Shown here piece by piece: positions 1 to 64,000 of a stretch of 64,000 nt of DNA. The translations under genes and the position numbers were made by a program. Numbering within the stretch: the stretch's first letter is position 1; each line of letters opens with the position of its first letter. Under the pieces are notes generated by a model. That model had not been told where the DNA came from. It was given only the letters and a program-made list of their open reading frames with translations, and ran no database searches. This DNA comes from Capitulum mitella (taxonomy: Eukaryota > Arthropoda > Thecostraca > Pollicipedomorpha > Pollicipedidae), in the NCBI GenBank assembly GCA_030062745.1, contig CP099849.1, positions 8,085,767 to 8,149,766 of the forward strand, read 5' to 3'.

Positions 1-1385
1 GATGTTGCAAGAAAATTCGATATTCCATCTGGCCGTATCCAAAAATCGTTTTGACAGTTTGTTATCTAAAACGTATTCTGACAGGACCCTGAAAGTGGAA
101 AATAAATATTTAACCTACAGCATGAGGTTTGGAGTGCTCTATATTGAATTCTCAGGTTATGTTGATTTGCATTGTAAGCCGCGGTCACTAAACAATGTAA
201 CAACGACAATATAGTGGCGAATTAAAATTGGACGTCCAGTCGCAAAATATAGTCGTCTTTATGATATCATTAAGATGTGTCCTAAGACGACTGCATTTCT
301 AAATGTTTGTGTGCACAGCTAATGTAAAAAAAGGTTCTGAAAGTTTCAGAAAGCTGCATTGTTTTTTTTAGGAGATCTGTAAGAAATGCGCCAGGGGAGG
401 TGTTGGCCCCCTCCCCAGTCAATGCAATCACTAACAATAAAGATATAAGAAGGAAAGTTATCATTAACAACGAAGATAATTCGACTATATGAGGTGGGCA
501 CAGACAATGATTTTGAGTCTTCACGATAATGCACTGGCTTCACCGCAATCCATTTTCCAAAGCCTCGTGTCTGATGAAATGTCGGTGCTGACGCGCACTG
601 TCGGAATTATCTGGAGCCGCATCACTCAAACTTTCCCCTGTGCGGGAGATTTGATGGCGAAAGTAAATATATATTAAGACGAAATAATATTCAAATGTGC
701 CAGTCACTAATGCGCTTGGAAATAAACATTCAAAGGTTCTTGAGATACCTGGCTGAAAGCAACCTGTTCTCATCAACATTCAAGGAGACAGAGCTTTAGC
801 AAAACCACCAGATGATTCTTAAAATGGGTGTTCTTCACCGGCGTTAAATCAAACCAAAAATCCTGCCTACGAGAAACATATCGCCTTGTGAAACAAACCT
901 GAAAACTCTCCTGGTTGCGACATACATATTATTCCTTGTTTTTTATGCCGTCTTCGGTCCCAACGTTCTCTGGTTTGCAGCGTCCCAAATCTGTCAACAG
1001 GCTGTGCGATAAATAGGGAAATTGAGGGATTCAGAAAGACGATTCTTTTTGTTTCGTTTACTGTAGCTTGTTTTAAAACTACCATCAGCCGATCCCCACA
1101 TGACAACACTTTTAATGTATCTTGTAGAAATCAGCATCCTCTGACTCGTATTTAAATCCGCTCATGTTTAAACCGATCGGTCTCCGCAGCCAAGTCAGTG
1201 ATAAACTGGTTCGAAATCCTGTTTCAATTTTCGTCCGTCTGTCCAAGATCCCAATTGCTACAAATTATTTTGCAGTAACGTCGTTAGTTGTTATTTATGG
1301 CTTTGTTCCACGCAGCGCTGCATCATGTTTTATTCTAACGACTGTTTGTTTCTGAAGCAGCGGAGTTTTTTCTGATCGTCCCCAG
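1..1385. other. Intron or upstream sequence, no feature seen
   Basis: AT-rich sequence before the first recognisable exon. Short open frames occur on both strands, but none shows a domain, signal peptide or convincing splice borders. Since exon 1 starts within a codon (two bases complete it), this stretch is most simply the end of an intron of the agrin-like gene. Confidence 0.5.
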
Positions 1386-1682
1386 AAACTGCACTGGAGC
1401 CGACCGGCTTTCCTTTTCGCCGCTCGACGCTGTTCCACTCCGCGTTCACCGAGCAGTCGCTGCCGACCGCCGCCAAGTCCACCCGTCATCTGTTGCCCGA
1501 ATACGAAAGCAACAGTTCGCCGGGCCGCCACACGACTCAGGACAGCTTCCTGATCCAGGGCATGCTCGGCAGTCCGTGTCGCAAGGACAGCGAGTGTCGC
1601 GTCACTCTGTCCATCTGCAATAGCGGCATGTGCGAGTGCCAAGACGGCTTTGACGAGGCCTCAAACCGCCAGCAGTGCATTG
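1386..1682 (+). CDS. Agrn: Agrin-like exon 1: linker and six-Cys (EB/EGF-like) module
   Basis: Open frame of about 98 codons between a CCCAG acceptor and a G|GTGAGA donor (phase 1). The first 60 residues form a Ser/Thr- and charge-rich linker with no domain. The end has six cysteines (GSPCRKDSEC, then IC, MCEC, QQC), spaced like an EB or degenerate EGF module. It joins exon 2 in phase. The 5' limit is less sure than the 3' one, because other AG dinucleotides lie nearby. The module is placed where agrin has a Ser/Thr-rich stretch before its first C-terminal EGF. Confidence 0.65.
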
Positions 1683-2015
1683 GTGAGAGTCTGGTATTCA
1701 CGGACCGAGTCGCACCAGTGGGTGACGTTAAGCTGCAGCATGCTTTGCAACCGTGAAGTTTCTGAACCGGACAAAAAAAGGACGAACATGCGCAATTTTC
1801 CTTTAAAAATGCGGTCAGTTTAACGCATATTTATGCCAAGTCTTTATACAAGGGAAAGCTATCTTTTGATGTTACACTTTAATACATTTTTGAACGACTA
1901 AGATAAACAGTTTATAGAAGAGAACTCATATCTGACACAGCTGGGTAAGCCGCAGCATGTTCCACTCCGGCGGCCGGCTGCAGCCGCTGATAACCCGCGC
2001 CCTGGCCGTCGGCAG

Positions 2016-2186
2016 CGCTGACGCCGCCCATGCTGACCACGGAGGGCGTGACGCGTCTGGTGCTGAACCCGTGCATGAGCCGGCCGTGCCTGCACGGCGG
2101 CACCTGCCGCCAGGACGACGCCGACCACGACGACTTCGTCTGCCTCTGCCCCGACAGCTGGACCGGCAAGAGCTGCGACGCCCCCG
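2016..2186 (+). CDS. Agrn: Agrin-like exon 2: EGF-like domain 1
   Basis: Phase 1 to phase 1 exon of 57 codon equivalents. It encodes a complete EGF-like domain: NPCMSRPCLHGGTC, then VCLCPDSWTGKSCD, which shows the six-Cys C-x-C-x8-C pattern and the usual Gly/aromatic turn before the last Cys. The acceptor GGCAG has a weak pyrimidine tract, but the phase matches exon 1. The donor is CCCCG|GTGAGG. A symmetrical 1-1 exon is typical of a shuffled EGF module. It lacks the acidic N-terminal consensus of calcium-binding EGFs. Confidence 0.82.
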
Positions 2187-2561
2187 GTGAGGGAGCACGC
2201 GCCGCCGCCGGAGGCCGCCACTTACTGCCTCTTGTTGAGTAGGATTATGGTTGCGGTGATGATGTTGGATGGGTGCAAACGGTCGGCAGGCATACAAATC
2301 GATGGAGATCTGTCACAAGGATGGTTAGGCCTACTGTGGACGCGTTGTTCTGGCTGCTGGTTGTTCTTAAGACCAGAGAATCTCGAAAATAAATTATCTC
2401 ACCTATGAATGGAAATCATCCTTGGCAGACCGTAAACACCTTGTCGTCGGATGGCAATGTCAGCAGGCTTTCCTCAGGCCTCTGATCTGAGCACCAAATG
2501 GCCAGCTGACCCGGCAGTGTCTCCGTTGGCTCTGCGCTGACTGGCGCCTGTTCGCCGACAG

Positions 2562-2778
2562 TGGGTCCTCCGACGGAGGCGCCGCCCCCTGCCGGCGACA
2601 GCTACGACACGCCGTCCTTCTCGGGCCGCTCGCATCTGACCATGCGGCCACCCAAGGCCACCATCAAGTTCCACCTGGAGCTGGAGTTCAGCAGCCGCGC
2701 CGACGACGGCGTGCTGCTCTACAACCAGCAGTGGGCCAACGGCACCGGGGACTTCATCGCCATCGCGCTCGTGGACGG
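2562..2778 (+). CDS. Agrn: Agrin-like exon 3: N-terminal half of LamG1
   Basis: Starts after a CGACAG acceptor with a short Pro-rich linker, then the first strands of a laminin-G sandwich: PSFSGRSHLTM, a FHLELEFSSRADDGVLLYN strand pair, and GDFIAIALVDG. The end in phase 2 (GG|GTGGGT) joins exon 4 to give DGFVEFRYD, the classic LamG motif. LG domains of agrin and related proteins bind glycans, dystroglycan or receptors in the matrix. The last 8 exon bases and the donor are repeated 33 bases further on (see repeat at 2768). Confidence 0.85.
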
Positions 2779-2832
2779 GTGGGTGACACTGTCGGTGGCC
2801 CTGGTGGACGAGAGGGTGGCAGTGGTCGCAGG
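2768..2832 (+). repeat. 33-bp direct repeat across the exon 3 donor
   Basis: GTGGACG occurs at 2771 and 2804 inside two imperfect 33-bp copies (roughly 2768-2800 and 2801-2832). The first copy carries the real splice junction; the second has AGAGGG where the donor would be, so it has lost the GT. The similarity is moderate. Confidence 0.5.
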
Positions 2833-3039
2833 CAGTCTGGCGTCGCTCTTTGCATAACTGTTTGCATGACAAGCGGCTCTCGCTGAAGAAATTCGTTTTG
2901 GTTTTGAAAGGTTTTTCGGCTGTGCTTTGCGTGGCAAATGGGATAATACCGGTTATTTCTCCTATCGGCACGTGGATATTACTATTTGTTGTAGTCTGCC
3001 GTGTATGACTCTGCTTTCAAGTGGTTAACGTTACAACCT

Positions 3040-3850
3040 AGCTTAACTCGGCACCGCCTGGCGTGTTTTTGTACCCGCGACGGCCTGGGGTGTCAAAAAG
3101 GGCACCTCCTGTTACCTCAGGATCCAACTGTCGGATCTGAACCAGTCTACCACTTAATCGATAGCCCTGAGTCTTGCAGTTCAGGAAATACTATGTTAGC
3201 CCTGGTCTCGTGGCTGATGACGTCACAGCTCACGTAAAACGCATAACACAACGTCGGAAAAACTGACACCTGTTCGTACGTCACATTATCGGTAATATTG
3301 GTCTTAAAGCCATTAGCTGGGTATCAAACGGAAAGGTCATGACCTCCTGCATCAGAAACATACCAAAATGTTGAAAAACATCGGGTCAGGGTCAGGCTAG
3401 GTCAGGTAAAGTACTGGTCTAACCTTACATGCCAAAGATCGATACTTACTCGCAGCCGTTTTGGTCCATGTAACAAAAAGACGGAAGTAAAACCTTCTGA
3501 TGATCAGTTTTGCATCACCTACTTTTCATCTAGTCAAGGTCAGTCTAGGTCAGGTCAGATAAAGTTGTATTACTCCTCCTGCCAAAGAGCAATAATTAGT
3601 CGCTGGGATTCTTTAGTGCGTGAAAGTGCAGGACTGAAATGACATCTCGTGATAATCAGCTCTGCTCTGACTGCTTTTTATGAGGTAAGATGAAGCCAAG
3701 GTCAGGACAGATCATTTTTTTTCCTTCTCTGACAATGAACAATAATTGCTCTCTGCTTCCACTGAACTGATCATACACAGACAGTGTTGTATTTCATTTC
3801 GTTCTGACACCAAAAAATATGTAGGAACAAACATATCTCCATGATCTGAC
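3040..3850. repeat. Dispersed repeat family A, copy 1 (intron 3)
   Basis: Clearly related to 25,555-26,720. Shared blocks include CGGYACCGCCTGG, TCAAAAAGGG, CGATAGCCCTGAGTCTTGC, ATGTTAGCCCTGGTC, GACGTCACAG, and a run with overlapping AGGTCA half-sites (3537-3557). No protein-coding frame is evident, so this is a non-autonomous element or fragment. Its right end is cut by the homopolymer tract beginning at about 3857. Confidence 0.8.
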
Positions 3851-3997
3851 CAAAAAATTTTTTTTTTTTTAAAATTTTAAAAAATGGGGGGTGGACCCCG
3901 AAAAAAAGTTTTTTTTTTTTTTTTTTTAAGGTTTTAGATTTTTTTCAAAAAAAAAAAGGGGGGGGGGGGGGTTCTGCCCCCCCCGGGGGGGGGGGGG
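3851..3997. repeat. Homopolymer tract, possible assembly artefact
   Basis: Consecutive runs of T13 (3858-3870), T19 (3909-3927), A11 (3947-3957), G14 (3958-3971), C8 (3977-3984) and G13 (3985-3997) with little other sequence. Nothing else in the window looks like this. It could be the corroded end of the preceding repeat, but adjoining G and C runs of this size are suspicious as consensus or gap-filling errors. Confidence 0.7.
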
Positions 3998-4188
3998 TTT
4001 AGGCCCACCTTTCAGCTACCACGTTTGCTGTGGAAAACATCATTTCGAAACGACGGTTTGAACCGTTTTCTAAATGCAATGGATACTGTGTTTATCAACT
4101 TACCGACTTTTTTCTTACTTACATTTTCTCATTTTCTTACTTACGACAGCCTGATAATGTTTTTTATCAGCTGACCGACTTTTGACAG

Positions 4189-4296
4189 GTTCGTGGAGTT
4201 CCGTTACGACATCGGTAACGGCCCGGTGGTGATCCGTTCCCTGTCCACGCTGTCTCACGGAGAGTACCACAAGGTGGTGGCGCGGCGTTACCACGG
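4189..4296 (+). CDS. Agrn: Agrin-like exon 4: middle of LamG1
   Basis: Thirty-six codon equivalents, phase 2 to phase 2, between TTTTGACAG and GG|GTGAGT. It encodes FVEFRYDIGNGPVVIRS, the diagnostic LamG strand with the D-x-G-x-G-P turn, then LSHGEYHKVVARRYHG, equivalent to the usual 'G.WH.V...R' strand. It is fully open and colinear with exons 3 and 5. Confidence 0.88.
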
Positions 4297-4447
4297 GTGA
4301 GTCGAAATTCCCTGCCGGCCGTGATCATGGAAATCAGTCCAAAAGAATCCGCTCACTTATCTTTCCTTGCTGATTAATATGTGTGTCAAGGGCAAAGTTC
4401 GCCTCATTGTAAGCCAGCCGGATCACTAACACGTGTTCGGTTTTCAG

Positions 4448-4568
4448 TGACGGCCAGCTGATTGTTGACGACGGAGAGAGTATCCACGGGAGATCTGAAG
4501 GGAAATCTGCGGTCTCTGGACCTGCGAGAGCCTCTCTACGTGGGTTACGTTCCCAGCAAGTACAACAG
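4448..4568 (+). CDS. Agrn: Agrin-like exon 5: LamG1, with a one-base frame slip
   Basis: After the TTTTCAG acceptor the frame reads DGQLIVDDGESIHGRSEG. The continuing LamG motif (LRSLDLREPLYVGYVPSKYN) is then in the next frame. The slip is at the AAA of 4503-4505: with one A fewer the reading passes straight into NLRSLDL and meets exon 6 in phase. Exon length is 121, one more than the phases allow. Exon 10 has the same kind of surplus base, so sequencing or assembly error is likelier than a broken gene. A real null allele cannot be excluded. Confidence 0.78.
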
Positions 4569-4914
4569 GTCAGACTCGACGACTGGACCAGCGAAGGTGC
4601 ACTGGCATGTAGTACTTAAAAAGACAAAGAAAATGTGGTAGTTGCTGGGGTCATTATCTCCTCACTTTCTGCTGTTTTTTGGAACACTTTCATTGGGGCT
4701 TTGTGCTGTTAAGTATCAGACTACCTCGTCTACTTAAAGCAAGAAAATGCTTGTGCATGTTAATTCGCTGTGGACTTGGTATATTAAACCTTTGCAGCAT
4801 TTTTGATCCGAGACAAGCAATTGCTTATTCTTTAACGATGACGATGCTAATTTCTCTTAGCCACGTCCCTACGTCGTTCCTGAGTCCTGACTGCCGCCTG
4901 TCTCCGGCCGCCAG

Positions 4915-5150
4915 GGTGTACGAGAACGCGGGCACGGCGTTCGGCTTCGTGGGCTGCCTGCGGCGGCTGCGGCTGGACCAGCCCGTCTCCGCCGACCTGC
5001 GCTACCCCGGCTCGCGCGACATCGTCGACTCGGTGGGCGTGCGGCAGTGCGGCGCCGACCCGTGCGCCAGCCAGCCATGCCAGAACGCCGGCGTGTGCGT
5101 GCTGACCACCGGAGGGCGCCACCTGTGCCAGTGCACCGACTGGTACCGGG
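4915..5150 (+). CDS. Agrn: Agrin-like exon 6: end of LamG1 and EGF-like domain 2
   Basis: Acceptor GCCGCCAG after a good pyrimidine stretch; AG|G makes Arg, then VYENAGTAFGFVGCLRRLRL, the conserved LamG end with its first Cys. The partner Cys is in VRQC. EGF2 follows (DPCASQPCQNAGVC, LCQCTDWYRG). The donor CGGG|GTACGT (phase 1) joins exon 7 to complete WYRGDSC. An upstream AG at 4859-4860 is also in frame but would insert 18 residues into the LamG loop, so I chose 4915. The exon end and donor are repeated twice downstream. Confidence 0.85.
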
Positions 5151-5290
5151 GTACGTGCCCCCATTACTGCAGGCAGCCCCTGCCTCTTAAAGTGTACCGA
5201 CCGGTACCGGCGTATGTGCCCCCCCCCACATCAACACCACTGCAGGGAGCCCCCGTCTCTGCCAGGGTACTGACAAATACTGGGGTATGT
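5131..5290 (+). repeat. Three tandem copies of the exon 6 donor boundary
   Basis: The sequence around GACTGGTACCGGGGTACGTG recurs imperfectly at 5192 (GACCGGTACCGGCGTATGTG) and about 5266 (GACAAATACTGGGGTATGTG), at spacings of 61 and about 73 bases. All three keep a good 5' splice site: GTACGT at 5151, GTATGT at 5212 and 5285. Only the first is in phase with exon 7. Sequences between copies (CTGCAGG..GCCCC) also repeat. Confidence 0.75.
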
Positions 5291-5319
5291 GGTTAGCCCC
5301 ACCGTTGCAGGGTTCGTTT

Positions 5320-5567
5320 CCAGCTCTGCCGCACCTTGGAATCAAGTCGAAGTATTTCCTGGATCAGGAGACTCTGGGAGGAACTACAGAGTAAGAATAA
5401 TAAGAGCTAGGATCGAAAAAGTGAGACTATCCTCTTTTCATTCCGTTTACCCGTCACTGATGTGGTGAACCCCACTAAAAGGAGCTTTAGCAGGGTTCAC
5501 CACATGAGCAGAAGAAATACATCACTTCAGTGCCTGTGTCAACCCGGCAGATGGGGAAAAACATGCA
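5320..5567 (+). pseudogene. Partial tandem copy of intron 6 and the EGF3 exon
   Basis: Two blocks match the sequence leading into and including exon 7. Bases 5324-5435 match 5611-5715 (CTCTGCCGCACCTTG onward). Bases 5504-5567 match 5976-6040, the second half of EGF3 (ATACATCACTTCAGTGCCTG onward). The copy has no acceptor and no first half of the EGF; in their place is a perfect 13-bp inverted repeat (5460-5472 with 5493-5505). It cannot be spliced in as a complete EGF domain, so it is a pseudo-exon. Confidence 0.8.
5460..5505. repeat. Perfect 13-bp inverted repeat
   Basis: ATGTGGTGAACCC at 5460-5472 pairs perfectly with GGGTTCACCACAT at 5493-5505 around a 20-base loop. It sits exactly where the duplicated EGF3 exon lost its 5' half. 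Confidence 0.85.
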
Positions 5568-5908
5568 GCAGGCTCACTGCAGTGGTGCTGAATTGGGGGG
5601 CACCTTCTAGCTCTGCCGCACCTTGAAATCATGCCAAGGTATTACCTGGTTTAGGGGAATTCGGGAGGGGATGCAGGGTAAAATAATAGGAACCAGGATA
5701 AAAAAGCGAGACGATCGCCTTTTGATTCTTGAAATGTATTGAAATCCCATGAAATGCTTCTTGATGGTGAAGCCGTCATCTTGAAAAGATGACAGGTACA
5801 CCATCATCTTTTGATTTCGTGTAGCCGTCACCGAGGGTCAGGCAATGCAGTGAGGAGTTTCATGGCTGCATTTAGTATCCACACAGTTAATATTTTGCGT
5901 CTTTCCAG

Positions 5909-6046
5909 GCGACAGCTGCGAGGAGCCAGTAGACCCCTGCATCTCGGCTAGTCCCTGCGCCAGTGGCGCCACCTGCGTGAGCAGAGGAAATACATCACTT
6001 CAGTGCCTGTGTCCACCCGGCAAATGGGGAAAAACATGCAAAGAAG
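5909..6046 (+). CDS. Agrn: Agrin-like exon 7: EGF-like domain 3
   Basis: Phase 1-1 exon between GTCTTTCCAG and AAG|GTAATT. It starts with GDSCEEP, finishing EGF2, and then gives a full EGF: DPCISASPCASGATC, LQCLCPPGKWGKTC. Two EGFs in a row between LamG1 and LamG2 are the agrin arrangement. The acceptor and whole exon are intact here, unlike the partial copy at 5504-5567, so this is the functional exon. Confidence 0.87.
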
Positions 6047-6267
6047 GTAATTTGTCAGCAGCGCCTTTTTGGAGGCGACTGGGAGGAGGGGGGATTCAAT
6101 ATGATTCTGCGGACTTTGGCATGACGTTTAAAACAGACTGGGACAGGTTGCACATTACTTTATTCGATGGAGATTTTAGTCTTTTTGAACAGCACATTGT
6201 ATTGGATTGGTAACCTAACGCTGTGGAGTGTAATGTTCCCAAGGATCTCCTGTATACCATTCCTGAT

Positions 6268-6325
6268 GTCATTCATCATATGTCATCATATCATATGTCA
6301 TCATATGTCATCATATGATGTCATC
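6268..6325. repeat. ATCATATGTC short tandem repeat (intron 7)
   Basis: Irregular repeats of CATATGTCAT/TCATATG. The rest of intron 7 (6047-6611) shows nothing I can name. Confidence 0.7.
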
Positions 6326-6611
6326 GTGATCCATAGAATACCATTCCTGATGTCATTTACCATGTCAATGTTGCGTTGCTGTTTTCAGCCATTTTAGACC
6401 ATGCCGAAAATCTCTCCACATAACTGAGTTGTGCTCCAAAGTACGTAACTGCGGAATTCATGGACCCAAGCTGTATGGCTGTTTAACATCTCCACTCGTG
6501 ACCCGTATGGACAATCCTTTAACGAGTTTTTCGCAGATTTTCCTGCCTTTGTGCTGTGCATGATGACACAGAGTTGATTCGTGTTTTCACCGCAGCAATT
6601 CTTTGTTTCAG

Positions 6612-6858
6612 TTCGCACGGATCACATCAGCGACCCGTTTGTGCCGAGCTTCAGTGGCGCCAGCTATCTTCAGCTGAGGAAACTATCCGACGTCGGACGG
6701 TCGCTGGAACTGGAGATGTGGTTCTTGTCCCGCTCACCAGATGGCATCCTACTCTACTCTGGCCAGTTCGAAAGAGCCGGGGACTTTGTGGGACTCAGGC
6801 TAAAGGACGGCTGGCTGGAGTTCGGCTACGATCTGGGCTCTGGTCCTGTCATCATCAG
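6612..6858 (+). CDS. Agrn: Agrin-like exon 8: N-terminal part of LamG2
   Basis: From TTTGTTTCAG to ATCAG|GTGAGC (phase 2). After a linker (VRTDHISDPFVP) it encodes SFSGASYLQLRKL, LELEMWFLSRSPDGILLYSG, GDFVGLRLKDGWLEFGYDLG and SGPVII, an unmistakable LamG first half. The last codon is split and becomes Arg with exon 9. The exon's final 26 bases and its donor are repeated five more times directly downstream. Confidence 0.9.
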
Positions 6859-7099
6859 GTGAGCATGGCACAACAGTCTGGGCTCCGGTCCTGTCATCAT
6901 CAGGTGAGCATGGCACAACAGTCTGGGTTCCGGTCCTGTCATCCTCAGGTGAGCATGGTACAACAGTCCGGGCTCCGGTCCTGTCATCATCAGGTGAGCA
7001 TGGCACAACAGTCTGGGCTCCGGTCCTGTCATCATCAGGTGAGCATGGCACAACAGTCTGGGCTCCGGTCCCGTCATCATCAGGTGAGCATGGCACGAC
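6832..7099 (+). repeat. Six tandem 45-bp copies of the exon 8 / 5' splice-site junction
   Basis: GTGAGC donors stand at 6859, 6904, 6949, 6994, 7039 and 7084, exactly 45 bases apart. Each follows a near-identical copy of the exon end (GGTCCTGTCATCATCAG). The copies differ by only a few substitutions, so the array is young or homogenised. Read through from exon 8, the first intronic codon boundary gives TGA (G|TGAGC) in every copy. Use of donors 2-6 would therefore end the protein inside LamG2; only donor 1 gives the full product. Confidence 0.95.
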
Positions 7100-9257
7100 A
7101 GATGCCAGCCGCCATGGTCTGCATACATGGAACAGGCCAGACGCCAACTGGACGCAGTGATGGATGCTGGCGATGGTGGAAGACGTGGCCACGGGCGCGG
7201 CGACCGACCGACCAACCAACCAGATGTAGACCGGTTGTTTCTGTGCAGTTTCGACTTTGCCAGCCTGTTGCATCACATTATGATAAACATGGCTCAATAA
7301 ATTTGTTCTCGAATGTCGAAACATGCCATGCAGCTCCCTTACCGTTCATTCGGAAAAACATCCCATACCCGCATGGAGCTTACCGAATTTTCCGATCACG
7401 AATTTGTTGGCTTGATTCAGAGGCACAGTAGCATTTCAAAGATTTGCCGGCCGGAAATTTCCTTCGTCTACTTAAACATACGCTGAGAAAGTTAAGATTT
7501 ATATGAAGCGAGGTCGGTGTAGGCCCATGTCAGATGTCCTACTGTCTCAGTCACGATCACGGTTTTATTAGACAGTGACCAGTGAAATTACAAATAACAC
7601 ATATTTTCTTTGGATACCTAGTGGCCCTATTACTCCCGCATTTAGTGGTTTTTCACACCAACTATTATACAGATTCACGTGGCAGTTCTGTCACCATTGG
7701 ATGGATGCACATGAATATCTCTTTTACGTTCAAGTTGTGTAGGTTACTCTTTATGCTCCGGAAGCCCATTTCGCCCCTTTTTGTACGCTTCACGTACGAT
7801 CTTTGGGAATCCATGTACGAAATATATTGGGAGTAAGAACGTTTGCCTAAGCTGGCTGAGCCAGAGCCAGTTTGGGGAGATTTATTTACGTGTGACAACA
7901 TATGACCAATGTCGAAAACTGCTAAATTTGCTAGACCATGTCCCATGGATTGCTGCGTTCATACGAAATATATTGCTGCATCAATATAAAAACGGACCTA
8001 CATATCGTAAGCATGGGATATCGTTTTTTTAAGTTCATTTTTCTTTTGTCCTCTCGCGTATTGGTCGTAAAGAAGCGGAGAAATCAATATCGGTTCTTAA
8101 ACCGTCCACAAACCTTCCAGATGAGTCACTGGAAAAAATATCTGTGTTCCTATTCCAGGCGGTAGGCAGTGCAATGCAACGTTTAATAGCGTTTGCTTAT
8201 TGTGACGTGGTATTAATTATGATTCCCTCTACTTCGCCACGGAGACTTCAACGCACAAGGCCACTTGGTGCTGCGTGGTCCGCCCAGCAGTTTCCACTGG
8301 TTTGAACCACTGACGTGTTGTCATAAATCTCAGTCAAGTAAACACATTGGGCCGGCCCACCGGCTCTTTAACATGTGGCTACAAAAATGATTGTTTTTCT
8401 AGAACCTAAGGATGATACGTTTTGTGTTACCCAGGGACTGGAATTAGCTGTTTCGACCTGTACTCTAGTCTGTTGTTCAAACCTTTAGTTTTAGAACCTC
8501 GAAAACACCCATAATGTTCGCAGGCGGACAGGTAGCAGGATGGAAAACAGCTAAATTAATGACTCTCTTCAGGAGTTATGGTCTGTTGAAAGGTGTTTGT
8601 GACGAAGGCTGCTTTAAAGGAATGCTCCACTTTAACACATGTTTGAGCCGAGATAGCCAAATGATAGCCGGTTCGCTTGAAAACCAGTCTGTAATGCATG
8701 CTGTTTCAAAAGTCCAAAGTGCCAGCCTGAAATTTGCGCCGTTACGTTACCTTTGGAGACTCAGAGCGATCAGCCATGGCTTTTCCCGCGTGTCCTCTTC
8801 GGCCACGTCCTATTTACAGCTGCTGCCATAACGCCTCGCCGCAACAGAGAGCGGGCGCCGACCAACGAGCGTTGGAGTACATTGGCTAGTGCAGGCCCGT
8901 AGTGTCGCATTTCGGTGGAAGACTCCAAAATTAAGTATTTGATTACATAAAATTTTATAGGCTTTTGAACATTGCTTAAGAGAAATAAGCGAGATAAAGG
9001 TAATCAGGGGCATTTTTAGACAAATCACCTCTATTTATCATAGTCGATCAAGGTGGGACGTTCTCCTTAACAAGGGAAAAACAACCTATCAACCGTGAAG
9101 ACTGAGGTTGTGCTGTTTAAGGAACGAAAAATATCTCCCTTTTGCCAAACTGATGCTTCAACGTTTTATCTGGGATGGGATGAAGTCAGAAGAGTAGGAC
9201 ACGGCTAGAGACAGTCGAGAGGATCGGATATCGGTTGCCATTGGTTTCATCCGACAG

Positions 9258-9301
9258 CACAGTTTTTGCAACTGACGATTGCGTCAGCTGCAAAAACTGT
9301 G
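9258..9301. repeat. Hairpin, 20-bp arms, 4-base loop
   Basis: CACAGTTTTTGCAACTGACG (9258-9277) pairs with 9282-9301 at 19 of 20 positions, the exception being A/G at the CAACTG/CAGCTG position. The loop is ATTG. It lies in intron 8. It could be the remnant of a foldback element or form a stem in the intron RNA. Confidence 0.85.
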
Positions 9302-11929
9302 TGCTCTGCTCTGATGGTGTTTCTCTTATTGCTTAACTCTATCTGCAGACTTGAACTTGCGTTAAAGTGGCACAACAGACAGGAATACTCCAAAGGTTTA
9401 TCGTGAACCAATTCGCTTGATTTTTTGCTGGAAATCCATGGAGGGCATCTATTTGGAACCCACAGATATTGGCCAATCTATTTGACCGATTCCGACGAAT
9501 CAGGCCTCAAACGAAACCTTGCGATCTGAACGAAGTTGTCTTAAAGCGGGCAAGTAGTATATTTTTGGCCATAGTTCGAACACTGATATCTATCATGAAT
9601 CGGTCCTACGTTCTGCATTTAGATTTGGCGTAAACTAAAAACATTCAGTCAGGTATTATGCGCTGGCATCGCACGACGTTGGTAACATCGTACTGGTCTG
9701 CAATGTCCACGTGCTTGCCCATCGCCTACATAGAGGGGATGCACGATACTTTGCCAGGATGCGTAACTGTATGGTTTGTATATCATATTTGAGTTACCTA
9801 CCTGAAGTCCACTTGTATATCCTACATTTGATTATGTGAAGAAGAAAATTGTAATGGGGTTCAGCAAGAGGATGTCATACGTTGATTTTACTCAAGTGCT
9901 GCACAAAAGGTTGTTTGCCTCCAACAACTTTAAAGCCCCGCAAATGTAATGTGTAGCAAACGCAAACCGTAGTGCACGGTCCAACGAGAAAGTTTTCGTC
10001 AAAGTACAGTTTTACTGTATGATGGAACACCGCTTTCTGCCAAATGTCGTCCCAGTAGGTGCCAAGGCTAATGCGGGCACCACCGGGCCATGCAAATGAA
10101 CAGGATTCCACCCCCCTTGCGAAATTCGGCACTCCCTACAAACCACGTTCAGGAAATCTTACTTATGCTAAAATGTTTTATCTCTCCATGATGTCGTCTT
10201 CCAATACGAAAATATTCTTTAAGGTAGCTTTGCAAGTCGCGCAGGTTAAATGGTTTTTAGTGTGCAAGCAATGATACTTTACCAGCTTCTAAAGTTCTAC
10301 ACACTAACTTTCCTTAACATCGTTTCTGTTGTTTCTTAGGCAAGAGATTCCCGCAGTTACGGCACAGATCGATGTCATTTTTGTCTTATTTCAAGAAATA
10401 TATTCTCTCATTTCGGTAGAAAACCAATGAAAAGCATTACTTATTGAATGAGGTATCGAGCAAACTAAAATATCGACTAATTACTGCTTTGCATGTAATT
10501 CGTTGGCGACCTCTTGGATGAATGGTCTTATCATCTTTTTGTTTGTCTTGTTGTGACGAAATAAGCTCTAAGCAATCACAGACGATGAAAAACTAGGATG
10601 AAAAGTCTGACTTTGGTGCAGTGCAGCGTTTAAAGATGAGACGAGAAAAAGAAAGAGGCCCTCACACGACTTTTGGGTCATAGTCCTAGAGGTCTTTCTG
10701 AAAGGAAAGATTAAGGAAAGTCGTTCCTCACACCTGGTGAGGGCCGGCTCCGAAGAAGATTCAGTCCGCTCAGATATTGGTCAGATTTTGGTGTACATCA
10801 CCGATGACTAAAGAACTGATTACGTTTCTGAAACAACTGCGAAATGGCCCGAACTGACTCCCAGAAACGTTTCACGGAGCTTCTCGTGGGCTGTTTAAGA
10901 AGCTGGAAGTTCGGCGTAATATGCTAAAAGGATACGTAGGAAAAGTTACCAGAGCTCAGCGCGACAGCGCAAGCAGTTCGGCTTTTGCGTGGGAAAAAAA
11001 ACACAGGGGCAAAATCACCGCCTCCCGCTGGAAAACAGGATTTAACATCATCTTGGACATCTTGCAACCATCCAGTATGTGCCACGTTTATCAAGTGGAG
11101 AACCTTTCAAGACATCTGTGCCGTAGGCTGGTATCCTGATTATGTTATTATTGCAATCGGCGTGTTTAGACGGATCATGTCCACTGTATGCCCATATATG
11201 CTCGTACAGATAATTTAGACTTTGGTTCATGTGGTTCTCTTGCCTCTACTATTTGTTCCTGATAGTGCATTTTCGTTTTGCGTTCAGGGCCGTCATTTTA
11301 TTAGTCTTTTCCAGTTCTGTTTAGAGTACTACAAGCTTTTATATGACGTAGTGCCGTATTTGAAAATTCGCCGTAGTGTTGCTCGTAAGAAATACGATCA
11401 GCGCAAACTACGTTCGTGGGTGATTTGAATGACGCAACTTCCGTTGGAGTGGTTAACTGAATATTGCTAGGATGTCTCCTGTCCTGTACCAGTTTGTTTC
11501 TGCTCTTGTTTTGTTGGAAAGATTTTGTCATTTGGATGCCGTTAAGATCCATTCAGTATGTCAGATTCAGTAGTGTGAGTAATTTCTTTGCCTCAAGGAA
11601 AAATCGTTAACGAAAGTTTTCAGAGCAGTTTGTTTGGTAGTCTAACCCTGAAGAAACAGATGCGCTTCAATCAAGGCTGGTCATGGTCTGCGTTTGATGA
11701 GTCATACCGCGATTCCGGGAAATTAGTCTCACTCCGCTTATCCTTCTATGAAGCGTCAAGTTGAACCCGTGACCTTTCTGCACGCACCATTTACCCATCA
11801 TCTAACGACCGGGATCGTCGGAGCGCATTGCACGACTAAACACAGTACAATGTACAAAGCCACCCCTCCGCCTTCCGCAAATGAGCGCCTCGTTGCTGAC
11901 GCTCAGCCGTCGCGCTGTCTGCTGTCCGG

Positions 11930-12310
11930 CTGGCCGGCGGGCTGGCGGGCTGGAGGGCCGGGTGCGAGTGACGCCGGGCGGACGCCAGCCGGCGCGTGTC
12001 GGTGCCGTCGCTGCCGATGTTTTGCGCCGTCGACGGCGGGAGCCGGGCGTCGGCGGCGGCCGGCGAGCCGCGGCGTCGCGTCGCGGGCACGCCCCGCCGG
12101 CGCCGACGCCCGCCGGGCGCGCCGACGGGCCGCCACTCGGCCGGATTGTCGGTCCAGAAACGTCGGCGACGCCGCCGGTCGCCGCGGTTCGAGCCGACCG
12201 CCGGTCTCGGCGTGATTTGTCGCCGTGTTTGGGAGCGCCCCGACAAAAACCGACACCGATGTGTCTTGTTCTGTCCGGCGGATCCGGAAAAAGCCGCGCC
12301 AAACTGTCAG
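11930..12310. other. GC-rich block in intron 8
   Basis: About 380 bases of GCC/CGG-rich, CpG-rich sequence inside an AT-rich intron. It is open in several frames on both strands only because stop codons are rare in such composition. No domain or splice pair supports an exon. It could be a regulatory CpG block. Confidence 0.5.
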
Positions 12311-12849
12311 CGCAGGCAGCCGGCGCTCCCGTTTTGGCAGTCCGTTCAAAATCGGGGCATGTTACTGGTTTTAGCCATACAAAATGCGACTGCTTATTTT
12401 GTGCTGGGTTGATGCTGATTTGTTTGCGGCTCGGCTATAATGCTACTAGCGTATTCATCTGTCAGATTTCTTTTTGAGTAATTTGCTAATAAATGGTGTT
12501 GTAGCACGACAAAGGAAGCCTTCAACTGGGCAATTGTGTTGCCAAATACAGTCATCCTTTTGCTCTTTTGTCTGTGTGGAAGGGAATCAGTGGTCAAGCT
12601 TTGATGTTACTGGCAAGTGCAGACTAAAGAAGACGTCATATTCGTGGCCCTCGCGGAGATCAGTCGCAGTCATACGCAGAAAGTTATGCAATGCTGTTCA
12701 TGAGGAGGCCGATTTTTATCGACGCATTGATTGTTCTAAGATACGAGTGTGTTCTGTTGTCGTCATCAGTGGCAGTTCGTCTTTAGAAGCAACTGTGGAA
12801 GTGCCTCACGAAAAATGTCGGGGAATGTGAACTGAAATCATATGTTACC

Positions 12850-12930
12850 TGTGATATATGTGTAATATATATATGATATATATGATATATGATATATGTA
12901 TATATATATATATACATATGGCATCATATA
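12850..12930. repeat. TA/ATATG microsatellite
   Basis: Runs of ATATAT mixed with GATATATG repeats, about 80 bases. Confidence 0.9.
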
Positions 12931-13820
12931 TAAAATTGAATGCATCATTAAAGTGGAATATTATGCTCACTGCGTTCCCGCATTCATCAGCGTAGCAGGG
13001 AATATGCCGCAAAGATGCCTCACTCCTTTTCGGGGGACGTCTTTGCGCCGTCACGTCACGCCGCGCCGCATCCCCACCACCGCTTCCGCGTGAAGCATAA
13101 GGCGCAAGACAGCCGTAGAGGCAGCCAGATCACTTGCCTCAGCCAGTGCTGGAATCTCGTGTAATACAGCGCCCCTGGTGAGCGTCCGCGAAGCTGCTTG
13201 TCAGTAACTACCAGCGCAGCTGACAGAGCCATGCTGAGGCGAGACGTAGTACTGCCTCTGGCCGCAGCCCCGACTCCGTGCCGCCGTCGTTGGGCTCACC
13301 TGCGAAGGATGCTCGACTACACGACTGTTTGCTACTGAGATCGGTGGCGGAGAAAGGAATGTGTTTGTAGGGTGACTTTTGGTGAAAATTTTACCTGTTT
13401 TCATTTCGTATTAGTTCAAAATGTTACAGGTGTGTTTTGGAACTGTGCTCAAATAATTCAACAACGACTGTACAGTGACGATTATTTATCCACTCTTGCA
13501 ACCGGAGAAAACTTCACACCCGAGGCGCTGGACGCGAGCGCATGGGTGTAGCCACGGTTCAGAAATCGGGGGCTGGGGGGACAAGTTGATTGTCTGATTG
13601 ACAAGTCTGCATTCCACCCAGAACGGGTAGGGCAGGGAGTAAAAATCGCCTTTCTTCAGGCGTTGCCTGACAAACCATTGTTGAAATCCCTTTTCTAAGA
13701 TTTCAAAGTTCAATAAATTGTGTCGCCAGTGAGAAATGCCTATTTCATACCTTAAAAACTGAGGGGGGAAAATAACCGCTTTTTGAAAACTGCGAGAGAC
13801 ATGTCCCGCGCAGTCCCTGC

Positions 13821-13852
13821 AGTGATTACACCCATGCACGGGTGTAATCACT
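13821..13852. repeat. Perfect hairpin, 13-bp arms
   Basis: AGTGATTACACCC (13,821-13,833) and GGGTGTAATCACT (13,840-13,852) are exact reverse complements around ATGCAC. Confidence 0.9.
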
Positions 13853-14509
13853 ACCCGGACGTATACTGATTATTTTCGTAGCGTGGATCCAATTCTCAGT
13901 CAAATCCCAAGCCCAGTCTGTTCCAGCTTTCTTTGCAGGGAACAGACGAAATACCGAGAATAATGCATGATGTAACATTTCGTTTGTTTTGTGTACATCG
14001 ATCTTAAAGGGTCGGATATCATTTGCGGTTTGATAGGTAGACGACGTATATAAGACAGACAGCCGTGTATGAGTTTGGCGTTTGGCGCTACTCTTGCGCT
14101 GTGCCTCAGGTGTTTGTGAGACCATAAACTGCCAATAGTCGTGATATGGCCTTGCCATGCCAGGTAACACGTCTGAAATGCTTTTTGTTTATCCAAAGAA
14201 AAGACGATTCAAAAGAAAACTCGCCATTTGTTAATCTATTATTCTGAAACACATAGTGTGATGGAACCAAGAAGGTGAACACCGTGGTTTACAAACTACA
14301 TTTCGGTCCTCACCAAATAACACGTAAGAAGTGAGTAAATACCGCTGAGTTTTTGACTGCATGTCATGAACGAAGTGCAGAATAAAAGACCGTTTCTTCC
14401 CACAGTATTTCAAAAAGATATCTTCATCTTACATCACCTCTGCAGCAGGAGCTAACTTCTGCTCTTTGCACACAACCCGACACCTCTGTTCAGAACTGAT
14501 GAGCATACT

Positions 14510-14809
14510 TTACATGTCTAAGTCTTCCAAATCCTCGGTTTTCAAATCCTCCTCTTTTATGGCTTTTGCTTCAAAGTTTTGTTTCACCTGTTGAAATTGC
14601 CCTCCGAACTGTGGATTGTAGACCGGTTTCGCTGCCTCACCTCCAAGAGATAGTCTTGCTTTCAAATGTTCTGGTTCGCCTTCAGTTACCTTTCCAGAAG
14701 GACCCGCTGGGGCTCCAGTTATCTTTGAAGCACCACCGCCTCCACCTCCACCACCTGACGTTTTTTGCCCTTGATTTTTCTTAGATCCTAGACCCAGAAT
14801 TTTCTTCAT
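14510..14809 (-). CDS. Possible nested small gene, basic N terminus and acidic C terminus
   Basis: Ninety-nine codons from ATG (MKKILGLGSKK) to a stop, on the strand opposite the host gene and inside its intron 8. The protein begins with a Lys-rich segment, has a run of eight Gly (about residues 21-28) and a middle part (SLGGEAAKPVYNPQFGGQFQ). It ends in a highly acidic tail (KEEDLKTEDLEDLDM). Ordered composition, strong charge separation and lack of GC inflation argue for a real protein, but I do not recognise the family. An in-frame TAG lies upstream of the ATG. It may be an intronless gene, a retrocopy, or the last exon of a gene (a CTCCCAG acceptor lies about 40 bases upstream). No poly(A) signal was seen nearby. 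Confidence 0.5.
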   Translation of the reverse strand: MKKILGLGSKKNQGQKTSGGGGGGGGASKITGAPAGPSGKVTEGEPEHLKARLSLGGEAAKPVYNPQFGGQFQQVKQNFEAKAIKEEDLKTEDLEDLDM

Positions 14810-17800
14810 ATTTCGTGCTCGTCCTTTTCTTCGTCGCACTGCTCCGTCTGGGAGCAGCTAGTAAATTGCACGTTATTATTTAGTGGACAAGGCGTAAGTT
14901 ACGCAATACATTTCTCCTTGCCGTGAAAATATGGAAAATTTATCCCTGGAAAAAGCAACTCAAAGATTTAAAATGTCAAATGCGTTAACAAAGGATGTCG
15001 ACAAGTTGTGGTGCTGCATAAAATCGTGAATAAAATCACGGTTTATTTCACGTGCAAATGATCTGGATACACTGCTTGAGTCACAGCCTGCAACAGTTGG
15101 AGATGCAGTTACGCCTAATTTTTGTTTAAGCACCACATATGTTGTATGATGTAGTTGATCCTTGTTTTTTTTGGCCTTTTGTACCACTAAACAACTTGTG
15201 TAGGAGTCGTCCCAGGATGTCATATTTCAAAACATTAGAACGTGTGTGTAAGTGCCTGGCCACGCTGTCTGACCATCAACTGGATATTTGCTATTCCCTT
15301 TGACTCTCGGATAAAACTACATGGACTGGAAAGCTGCAGAAGATTGCCCCGATACAAGGCAGAACAGTAGACGTTGGGCTGGTCTGTCTTGTTTGAAATG
15401 GAAAACAAATAAAGAGAAGTTATTCTGCCACAACAGCAAATACTTGCATCGGTCACGCAGGCAATAACGAAGACATGTAATATTTATTCTTTGAAATGTG
15501 TGACACCGGAAGGCCGTGTCATTTTTGGTATTTTGTAAGGTCCTTGTGCATGTTTTGTGCATATGTGGTACTGATAAGCCAACCAATTCGGTAGTGAATA
15601 GCCTGATAGACATGCGTATCTGGGAATAAATACCTGAAAAAATTAAATGGAAGTGAAAAACACGAAACTAGGTTTTTGCTTTCGCGCGTCTCCTTTCCAG
15701 TAACCGCGTACATTACATGGTAAATTGTGCATGGTTCGGAGTGTGGCTGAATAAACGAATTGAAAGAGAACGGCGCGAGCGATCTTGTGTTGCGTCAGGC
15801 TTTGAAAAATTAGAAGTATATCTTATTTGTCAGTGCCAGGCACTTACCGACAGAAATTTTCCTTGGCCGGAAACCAAAGAACGATTCTGACTGCTGCACT
15901 TGGATTGTCGATTACCTGACAATTTAGTCCTAATGCCTCTCAGTCCACCTGTTACTGGGCATTTTAACCTCCGCTGGCAGTGTTACCACAATTTACGAAT
16001 CAAGATAGTCAAGGATAGTTCTCATACCTGCTTAAAAACTTGCTCCGGATTAATAGGGACCTACGAAGAGCTGCATTCTTAAACTAATGCTTAATACACT
16101 ATTGAGATCCAGTGCCAACATATAACGACACTATAGGCTCGCCGATCTGGTTTTCCGCCTCATCGTGCTATTCTCAGGTTAGCATTGTTATAACGTAGCC
16201 TGGTGTGATCTAGCCTTACCTAAATTAGTGATATCTAGCTTTCAGAACGCATGCACTGTCAGACCGCCAACCGAACCTGTCACCCTTCCTAGGAACTTGA
16301 TGATTTAATTGTTTGATTTATGCTGCGGAGGACATCTAAAAAACTGCAGTGTAATACAATTAGAACTTGGCATCATTCCAGAGCCATATGAATCAATGAT
16401 TCATCCGCGCAGACTACAAAGACATTTGAAACATTGACCTATACATTCATGGTCATCTTATAAAACTTTTTACGATATGCACGTCATTTTTGTTTTATTT
16501 TAACCACCGGTGCAGCCAAAGGAGGGTGCCCGGGGGGTCCGGCCCTCCCCGTAGGCTCACGTATTTTTGCGAAAACCGTTGCGTATCGTCTTCACCAGCG
16601 GCGGTTTTCGTATGATTTCAGGTCACACTGAATTCCGCCCTCCCCTTAAGAAAATCCTGGCTGCATCCCTGATTTTAATCTGTCATAGGGCTAACTGCTG
16701 TGATTCAGAATCGTGCAAATGAACACACGTTTTGTCTGTGTACATCAGTTAAAAAACATACTGTGCTACATGTTTGTTTGAAATTAATGGATCCTAAATC
16801 CTTTGGTGAGAGTGGAATTGTTTGCCAGATCACATCAGCACGAGCATTCACCTGGTCGGAATTTCATGCCAAAAGTACGATAAACGCTTAGGGGTTTCCG
16901 TCTAGTCCCTTTGCCAGTTGACTAGATGGCCAGTTATTAATTTTTCATTTTGAATGACGATAAACAGAACTAAAGGTGTTTTGCTCTCGAAACATGCGAC
17001 TAATTTGACAAAGGAATACATGAGTTAACTTTGCGATTAATGCATTATCAGAGGCTCTGGAATCAGAATATGGAGGAGAATTAGAATGTAGGCTGTGACT
17101 AACTCTTCCTCTGTGTACCATGGATGCTGACGGTTTCGCGCAAGGCTTTGTGTTCTTATGTCAAGAGCATGAAATATCTTTACTTACTTTACGGCGTCTA
17201 CCATGACAGAACTAACGACGGGCATTGTCTTCGCTTCTTCATCGTCCGCAGTCTTCGTATCAGACTTTTTCGCACATACTGCCACTATGACGATTAGGCA
17301 TATCACGCACCATACAAATGATGCAACTAATATGATGGGATACACATTAAACATCATTAGGCTGACTTGTAGTTTTTATGTTCTTCCGAATTCTTCTGCC
17401 GGTTTGATTGATTATTTGAGCCCGGTAAGACCAAACGCCATGCAGTCTTAGGCCTCACAAACAATGCGAGCATTCCTTCAGCACAAGAGAACTGAAGCGA
17501 ACGTTACCATTTTCCTCGCAGTCATTTTCCAAGATTTTTAGTAGGATTTTTTCCATCAACAGTACGGCTTTTGTGCTTCGGCTCCTCCTAAACGGAAATA
17601 GTGGAAATGGATGGTAATCGATGAAGGTGCTTAAGGCAAACATTTTCAGCTTCAGGCAATGTGCAACACGACTAAATCATGTGGTTAAGGCTTATTTGTA
17701 ATGAACTATTCAAATCCCTACTGAATATGCGGTCACAGTTTATACAGAACACTTATCACAGGTAACAGTTAACACATTTAAAACATTGAATAGTTAACAC

Positions 17801-18003
17801 GAAACACTGTATTCCTGGAAAAAGTTCCAAATGGTCAAAATCGCTCTAGATCCCTTTATATGACATCTTGCCTCATACTGCCTCATACTTCAGTAATATA
17901 TATTAGGGGTAAATAATCAAAAGAGCATCATTTTACTGGGGTTCAGATTCACGCAAGCCAAAAGCTCTCATGAATGACCCACGTGATGTTCTCTCTATTT
18001 CAG

Positions 18004-18168
18004 ATCTGAAAAACCTATTGTCATGAACAAGTGGCACGCTGTAAAACTGAGCCGCTTCGATAAGGATGGGTTTGTGCAAGTCGACAATGGAACCGTGGTC
18101 CGGGGCACTGCGCCTGGGCACCTCAGCGAGTTAAATCTTGATCTGCCCCTATACGTTGGCGGCTTCGA
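18004..18168 (+). CDS. Agrn: Agrin-like exon 9: middle of LamG2
   Basis: Between CTATTTCAG and TTCGA|GTGAGT (phase 2 to 2). AG|A completes Arg, so the protein reads GPVIIRSEKPIVMNKWHAVKLSRF across the 11-kb intron. Then come VQVDNGTVVRGTAPGHLSEL and NLDLPLYVGGF, standard LamG strands. The join rests on exact phase and on motif continuity. Confidence 0.9.
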
Positions 18169-18398
18169 GTGAGTATATTCCTCGATGGTTGTTTCGTTAT
18201 TTCGCTTTCGGCCAACGAAGACGAATATCCGTCCACTCCGTGAATTCCGCCAAGTTTTGACGTTTAGCTTGAACACAGCTTTCGTTATCGGTTCTTCTGG
18301 AATTTGGTTATGTTCGTTGCCAGCTCGCTTGAGGCAACGAAAGCGCGCATTAGGAAAGCATCTATCTGAAATATTGATCTTTCATGATTTTTTTTCAG

Positions 18399-18570
18399 TC
18401 CTGACAAACATCTCAATAACCAAGTGTGCCACTTCCAGCTCGTCGTTTGTCCCCAACCCTGCGTTTGCGCTGCCCGTTGGTTTGAACGGAGCCGTCCAGG
18501 CAGTGGGCATCAATGGAGCTCTCCTCAGAGATCTGATGGCGCAGGCTACGTTTTCCAGCCAGATTACCAG
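18399..18570 (+). CDS. Agrn: Agrin-like exon 10: end of LamG2, with a one-base frame slip
   Basis: After TTTTTTTCAG the frame fixed by exon 9 gives DPDKHLNN, a normal LamG loop. The conserved end (NPAFALPVGLNGAVQAVGIN, then LLRDLMAQA) is in the next frame. One surplus base between about 18,403 and 18,450 explains this; exon length 172 is one too many for the phases. The GLNGAVQAV motif has Ala where most LamG domains have Cys, as I recall for agrin LG2. The donor ACCAG|GTGAGA (phase 2) fits exon 11. Confidence 0.75.
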
Positions 18571-21500
18571 GTGAGATGTCGGAGGAGACTGTGAGTTACG
18601 AGTACATCTGGTGCTTCCTCGACCGGATGACACGTATGGTGCGTGGGTCACATGCTCGTCCTCACGTGTACAAAAACGTTCTCAAAAAGTCACGCCATCA
18701 GTCTTCCTAAATGGAATCACCGAGTTCTGAGTCGTTAATGGTACACGATATGCCCTCTGTATTGGTTATAACGAACGAAAGTGGTCATTATAAGACGAAT
18801 GGGGCCATTACCGGCACTCCAAGCCTGCTGTGAACAATGCTCTGAAGCGCTGCCACTGTTGAAGCCAACAACGGCGAAATTTAAACCGGCATCGGCCGAC
18901 GCAAGAATACAGCAAGGCACTGCAATTGGTGCGAAACTTGGCGATTCTTTTGCCGCCTTGTCACAGCTTACTGAACCCGCTGAAAGCTCTCAAGTTGTAG
19001 ATCCAAACTTGTGAGGTTCGGCGTCGCCCTTTCAGCTGGATGCCCTGTTCGTCGAGATGTGACCGTTTAAGTTTTCTTGGAATTAACAGTAACAACTCTG
19101 AGCAGCAGTCCGTGGTTCCCTGCACGTCATCCGCTTGGCATGGTGCGATTTGAGAGCCCAAATGCTCTGGATTCGCATTGGGCACAATTTCTGCTCTCGG
19201 TATGCGATTCGTAATGCCCATGTTTTTTTTAACTTTGCAAAGACATCATGCCGGAATTTTTTTTCATGCATGTTTCGTACGTAGCAGACACTGAATGATC
19301 CAGTGCCGAGTCGTGGAACCAGCCAAGTATCTAACTTTCCTGCTGCTATCAACGGCGAGCGGTGGCGAGCAGGGATTACAGACCTCTTCCCATGGAGCGT
19401 CAGTATGCACCGTATCATCGTCTGTGCAGTATCCCAGCGCCGCCAGCGTGTAGTCTGCCGCCTCTCCAGTGCCCTCCGTGACGTCCGTGTTCGACCTGGT
19501 ACCACTCGCTCCGTCCGTGCCTCTGTCATCGCTGGCGGTCTGCGGTCTTGCGTTGCTGCGCTCTGCCAGCGGCTGACGAAGGTCGGCTGAAGTCGTCGGG
19601 GAACGGTCCGCCGCACGTGGACGCTGTCGGCGGCTCCCCAACGTCCTGCCGATTTCGCGCTTCTCAGCTGACTTACTGCTGAGTGCGTGGAGTGAATACG
19701 TTGCTGGAAACCGCACTTGAAGCGGCTGAAATGTGACGTCTTCGTTTTGACGGTGGAAACGGCAGCTAAAGAGGCTTGGCGAACGGGTCATTCACCTCGC
19801 AAGGCGTGCAGACCGGTTTCATATACGCGAGGGCGAGGGCCGTCGTCACTGCGGATCAGTACCGGGAAATTTCGCCGAAAGGTCTTAACCCAGCCCCGAC
19901 TGGGGGTAGTTGATACCCCTGCGGTTTTTTCGGAGACTGCGAGAGAAAGAACGGACGCAGCGCCACGAAATTTTGCGTACGTTTTGCGTAATTCTTTTTA
20001 CATCTCATGTCAAATTTTTGACCCCAGGTCGAGTCAGGTCTCTGACCTAGATTGGAGCAAGTGGTCCTATGTCCAAAAACGTTGAGCGCCTGGTATTTGT
20101 TCGGCAAACAAGATATCGCAACGGCATTTTCAGGGATTAGAGATTTTGACAGGTGCAACAGATCTGCCATCCCAGATTTTTCAAGAATATATGGGTCATT
20201 TACCTAAGGTAAAGCCCATTTCTAAGGCGTGTCGTTTGTCCAGATATTGAAGAATAATTGTATTGTTTTGAGTGGCGTAATGCAGACATTCAGTGGTCGT
20301 CATTTGGCGCAAAGTATCAATTACCTCCAACCATTGACCAGAGGTCAGGTCACCAATAACCGTTATGAGCCAAAATGCTCCGCTGTCAAAATCGGCGACA
20401 AATGACTTAGTATGGATCAAAAAAAATAGCAGAACTACCCCTCACAGTTGCGAATGAAACCAAGGAGTTCAGAAAGCTATAAAAATTGCATATTTTGATG
20501 TTCAACAGGCTTTTGCGAATAAAGCCCGGCTAATTACGTAGATTGATAATTACTGAATTTTATTGAAACAAACACGGAAAACAATAACGCGAGCCACTAG
20601 CATCAAGAAACACTCCTTAGGAAGGCTTATTTTACCAAAATAAATGAATGCTGAAATTTGTACCCGTTTATCTCATCCAGGGTTCCGGCACCGGTGCCCG
20701 CGTTGCAGTGACACGAAAATTGCTGTGTCTTACTTAATGTTTCCGCGTAAATGTTAAGCAAATCTGGGAAATTAGACATGCATCGGTATCTGCGGACTTC
20801 TACTTATTCGTTGGTGCCTGTACTGACTTGATTAATTGCAGCCCCTGAGATCCATGCCCATGCCGCTTCTCGGCTTCATGTAGTGGGCAATGAGAAAACA
20901 TATATAGGGCGCAAATGGTTTACATATTATCCAAAAGTAAAAAAACAAAAATGGGGCCCGTATCGAGCTTTACCTCTCAAGAACTTTTCACCGGCATGAC
21001 TATTTTTATCCTGCGATTAACCGTCCACAAATTAGAGAGGACGACGTCATTCAACAGCACCCCTGTCGGGTGTGCGTGGCGCCGACCGCCAGTCGGGCAC
21101 GGGTTAAGGATGTAGTGCAGCGTGCATGCCAAGCACTACCTGTAACTACCTTGGTGTTCTTGTCGCCACAGACAATATGTCTGAACACATGCGTTTCTTT
21201 ACAATTCAGCTGGAGTCATGTGAAAAAAAACGCCGGCAAAAAACTCGTATGTCATTCGGGGTCCTGGTGGAGGACGACCTCTGGTATGTGTCACGTGATC
21301 AGACAACCTTGTTGCCAAACCTCTCTCTTCTCTCGCTCCCTTCCTCTGCCCTCCACAGCGCCCAGCCATGGCACGCGGGCATCGTCCTCGCCTGTTCGTG
21401 CAGGGCGCGGCCCCATTTCCTTCTTCGGGCGGACTTTGACAGAGGAGAAGCCAGAGCTCATACGGCGGCGGACTGAGAACTGGGCTGGCACCGAGCCGCT

Positions 21501-23384
21501 CTGCTTGGGCGGAATTTGCCGCGGGGTCTTTGCCACCGAGGACTCTGCTCTGCTGCGGACTCTGCCGCCGTGGGCTCCGTCGCTGAGGAGTCGGACTCCG
21601 CGGCGGACTCTTCCGACCCACCGTCTGCTGCCGAGGACGGACTCTCCCCACCGAGGACTCTGGACCCCTAGCGCGGGCCCGCTGTATGGGCACTTTTGCC
21701 GGGTCAGGCCTTTGGGGACGGGGGTGGGGATGGGCCCTTGGCCTGCGGCGACAAGCGCGGTCACGCCCTGTTCCGTGTTGAGGCACGCCCTCTGATGGAC
21801 ACCGTCACGCAGTCGTGCTGGCCGCGGCCAAGGCTGACAACCTACGGACGAACCGGACGCTCAGGCTCGTGTCCGGCCTGGTCTACACGACGTACGGCAA
21901 GGTTGGACGTCGTGGGATATGTCTTAGATCTAGTGTCCGATGCAGTGTGTGCTTAAAATTTGGTGTGGAGAATTCTGGCAGGGAATCATGACCATGTTGT
22001 TCTGGTTTCATCTGCAGTATTCATTGAGGCGTTCTTGATGAAGTCTGTCATTGGTCTACCAAAGCGCCGATGGAGCATTCACTTTGATCTTTATTCCATT
22101 ATTTAAATACTGGCCCGCCATTCTTCCTGGTACTCGTTAAGACGTGTTTCTGACATTCACCTGGACGTGATTCGGGAATCCGCTTTGGTCCCACCGTTGG
22201 TGCTATTTCCAGTGATTGCCGCGCAGTGAACCCCAGTGCTCACTGCGACATCTTTTCGGTATTCGCCTCCATGTCCGGCTGGATGCCTGTCCGATTCGCG
22301 GTCAAATTTCCGTCCGGCGCCGGCTCGGAAGTTTCCTCCAGCGTCTGTCCGATGTCCGCTGTCCGGACAGCGAGTTCGGTCCGACGAATGAGAATCGATC
22401 TCGGCCCGGGCCCGGGGCCAGCGCTGCCGCCGCCGCCGGACGCCCGGTCATGGCCTCCAGACGACAGGCGGGGTCAGCGGGGTCAGACGGGTCAACTGCC
22501 CGGGGCAGACGACCGGGCTGGCCGCCCGCGGTGCGTGGCAGGACCTCCAGTGGTGATGCGGTCGTTATACAGGAAATGGACCCTCTAAATGCTGAGGCGG
22601 GTGATGAAACGCCCGCTCGGTGACCTGGATATGGTATGTTGTTTTTTTCCAGCCGAGTAACGGTTGTGAATGATGTGAAAGATGATACAAATGACGCCAA
22701 TGTTTTTAGCTTTGCGGTATAATCCTGTTGATGTGAGACAGAATGAGGTGCGGAACGAATGAAAGATTCCGACGATGCCTCCTGCTCCGTGCATGTACTG
22801 ATGTGTATTGCGATGGACAAGCGGACGCTGTTTGCGAGGGCAAGTAATTAGTGTGATGCGGTGATGCCGCACGAGGGTGTCGCACAGGCTCGCGAGTTAT
22901 GCCGTGTCGGGTCCTTGGGGCTGGCGTGTCAGAGTTCGTTTCGTGTTCCGTGTTTGGGACGTGCCGTGGAACGTGCCGGCAGTTCCGTGTGTGCATTCCG
23001 GCACATATCTCACTGTTGCTTCCGGCGGCTGGCATTTTTGCTACACGTGCGGAAGTTCCATTAGTGTCAGAATATCGAAGTCATAAGTTTCTTTCTAAAT
23101 AATCCCACTGTTGCTTTCTGGTAGATATCGTTTTTGTCAGACGTGCAGACGTTTTATATACGTCAAGATGTCTAGGTTGTGATAATCCGTTTAATTCCCA
23201 AATAGCACATATTCACCTTAGAAGGCATTTCATTCAGGAAACTTTTGCTTGCTTTCAGCAACATCTTTTACCAGCATAAGTTTCTGTTCTGCACTTGAGG
23301 CCAGTGATTCTTCTGACCGCACTGCCCACAGTGTTACAAACGGCTATCCTACCACGGTACATTACATTCTCTGCTCCGTTTCAG
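18571..23384. other. Intron 10
   Basis: No host exon was found. The stretch 19,083-19,791 is open in two minus-strand frames for over 170 codons each but shows no domain. GC-rich blocks lie at 21,380-21,780 and 22,260-22,560. The former contains degenerate GGACTCT repeats. Confidence 0.55.
21533..21667. repeat. Degenerate GAGGACTCTG repeats
   Basis: Variants of GAGGACTCTG/GCGGACTCT recur at least seven times in about 135 bases of GC-rich intron sequence, with irregular spacing. Confidence 0.65.
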
Positions 23385-23503
23385 GTACATTGGCGCCCCG
23401 TGCGGGGGCAGTCCGTGCAAGAACGGCGGCCGCTGCCTGCCAGCCCTGAACAGCTACACCTGCCAGTGCGGCGGCGCCTTCACTGGCCGACACTGCCACA
23501 AGA
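23385..23503 (+). CDS. Agrn: Agrin-like exon 11: EGF-like domain 4
   Basis: From CCGTTTCAG to CAAGA|GTGAGT (phase 2 to 1). It encodes RYIGAPCGGSPCKNGGRC, LPALNSYTCQCGGAFTGRHC, a complete EGF with the conserved aromatic and Gly before the last Cys. A single EGF between LamG2 and LamG3 is the agrin arrangement. A second GAGTGAGTC lies 49 bases after the real donor in weakly similar context. Confidence 0.9.
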
Positions 23504-23817
23504 GTGAGTCGAAACGTTTTTACCTCTCTGAGGCGGACTCTCTCCACCACGAGTGAGTCAACTGATGAATGGTCCCTTCAGCGAACGGGATCTCCCACAT
23601 CTTCGACGTCCGTGCAGCTAACACGTTAGTCTGTTATCACGTGCCAAATAACATTCTCGGTGACCGCCACATTTGTTAACAAGCACAAAGCAGATTTAAT
23701 GCCACCTCTTTTGCGAGGCATTAAAGTAATCCAGGTTTAAAGACGTCCCTGCACACACCACTCGTCAGCTGACGCTGCGCAATCCCTGACGCAGGGCTTC
23801 ACGGCGCCCTGTTGCAG

Positions 23818-23923
23818 GGAGCCGGAAGACGCGGAAGGACCGCGTGTCGGCACAGCAGCGTGACGACGCTGTTCACTTCAGCGGCCGGGCGTTCGTGCTG
23901 ATGCCGAATCTCGTCCGCAGGGC
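23818..23923 (+). CDS. Agrn: Agrin-like exon 12: basic linker and start of LamG3
   Basis: Acceptor CTGTTGCAG, donor GGGC|GTGAGT (phase 1 to 2). It encodes a strongly basic linker (RSRKTRKDR) followed by DDAVHFSGRAFVLMPNLVRR, the first LamG3 strand. Agrin has a corresponding AFDGRTF segment after its last EGF. The intron that follows falls about where vertebrate agrin has its alternatively spliced z site. The basic cluster could bind heparan sulfate or be a protease site; that is inference. Confidence 0.85.
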
Positions 23924-24360
23924 GTGAGTAGGGCCGGAACCGCCGCCAGCCCCGCGGCAGTTTTACCCCGCTCCTGTGAGGTGGGACGGGAGGTCGATGC
24001 AGCCGGTCTGGAACTGCGATTTGTAGCGGTTCCCCACGAATTGGCGAGAGCCCCGTGAGCTGCATGAGCTCTGTGGGCTCCGTGAGCTCAGTGGACTGTC
24101 GTGGGCTCCGTGAGGTGGCGTGAGCTCCATGGGCTGGCCCACGTATTTCGCGCTTGGATGCAATACTGCCTTGCAATGGCTCATCACTGTGTTACATTAG
24201 TCCTCGGCTGTCATTGGGACTGTGCCTCAGTTCTTCGCCCGCCTAGTGTGAACGTTTCACCAGTGTCCGGTCAGTGGTCTGAGCTCCATTCGTGGAATGC
24301 TGCACGGGATTCAGCTTCTGAACGGTGACGTCTTTTATCATGCTCCGATCATCTTGTTTT

Positions 24361-24466
24361 AAGATTCTTAGACGAATTTCAGTGTATGAAGGTAAATTCT
24401 CCAAGTCCACAGAACCTTGTTATGAGATTCGTAGACGAATGCCAGCGTACAAAGGTAAATTTCCCA
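24361..24466. repeat. Tandem duplication, 63-bp spacing
   Basis: AAGATTCTTAGACGAAT at 24,361 is matched by GAGATTCGTAGACGAAT at 24,424. Both are followed by related 25-base stretches ending GGTAAATTYYCC. Confidence 0.8.
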
Positions 24467-25554
24467 GCCTTAGCTATCTCAAAACGGTCTTATTGAGCTC
24501 CTATGCCTCTCATTACTGCACGTTTGGAACGGTGAACACCGCCTTCGCCGCATAACGATATTTTTATTATCGCTATGCCGATAGTGAAAATTTTGACGTA
24601 AATTATAATAAAATTAAACAATGGAGTTCTCAAGCAAGCAAATGTCACAATGAAAAGGACTACCAGGCAGACGTTTTGGGAGTTAAGTTGCCGCGACGAG
24701 CAACACGTCTCTCGGCTGCAGCGATAGACCGCACTGTGCACGTGTCTTCACGAACAAACTAAAACGACGCGGTGCAATTGTTGCCGCTCTCCCGGCATTG
24801 GCAAAGATGGCCGCCGCCTGCCGAGCCGTCTCCATTTCACGTCAATGAACAGCGTGTACCGCTTCGTCCGGCCGGTAACTTGACTGATTCAATTTGACCG
24901 GGGCCGAGTTGGCGCGTTTTAATGACGGGTGCTGGGGCCGGCGGCCGCCGGCCCGGCCCGGCCCGGCCCCGGTAATTGGGTTTGCCCGCGGCCCGGCTCC
25001 GTTCGGCGATGGCACGGCGAGACAGGCCGACTCTCCGTTGCCGCCGGTTTATGATAACGATCCCGGATAGCCAATTTGGCCGCCGCGACCGCTTGTCGGA
25101 AATTTTGGGTGATCGCCGCGGGCGTGATGAACGTTTCCGGGAGGCAGAGCGAACCGAAACGCGGTCGGCCATGAATGGAGGCGAGAGTTCGTGGCAGTGG
25201 GATTCCGCAGGTAGGGTCGCACTGAAAGTGGTTAGGCGCCCGATGCGACTGGCTTATGGTGCATAAAGAATCATTTTTAAGGAAAAAGGCTGAAAAACCG
25301 AATGCTGATTAAGTTCAGTTTTACAAACCGAAAAATCGTGCAGGAGCACTTGAAAATGAAAATGGTAAAGTTACGTTTCCGGTCTTAACAGATATTTTGG
25401 AACATGTGGGTTCAAGAGGCATCAATATGACGATTTCACCCACAAAGCTGCAAATTCCATAACAATTTTACGTGATACTGGGTCACAGCGCCAGCCACCT
25501 GGGCGATTTCCTGTTCTTTTTCTTAAGATTTCTGTGCATTTAAGGACCGGATTA

Positions 25555-26720
25555 GCCCGGTACCGCCTGGAGTGCTTTTGTACCCGAGACCGCCTGGGGG
25601 TATCAAAAAGGGAACCCCCTGCTCTCAGGGTCTGACCGTCGGATCCGAACATGTCTGCCACCAATCGATAGCCCTGAGTCTTGCGAGTCAGAAAATGCTA
25701 TGTTAGCCCTGGTCATGTGGCTAATGACGTCACAGGTCATGTAAACGCATAACACGACGTCGGAATAACTGGCATCGATTTGCACATCGTGTCATCAGCA
25801 ACAGTGGCCTCAGAGTCTTCAGCTTGAGTCTTCAGCTTTACGATCTTCTGTATCAGAAGCATGCCAAAATGTTAAGAAATGTCGCGTCAGCGTCAACGTA
25901 TGTCAAGGGAAATATTGGTCGTAGCTTACATACGAAGGATCGATACCTACTCGCTGCCGTTTAGATCCACATAAGAAAAAGGGCAGAAGTGAGACCTTCT
26001 CATGAGCAGTCTTCCATTAACTCACTTTTACCCGATCAAGGTCAGTCTAGGTCAGGTCAGATAAGGTGGCATTACTCTTCCTGCTAAAGAGCAATGATTA
26101 CTTGTCGGGATTTTTAACTCTGTCAAGCTCAGAACTGAAATGACATCTCGTGCTATTAGATCTGCTCTGTCTGCTCGTTATTTGGTTAAGGTCAAGCCAG
26201 GTCATGACGGATAGTCATTGTTTTTTTCCTGACTAAGAGCCATAACTGCCCTCTGCTGTTACTGGATGATCTTCGTTTGTTTTTTTTTCATTTGCTACTG
26301 AACGACATTCATTTATTTCAGTTGAATGTTGCATTTCGCCTCGTTTTGATATCTACGTATGACGTAAACTGACATGACCTCACGATGTATTTGGTGAATC
26401 TTGCCAAGAGATGCACATAGATTTGCTTGTTTGGCTTGAACGATGAAGGTCAGCGACAACCACTTTCATCACACACAACGCAAATAAGTCCAATTGTCGC
26501 CATGCATGTGACCTAGCATGACCTCTAATGTGGACGTGTGACGGTCGTGTATCCTTTTGGAGACCGTATCCAATGTAAATCCAAATAATTAATGCATGAT
26601 ATTCGCGAGTATTATCCTACAAACGAAGCATGTTCGCGCCACCGCCAGGAAAGGCGTAAACATGCATGCAAGAGTACACTTATGACATCATATCTCCATG
26701 ACCTGACCAGGCATGGAAAT
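25555..26720. repeat. Dispersed repeat family A, copy 2 (intron 12)
   Basis: Same order of blocks as 3040-3850, in the same orientation, with roughly 80% similarity by eye in the best parts. It contains GTCTAGGTCAGGTCAGATAA at about 26,044 and the final ATATCTCCATGACCTGACC block at about 26,687. It is longer than copy 1 because of extra sequence in the last third. No coding frame was seen. Confidence 0.8.
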
Positions 26721-28239
26721 GGTTTGATGTCAAAATATGTAAAATTGAGTGGAAAACAGGCACTCAAAATATGGTTGGGCTAGCTCTAATGGCTCAGAAG
26801 TAATTCACGAAAAACCGAGGGGGTACCGTATTCGACATCCCGAAGTGGTGCTGGGTCAATACCTTATTAGCAGTTCAAAAGAATACTATGGCAGGATATG
26901 AATTCACTGATCTGCCATCCGTACAAAAATAAATGGCTAGAAAACTGCTACTCCTAAAATCCATTTGTCGAAAATACCTACTGCCAGCTCAAGGCCGAAT
27001 ATTAAAAGAATATGAGAGTGCAATAGGATGATTGATGGTTCATCAACGTCGTCAACCTTGCCATGTGTGAAGTTTTTCCACGTAAATGCAAGGGCAAGAA
27101 GAACCTGCTTCGACTCTGGTGGCCTGCCTGAAATAATTAGTATTAGTGATAGTGATACAGTTTGTGTAGCTATCGCGATCTACGGTCGCCGGTAGACTTC
27201 CGTCACAATTGTGAAATGATCGACCAATCTGCTTCATATTTGCCTCTCGATAAAACGATTGGGGATTTTCTGACCTCCTTTAGTGAATGTGGTCAGTTTC
27301 ATGGGGACAAGTTAAAAGAGAACAGCGAAAAGTTGGCTTTCGCGGTACATTGTTGCATTGGTGTTTGCATATTATTTTTGCGTGCATATCGCCGTCATGA
27401 CCAACTCTTACGGTCCTAGAAAACAAGATCAAACTTATGCACCATCACCCTAGCTTACGGCATGGCCAAGGTCGCAAGGTTTTACGACTTCCGTAAGTGT
27501 TGGCTAACTTTGCTCCACTGACAATCTGGTCGAGAAACTGCGGGTCATTTTTCCTTTTAACCTCTTTCACAAACTTCTTCCGTTTTATGTGCAGCCGCTC
27601 TCTGAAGAGGCGGCGAATAGGGCGCTTTCACTTTCAGCGTCGCGAAATTGGGCAGCGTCGTCCTCCTAATTTACCTGGACTTCGGGACGTGTGAAGCGTT
27701 CATCCATCCAGTCAGGTGATCCTGCCGTTTATCTCCGGGCCCGATTTCCCAGGAGCGTCGCTGAGGGGCTTTAGCGCACGTTTTCGCATTAGCTGCAGTG
27801 CGTGGATCCGTGAGCTGCAGCCAATCTGAGCTTGCATGCTCAGTCCTGAGGCTCCTCAGCGCCCCTCGTGAGATTTGACCGGACGGAGTGTGTAAGCCGG
27901 CTGAAAGCCTGCTCAAGTGTTGGCTGTTGTCGACGCTCTCGCTTTGAGAAGTGTTTAGTCTACTCTGCGACAGAGAGCTGCTACCTCGGAGCGGAGCTGT
28001 TCACGCAAAAGGCGGCCCGGTCCACGCCGCTGCTAATGACGAAACTGTTGTTGGGAAAGATTTGGGCTTAACAAGAATCGTGTGTCTAATTGCCCGTGGG
28101 GGGCATACATGATCCAAGCGCAAGTGCATCATTAACCGCGTGAAAGAATGTACTCCCATTGACTGGCCTCCTCTCTCCCATAAACTTCGATAACGAGCGT
28201 TCACGCCAATTTGACGCGCGTTGCAGCGATTCGACTGTT

Positions 28240-28460
28240 TTCCGCGCCGAATAATCTCGCTCGCATGCGAGCTTCCCCCGTTTGGCCGAGCCGGGCGATC
28301 GCTCTCCGGACCTGGCGGCGGGAGTTCCCGGGACACCCGGAGAGCTGGGGCCTCCGAACGCCGCCGTCAATCAGCGGGGTCGGCCCACAACCGGTCCAGG
28401 CGGCGGCTCCGCGCCGTGGGGTTCACCGTTTGGCGACTGATGAGCGTGCACGGCCCGTTT
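28240..28460. other. GC-rich block just upstream of exon 13
   Basis: CpG-rich intron sequence immediately 5' of exon 13. It makes a long open frame running into the exon, but no splice or domain evidence extends the exon upstream of the CCGCCGCAG acceptor. Confidence 0.45.
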
Positions 28461-28513
28461 GCGCTGCGGTCGGTGGTCGCCGCTCGCCTGACGCTCCCCA
28501 TTCTCCGCCGCAG

Positions 28514-28706
28514 CCGAAAACGACAGAGGGCCAACAAGCTGAGCTTCCAGCTGCGGACCAGAGGCCGGGAGGGCCTGATCGCGTGGACGGCCCGTGGAGG
28601 AGGTGTCGACGGCCACTTCCTCGCCGTCGGGCTCGTCAACGGCACCGTGGAGCTGACCTTCAACCTGGCCAGGTCACGACGCGGCATGGTCTCCCTCAGA
28701 TCACAG
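28514..28706 (+). CDS. Agrn: Agrin-like exon 13: LamG3 middle
   Basis: From CCGCCGCAG (phase 2; GC|C gives Ala) to TCACAG|GTCAGT (phase 0). It encodes RKRQRANKLSFQLRTRGREG, LIAWTA, DGHFLAVGLVNGTVELTFNL and ARSRRGMVSLRSQ. The unusual, very basic variant of the DLGSGP turn is followed directly by HPVNDGLWHRV in exon 14. I chose this donor over a GTCACG at 28,672 because only this one keeps the phase. Its last 15 codons begin a 45-bp tandem array. Confidence 0.85.
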
Positions 28707-28803
28707 GTCAGTGTCAGGCCACGCCGCGGCACGAGCCCTGTGACGTCGCAGATCAGCGCCAGGTCACGGTACGACATGCTCGCTCTGAGACCTGAGACCA
28801 GCA
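28669..28803 (+). repeat. Three tandem 45-bp copies across the exon 13 donor
   Basis: CAGGTC/CAGGCC/CAGGTC recur at 28,670, 28,715 and 28,760, exactly 45 bases apart. The copies are more diverged than those after exon 8. Read in the exon frame all three are open: RSRRGMVSLRSQVSV, RPRRGTSPVTSQISA, RSRYDMLALRPETSM. Only copy 1 keeps a GT donor (GTCAGT); copies 2 and 3 have AT and AC in that place. Confidence 0.85.
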
Positions 28804-31695
28804 TGCGAACACGAATATATTTATCTCGGAAGGCAGCGCAGCAAATTGAGATCCTCAGTCATTTCGTCGAGAAAACAGTGCGTTTTTTTCTGCGCCGCCG
28901 CCACTGTTTATTTTCGCCCTGGGCTCTGCGACGCGATGGCCGCCGGCCGCGCAGGCCGCGCCGCATGAGCGGCCAGGCCGCGTCCGCGCCATTAGCGCCG
29001 CCGACGTCGCCGCCCGTCGTGCGGCACAGCTCAGCCGCTTATTATGGAGATGCGATGGCGGCGGGAGCCGGCCTGCGTCGGCGGCATTCGTGGCGCGCCG
29101 AACGGAACGACGCCACGGGTCACACGGAGGTAGGGAGCGAATTAAGTTAGGGTGCTGGTCATTCACGATCCGCTCCGTGATCTTGACGGCGACTGACATG
29201 CGCGTCAGACAGCTGGAAAATGTTTTGGACAAAAAAAAACTGTGGCTGATGTTTTTTATGTTCCTGGGTACCTGCTATTCCGTGTTTGGCACGCTTAACA
29301 ATAATCGCAATTGAATTGGATGTGGCTGAGGAGTCAGAACGTCGCACACCATAGTGAAAACGACTGTGAAAAATGGGATTTGGTGCTGGGCATCAATATA
29401 TTCTGCTCCGGAAGTACTCGAGCTTTGGTAGTCCAAGCGTTATCATTTTTCAGGCGCAAGAATTGTACCTGGATAATGGGAGTTTTATAAAACTGCCTGC
29501 CAAACTCCTTTTGTAAACTGTCAGATTCATTGGGGGGGGCAAAATTTCATGTCTATACTCGTAACGTCACATACGTTTGTTGTCGTCGAGTGAGAGCTAT
29601 CTCTAAAGCGTTTTCTGTCAATGAAAGTGGACGATGATGGTGCAGGTTTCCCGCTCATGGTTTATGCTGGGTCTTACTATTTTTCTGATTTATCGCCAAT
29701 GGATTTGTGTCATGTCACTCCAGTTTCGCATCGGTATAATGAATAACAGTTGCCTCTGATTTTATGACGAATCATGGCGGCGCCACGATGGTTTGGCTTC
29801 AGATTTCGCAATTATCGCAGAAATCTGCGGAAACACTGGGTCGTTTACGCAGCCTAAACGAGTCTGTATGGAAACCCATAATGAGGTGACTTCAGGCAAA
29901 CAAAGTGCATCAGCCGAAATCAGAGCGTGCATCAGTTTTCTACATCGCAGATGCATGCCCATCCGGTTCCGATGTACCCACGCATCGGAGCGACTCCATC
30001 AACGAGAAGTCTCTCATTAGAATGTTAGGATGTGCTGCGTCTTTCTCAGTTAGTGCATGTCAGCGAGAGTGTTGCACATGGATTAAGAGTGCCAACGCCT
30101 TTGAATTGTAACTGTGTGGAGAGCTTTATCTGTATACTGTCGCTTTTGCTCCTTCACCTGTAACCTTTTGGCAACGTTTTTCATTTCATATTATTCATTT
30201 CATTCATTTTAATTCATTTCAGCATCTAAAAAGTCTTGAATTCCAGGTGTCTGCAGACCCCATTATGAAAGGAAAATAACGAATGGCACCCAAAGAGCCT
30301 TACTGATGTGCAATACTACTGTCAGATGCAGTGTGGAAATTTGTGAACCATTTCTTTTTGTTACATTTTGCTGTGTTCTGTGACTGGTCATTCCCGAGAT
30401 GTTGTTTGGGTATCATTTATGGGATGTTGTTTGGACACCGTTCATCAGATGCTGTTTGGATGTCGTGCGACATGCCGGCTTGGGGTCCGTGTGGTCATAC
30501 TCGCCTTTTCGTGCTCATCATGTCCACTTACCATGTGCGATTTGTCTGCCAGTCAGTCTGAACTGAACTGCCAAACTTTAGCAACTGTGCTTATTTTACT
30601 ATCCAGTAATACATAGAAGGATGATGACAAAATACAAATCTGAAACACGCTGGTAAGATGAAGTATGATTACTGAATCGTTATTTAAGATGAACCTAAAT
30701 ATACTGAACGTCCAAGCATCCTTCATTTCCAAGATAGAGACGACTATGCCTCAGGAGATGTCTCTAGCTGCGTAGCATATGTTTCTCTTCAGTCTTTAGC
30801 ATGTCTAGGCCCTGCACTGTACTTACTCTCCCGTCCCTCTTTTGGCTGAAAACGGCTGCCTGCTTCTTCCTTGACATTTTTATTTTTGTTAGCGCTTGGA
30901 AAACTGATGACAGCAGTCCATTTTGAGCAGTTGTTAAGAACTGTATCACCATCATATTTATGCCCTGAGCTTGAAGCACACCAGCTGAGTAGAAACCCAC
31001 GAGCCGTACTGGTGTGGTCGACTTGGGAAGCTGTCACATCAAATGTCCGTGCAATAATCAAATCAGCTCTCCGCTCCTGAACCTGATTCGGCCCTGGCGT
31101 TTCGTTAATCTCCAAGACTGCACTAAGCAACTAAGTAACTGCACTAAGCACTAAGCAACGCTCTCCCCGTTAGCCGTATACAACGGAACAGAAACTTTTC
31201 GGCACGGTGCATTCGTCCCATTATGTAACCATGCTTAGAACGCCGCCGAATTCGCATCACTCGTTTGAGTCCAGCTGTTGATATCCTGCTGTCGCGCCGT
31301 GTTATTCACGGCGCAGACCCCAGAACGCCAACCACGCGTCTTTTCCGCCATCTTCGTCTTCGGACGCAATGGTCCCTTTGTCCCTCTGAGCTCGGGCCAG
31401 GCCAATGGCTGGAGGTCCTTGGGTTTGGGAAAGCCCCCGCACACATTTTGGAGATTAGAACATTATTCCTATGACAGTAACTGGAAAGCAGCAGTTTAAG
31501 TTGTGTTAAGACCCCGCAATAATTGACGGAAAAATCCGGCCGTGGTCAGGTTGCAGTGCGTCTAGGTCGGGATCTATCTCCAGCAGATCGAAGATAGCAA
31601 AAAGTGCCGTCTGAGCAGCTTCAGTAACCGACCAGACGTATGAAAACGGTCTTTAGCACAGACTCCTGTCTCACCGCTCCGCCGTGCCGTTTCAG
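28707..31695. other. Intron 13
   Basis: After the 45-bp array there is a GC-rich block (28,900-29,110), ATTC-rich runs (30,180-30,230), a 25-bp minisatellite (30,398-30,472) and CACTAAGCAA repeats (31,119-31,165). No exon was recognised. Confidence 0.55.
30398..30472. repeat. 25-bp minisatellite, three copies
   Basis: GATGTTGTTTGG at 30,398 and 30,423 and GATGCTGTTTGG at 30,448, exactly 25 bases apart; the intervening halves are more variable. Confidence 0.85.
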
Positions 31696-31846
31696 CATCC
31701 GGTCAATGACGGCCTCTGGCACCGGGTCAGGATCAGGCGGAAGCGGCGCATGGCATGGCTGCAGGTGGACCAACACCGTCCGGAGCGAACCCAAGCTCCA
31801 GCCCGGGGCAGCAGCCGCCTGCGCACCGACGGGAAACTCTATATCG
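31696..31846 (+). CDS. Agrn: Agrin-like exon 14: LamG3
   Basis: From GCCGTTTCAG to ATCG|GTGAGA (phase 0 to 1). It encodes HPVNDGLWHRVRIRRKRRMA, WLQVDQHRP and LRTDGKLYIG. 'NDG.WH.V' and 'L.IGG' are core LamG motifs. The domain is exceptionally rich in Arg, which would suit heparin or heparan-sulfate binding (inference). It joins exon 15 across 8.7 kb in exact phase (G|GT gives Gly). Confidence 0.87.
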
Positions 31847-34800
31847 GTGAGAGACAGCAGCGTCCGTAACCAGTACGCAGGGCAATCACCAGGATCGTGT
31901 GTTCTTGCACGTGTGTGACTCGCCAGCCAGGTTACGGAATGGTTGCTTACGCACATAGTTTGCGATATACTGTACTGTAGTACAGTAAAGTACAGAATGC
32001 ATGTATCAGTGAACACAATACTTTGCCATTGTTTTAAGGGCTGGTTTACAATTTCCGAAAGTTTTTCTTGCGGGAATGTGTTCGCGCTGCACTGAAGTAT
32101 CTCCATGAGCAGAATTTAGGATTCGAAAATTTAAATGCACTGTGTGCCCAATAGCTGCCGCTGAAATAGCCGCCGATGAGCGTGAAAGTTCCGGTCTTTC
32201 TTCTCGTCTGAAGTTAGAGTAAGCTGTATCCGCCACAAAACACACACACACACGCAAACAAAAGCACCATTCATCATTCATGATCAGTCACTTTGTTAGC
32301 CGTTTGGCCCGTGTAACCCGTTTGGCCAAACACCTTATTTCGACATGACCGTGCATCAGTCATGTCAGTTCCATCTTATTCGTGATCAGAATAGCAAAGC
32401 TGGAAGATGGAGTCAGTCCCCGATATTAATGTCGTACAGTCTTTCGACGCTTAACACCACACGCGAAATGGCCGCAGTAGCCGAAGCGCGTATAAAACCC
32501 CCGACGCTTAACACGTTTTATTTGAATTTATCCAGCTCACTGACATTCTCAAATTTTGCTGGTAATGCTAATTTGATTTCCACGCATTTTCCGGACTAAG
32601 AATTCCAGTGAGGTTTACACGGCGCCAGAAGTCAGCAAAACAGGCAAATGCTGGCGGATTTCGCCATTTAGCCGGCTCCGCATTTCCGCACTAATGCTAG
32701 GGCCGACAGGCGAGACGCTGAAATTCCCTGTCGCCTGTCCCCGCCGACGTCGGCTTCTCCGGCGAGCTCCGCCGTCTGTTCCCCGTACAAACAGCGTCCT
32801 CGCGGGCGCGACCGGCGGCGGCGGAGCAGACGGCAGCGCAAACAGGCAGCCGCACCTGAGCCGACGGCCGCCGCAGCCGCCGAGAACCGCCAGCTGGCCG
32901 CGATGTCACAGGCCGGCGGCGACGTCACGCCGTCACCGCCCGAGCGCGGCCGCGCCGCCCACTCGCGCCGGCCGGCGTCGCTGAAAAAGTCCAGACGTCT
33001 CCGCTGGCGGATGCGGTCAGCTGCCGATGGCGATCGAACCCCGCGCGCGACGGGAAACGTCAGTCCACCGGTCGAGGAGGATCAGAGACGGTATCCCCAG
33101 GCTTTCCCTCTGATTTTTTCGCCTGGTGGAGACGAGGCCATGGTCGCTAAGCGGATTCCTGCTGATCCGGTGCCGGCTGCGCGTTGCCAGTGCGGTCCGC
33201 AGCAGGCTCGGTGTTTCCGCTTGTTGCCACGAGTGCTTCGCTATTTCAAGCGACGCCGCCGTCTGGAAGCTCGACGTCAGTCATCGTCGGCCGTCGCCGA
33301 CGGACGGGTTCGTGTCCCGGCGACGTGGACTTTGACGCGTGGACGGGCCACTCGACCGGCCCGTCCGCCGCCGAGCGATATGACCGCATCGCTGCGTCGA
33401 CGGCAGCGCTAATCGCCGGCCGGAAATAGCCCGCGGCCCGTCGATGACGACGATGAGGTCATGCGAACCGCGTCCTCTCGAACGCGGCGCGGGCGCACGG
33501 ATGGGCCCGGCGGCGTTCATGTGGACGGTTTTTCGGCGGTTTTCTTCTGCGTGGCACAATGCCGGTGCCAGCGGCGTGTTTGGTTTCCATTATTGTTTTG
33601 CGCGGACGCGTGACAAGTGGCGAGCCGATAATTGTTTCCAAACACCGTTGGTACATATCGGGTGGGAGCAGTGCTCCAGTGAGGACCGCGGTCTTTTTGA
33701 GGACGCACCTGTGTTTCCCGGGTTCCCACGCGCGGACAGCGAGGGCGTCTTTCATGGGGATTGAGTTCTGGCACGTTACTTCTGAATGGGTACTCCATGC
33801 CTACAAATGTCCCTCGGCTCTACTTCGTGAAGTGAGAGGAAGGTGTAGCACTGTGTTCGCGACCCGAGCACATGTCCACATTCAAACGGTGCAGTGCGCA
33901 TGCAGAGTGCGACTCATCAGATATAATTACGTCTTGCGAAATCCGAAAGGTTCTTAGGCAGCTGTAAGATCATGAAAACGTTCGCAGGTCTGAAGGCAGA
34001 CAACGGTATATGTTTCTTGGTGCTCCCAGGTACCACAGAGCCCAACAGAACGTTCATTCGTCGACACCTGTAATAAAACAACGGAGGCTAGCCACGTCCC
34101 ACGCACCCCACTGTTCCGCCGGCGCGTGGCGGTTCCCATGAACGATATTCATGGGGAACTCCGCCCGGCGCTCCGGCCGCCTGATGCAATGCGTGTGGGC
34201 AACGACGAGAACGCGTCACGCGAGCTATCCGAGGCCCTGATGGCCGCCAGCCGCGCCGCTGTCAGTCGGCCGGCACGACCTGTGAACGTACGGCCCGGCC
34301 GGCGCGGGCCATCAGCCCCGCGGCGAGGGGTCACGATTGCCCCAGTTATCAGCCGCCGCCGGAAACAGGCCACTTCCGGACGCCTCTCCGTGCGGCGCTC
34401 CGCGGAAGCGTTGCCGACTTCTTATGTTGGCGGGACCTTTGTTTGAAGGAAGGCTGTGGATTGCCGTAAATCTGTCAATATTAATTTATACTGTGTTCTG
34501 TGCTTGGTAAAATGGTAATGCGCGCAAGACACTGTAAATAGCGATTATGCCAATGAAACAAATACCCAAGAATAGGTCGGTTAACAATATCCGCTCCATT
34601 GGCTGAATTGGTTTTCGTTTCCGGTTTCCTTAGCAATGAATGATGGATGGATGGTGGAACTTAGCAATGGATGATGGAAAACCGTTTGAAAACTTCGGTA
34701 CCAATTAACGAACTGCATAAGAAGCTTAAATTTATCCGTAAGCGAACCGAGGCACCGGCCTTAATAAAAGTGAGAGGGACTTTCTGCGTCATATATATTC

Positions 34801-36261
34801 CGGTTTGGCATTTGAAAAACGGCGCCGAAATTATTGCGAAAAAACAAATTTGACTTTGACTACCTGACCTGTAAAGTGATCCAGAAAACAAAATTACAAT
34901 GCACATCCCAACTATTTAGCTATATATTCATATAAAGTTTTAAGTTCTATCTTAAAAACTCTGTTTTGGCGGACATTTTCCTTTACCCTCAACATGGCCA
35001 AAAATGACCGAGGTGCCTCCCAAAAACGTTGCCTGGCTCCGCCGAGCAAATCAGAATTTCGAAATTTTGTCACGGCGCGTAGAAGGAATTGCAAAAGTCA
35101 CCAAGTTTCGTGAAGCTGCGTTAAAAAGCCTGGAATTGGCAAGCAAAAAACCCGAGGGGGGGCGGATTCCGCCCCCCCCTGCCGGGAATAGGGTTAAGTG
35201 AGAGGATAGCAGATTGGCCATAGCGTGAGACAGCAATAGTCAGACAATGACGCGTTTAGGAAACTTTGCAAATGAGACGCTGGCGCAACTAGACGGCAGG
35301 GCGTGATACAGCGACAGTCAGAAAATCACACGCGGAGACAGCAGCACAATGGGACACGGCACAACTGGACGGCCGAAGCCCGAGATCTGCGACAAACCGC
35401 TCCCTCGTAGGGGACTGGCTCCCTGTCGTGACTCCGTTCGTGACGTCGAATCAGTTCCAGTGGAATTCCGCGCACGGCGCGCCGACACGGAGTTCCGGCA
35501 GGGATTCGGCGCACGGCGCTCCAACACGGAGTTCGACGGACGGAGACCGGCGCGCGTACCGCTGGCCGTGATTTTCGGCAAACTTCGCTCCCAAACGAAG
35601 CGTTATTTCGGCGGCGATCGCCGAACAGCGGCCTTTCTGACGAGGGCTGCTGGCGCTCACGCCGGTCCTTGCGAGCAAACCTCCGATTCCCCCCGGCGCG
35701 GAGGCCTGTTCACGCGTGCGGACGACGCCCGATCTGGTGTGACGGCCGTGACTGGACGTGCCGCCTCGTGACGTGAGCTGGCAGGAGGTCGGACGGCGTC
35801 CGAAACGAACCTGGTGACGTCGGACGTCACCCACGCCGACTGCTGTCGCGGCTGACGGGCTGGATTTGGACCCAGTGTCGCCAGCGAGGATGACGTACGT
35901 GTGTCGCGAAAACTTTTTAATTCTGGTTCTGTTCGATGCCAGATGAATGATGCGTGCTGGATCAGACCATATCGATGTCGACTGTGGGATGTTTGTTGTT
36001 CGGCGAGTTTCAAGAGCGCGTCATGTCCCGTGTCCGTATGTGGCTTTGCTTCTTCAGCAACCTCGAAGTTGTTTAATGGCCCGTAACCATACAGAATGAA
36101 GCTCATTCATTTTTATAAGCCGACATCATTCATTGGCAGTTCTCTTGCCGAGTCGCAGTGTCAGTATCTGGAACTTGGTTTATTACGTTATCAGTGGGCA
36201 GTTGCCGGTAGATATTTTCTATTTGGCAGAGCAGAGTCAAACGCCAAGTGCTGAGGTGAAC

Positions 36262-37365
36262 TAAAAGCAGTGTGAAAATCATCGGCGCAACCAGGGGGGA
36301 GGGCGGGAAGCCCCCCTCGGCCCACATTCTTTTTTGCAACCTTTGTGAAGTTCAAAAGGATACGCGTTTAAATCACAAAGCAGTCGAACAGATGATTGGG
36401 GACAAAACCATCTCGTGCCAAGAAAATGCTTCAAGCATGGTGAAATATTCAATAAGTGCAGTCAAGTTTTGCTCCATTGTCCGCAATTAAACATTTGCCA
36501 TCAGTGTAGGCCAATTCTTTATTTCAGTTATTGCATCGTGGCAGATAGCTTCGATGACGTGATGCTGGTTGCAGTTTCTTTTTGTGACGACAGACTGACA
36601 AGAGCAGCCTGAAATGGATCACATTGGCATTAGTAATGAGCCCGGCCATAACGGGCTCCCAGTCCGCGCTTTTCCCCAAGACACCCGATCCTGACAAACT
36701 CCATGCATCGAATCGATGTGTTCATCCAACCCGATATTTGTCGAGCGAAAATTCGACGCCCGCGTAAAGCCCGAGCCGTCAGTCAAGAACCCGAAAAACT
36801 GGCCAGCGCTGCAGCAGGTCGGAGCTCGCCGCGAGCTGCCCACTTCTCGACCCCCGGCGAAGGAGGGGGATGCCTTTGTCTTCTGTGGCGCTCGCCATCC
36901 TGTCGCGTATTGACTTTCAGACTGTCAAAACTTTGCCGTTGACTTATTTCCAGCCCTGTTCTTGCCTCAGTACTTGTCGATATCTTCCTTGTCCCGTCGC
37001 CGATTTCTCTACTCGCTTGTCGTTTGTTGTCGTTATGTAGAACTTATGCTTGAGGATTCTGTGACTTGGTGCACAAGCCTGCATTTTCACCAGGGGCCCA
37101 TCCAGGATCTTCTTGAGGGGGGAGGGGTGCGGGGTTTAGTGAGAACTGAAACCATAAAAAAAGAAACACATGCTGGGATACGATGTACAATGGGTTTCGC
37201 TATGAAGGCTCCTAATGATCACGGGTACACATTCCCGTAAAAAGAGCCTGACAAAACACCTCGTTCGCTATTTCCGTGCTTTTAAACAAGTAAGAGTATG
37301 GGCCGGGGGGCCTTCCCGTCCTTCCCCCTAGTTGCGCCGACATTTTTCACACTGGTTTAGGTCAC
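36262..37365. repeat. Inverted pair of G-rich element ends
   Basis: The sequence at about 36,262-36,330 (CAGTGTGAAAATCATCGGCG, GCAACCAGGGGGGAGG, onward to CTCGGCCCA) is matched on the opposite strand at about 37,294-37,365 (CAGTGTGAAAAATGTCGGCG, GCAACTAGGGGGAAGG). The two copies are about 1 kb apart. They belong to a group of G-rich ends also seen near 16,510, 35,150, 47,740 and 54,700. Confidence 0.75.
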
Positions 37366-39479
37366 CATGTTTTCGTCTTTGGGAACGGTTGCTAACAAAA
37401 CAGCTAAAGCAATGATTCGGACGTAAGAAATTATACAGTTTTTGTTACCTTAGTTTGTAAATCTTCGTAATATTTAGGTAGCTCATATTAAATATTTGTA
37501 TGAAATGTGATGTGACCTAGCCGTTAAGATGTTGCGTGACGTTCATCCCAAGCAAAATGTCCTACTTTGTTTAAGCACAGCAGATTCCTCAAACAGTATA
37601 CTGGCAATAAGTGAGGTGTGCTATTCAGTATGGAAGATGCATTGAATTCGCGCGAAAGGATTCTTTTGTAATGTTTCATGGTGTAATCTCATCATGGCCA
37701 TAACACGCATGAATGCCCCATTGCGTACCTGAAAAGGCTGTTTTATTCTCAATCACCGGTCCTAGCTCCCTGGCGGGAACATTTGCCATCGCAGGCCGGC
37801 AGACACCGAGCCTATTTACCGCGATCGGACGCCGTAAATCCGGCCCGATGCCGTGATGTCCGCGCGGTCCTCCGTCGCGACGAACGAGCCGTGATCAATT
37901 GCCGGCGTCGGGAGCCGATCGTATCGGTCTGGCTTTGTTTCCGGCCGTGTCAAGAGGCGGCGTCGATCAATTTACGGCCCCCGGCGTGCAGTTCAGGTGC
38001 AGATCGCGCCGATTCGACGAGTGCCGGGATAGCGGATGCGACACGTTTCCCTGGAGTGGCTCAGGAAGCGACCACCACGACTTTATGGGCCTCTCCGGTA
38101 TTTTGTTCTCCTGGCGATAAGTCTATATATGTGTGTTAATTGCCGTGCTTAGGCGGCGGAAATGGCTCAGCACGGAAACATAAAAGACTCACCTGTTATT
38201 GATTAGGGAAGGTTCTGCTAGGTCCCAGGTGCTTTCGCTGCTGTAAGCTGGTGATTGACGCCACTTTGCTGAGAACCCTTCTTGGACGATGGGACCCCTT
38301 AGAACTGCCTGGTCAGGTCATGTTATAGAGATGCCTGTCTACATGACTCTCTCTACAGCTCTTGGTGACACAGCAATGGCCAGCCGCTAACCAAATGGTC
38401 GCCAGGCGCAAATTCAAAGGGGAGGAGGTCCACAGGAGTCTCAGGTTCCTCCCATGCTTGCGAAAATCTAATAAAAGCAGACGAGACGTCTGAAGACAAT
38501 GCTAAAGCTGACAGTAAGGGGTTCCGATCCCAAAATTTATCTCCTCCTCTCCTTACTTTCTTCGGAAGGTTTTCGGGTCCTTTCTCTGCCGGTCACAAGC
38601 GATAGACAATTGAGTTCAAGTACTTCAAAATATGACTAATGTGGTCGTTTTCCATCCTTAAAAATGTGTAACAAATTAATCAACCATGGTGTCTTTTTCT
38701 TGTCCAAGAGGGTCCCGGGCTGCTCTGTGTTTCCAAGAGTCTTGCCCCGTCAATGGAGCAGACTGTGGAATCAACAGTTTCCAGTCTCCCTGGGTCCCCA
38801 TGCTCATACTTGCTACCTGTTACTATCACCAGCGGAAACATCCAAGTTTCTCCTACTTTGCGTCCCTGGCAAATTATTCCGGCTACTGGCGCCATCAGCC
38901 GACCGCCAGGCAGTAATGCTTTCGTCCAATAGGTGGTCGCGTACTTGCCAGCTGCGCTATCGGTAAATTTCTCGATATTTGTAGGTAGAAGTCTTCAAGT
39001 AGAATCTCAGCCAAATTAAAAACGTGCGAGGAAATGCTAACATTTCCGAGGGATCCGCGAAATTGGTTGAACGTTTTCGAGTATTTTGTCACGAGGGACA
39101 GTTATTCTTGTAAACCAATGCATATCTCCTCCATTTCGCAGAGTCGCAACATGCGATCCTAGCGACCCTCTGGCCACTGCATTGCGTGGTGGACTTGCGT
39201 TCCAGATGTAAGCTGTTCTAGACTCTCCACTCTCTCTGTTTGGAATGCGCAATCTCAGGCTCCTGGATGTGGCGCCGTTTTTAACGCTGGGTCCAGGCCT
39301 GGCGTGCGTCCTCGACTCACGTGGGCCAGACGTCCGGGAATCATTTTCACAACAGAGAGCATCAGAGAACTACACCGATAGCAGTTCTGACGACCTCGCT
39401 CTAGCCGAGGTCGCGCATACCTCTCCAAACCATCAACCAAACCTCACTCGTCCTGTCGACCAGCTCACCGGCAGACCCT

Positions 39480-39790
39480 CACACGTGTTGGGCCGTCTGT
39501 GGCCATCTCCCCGCGTTGACGACGCGCCTCGGAAGCGCCGGAAGCGCCTCTCTCCGGCGGCCGGCTGTCCGGCGGCCGGCGGTGCGGCGCGGCGGCGCCG
39601 GCGGCCGCCGTCCGTCCGTCGGCCAGGCCGGGGCCAAATTTGCATGAGAGCGGCCGGCCGGCGCGCCGGAGAACGGCCCGTTCCGCGCCCCTGCCCAAAG
39701 TGTGGCCCGCCCGGCCGGCCGGCGCCACGATCAATGGCCGGCCGGGCGCCGGCCGGCCTCGGGCGCTATTCTCGGATATCGTTATGATCT
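39480..39790. other. GC-rich block with an octamer motif
   Basis: Dense GGCCGG/GCCGGC runs with an embedded perfect POU-type octamer ATTTGCAT (39,638-39,645) and GATCAATGG at about 39,730. It is open in several frames only because of composition. A candidate enhancer in the last intron; no direct evidence of function. Confidence 0.4.
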
Positions 39791-40523
39791 CGTGACGGGC
39801 CGAACGCAACAACCTGCCGATCTCTTCGACGGCGCTGCCAACTGCTTAACACTGCGGCGAGAGGAGTGGGGAGGGGTCCGTATAGCAACGTGATGAAGAT
39901 TGCTCGGTTTAATTATGAAAGATTGGGTTGTCAGTCATTGGCGCTGTCAGTAGTGTCAAACGAGAGTGACGCATGGCGCCGCTACAGTCGCAGAGAAAAC
40001 TTCAGTAGTAGCAGAGCGAAATTAAACTCAATGTTTGTTGGATCTGAATTGGATAAACCTAAGGAAAACCTGATGTCATGAAAAGAAAGATCGATGCAAA
40101 ATCGTAAAGAGTATCTCACTCGTCCAGTGACGCAATCATTCGTATTCAGGTGGTAGCACGGGCGTACGAGAGCCTTGCTTCCTAGGTGTCTACCCTTTTC
40201 ATTTTATTCCAAGTTGGACGATGATCCCAGTGCCCATGGGCTCCGTCACGGGAGGGAAGGGGAACGGGAAGGGCTGGAGGGACGTGACCTTCACAAATTG
40301 TAAGTGTGAAACGGTCCTTCGTCCTTGGTGGAAAACGTCTGTTAGATAGGTCGAAGTTTTTATTACGCACCCATCTGTTAAATAAAGTGGCCGAAATTCG
40401 ACAAAAACTCATCAGTCGGACAGATAACGTTTCAGGAAAGGGAGGCGTCATTCGTCACCGTGGCGTCTGACGGCGTTTGTCGTCCGTACGTGGTCGTCTG
40501 ACGGCGCTGACGATGTGTTCCAG

Positions 40524-40672
40524 GTGGTACGCCGTCGCTGCCGGCCGGGCTGCCGTTCCACTGTTACCGCCGCTTCCAGGGCTGTCTGCGCCGTCTGACG
40601 GTGGCCAGGCGGGCCGTCAACCTGGCCACGCACGTGGACAATGTCAGACTGAGCCACTGTCCCGCCGTGTGA
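40524..40672 (+). CDS. Agrn: Agrin-like exon 15: end of LamG3 and stop
   Basis: After GTGTTCCAG (phase 1) it encodes GGTPSLPAGLPFHCYRRFQG, CLRRLTVARRAVNLATHVDN and VRLSHCPAV, then TGA. The GCLRRL Cys and the Cys six residues from... the end (SHC) form the usual LamG disulfide; an extra Cys (FHCY) is unusual. The protein ends a few residues after the last Cys, as agrin does. Confidence 0.88.
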
Positions 40673-41395
40673 CCGAGCCGTGAGACTCGCGCGCGCGGGG
40701 CCGCGTGAGCCAGCGTGAGCCGCGCCCACTGCCCGCCAGCGCGAGGTGCCGTTGACGCGTCGCGTTGGAGACGTCGTGCTAAGGTGCCATGAAGCTCACC
40801 GCGCTCGAAGAAGCGCGTGGTGGCGTGAGACGAAGCCGCCGCGCGCGGCCCAGGAGGCGTCGCGCCGGCTTGCGAGTGACGAGCCGCTGCGCCCGGCGGA
40901 GAGGCAGCGCGCCTGAGGCCCCGAGCCGCCACGCCCAGCCTCCGCGGCAGTGTGCGTGAGGCGGCGTGAGACAGCGCGAGGAAGCGTGAGGAAGACCCGC
41001 TGCCCGGAGCAGCGGACATGGCGTGACTGGCGTGCCGTGAGACCGAGCTGGCGTCGGACACTCGACATGACGCGTGGGGTCGGCGCCCGGTGGCGTGGAA
41101 TGGCCCAGTCGTCTGCGTGTCTGGCAGTGTTGTTCACTTTCGAGCGGAGTGTTAAGGTGCCGTTGGACTGTGTCAGTTGTCTACCATCCCGATTCATGTG
41201 AATCCCGCTGTTGACTAATATAATGACTTTGTTGTACTCATACATGATGTTTGTAAATATATGTCATAAATAACGCAAACAACCGTGTTGTTTTTTGGAC
41301 CATTGAAGGGGCTGTAACTGGGCTCAGAGCTTCAACTAACATGTCAACTGGTGGGGGCTTTAGTCCTCCAGTAACGTCGCCAGCCCGCCAATAAA
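40673..41395 (+). terminator. Agrn: 3' UTR and candidate poly(A) signal
   Basis: After the stop come about 430 bases of GC-rich sequence with GTGAG/GCGTGAG repeats, then AT-rich sequence. The first canonical AATAAA is at 41,390-41,395. The extent is inferred; no transcript data. Confidence 0.45.
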
Positions 41396-41436
41396 GGCAA
41401 AACTGGGTAACTTAGGGACCAGCTGTGATGTTCGAA

Positions 41437-41478
41437 ATCATAATCATAATCATAATTATGACCATAATCATAATCAAA
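41437..41478. repeat. CATAAT microsatellite
   Basis: Tandem CATAAT units with slight variation. Confidence 0.85.
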
Positions 41479-41554
41479 TGACAAATTCTGATGCAGTGTT
41501 CTCTGTTTCTATAATGAGGTTTTTCTGATTCCATTGTTTTCCCCGAGACGCAGC

Positions 41555-41830
41555 GTTTCTTCAAATGTAAAGGCACTGCAAAAATGTCCCATCCATTTTC
41601 CAGCGACGCTTGTATCACCAGTGATAGTGGACACAAACGCATGGTTATGCATGCTAATGAAATGAATATATAGATTAAATATGTATGCTTGGTAATACAA
41701 TAAATACAGGGTTTCCTGTGGAGGTCAAAGGTTTTTCAAATGCCACACCACCGCAAAAATACTTTGCCAATTTTTCGTACGCTTGAATCACCTGTGGTAG
41801 TGTTTGCAAATGGTATTGCTGATAACATTT
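41555..41830. repeat. Diverged direct duplication
   Basis: About 100 bases starting TTCTTCAAATG (near 41,557) recur from about 41,727 (TTTTTCAAATG). Shared blocks are GCAAAAATG/GCAAAAATA, CGCTTG and ATCACCxGTGxTAGTG. Spacing is about 170 bases. Confidence 0.6.
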
Positions 41831-42049
41831 TCTGTGCTGAGATAACAAAAAGGGAAAGTCCAAAACGATGTGGTTGAGAGATATGGGGAAAAGAGCGAAG
41901 TAGAGAGTAGGATAGCGGTAAGGAAAAAGACGAGGTCTAGACAATGCAATAATCTCTTATGCAAAATTTGTTCCATAGATCCTGAACTATACTTGCATAG
42001 ATTGTTGTATAGTTGCATAGATCCTGACCCGGAAACCTGCAGTTCTACC

Positions 42050-42200
42050 GCTATCGCGATTGGTAGTCTTTCATCGCCATCAGTAGCTCAGTTGGTAGAA
42101 CGTTGGTCTGCACGTCCTGACAAGATGGCTTCGAGTTGTCCCGGCCCTTGAAACTTGGACAGTGGGTCAGCTGGCTATTAACATTCGATTAAGCTGACTA
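42050..42200 (+). mobile_element. tRNA-derived SINE head
   Basis: TAGCTCAGTTGGTAGAACG (42,084-42,102) is a perfect-looking tRNA A box with its flanks. About 25 bases on, GGCTTCGAGTTGTCC is a degraded B box. The 5' and 3' arms do not fold into a complete cloverleaf, so this is a tRNA-derived SINE or pseudo-tRNA, not a functional tRNA gene. Confidence 0.65.
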
Positions 42201-45200
42201 CTATGCAGTCGTGTCTCATCCATTGCGACAGGTTACAATGTCGCTACAAAATCAGCCATTCCCTGGAAATAAGCGATCGGGTGTATAGGTCAGGGTCTAT
42301 TCAACAAACTCTGGCTAGCACGGGCTTCGACCCCAAGCATCATCCTACCAAACCACTCGGATGAACTTTTGGGAAAAACAGGACCACCTCGCCTCTGAGT
42401 CATCTCCTTACGAAACATTCACTTCTTTAAACTTTTTTTGAAGCATTTTCCCTTGGAAATAACCATTTTTTCGCAAGTGCATGCATTCTCATGAGGCATA
42501 AGCTCGTTTTCACCACGCCATCCCAATATACTAAGAGTTCATTGACATGTAAAATGACCTGATATTTGTCCCTACATGGCCTATGGCACCCTTGGTGCAA
42601 TCATTAGGTCATAATGGCCTCAAATTGGCCATTTTCTTAGACGGGGAACCAGAACCAAGTTCGTTGGCATGCGTGGCTCGATTACATGCCATAATTCCAT
42701 ATGATATCAGATGGGAAAATGTGAAAAGCGAGCCAACGAACACAAAAAATCGAAGAGAATGAATTGCGACGGGTGTAAGTCTCGAACGGGAAAATATGAA
42801 ATGTCAGATATCGATCTTGGAATTAATGTGGGAAGTCAACTATTTCATCGAATAAAGCGTCGAATGAAGAAAGCATCGAGTGCAAAATCTTTAACGGAAA
42901 TATCGAAGCAGTATAAATTCCAACCGGCTATACTACATATGGTAGAGGATGTAATGATTGAGTATCAGGGCAGGGATCAGCAACGCACCGGATAAATATT
43001 TTAATGAAAAACATCACAAGACATCTAGTAGCGCAGCACGGTGCTTACGGACTGTCCTCATGAAAACTGCGTTGTGACATTCCAACAAGAACGCTGTGAA
43101 AGCTTCCCAGGGTTTAGACAAAACCTCTCAAGTGTCCTCGCTGTTTAACAAAATTCCCTGGAAATGAATATCCCGGTTGTTCCAGGGGTTGCTGAAATGA
43201 ACCGACTAGAAAAATATGCTGGTCGCGCCACTGGACATGGTGGTTTGGCAGCAAAGATGTTGGCATTTTAGTCATATAGTATGCGGTATTCGAGTCCTTG
43301 GCGTAAAAACATCCTTACGCTTTTTTCACTGGTCTGTTGGGATGAGCTGTGATTTCTGTTGCCAGGGATGTTCCACATGGCAGTAAAGCACGACAGCGGG
43401 CTAGGGAAGTGTTTTTCCTCAACGTCTCGCATGCAAGAGCCGTAGAACACAGCACCGGTCTCCGGCCGCATCCCGCGCTGATTACCGCATCTGTCAACAA
43501 CAGTCACAACTTTGGATGAAGGAACGGAGAAAATTTCGAACAGCCGGGGCATGAATTGCACCCATGATCATGACAGAAGGAGGTCTTGACCACCTCACCA
43601 TGTTCATGTTCCGGTATAATCTGCATCCTTTGATAACTTTAGTTGTTTCGTATCGCTGCACTCCATATTTTGTAATGCGTGGGTTGGCCATTCTTTAACC
43701 GCCCAAATACGATGTCGTCCCTGATACCATGATGCAAAGTACCAGCTTGCGATGTTTTGCCATTCGCTGTTTTACCGTTTTGATGATAATCGATCCCCAT
43801 AGGGTTCCAGTTCTGCATCTTGCGTCGGCTATTTGTTCATCCAATATTTTGTTCTACAATATTTTTTCTATTACGATGAATGTTGTCATTCGACTTTTAT
43901 CCATCTTCGATATTTTGTTTCAAACGTTTATCCGCTCGACGTTCACTTCTGATATTTATTCTGTCCGATATTTTGCGTATGACATTTTGTTTTCAATTTT
44001 TTCCATTTCAGATCCCGCGATACGGCATTTTGTGGGGTAACCTTATCGTCCCCAGTTCCGAAGACAAACGTATGCTAGACACCAATGATGCGTGCGCGGT
44101 AAAATGTATATATTATCTCGTACGAACTGGAAGAAATGTGATCAGTATGTACAATGTCTTATCCTAACCATTACGGATTTTCCTGCATTTGTTCTAATCC
44201 TGTATAGTATAGTTTATTGGGCGTGATGCAGAATGTAAACGTCGTCAGTGTTTCCTTGTGAGCACCGTTCGTCCATTCATTGTCTTATCCTTACTGTTAC
44301 TGATTTTCACGCCAGTGGTTTTAATGCCACATATGTAACTTCATTGATCTTGACGTGGGGTATAGATTTCTACAGTCTAGTACTTGCAAGGAGCAATGTC
44401 TCGTACACGTTTGCTTGTACCATAATTTGCCAATAATAATGCCATAATTTTAAAATGATCCTTATCTCTCATGAAACCGCCTCTGCCATCGTGCCCATTC
44501 ACACACAGTAACCATCCACAGACGATAGTCACTTGGAAAGCTCGGAGCACCCACAGTAGCATGGTCTCATCTCGACATTTGCCGGTAATTGCAAATCCAC
44601 CATGGCAAAGGCAATGGGCTCCTTGTTACACACTGAAGAAGTGTCGGTGAGGATCCTGTTAGGAAATCCTCAGCCCCTGTAGGGAGCATGGTCGCTGCAC
44701 AATACAGAGGTCTCAGATTTCATAGGAAGCAGCAAAGAAAGACGGTATGATATGTACCGCAGGAATGACACCAGAAGACCTAAAATTGTACCTGCAATAA
44801 CCCACGAGTTCCTAGCGTTCCAAGAAAGACAACCTATGAAGAACTGCAGCAACATAGTGACATGTGTCACTGGCTTAGCCAGACTAGAAGGCATGCCTCC
44901 GACTTTTGGGGAAGTTAACTTCAGGAGTGTGGTGTAGTATTTCATGGAAATAGACGTGGCAAAATCAAAATGGATTAAGTCGTGTATGGTTACTGGAGCC
45001 AGTTTTATGAAGAAATTACATCATGTTAAATGATACGCGATATGCAAAAATGCATTGCTTGAAAAAGATCGGTTTCGCGTAACGAACCACTCCAAAACAA
45101 GTAAAAAAAAATACTGGTCCTAATGGCTACATCAAGATATATGTGAATTTTCGTGGTTTCATTTTACACTACCGTGTTAGGTAGGTGTACTGAAATAAAA

Positions 45201-46969
45201 GGACATTTCCCTCCGGAAATGTCTCTCTCCTCCTCAGACTCCTCAGACGAGGCCCAGACTGGGCTTCCTTTGCATTTATTTTTATCGCCGAGAGAAGTTT
45301 GCTTCGGACGAAGACGTAAATTAAGACTAGAAAATTCCCGGCCGTCTAAACGCATTGTTTTCCTGTGTCGTCCATCGTAAGCAGCCACGCACACAAAAAA
45401 ATCTGTGGGACATTATATCAACTTATTAAGGCAAGCCTGTAAACTGCAGAAACTCGCCCACTGTTTCGTCCAGCAGTCCGTTTGTCGGCGAGCAGTCTCC
45501 AATTCAACTTTCTCACAGTCATAACAGAGGTCACCCACTGCCCAAACAGCAACCATCCGCGACCCATGTGGCGGGCATCCAGGGCCCGAGGCAGACAAGA
45601 GGCGTCTGCAGCCCAGGCTAGTTATAGACATCATAACGAGAACAATACTACTGATACAGTGTACAAAGTTAATATGTATGTTATGCTATAACAACAGATC
45701 GCGGCCGTCCGGAACCCACCATGGGGCCGTTCGAGGTCACTCCTCCCTCTGGTGTGCCGATCACCTCGCTGGTCGGCCACGCGAGCTGGCCACCACCGGC
45801 CATTACAGGGTAACAGCGCAGCCGAGAGGGTCTGTCTGGTGTCGGGACAGAGCCGGCACCGTCTCCGACCCGTCACCAGCCCAGGCTGCAGGTCGACCCG
45901 CCATCACTCTAGACAGCTGGCCGGCGCCGCCACCGATCCGTCATCACCGACCAGCCATCAGTCCGTCATCACCCCGGACAGGCGGCCGGCGCCTGTGGTA
46001 GGCTTTTTGTGGTTATCGTTTTTTTTTTTACCGCCGCCATGTTTGTTCTTCAGGGCGTTCGTTGTGCGCCCTTGTTCCCTGAGAAATTCGACATGCAGAA
46101 AAAAGTTGGATGGGGAGATTGCATATGTGAAAGACTGAGGAACAGTGGAAAATGGTCAGGAAGGGATGCGGGGCACAGAGGGGAGTGTGCCATCTTGACC
46201 CTGTCGTTCATATGCCTGTGCTTGCTCCACTTTTCACTGTTCTAACCAACGACTGAGCGGCAGAACAAGCCCCTCATTCGGTCGGCTGCCGACGGCCAAT
46301 TTAGGCGTAAGCAGGACCTGATGTGCCTGACGGGCTCCCGTGCAGCGGCCAGGGCAGCTGGGCCCGGCCCGGCCCGGGCTGCAGAGCTTCCCTGAAACTC
46401 GGCCGCCGTCCCGGATACGCGGTCGTCCCGGAAACTGACACTCCGGCGCCGTCCAGGCAGTCGCTGATATTCGAAAATCGAATCAGCCTTGGTGCAATAG
46501 TTGACACGACGCTGACCACTTCTGCTCGGCTGGTCACGATCCAGCGGCTCTCGGAACAGTTACGGACATTTTTATTCGAGCTCCAGTGCGTTTTCAGAAG
46601 AGATAGTGGTTGTTTTAATGCCAGATGAAGTGATCGGCAGTAATGCACTGCTATGGTTTCTCTGGGAATGGACGATGGTGTAACTTACCTGGTGGTGATG
46701 GCATTTTCTTCGTGATAATTGACGTAATCAGACCGTGCCGATCTCGCGGTATTACTAGATGGACTATAGCGAATTCAGTCCAGCCTGCATTCCTAGAGGG
46801 GTTAAATAGACTTTTCAGGTTTGACAACAGAACACCCTGGATTAACGAGCCGACTGTTACTGTTAGCCCTTCCGTTACCAGTGACAACTTAAACCACCAA
46901 AACCACCAAAATTAAAAACCAAAACTACCAAAGTCAATTACCTAAACCTGAACTGGTCCTGTCATTCGC

Positions 46970-47065
46970 CCCATTCTCTCTCCCATTCTTCCTCTCTTTC
47001 TCTCTCTTTTTTCTTTCCCCTATCTCTCCGCTTCTTTCTCCCCTTTCCCTTTTTATTTTTCATCC
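46970..47065. repeat. Polypyrimidine tract
   Basis: Almost unbroken C/T on the + strand for about 95 bases (CTCTCTTTTTTC-like). Such tracts can form triplex DNA. Confidence 0.85.
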
Positions 47066-47939
47066 CGTCTATTCAGCCCAAGTTTCCTACACATAGATCA
47101 AAGAAGTAAGGTATCATGGCAATGTTTCGGCAAGGCCTGAAAGGAACATTTACGCGGACACCACTAACCAGTCATATGCCGACAAGGGTTTCATCTTGTG
47201 CAGAATAGGATCCACGCGACTTAGTGGTTAGATCCGTCGAAAGAGTGCAGCTACATTTCCGTTGAATGTAACCTCCTTCCGACATTTTATGGGCCATCAA
47301 GGCTACCATTCTCCCGTTGACAGGAAATTGGAAATGGAGTGGGACAGTCCGGCAGATGCCTTTACAGCGTCCGAAGGAAGTTCTGCGATAATGGCATCAG
47401 CCAAGAAACGCGACCTCATTCAGCGCCTGTTGAACCCATCTCGTGACATGTGCATGGTTTGCCGTTACCTCGCCGAAGATCCTGCATCCAACTGTCACGT
47501 GCCAGCGGAACGCTCGCCCCAGGCCTTGGTGTGACGCTAGAGTGTGCACCTGCAGTGCGTGCGAGGAGGTATGAGTGGGCTCGATGAACGTACTACTTCC
47601 TTCTTCAGATGTTTTTTACCCTCATTGCTTTCTTTTTCCTTATTTCTTCTCATTTCAAATGCGTCAAAAGCTTTTACCGCTTCGTGCCGAGTTGCGCAAC
47701 CAAAGCCATATAAGGAGCCAACGGACCATAAGGGTGTAGCCAAGAGGGGACTAAGCGGACCAGGGGCCCCCTGAGTGGAAAATTTGACTTTTTGGGCACA
47801 AAAAAATCAGTGCACATATTCCAAAATCGAAAATAAAGTGGCCGAAATCCGAAACGTTTTCAGGTTTCAGGGGATAAGATGTGTCCTGGCCCCTTCCCTG
47901 GCGAAATCCTGGCTACGTCCCTGACTGACCCTTCCTTGC

Positions 47940-48060
47940 TCATGTTGTTGTCGTTGTTGTTGTTGCTGTTGCGGTCGTTGCCTTTGCTGTCGTTGTTGCT
48001 GTTGCTGTTATTGTTGCTGCTGCTGCTGTCGTCGTCATTGTTGTTGTTCTTGAACTTGTT
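47940..48060. repeat. TTG/CTG/TCG trinucleotide repeat
   Basis: Imperfect trinucleotide run of about 120 bases, dominated by GTT and GCT units. Confidence 0.9.
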
Positions 48061-51000
48061 CCAAATTTTGCCCTGAACTGGACTTTTAGTAGATTATATT
48101 TGCACATTGGGCGTTGCAATTTTTGGACAAGCGCCTTAGCGACAGTTGTAGCAATGGATGAACTGCATTGATGTTACAAAAAGATGCAGCGGTATCAAAA
48201 TACATCGTGTTGTAGTCACAGGCATCGTGGTAACTAGTCACTAAGATGCTTGCAGAAGGTTGGTTAACTGCATCGCTGGAGAACGTTCGGTAATGGTTTT
48301 GGCAGACATTCAGCTATTTTCGCTGAGAATCACTGGTGTAGTTTTCCGAAGGGTTCGTCATTTAGTTTTCCGTAGTCCGTCACTTTCCAACAGATTTCAG
48401 CACGTATCAGTTTTGCGAAATTATGACAATATGGGCCAAATCTGTGAAAACACTTGGCATGACAGCCCTGTTGTGCATCCATAATCCTTTTTGAAAGCTA
48501 CGCGAGATGCCTTGGTGGATCTTTGGTTCAGAGCCACTCTGGATCAGTGGATGACCAAGTAGTGACTAATTGACAAACGACAAACGCAACGTCTCTTCTA
48601 CTCATCATTTTTCCGCTTGGTGTACAATGCTCCTCATTTTCATTTATTCTTAAATTATACTACTCATCTGAAACCGTTTCACGCACCATCTGAGCAGGTG
48701 TAAACACAAAGACTAATGGCCGACTGTAAAGGCAGAAAACAGTCTTCTCGGTTTCTTTGCAAGCGTCGTACGACAAGGGCCTTCCACGCTTACGCTTACG
48801 CCTGCGCCTAGGGACTCATTGACGCGTGGGTCCTTACTCTCACTTCCCGCCTTCTCTGACGAAACCATGCTTCACTGCGAACGTGACATGATGTCCCGAA
48901 GCGCTGTTTCAGAAACGAAACGGTCGGCGGAGACAGGGCCGTAAATTCGATTTCGACACTCGGGCCCGGGCGACGCTCGTGATCGTCGGCCTCGCTGTCA
49001 CTCCGGAGGTTAGCGCGCCCTAACCGTCGACGTCGGCAGGGCGCCGTCGACGGCGGCGCAGCGGCCGGCTCCGGAACGGTTCCGAGAACGGCCTGTCTGT
49101 TGCGGAAGTGTGCGGACCACTGGTCCGGGCCGGCTTGCCGTCAAGGCTGCGCGTGCACCGCGTCCACCGAGCTCGTCGACATTTCCCTCCGTCCACCGAA
49201 TTCGCGGACGTGCGCCTCGTTGATCGGGTTTGCGGACGATTTGGGGTGCCTTCTAATTTAGTGGACGATTGCTCGTATCATACGTGTTCGCAAACTCCCC
49301 CTTCGTTCATAAAAGACCGCCCTTCACTCAGAGATGTTCCTGTACGTCGCCCGAGCGAGAACATGCCCTTCGTCGCTTGTAAGACATTCAAACATGATTA
49401 CAGCCTCTTCAAGACTTATTTCGCTTCCGAATCTGCGAACGCTCTTTGATACCACTTATCGTGACGAGTCCACAAATATTTCTATGTCACGGAGTCGTCA
49501 GACGTTCTTTTGAGTCCACGAAATCCGCAGATGTCTCTCTCCGAATACGCAGGCGTTTTGCTGCGCCAGTCAAAAAGGCAGGTGTTGCTACGTATGATTT
49601 GTTAAGCAGCGGTGACGTGTTGCAATAACTTCCGTCCTCAACCATCAAGCACATCTTCTCATCAAGCCCTCAAACACATGAAGATGTTTTTGATTGGTGA
49701 GACTTAGATGCATGCATGTATAGCATATTTACTTCCGATGCTTCTGATGTTTGCCTCTCAGATACGTGGCCTTTTCTTGACCTGACCTTGGCGTCAACAG
49801 AAAAGCAATCACTGACAACGACTGGCCATTTTTAAAACCAGATCACTACAAAAACACAGTTTGCCAGCCGGAATGCTACTCAACTATTACAATGGCAACA
49901 GGAACTACAGGTGATGTGGTACTCTCTTTCCCTGTGGCCTGAGAGATCACTAGATGACCTAAAAGGGTTTTGAAAGACATGACTCTTATCCAGAGGAGAC
50001 TTGTTACTACATGCTTGTTTTTGTTTTGTCACTCTGTCTCTTTTAACACGTGCATTGGCGAGGGTGGAGAGCAAATTGTCCAACCGTCGTGTTTTTGCGC
50101 GTAACGTCCGGGATAATGATGCTAAAGTGATCAGTTTCTGTCTATCTTCTTTCGTTCTCCTAACGCATCTTTTTACGTTGAAAAGCTTACAAACTGTCAT
50201 TAATAGTTTACCCTGAGGCCCGGCAAAGTCGGGAGGCTGGTTACACGGCTGGAGGGACCACCGGACAGGCGTCAGGCCGCAGGACAGGCACGGTACGTTC
50301 AGTATAGAGCCATTTTTGCCGTACAACCAGCTACAAAACAATGAGGGAGTTTGCCTGTGTGGTAATTCTGTGGCAAAAACTTACAACCCGAAGGCACAGG
50401 TAAACTTATGAAGTCGGCCAACGTCAAATGATAAGCAGCTGGTATTCTTTTCCTTCAGATCTGTCCATGCAATTTCAACGAAATGCTTTTGTGGATTTTT
50501 TTTTAATGGAATGAACGAACTGACCTCGGAACACAGAATCAAGTCAGCTAACTCAGTCTCAGACAAGTCAGTTCATTTCAGATCAACCGAGGACAGGAGT
50601 TACGATTGTAGCACTTCGTAAATGCTATGTAAATGTGAGGATTTGGTGGGGACTTAATTAACTTGCATCATAAACGCAATTATAGTTTATATACTCAGGT
50701 AAACATACACACATATATATATATATAATATTGTGCATGTAGAATAAATGTGAATAAATACATATTGACGCAAATGGTTGATCGTGGACGACGTTCGAGA
50801 GCCCAATTAGTACACCTGATTTACGGATTTATGATTTTATCCTACCTTCTATCAATCCACTGTGGTGTTGCAGTTCATTTGCATATACGTGGTCAGCACA
50901 TATGTAACACATGTGCAGTTCGACGTTTTACCTGACAGCCGCTGGGTGCGTGGGGCTTTTTAGGAGTACAGTTTCATATTTTGGTGTCCTGTTTTCATCC

Positions 51001-53520
51001 ATAACAGGAGGCGAGTCATCATCGGCCGGGTAATATCACAACACCCACTAGATTGCGTTATGCTTCATTTTCGCAAAATGCCAAATTTTTAATTCTGACC
51101 AGGGTTGGCCCATGTTGACCTGACCTAGATCAATTTTGCGCGCGGCGGATAATTCCATGTTACGTTTTACGTTTCCACAAAATTTGGTTACAAATGGCAC
51201 AGTGGATCTACAGAAACGGAAAGGCGCTACTTATTATACGTTCGATCCCTTTTGATGTCCGATGTTTGACCCAGGTCAATCAGATTTCGAGGGTTGCGAG
51301 ATCGTTACGCAGACTTCCTCCCCATACAATTCCGTTGTCATCAGTCGAATAAACCAAAAGATACAGGGGGCAATATACGCCCGCACTTGTGTGCATAATT
51401 CCCAGAGGGCCAGCAGCTCGCATGGTAAGAGAGAACTGTGCTAGTGTATAATCATCCCCTCTCATCGTCCGGGGTGTAGGTGAGCATCCTTATGTCCGGC
51501 GAGGGTTAATTTTCCTGTTACGCCCTGTTGAACGTACCAGCTCCAAAACGTAGGTTTCATGTTGGGTTCCCAGTTTGAGGTTTATGGTTCCCGCGTACTG
51601 GTTAATGTTTCACACCCTTTCGAGGTTTCAGTTTTACTGCATTTTCCCCATCACGTTAAGGAGCAAAGCATAAAAACTTTAAAATTTTTTCAAAAGAATT
51701 CAGCATCTCCTCGCCAGACTGTTTTTATGTTTAACCCTCGCCCGTATAGGTGAGGAGGTGTGAGGTAATCCTCTGAGGTTTTCCAAAGATAGCTTCCTGA
51801 CGGTGTGTTTGATCCATCTGAAACTATGTAAGCCCTCTGGGCATTTTTTTCCATGGTGAAAAATTTTCTCTTCGTAACCATGGTCACGAGCTATGACGCC
51901 ATAACGGGAACCATGTCAGCCGTTTTTGCTCGCCGACGCGGCCAGTTTACAACGGTCTCAGTTTTGTCTCAGTGTACGACGGTTGGAGGACGCAAATACA
52001 ATAACGTATGCATCAATCAGCTCAAAATGCTATGTTCTATAACACCACACATAGATTTAGTGGGCTTATGCTCACTGCCGGGATAATCGAGGATGTCAAT
52101 TGAGGTCATGAGCTACGGCGGGAATCACGCTACTTTTGTCTCTGGAAATGCGATTAGAGACAGTTATCGCAAAACAACCTATATGTTCAAGTTTCTTCAG
52201 GTGGAATAAATCGAATGAAATAAACTTGGTGCAATTTATCTTTAATTTCATCAAAAGAGGACGGAATGCAGCGGACGTCTGAGTTTTGCTCCGACGGACG
52301 GAGCGTTTCCGGCCGCAGGGTCACAAGTTAGATACCACGACATGCCAAAAATAGGATTTCGTGTTGGATACCAACTCAAAAAACGCTTTTAACACGTCTT
52401 GTCACGATTTTCCGCTAATCTGATGTCATTCTAGGTGACTGGCTTAAGACCAGCCTTGGATGGCTTGAGATGGCCTTGGATGACCTAGGGTGACTTTTGT
52501 ATGTCATTCGACAAAAGTGTTGGTTAATTCAGACGCTGCATTGGGCATCGCATCCATTATTATCTACCAAAAATGCTTCTGCAGCTCCGAGGACGCATTT
52601 AAGCCGACGAACCCGCTTGACAAGGAACTGACCTAGCATGATCTGGATCGGACTCCATGGGCAAAGTGCATCATGTTGGATCAGATGAACTCATAACTGC
52701 TTTACGAATACTATGCACTCTGTTTCTTTTCATCATCATTTATTCTTTGGCGTTCATTCGTCCTTAAACTCAAAAAGGTACCACCTGATGACAATTTTTG
52801 AGCTCTGACCCGACCCGGGAGGTCACTCGTTGACTGAGATTTTGACAAGTGATGCCAGTCGTGAGATCTCGTCACGCGCAACACGCCGTTTTTCCGCGAC
52901 GCTCTAGGACGCACGGTGTGGAAATGTCGGGAGGGGTCATGCGTCTCTTGTGGCTTCATTGACGCAAAAACCTGAGAGATGATGGCCCTAACATTACGCA
53001 TTAATATCAGCTTGCGGACATCCCCAGCTCACTCCGAATTCGATATGAGGCCGTGGTTACGACTCGCCCAGCTTCAGAGCATCTGAGTGACGGGGTCTTC
53101 AGCTGGTGGTACTAATAGCTCAGGCCCGTCGTGAGCCACAGTCGCAGAATTCAGAAACTGAACAGCTTGTCGTAACGAATTTGTACCGTCTGTTTCCCAC
53201 TGTTCATCTCGATGTCTTGTGTTCAGCGTCAAGATGCCTGCCGTGGTTAGTCCATTGGAGCGATGCGACATGGAACCGTTCCGGCTGGGTTGCCCGTACA
53301 CGGTCGTCTTCATACTATGCCCGCTGGCAGACTGCCACAGGAGACAGCCAGTGGGTGAAATGCATTGAAGAACTGCCAAACATCGCCTGTATTTAGAATG
53401 AAGCACACAAAGAGCTAGGCACAGACTGAAACGTGTTTTCCGTCGGAAAACGTCCGGTCTCGGCGAGGAGCCTCCACTACCACCCAGGATCGGTAGATAC
53501 GAAATTTGAGTAAATGCTCC

Positions 53521-53526
53521 TTTATT
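53521..53526 (-). terminator. Proc: Candidate poly(A) signal of the proctolin gene
   Basis: TTTATT on the + strand is AATAAA on the - strand, about 800 bases past the proctolin stop. It is the first canonical signal I found in that direction. Weak evidence by itself. Confidence 0.3.
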
Positions 53527-54009
53527 TAAGGCGGTTTTAACAATGCTCTAATATCTTGTGTATGGACACAGTATTCACATCCAATTTAAACGAGACGAAA
53601 AACGGCTTGTCAGGGCCCGGCTAGTGAGACAAAGACAGCTGTGTACCGAAGAAACCCTGAATGGGCCAGGCGGGCTAATCGACTTCCGACTGTCTGACAT
53701 CATGCATTCAACCGCCGCCGGCAGATAAATGAAAATAAGACTGCCAGTTTCCAGGCAGTTTTGCCCTCGCTCCGACATCATCACAAGCACTTCATTCGGG
53801 ACTAGGGCTGAGGAGCCCGATTTTATCGTCCTTTTAAAGCGAACACGTTTCGACGCATATCCAGCCTTCGATGTAAAAGATCGCATTCCACGACTAAATG
53901 ACAGCCCCTCCCATCTAATCTTAAATTGAATGCCCTCCACCACTTGCCAGAGTTGAGCCTCGAGGTCAGAGGTCAGATTTAGGCGGGCCAACCGGCGCGG
54001 GGGAGGCTG

Positions 54010-54330
54010 CGATTCGTCGTGAGATCTTTAGCGCGGAGCACGAGTAGCCTCTGTAAGGCGCCAGGATCGGCGGCGCTCGGCCAGCCGGCCCGGGCCAGCG
54101 CCACGCAGGCGCGGCTACGAAACCGGCGCGCCGCGCCGCGAACGCCGCGGAGCCGGTGTCCGGGCGGCCGGGCCGGCGCCGCGGCCGCTGGTCGCGAACG
54201 TCGCTCGAGCGGGGGCGCTGGCGGGGGACGCCGGTCGGACGGCGGCAGCGCGGCGGCGTCCGTGGCGCGGTTGCCGGAGGCGGCGGCGTTCGCGACGCGG
54301 CGGCCGGCGGCGGCTGGCGGAGCCGCTGAC
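54010..54330. other. GC-rich block, probable start of the proctolin 3' UTR
   Basis: Very GC-rich (GGCCGG, GCGGCG) sequence directly after the proctolin stop on the minus strand. It is open in several frames only because of composition. Confidence 0.45.
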
Positions 54331-54334
54331 GTCC

Positions 54335-54427
54335 TTAGTCGAAGCCGGAGCTGGGCGAGAAGAGCAGGTCCTTCCGCAGCTGGTCTAACCTGGCCGGGTA
54401 GGCGGGCCGCTCCGACTGGTTCAGCAT
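54335..54427 (-). CDS. Proc: Proctolin precursor, terminal coding exon
   Basis: Reading the minus strand, a pyrimidine-rich acceptor (CCCGTCTCCCGTTTCAG) precedes 30 codons and a TAA: MLNQSERPAYPARLDQLRKD then LLFSPSSGFD. The acceptor is phase 0, matching the donor at 59,183. The joined precursor is 73 residues. The exon encodes the C-terminal associated peptide, which has an Arg-Lys pair but no second proctolin copy. A further phase-0 exon between the two cannot be excluded. Assignment to the same gene rests on phase, strand and plausible precursor length. Confidence 0.7.
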   Translation of the reverse strand: MLNQSERPAYPARLDQLRKDLLFSPSSGFD

Positions 54428-57400
54428 CTGAAACGGGAGACGGGCGTCAGCGGCGCCGCTAAAGGCGCTAATCAATCGAGCGGCGCCGCAGCGGCCGCCA
54501 AACTCGCTAATGAGACCTGCCACGGCCGCGGCTAACTCGCCGGCCAACTCGGGCGAAGCGGTCGGCCAGGGCAGGCCACCTGTTGGATTTCCTCGCCGCA
54601 TGACGGACCGGCCGGCCGCTGGACGGATTCACGCGTCGCCTGACGACAGGACCAAATCACTGACGGACACCTACCGACCCGTAGACTCGGATGCAGTGGC
54701 GGCGCCAGCGGGGGGGGAGGGGAAGGCGGAGCTGGGGGAAATTGCCTCCTCGAATTCCGAAAAAAATGAATATTTCCCCAATGGCGATGCATGGAAAGAA
54801 AAAAACTCGAAACTGTCGTTTGGCTCCGCTGTTCTCAATACGTGACGCCGTCACAATTTGGACAGCGCGTTTCGTTTCGGCCCGTCTTGTCACAAACCCG
54901 CCAGATGACACTGCCGCATTTCCTTCAGATGGCATCAAATTTAGAAATGTCTTCACAACACGGCATTGGAACTGGCTTCAGAAAATGCGTCGATGAGTCA
55001 TCCAGGGCGAGCTAAACTATGTATGGACGCAACTACAGTTAGTTTGGCCCCGACGCCTGTAACAAGGGCCAGCTTACGAGGCATCCGATTGGTGTCCGAG
55101 TTTTCACCTTGGTCTTACTGTCGACATGGCCGGTTCCTTATTATTACTTCACTACATTTGGTGCATATGTTTCCACTTCGCTAGTGCTCTCATACCATTA
55201 TTCTATTGCTGTTCTGCTTACCGAGAAAACATGTTCGATACCTGATGAAATAATGATAGAGCAAACGTACGGATTGTCGATAGGTGTATTCTTCCGCCTT
55301 ATTCGTTCTGATTTTAGCATTCAAGAAAAGAGCAGTATACGAAAAGAATACCCAAGCGTTATCTATTTAAGAGAGTAAGCAGGTCAATAGTTTTCTTGGT
55401 GCGGGGAATGGAAATAAATCTGAGCATACTGTATAACGTAACTGCATAAAAGCTCTCGTTGGTAGTTCGGAAATAGGGCGGCGGACAAGAATACTAAATC
55501 TCGACCCCGCGCCAGTTCGTTTGAGGAGAGAAATTAGGCCTCTTCACGAGGGACCAATCTGAAGCTGAGTTTGGCCAATGTGCGTTAGCCTTGAGATGGG
55601 ATCATTCACAGATGTCCACAGTACTTTACCGGCGCTACGATGAAAACATCGTCTACCTCCTTTGTGGATGGCAAAGCCTGAGGGGATAAAAAAGAGGATT
55701 CACTGTTCCGTTTTGTGTATGCATGTGTGATATCAGCCAGCAATGCTAACAGCGATACGTCGAGAGAATAGTTGTCGCAAACGCATTACTCCATCTTCGG
55801 TCACTCATTACTCATTGCTCCATCCTCCAACTCCAGAGGGGCCCTCGGTCCGCCTCTGGAGTCGCATTGGTAATATAATCATACCATCTGGGAATGAGTG
55901 TTCCTCTTCTTTCCTTTTGTGAATGAACAAAAGCACCAAATAATCCACAGATTTTGGGAATCTCGCAATGCAGAAACAAAACCCTCTCGGCGAACTTCAA
56001 ACGAATATTTCTTCGGTTCGTTTCAATGACCGTCCCAAGTCCCTTTTGTGGCCTAATGACGGCATCAGCTATTGTTCTTCACAAACTTCCTGGTCGGTCC
56101 ACTGCCTAGCGATGTTTCGGCCACGAATACCATCAACTTGAGTGCTGGTCTGCGGAGCCTGCTCCCTCGTCCTTTGCATTTCTTTTTTGTAGAGGATTTT
56201 TATCAAGGTATTTTAGCGCCGAAAATTCAGTCATCCTCACATCAGAAGTCAAAAGAGCGCGCTCGATCCCAAATGCATCATGTCCTCTTTACTGACGTAG
56301 GCACATGCCGAATCGTCTTCGTGGAAATGAGCTGCATGTGGTCTAATCTGGAATGGATGGAAGGTTCGTTTGAAACTACGAACACCGATAATTCTTGGTA
56401 AACCTATTCCATCCCATCGCCCATGACAGTTTTCTTTTCGCATTTCTTTGACCACCCCATGACCAGGTACACAACTCTATCCTCAGTTATCTCTGCTTGA
56501 AGAGTTTTTTAGCTCCGGATACGTTCGGCATCAATCGTAATGTATAAACTGAGGCATAAAACCAGACAATGATTAACTGAGAGTATTCAAGTAGTTCCTT
56601 GTGATGTCACCATAATTCTGACCTTATTGGGCATAACAAGGATACTGGATCTAGCAAATTAGAAACCTAATGGTACATCCCATCAAAGAAACAGTTCGCG
56701 TCGCTCAGCATTCAAACAGGAGTTTCAGAGACCTGATGGGATGCAGAAGTGGAGCCTCCATAATCCGTGATCATCTTACATACCAATTTGGTGGCGCGGC
56801 AAACACCTTTACTTGTCTGGGATCTTGTTTCATTCTTAGACAATGCGCTTGACGACATTGCTCATTTAAAAAAAAAAAATTTTCTTTTAAGATGCCAAGA
56901 TTATAAGTTACCAATGCGGATGCTGTAAGCCGTAGGAAGCTGGTAGCACCGATCGGGTTCTTTCGAAAAACGTCCAGAAAGCTGCCGTCGCAATCAGCTT
57001 CACGCGCTGGCGCCGGAGAGAGCGCGGCCGGCGGAGCACGATGTTAAAACCCATCCTGGAGAGTGCTCCCCAGCGAGAGACTGCCAGCTGCCTTCGTGGC
57101 CTTCGTAGGCTTAAATCGTGCTCTCGCGGTCGCCCGTCTGTCTTGGGTTTGATGGGCTCGCTAGCAGCTCTGCAGTGTCATCGAAAAGGAACAGACAATG
57201 GTAGAGATGAAGAGAAGTAGAGATGGTAGGACCAGTAGCACCCAAAGGTTAAAAAGGCGTCTTTGCCAATGAATTTTTGTAGCCGTGCCCATGGAACAAT
57301 TAGCAATGTAACCGTAACATTCTGTATTTCCGTGAAGTGGTGAACAGGGCGGAGCAAGAGCCCTCAGCGCGAGCAACTGACAATGGCACCGCTAACGACC

Positions 57401-59183
57401 ACTACATCCATAGGTATGTTTAATACCTTTCTCTACATCTTCACCTATTCTGCACCTATTTAAGAACACTCCGGACAAAAAAAATGGTGAAAATATGCAG
57501 GACAATGGTGAATTTCTACAGGCAACTTGGCTGCAAAACATTAGCATCAAACACATCTTAACACATCATGTATGATATTGCTTATCAAGGTGTTACAACT
57601 TGAAATTCCGACCGAGGTATCGCATGGACAAGGTACACCTCTGTGTATGTCTTGTTCATTCGAAGCGCTGTTTCGTCTCCTCGAAGCGATTGTCAATGAG
57701 TGAAGTCTGCCACGACTTAAACAGGGCACTGAATGCAGCGAAATTTTCATTCTGACGGGAACGAAAAGCCCCGAAATGCAGAGACGTGAATTGATTTTGC
57801 AGTTTTGAGCCATCCCGGTGTGTGACGTATATATTGATAGACGTTCCAGCTTTAGCGTTTTTGCGCTCGCATTGGGAGGCGCGGTCATCAATTTTCCCGG
57901 GGGCGCCCGACGCCGGCGTGAGAATGATGTTCTACTCAGTCTGGTCGGCTACGGCAGCCCCAACCCCAGGCGGCAAACATCCAGAAAGCCAGCCCTTGAC
58001 TGCATACACATAGTGGCCTGAGCTGTCGACAGCGAAATGTGCAGCAAGAAAAAACTGTCCGGTCTGCAGGGAGCACAAGATAACTGGCAGTGGCTTAACA
58101 ATAAACAAGATGGAGCGTTTTACTGTGTGGTCGTAAAACAATAATACCTACAAATTTCCAGACTTTCTACGTCGGCAAAAGAAAAATTCTTAGTATTAAA
58201 TGGGAATTTTCACTGCCAATTTTGCAAAAAAAAACGTTTGTTTTATTTCGGATCCATGCCGATAACTTACAGCAAAACCGTAAGCGAGTATTCAGTTTTG
58301 ACTCAAAACAAATGACAACAGTGTTAAATCAAATGAAACTCTCAGTCTTAAAATGCATTTCAAGGTGCACAGTAGGTTTTACATTCTTAAGTGAGGCGAG
58401 AACTACGTAATCAGCTTATCAAAAGAGTTGCGTAAATTCAGCCTGCGTTGAAATTATTTGGACCAAGCGAATCTTTGAAAAAAGACACGAGAAGAAAACT
58501 TTTGTTCCACTTAGCGTTAAATTAATAACTTTATGACAATAACGTGAGGTTCACGTAGGTTATTTAGTAACAAAGATTCAAAAGCAATTCCTACCTGTTT
58601 AACAGCATTTTATCGCAACCGCAAATAGAAATAGACTGAAATGGAAGATCTGAGTCTGAAAAATAAACATGTAAAACAAAACACGTCCTGATTCATTTGG
58701 GAAGTCGCCAGTAATTCAGTTTTAACTATAAAAGCGTAGGAAAAGCAGACACTCTTGTTACGGTCAAAGACCGCACTATGTTGCGGCCTTCTTTCCAAGC
58801 GTGCTCAAGGATTGATGACACGTCCTTGAGTTGGCCTGTTTCGTGACACGATGCCATTTAAGCAGAAACTAATCTGGAAAGTGAAGCCGCTCCACGAAAT
58901 CCTGGCGGATAACTCATTTCGCACCGGATGCATGTTCTTTATGTGCGGAAGCGCCCGGCATGACGGCTCGTCTTTTCTGCCTTTTCCAGAAGCAACAGAG
59001 CCCGCCCCGCCTGCTGGCTCGGATGGCCGCGGCCGGATCATAAACGAACGCGAAGTACTCCCTTAACAGGGAAGTGCGCCAGGCTCGCACATCACGCGCT
59101 TGTGAACGCGGCCAACTCACGCAGAACTCAGAACACCATGGCACTGGCGGCCGCCTCAGCCGAGCCACTGGCCGCCGCCTCAC
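54428..59183 (-). other. Proc: Intron of the proctolin gene
   Basis: Its 3' end (54,428-54,640) is GC-rich with embedded homeodomain-type cores TAATCAAT (54,469) and TAATGA (54,508). It also holds a G-rich element end (about 54,695-54,740). The rest is AT-rich with no recognised exon. Confidence 0.5.
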
Positions 59184-59315
59184 CTCGGTGAGCATCTGTT
59201 TGATGACGCGGACGTTGGTATCGTCCGCCCTAGTGGGCAGGTACCGCGCCTGGCCGCACATCGCGGCCGCCAACATCACCATCAGCAGCTTCAGCAGCCG
59301 GGACAGCAGCATGAT
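59184..59315 (-). CDS. Proc: Proctolin precursor, signal-peptide exon
   Basis: Minus strand; ATG at 59,312. Residues 1-22 are a classic signal peptide (MLLSRLLKLLMVMLAAAMCG, then QA). They are followed directly by RYLPT, the exact sequence of proctolin, at residues 23-27, and by Arg 28. In insect precursors proctolin likewise begins at the signal-peptidase site and is released by cleavage at a single Arg. Proctolin is a myotropic neuropeptide secreted by neurons and acting on a G-protein-coupled receptor. The exon has a good acceptor (TCTTCTCGTCGCCAG) with a CTAAC branch-type motif about 30 bases upstream. It ends ACCGAG|GTGAGG in phase 0. The acceptor shows that a 5' non-coding exon exists. 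Confidence 0.9.
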
Positions 59316-59318
59316 CTG

Positions 59319-62300
59319 GCGACGAGAAGACGGCACCCGTCACCCGTTAGGAAGCGCTAAACTATGCACGAGTGCTTCACAAAGAATGTTGCACTATTTT
59401 ATCGTGCAAGCACGAAATTGGAAGACCGTCGAAAGATATTAGTTGCGACACATTTCGTGTACCTCTGGTGCCAGCATCATAACTTCTTGATGGTTGGAAT
59501 GAATGGATGGAGCAAACATTGTTCCGATGGTTGTAACAGGAAGTAGAAACTCATAAACTCCTGGTCTCTATAGTATTCTGCACAGCTCTAAACAACATGA
59601 ACACGTCAGCTACCTATGCCACAATTCAATGTGTTTTCGGCGTAAAGTAATATTAACACGATGATATTAACACAGTCACTAGTAATGGCTTTATGCTGTA
59701 CATTGGCTGCATTTGTACGAGTCTGCGCTCGTTCCATTCGCTTTTACATATGATTTAAAGTTATCAGCCAACCGTAAAGTCATATTCCTGTAGTTTCTTT
59801 GTTTTGTTGTTCCAGTGCCTCTTAAAGTTTATATGGATGCTGTACGAATCCAATTTAGAGAGGCGTGCCGATAGGTATTCTACTCTACCTCAAAAGTGCA
59901 AAGTAGCTACACTTTTGGGAATACTTTTGGGGTAGTTTCACTGTTTGAAGTAACGTAAATAGTCTGTATATATGCTCATGTACTTTGGCTCTAAACACAG
60001 ATATGTATTATTCGATATGTATGCTATTATATGATTATTATTATATAATATATTATAGTATTATATGATATGAATGCGCGACCTTAAGGTGCTATGAATA
60101 TCTCCTGCAATGAACGGCATGTGTGCTGGATAAGCAGGAAGTGGTTGGCTCGTCTGCGTGCACAGTTACGGCGAACAGCCTGACATGATTTACGATGACC
60201 TGGGAGAGGAAACGGTTCGCCGTTCACGGCCGTGCTCGCGAACAGCCCCCGCGGGAAACTTCGGGAGAAACACTATGAATTTCTCCACTCGCCAGGTGAC
60301 TGGAGCGAGTGCGACGCCTTTAAGCCGCCCAAATTGGTCCCCAAACAATCGTGCAATCTCGCGCACGTCGCCGGCCCCGATTGAATCCCGACACCCAGGT
60401 GCGAAATGAGCATCGGCCCCAATTGCGGCGCGTCCCGGACGAGATGGACCGGGAGCGGCCATTCGCCGACGCCGCGCCGCCGGCCCGAAGCAATTGAGAG
60501 GCGTCTGGGAGCGGCGCGGCCTGGTGCCGCCGCCGGCCGGCCCGGCTCCGTCGCCGCCGACGTCCCGGAAACGGACCGTCGCCGTTTGGTGGGAGAGTTC
60601 GAACAGGCGTGTCGCGGCCGGCGGCCGGCGCCGCGACCGCCGCGGTTTGAAGCAGTGGCGCGCTCGCGAAGTGTCGAAACATGAGGCAGGATTTGGACTG
60701 TAGTCCCCTCGTAGAGCATTGCTGCTGGTCAATTTATACATGCTACTGAATTTGAAGAAAAACGGCCGGTGTTCAGTTGAAAAAATATACTCATACCCGT
60801 GCGCCTTTCAGTGCTTAAAGTCTCGCAGTTAGTACATGATTTTTCCACATAATGTTGCCCTGAACTGCTCATAAATCCATTCGAACTTCACAATGATGAG
60901 CAAAGAGACAATGTAGCTACGTATGTAGCTAACGAACAGGTGCACGGGTTATGTGGTCAGTAGACTGAAATAAAAAAACCTTTCATTGGCGTGCATGACA
61001 ATTTTTGCCAAAGTGTTGCATTTAACGTCAGAGGACTTGCTACAGAACATCGCTGGAATACTGGAAAGTTCATTGTTATTCGCTTGGTTTAAAAAATGTG
61101 GCACTAAGCGCCAGCAATCGTGCAAACAACGCCAGCGCCTCGTGCAAGAACATTCAAAATCAAACTATGATTAAAAAAGCTTTTCTTGTACAGTCCAACA
61201 ATATGCGCCAGTTTGGCATTACTGGAACGTTGTTCATTTTTTTTACTATTGGAGCATTATTTTTAGGAACTGGAACAGATACTTGAAGATGTAATGCTTC
61301 GGACGGTCGTGTAATATGAGACGGCGGAATCAACAACGGGTGCAACAGATGAGAAATGCATTATGTACATGGGATTTACGATGCAATACAAACGCTGTTT
61401 GCTGTTTGACATTTGTAGAACTATTGCATTTCGTTGTCTAAATTTTTTCGCAGTCAAGAAATGCAGGTTGTTAACTTAATTTTTAGGCCTGTGCTCACAC
61501 TCAGGAGCCGATACCAGTGCGCAGGTGTTTAAGTCTAACTTAACTACGCAGCTTAGGTACAAGTTTTAATTAATGTTTGTAGGATTTAAATCATCACCTT
61601 TTCATGTTTTGCTCCAAACATTCATTCGCATCACCACCGAAACATACAGTGCTATAACCACTAATCTACATCAGCAAGTTTTCATCCCCATCGGAACTTG
61701 GTATTCCCGCATCTAAAAACCTGGACGGAGCCTGCGTCGCTAAAATGGTATAAGCGCCCTTCTAGTCAGTGGCAATAAGAGCAAGCATAGAGCAAACCAG
61801 TGTTTGCAAAAACAAAGATGCTTCCAGTTCTTTGTCCTTCTTAAAATGCCTACACTATATCGCTTCAACGTTATATAGCGCTACTCTGTAACGAACTGTA
61901 CTTTTTCAACGATTAGTGTGGGAAAACCTGCCATGAAACAAAATAAGGTGACTTCAGTCTGCTGAGATATTCAGATCACAGGTGAAGATGGACTGTTTGG
62001 TAGCATCTTGGGCCCACTTCATCATTTTACACAGGTAAACTTCTGTGCTAGGAGCGTCAACACAGCGCGAAAACAGCAAGCAAACCTAACTTCTGCTTAT
62101 GAAAGTGTAAGCAAACAAGAATTCCAGAACGTTATTTACGCAGACTCAAAACCAGCCCATTTCATGCCTTTCTCTGATTTTACGTCCCCTCCAACGAGTC
62201 ATCAGTGGGAAGCTCTTAGCGGTTTAAAAGCAGACATTCAATAAAAACGGGTTTTAGGTGAACTTGGAACGGCTCTCACCACAAAAACACACGAATAAAA

Positions 62301-63111
62301 TCTGTCGGTTTATTCCACGGCAAGAAACCCAATTTACCATCAATCCGAACATTTTTGATAAAAGATCGCACAGGGCCAAAACTAAGAGATTCTGCCAATG
62401 CTAAAGCCAGGATAGAGTTATGACAATGTCAGGATAGGTCCATGACGGGAGTGTAGCGGATAACGAAACCATACTAACTTCCTGTTACATTTTAGCATGA
62501 GGCCTACGGTGTTGCATAGAAAGATATCACCACAAAATGATCCTGACGCCACTGATTTCAGATACATTACTTGACGATTGTTCTCTCATAACGTTCGGAC
62601 AACGTCCTGACATAGCTCAAATAATGTCGAGCGTGTCCGACAATGTCGTGGTAAGGCTCTAACACCGTCCGCTGGACGGGCAAGGCCTGTCTGAGGACCT
62701 ACGCACCGCAAACGGTCACCACCGCCAGACGCCCAGAACAGAACAAAATTCGTAGCAGTCACCCCTTTAAGAGGAGCCGGGCTGTCATTACTCCTGCTGT
62801 CCCTAAATCTATCAAAAACTACCAATAAATCAAATCCCCCAACCACAACCAATCAGGATCCATAGAAGAACAAACGCCAAATGCAGAAAAGAATTCGTAG
62901 CAGCGATCCCCCTGAGACGCATCTGATCCCATTATCCCTAAAACCACCCATGAACCAAACACCCCACCCTTAACCGTGCGGCGTCCGCCACAAAACACCA
63001 CCCCCACCATCTTTCAACATCGCCGCGTCTCTCCGAACATCGCCGCAGCCTCTGGCCAAGCTCCGCACTGGTGGACCTCTCGCGGCCGCGGGCTGCGACA
63101 GCCCTGTCTAC
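59319..63111 (-). other. Proc: Probable 5' intron of the proctolin gene
   Basis: AT-rich sequence with an AT microsatellite (60,010-60,075) and a GC-rich block (60,220-60,680) containing AT cores GATTGAAT and CAATTGAG. No coding exon was recognised. That it is an intron depends on the promoter proposed near 63,225. Confidence 0.45.
60010..60075. repeat. ATTAT/TATATA microsatellite
   Basis: Simple AT-only sequence of about 65 bases in irregular TATTAT units. Confidence 0.85.
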
Positions 63112-63225
63112 CTGAGGCTGGCGGTGCTCGGGGCGAGGAGACGGCGACTGCTGCTGCTGACGCTGCCCGTGCCGGAGTGGTCCTGTGCCGGACGGCGCGC
63201 CGCTGCTATGCCTCGGCCCGATACT
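63112..63225 (-). other. Proc: Candidate non-coding first exon of the proctolin gene
   Basis: From an initiator-like ACAGTAT (A at 63,225) to a good donor GCCTCAG|GTAGAC (GT at 63,111-63,110), minus strand. The coding exon at 59,315 begins with an acceptor two codons before its ATG, so a 5' exon is needed. This is the best candidate I see. Inference only. Confidence 0.4.
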
Positions 63226-63246
63226 GTCGCTCATCTCCAATGAACG

Positions 63247-63297
63247 CTTATAATTCGGCCGGCCGTGACGTCACTGGCTCCGCCCCCGGTGACGTCA
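63247..63297 (-). promoter_or_regulatory. Proc: Candidate promoter: two perfect CREs, GC box, TATA-like site
   Basis: TGACGTCA occurs perfectly at 63,266-63,273 and 63,290-63,297, 24 bases apart, with a CCGCCCCC GC box between them (63,280-63,287). On the minus strand these are followed by TATAAG (63,252-63,247) and, 27 bases on, an initiator-like CAGT (63,226-63,223). The order and direction suit transcription toward the proctolin coding exon. CREs bind CREB/ATF factors and are common in neuropeptide promoters. Confidence 0.55.
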
Positions 63298-63529
63298 CGG
63301 CCTGCGGCCGGCGCCCTCCGTCCGGCGTGGTATTTGGCGACGGTGTCAAAGGATTTTCTGGCTCCGGTCGGACGGCGACCATATTTAGAAGTGCCTTTGG
63401 AAATTTGAGAGGGCGTTTCCGGACGCGGCGTATTTTTAGAAGAATCCGGATGAGCGCGCGACAGGCGCAAATAATGTCCCGAGTCTCCGTGTCAGAGGGT
63501 CCTACTGCTGCATTTATCGCGGGGACGTA

Positions 63530-64000
63530 AAATCCGCCCGACTTGGCTTAAGTCAGGATTTCTTATTTGTTCTACGTTTCCGCGGTGGCATCTTCACCTT
63601 TATACCGTGGGCGGCTCTCTTTCTATATCGGGAATGAAATATTTTGATGATGTATTGTCGCCTTTTACTTGAGATTATGAAGCACTTCTTTTCAGTGGTG
63701 GTGGAAGCGGAGGGGGACGGTGCAGTTCCCCACTGAAAAGCATGGTAGCCAAACATATCTTTTTGCTCCCTTCCCCAATAAAAAATGGCCGTGTGCCACA
63801 AACAAGTTTTTGGCAGTCAGGTCTTGAAATAGCAACTGGTTAGGGCGTTAAGCGGTTTCAAACTTTCATTACTTATGTTGCTGTGCAACTAATTCCCTTG
63901 ACCAGTTCTGTACACGTTTATTGAAATAATTGACCGCGTTTCCTTGAGGCTGATTTAAATGAAAGCATGTACGAAGATTACACATCATTTTGTCTTTTTG
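63530..64000. other. Window end, nothing recognised
   Basis: AT-rich sequence with no exon, repeat or site I can support. Confidence 0.5.

Follow-up and report, generated by a model that had tools for sequence, protein, structure and literature searches.

Mirages, as described in lancelets, are short tandem duplications in which each repeat unit extends across an exon/intron border. According to the available accounts, their units measure 10–72 bp in Adh3 and 150–160 bp in a globin gene, and regular splicing is undisturbed by them. In humans, intron 7 of the factor VII gene is described as containing a variable number of 37-bp repeats, the first of which carries the 5' splice site; splicing normally relies on the most upstream site alone (PMC6627357). 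Intron gain by tandem genomic duplication has also been described (PMC4974935). As far as the accessible accounts go, mirages have been curiosities of individual lancelet genes, and the factor VII donor array a single human case. The open-access literature searched, much of it available in part, yielded neither a genome-wide count nor a report of mirages from any organism other than lancelets; the 'mirage' of PMC10015627 and PMC7960049 is the name of a transposon.

In the current study, tandem arrays at exon borders were followed from an agrin-like gene into the whole genome of Capitulum mitella. The gene lies in a window (the whole stretch of DNA analysed) of 64 000 nucleotides of contig CP099849.1, with a GC content of 0.46–0.54. 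Duplication occurs at both 5' and 3' borders in this genome, and is most visible in GC-rich contexts. The arrays are probably mirage-type repeats, i.e. short tandem duplications in which the unit spans the exon/intron border. As in the lancelet mirages, so far as these are described, they share an anatomy in which the unit combines the end of an exon with its splice signal, 5' and 3' borders are both affected and many copies keep the AG or GT. Unlike the lancelet mirages, they occur in many genes, in what is probably a non-lancelet genome, and are known from the sequence of one assembly. Should exon-edge duplication affect many genes in another animal, it would offer a natural experiment in splice-site choice, with the spliceosome facing adjacent sites that are almost identical. 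Such duplication would then lengthen introns and might also give rise to new ones, and gene-finding programs would need to be used with caution where several equal splice sites follow one another.

Donor arrays in the agrin-like gene

Four exons are relevant here (coordinates are those of the window, + strand). Exon 3 (2562..2778) encodes the first part of LG1, and when joined to exon 4 matches Laminin_G_1 (E 6e-14) and an agrin chain (E 5e-37). Exon 6 (4861..5150) encodes the last part of LG1 together with an EGF-like stretch, as judged by eye. Exon 8 (6612..6858) encodes the first part of the second LG domain; its frame runs on into exon 9, and the joined exons match Laminin_G_1 (E 4e-22). 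Exon 13 (28514..28706) encodes the first part of the third LG domain, and exons 13 and 14 together match Laminin_G_2 (E 3e-18). In these Pfam comparisons of joined exons, the LG domains continue beyond the first donor. The GC-rich codon score misses GC-poor exons, for example exons 7–10 of this gene.

The clearest array covers the exon 8 donor (6832..7101), with a unit of 27 bp of exon and 18 bp of intron. Tandem Repeats Finder (TRF) reports a period of 45, 6.0 copies and 95% matches over 6832–7101, and copies 2–6 are 91.1–97.8% identical to copy 1. On the exon side, the later copies match at 24–26 of 27 bases, and GT is intact in all five of them (6/6 with copy 1). The preliminary description, in which this donor was duplicated with its exon end in six 45-bp copies, is thus borne out. 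The array also resembles the published outline of factor VII intron 7, in that donor-bearing repeats start at the end of the exon and extend into the intron. A weaker three-copy array lies at the exon 6 donor (5117..5310), with spacings of 61 and 73, corresponding to lags of 61 and 134 from donor 5150|5151. Copy 2 matches at 88% over 33 bp; the exon side of the later copies matches at 24/34 and 23/34, and GT is intact in both. Here too, the three donor copies proposed earlier are present.

At exon 13, the donor is placed at 28706|28707 (CAG|GTCAGT), which keeps the LG-domain frame. The three-copy 45-bp repeat over it (28666..28807; score 24, lag 45) is real and old, the exon side of the copies matching at 22/34 and 23/34; copies 2 and 3 are without GT (0/2), such that the donor itself is no longer co-duplicated. 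At the exon 3 donor, a possible 33-bp repeat in two copies (2759..2824) is marginal: 23 of 33 bases match and the score is 15, a value reached at 1.0% of the 4835 intron positions tested in this gene (0.74% counting first copies only), and GT is absent from copy 2. The fifth case suggested after exon 11 (23480..23576; 22/48 bases) is not above background, as its score of 10 is reached by 7.5% of positions. The earlier count of at least four of fourteen exon ends duplicated with their donor therefore holds for exons 8 and 6, while the copies at exon 13 lack GT and exon 3 is marginal.

Borders were scored by a fixed test, which was ungapped, used lags of 25–120, required the match to span the border and was limited to 40 bases on each side. 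Four of the 14 donors score 15 or more (15, 25, 63 and 24), which at a background of 0.9% gives a binomial probability of 6e-6; this value is descriptive only, since the gene was chosen for showing arrays. Several arrays in this gene begin at exon borders more often than even scatter predicts, as had been proposed. Genome-wide, 5' and 3' boundaries are both affected, as in the lancelet pattern. Among the 14 acceptors of this gene, none reaches 10 in the fixed test; in a looser test the exon 4 acceptor matches weakly (score 13).

Their different sequences show that the arrays arose separately, again as first suggested. Their copies carry substitutions of their own and differ widely in age; this, together with the same anatomy at many unlinked loci, makes it hardly credible that the copies were created by assembly or read-stitching error. 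Tandem repeats are prone to collapse or expansion, and there are local signs of trouble in the frame slip of exon 5 and a suspicious homopolymer tract at 3842–3990.

Consequences of the later donors

It had been proposed that the additional donors could be maintained by selection as a reserve. GT is intact in five of five later exon 8 copies and two of two at exon 6, and the preliminary description noted that three of the four unit sizes are multiples of three. Among the matches listed, 21 of 45 units (47%) are divisible by three (one-sided p 0.04, uncorrected). Every later donor of the agrin-like gene was read through. Splicing from any of the later exon 8 donors would run into a stop at the first junction; later exon 6 donors would give a frameshift, as would those of exon 11, if counted; and at exons 3 and 13 the extensions would be open and in frame, but the copies lack GT. 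Reserve donors are therefore unsupported and were rejected for this gene. Acceptors are duplicated as well, and as a general explanation of the arrays such selection is extremely improbable. The arrays have no supportable function.

The frame logic of exons 8 and 6 is consistent with the use of only the most upstream site, as is described for factor VII, although in Capitulum mitella such use is predicted from the reading frame rather than seen. The factor VII case, as described in the source available, differs from these arrays in being confined to a single gene and a single species, with no acceptor-side arrays.

A further possibility links the repeats to intron gain, either as its raw material or as its relics, with each AG|GT unit acting as a new intron or exon. 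Many paired units run GT...AG|GT, and a mirage-based model appears in print, in the part available. Like the intron gain outlined in PMC4974935, the arrays involve genic tandem duplication that includes splice signals. They differ from it in that no new intron is visible; existing introns acquire intronic copies, and the domains of exons 8 and 13 carry on in exons 9 and 14, on the far side of the array-bearing intron. We regard this reading as highly unlikely.

Exon borders and donor words across the genome

In an independent exon set, acceptor-spanning repeats were found at five of 50 acceptors (span-score at least 18), and none of the 30 donors reached 15. Specificity for donors is therefore unsupported, and a process acting on donors only was rejected. 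One exon (L072) has an acceptor array and a donor array together. Many other genes at unlinked loci show the same anatomy, and the agrin-like gene being special is unsupported.

The main competing explanation is that these are ordinary GC-rich minisatellites that overlap exon ends by chance and are tolerated at borders but purged inside exons, with no junction bias. This is possible, but we consider it somewhat unlikely. Of 4000 noncoding positions sampled near genes, approximately 4% fall in some array copy, and against this any-copy background the five of 80 borders are not significant (p 0.22). Against the founder-copy background, i.e. the 0.8% of positions in first or last copies, the same five are in excess (p 0.0005, or 0.004 with two paralogues counted once).

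Pairing of short words tells in both directions. Over the whole genome, CAGGTGAG forms 1866 pairs at 30–60 bp versus 192 for the reversed word (8.1% versus 2.0% of single sites), and AGGTGAGT pairs at 2.9% versus 0.7%. Three GC-rich non-donor cases also pair often, namely CAGGAGAG (3.8%), its reverse (4.9%) and CAGHTGAG (2.8%), as expected of minisatellites, whereas the remaining reversed words pair at only 0.2–2.0%. The strong AT-rich donor AGGTAAGT gives 28 pairs at 9343 sites (0.30%) versus 37 at 21 008 for its reverse (0.18%). This low rate is in keeping with minisatellites; the reading of AGGTAAGT as showing no donor effect was dropped, as the per-site rates amount to a weak excess at a low level.

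Counted per array, by eye among the matches listed and with site totals estimated from genome-wide counts, there are at least 16–17 arrays at about 934 sites for CAGGTGAG, at least 21 at about 1616 for CAGGAGAG and at least 45 at about 4859 for CAGHTGAG. From these minimum counts, CAGGTGAG exceeds CAGGAGAG, a GC-matched dead word, by 1.3–1.4 fold (p 0.19–0.25), a difference that is not significant and favours minisatellites, and exceeds CAGHTGAG by 1.8–2.0 fold (p 0.02–0.03). A local mutational process at exon edges remains the better half of the original suggestion, but base composition seriously confounds it, the per-array excess over the GC-matched word being non-significant.

Flanks, unit content and origin of the arrays

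The same donor word divides according to its flank. A coding-like flank precedes the first copy in 12 of 16 arrays, compared with 12 of the 40 single sites (one-sided Fisher test, p 0.0027), and follows the last copy in none of the 15 arrays inspected. This argues against chance minisatellites, although coding flanks are also GC-rich. The unit spans the exon/intron boundary at exons 6 and 8, as in mirages, and holds 16–45 bp from upstream of the first donor at agrin exon 8 and in 11 of the 16 other arrays. With distance from the exon, similarity to its edge decreases in 10 of 13 arrays, increases in two and stays level in one; this decay is partly built in, since the far end of any array fades.

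For mirage-type repeats, slippage or unequal exchange would copy the exon edge together with its splice signal. The copy adjoining the exon would be kept by selection and presumably remain the working site, possibly the only one used, while the extra copy would land in the intron and drift. Repeated rounds would build up an array of decaying former exon edges. We also infer a higher duplication rate at junctions. The choice between junction hot spots and GC-rich minisatellites overlapping junctions is unsettled, and the evidence leans towards junction bias. A broader proposal, which we hold to be rather doubtful, is that in this lineage exon edges at both ends are hot spots that seed tandem copies in the flanking intron, that introns grow outward from them and that many genic minisatellites are decayed exon edges. 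If true, mirages would drive the growth of introns across a whole genome beyond the lancelets.

Two array-bearing exons are backed by Pfam (F-box, E 4e-17; ALMS motif, E 5e-8); five more array-flanking peptides gave no match above the cut-off. Two of the 40 single sites (L101 and L102) are near-copies of each other. Unit lengths in the cases met here range from about 21 to 98 bp.

Donor-spanning arrays in the agrin-like gene

The window is part of contig 11 in a genome of 477,042,490 bases in 16 contigs, and the gene at its left end encodes EGF-like and laminin-G domains. Pfam matches Laminin_G to joined exons 3+4 (E 6e-14), 8+9 (E 4e-22) and 13+14 (E 3e-18), while the EGF match of exon 7 only just passes the cut-off (E 0.0002); agrin is the best match of exons 3+4 among solved structures (E 5e-37). 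The 14 donors and 14 acceptors were placed by frame and consensus, acceptor placement being uncertain for a few exons (exons 1 and 2). Exon 5 (window 4448–4568) lacks a single open frame, the LG-like peptide shifting frame within the exon; this is either a sequencing slip or real damage.

The preliminary description had claimed tandem duplication of the exon end together with its donor at exons 3, 6, 8 and 13, and a weak fifth case at exon 11. The exon 8 array comprises six copies of a 45 bp unit (27 exon and 18 intron bases); copies 2–6 share 91.1–97.8% identity with the exon-proximal copy 1, and GT is kept in all five later copies. At exon 6, where GT is also kept, two further copies lie at +61 and +134 (exon side 24/34 and 23/34). 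Both duplications are confirmed. The exon 13 array also holds, with further copies at +45 and +90 (exon side 22/34 and 23/34), but GT is lost in both. In one fixed test for ungapped border-spanning repeats (span score, lag 25–120), four of the 14 donors score at least 15 (15, 25, 63 and 24), and none of the 14 acceptors reaches 10. Within the introns of this gene, 1.0% of 4,835 positions reach 15, or 0.74% counting the first copy only. Against this background exons 6, 8 and 13 hold up, exon 3 is a marginal case (23/33 bases matched, the copy lacking GT) and exon 11 drops out (22/48 bases matched).

Selection for reserve donors had been suggested as a cause. In this gene no later donor could fill that role: exon 8 read through a later donor gives R and then a stop, later donors at exon 6 (and likewise exon 11) produce a frameshift, and the extensions of exons 3 and 13 are open and in frame but their copies lack GT.

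A 19 bp array rich in GTGAGC (window 24042–24138), starting about 120 bp past the exon 12 donor, is possibly an older donor-derived array. Visual inspection shows a larger exon duplication in intron 6, where a decayed copy covering most of the EGF-like exon 7 precedes the real exon by about 479 bp (window 5500–5568 versus 5980–6046). The same intron contains an internal duplication of 80% identity at a lag of 287 (window 5318–5381 versus 5605–5668). Long A/T and G/C homopolymer runs in intron 3 (window 3842–3990) are perhaps a sequencing artefact. A glycine-rich open frame is nested on the minus strand in intron 8 (window 14510–14857); a 99 aa piece of it has no match in Pfam.

Donor words and arrays across the genome

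Pairs, i.e. words recurring at 30–60 bp, are inflated in number by large arrays; genome-wide, the donor word CAGGTGAG gives 966+900, compared with 115+77 for the reversed word used as control. Divided by single sites (22,952 and 9,377), pairing is 8.1% versus 2.0%. For word versus reverse, the figures are 298/10,198 (2.9%) versus 79/11,277 (0.7%) for AGGTGAGT and 28/9,343 (0.30%) versus 37/21,008 (0.18%) for AGGTAAGT; for the non-donor words they are 1,468/52,391 (2.8%) versus 252/23,005 (1.1%) for CAGHTGAG and 672/17,609 (3.8%) versus 702/14,269 (4.9%) for CAGGAGAG. Separate arrays were counted by eye among the matches listed, against estimated site numbers: 16–17 for CAGGTGAG in the first 21.1 Mb of contig 1 (about 934 sites, 1.7–1.8%), 21 for CAGGAGAG on contig 1 (about 1,616 sites, 1.3%) and 45 for CAGHTGAG on contig 1 (about 4,859 sites, 0.9%). 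The per-array excess of CAGGTGAG has p 0.02–0.03 against CAGHTGAG and p 0.19–0.25 against CAGGAGAG. The donor word is found in tandem arrays at a higher rate than its reverse or CAGHTGAG, and is not clearly above CAGGAGAG. These array rates indicate that base composition weighs as much as donor status.

Sixteen CAGGTGAG arrays, all on contig 1, occur among 100 listed places. By a codon score trained on 29 kinase exons, the 120 bp before the first copy are coding-like in 12 of the 16, and the flank after the last copy in 0 of 15 (one array lay outside the test). Among 40 of 100 listed single CAGGTGAG places, the 5' flank is coding-like in 12 and the 3' flank in five. The 5' difference gives a one-sided Fisher p of 0.0027; since coding flanks are GC-rich, the test only partly distinguishes exon from composition. 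Two of seven array-flanking peptides exceed the Pfam cut-off (F-box, E 4e-17; ALMS motif, E 5e-8), one has a sub-threshold match only and four have none. In 11 of the 16 arrays and in agrin exon 8, the unit takes in 16–45 bp of sequence lying before the first donor; in four of the 16 this part is at most 14 bp. At one array (A3) an exon was not recognised, and another (A10) carries the upstream 16–45 bp, yet its flank does not score as coding.

Repeats at predicted acceptors

Borders outside the agrin-like gene are predicted, from 50 kinase loci (30 + 20; 138 matches in all) and single-site loci. Acceptors of array loci were added, and nine donors of these loci were excluded because the loci had been chosen for donor arrays. 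None of the 30 independent predicted donors reaches a span score of 15. Seven of 50 predicted acceptors do so, and five reach at least 18: four of 46 at kinase loci (L068, L082, L083 and L084, with lags of 44, 60, 98 and 62) and, among three at array loci, L072 (lag 68). L082 is a protein kinase by Pfam; L082 and L084 resemble GSK3 paralogues, and the two may be non-independent. In L082, the true exon start is preceded by a repeat of a branch-like TACTGAC, a pyrimidine tract, CAG and 30 exon bases.

Sampling of 4,000 noncoding positions sets the background: about 0.8% reach 18 when only a first (or last) copy counts, and about 4% when any copy does. Five of 80 borders exceed the 0.8% background (p 0.0005), as do four of 79 with the two paralogues taken as one (p 0.004); against the 4% any-copy background, five of 80 is not significant (p 0.22). 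We consider 0.8% the fair comparison, for a small sample, since no copy other than the first or last can form an exon edge. In L072 (301–900), a coding-like exon lies between the acceptor-spanning 68 bp array and a donor-spanning array.

Relation to mirages and possible origin

Exon-edge arrays are already known as a kind, the mirages of lancelets, in which the unit of a tandem repeat spans an exon/intron border. Among the open-access matches listed, no report was found of mirages beyond lancelets or counted genome-wide. If the host is the barnacle Capitulum mitella, mirages reach beyond chordates, and what is new would be how many genes are involved.

Border-spanning duplications are probably tolerated because the exon would be kept whole beside one working splice site, while the spare copy would fall into the intron and then drift. 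Domain frames and published cases suggest that the exon-proximal site is the one used. Regular splicing is apparently undisturbed by mirages (PMC3087553, PMC3902484). Among the repeated donors of intron 7 in human factor VII, splicing normally selects the most upstream one alone (PMC6627357). Likeness to the exon edge would be expected to fall outward if new copies were born at the exon, and array ends fade regardless; among arrays with at least three outward copies, it falls in 10 of 13, rises in two and is flat in one.
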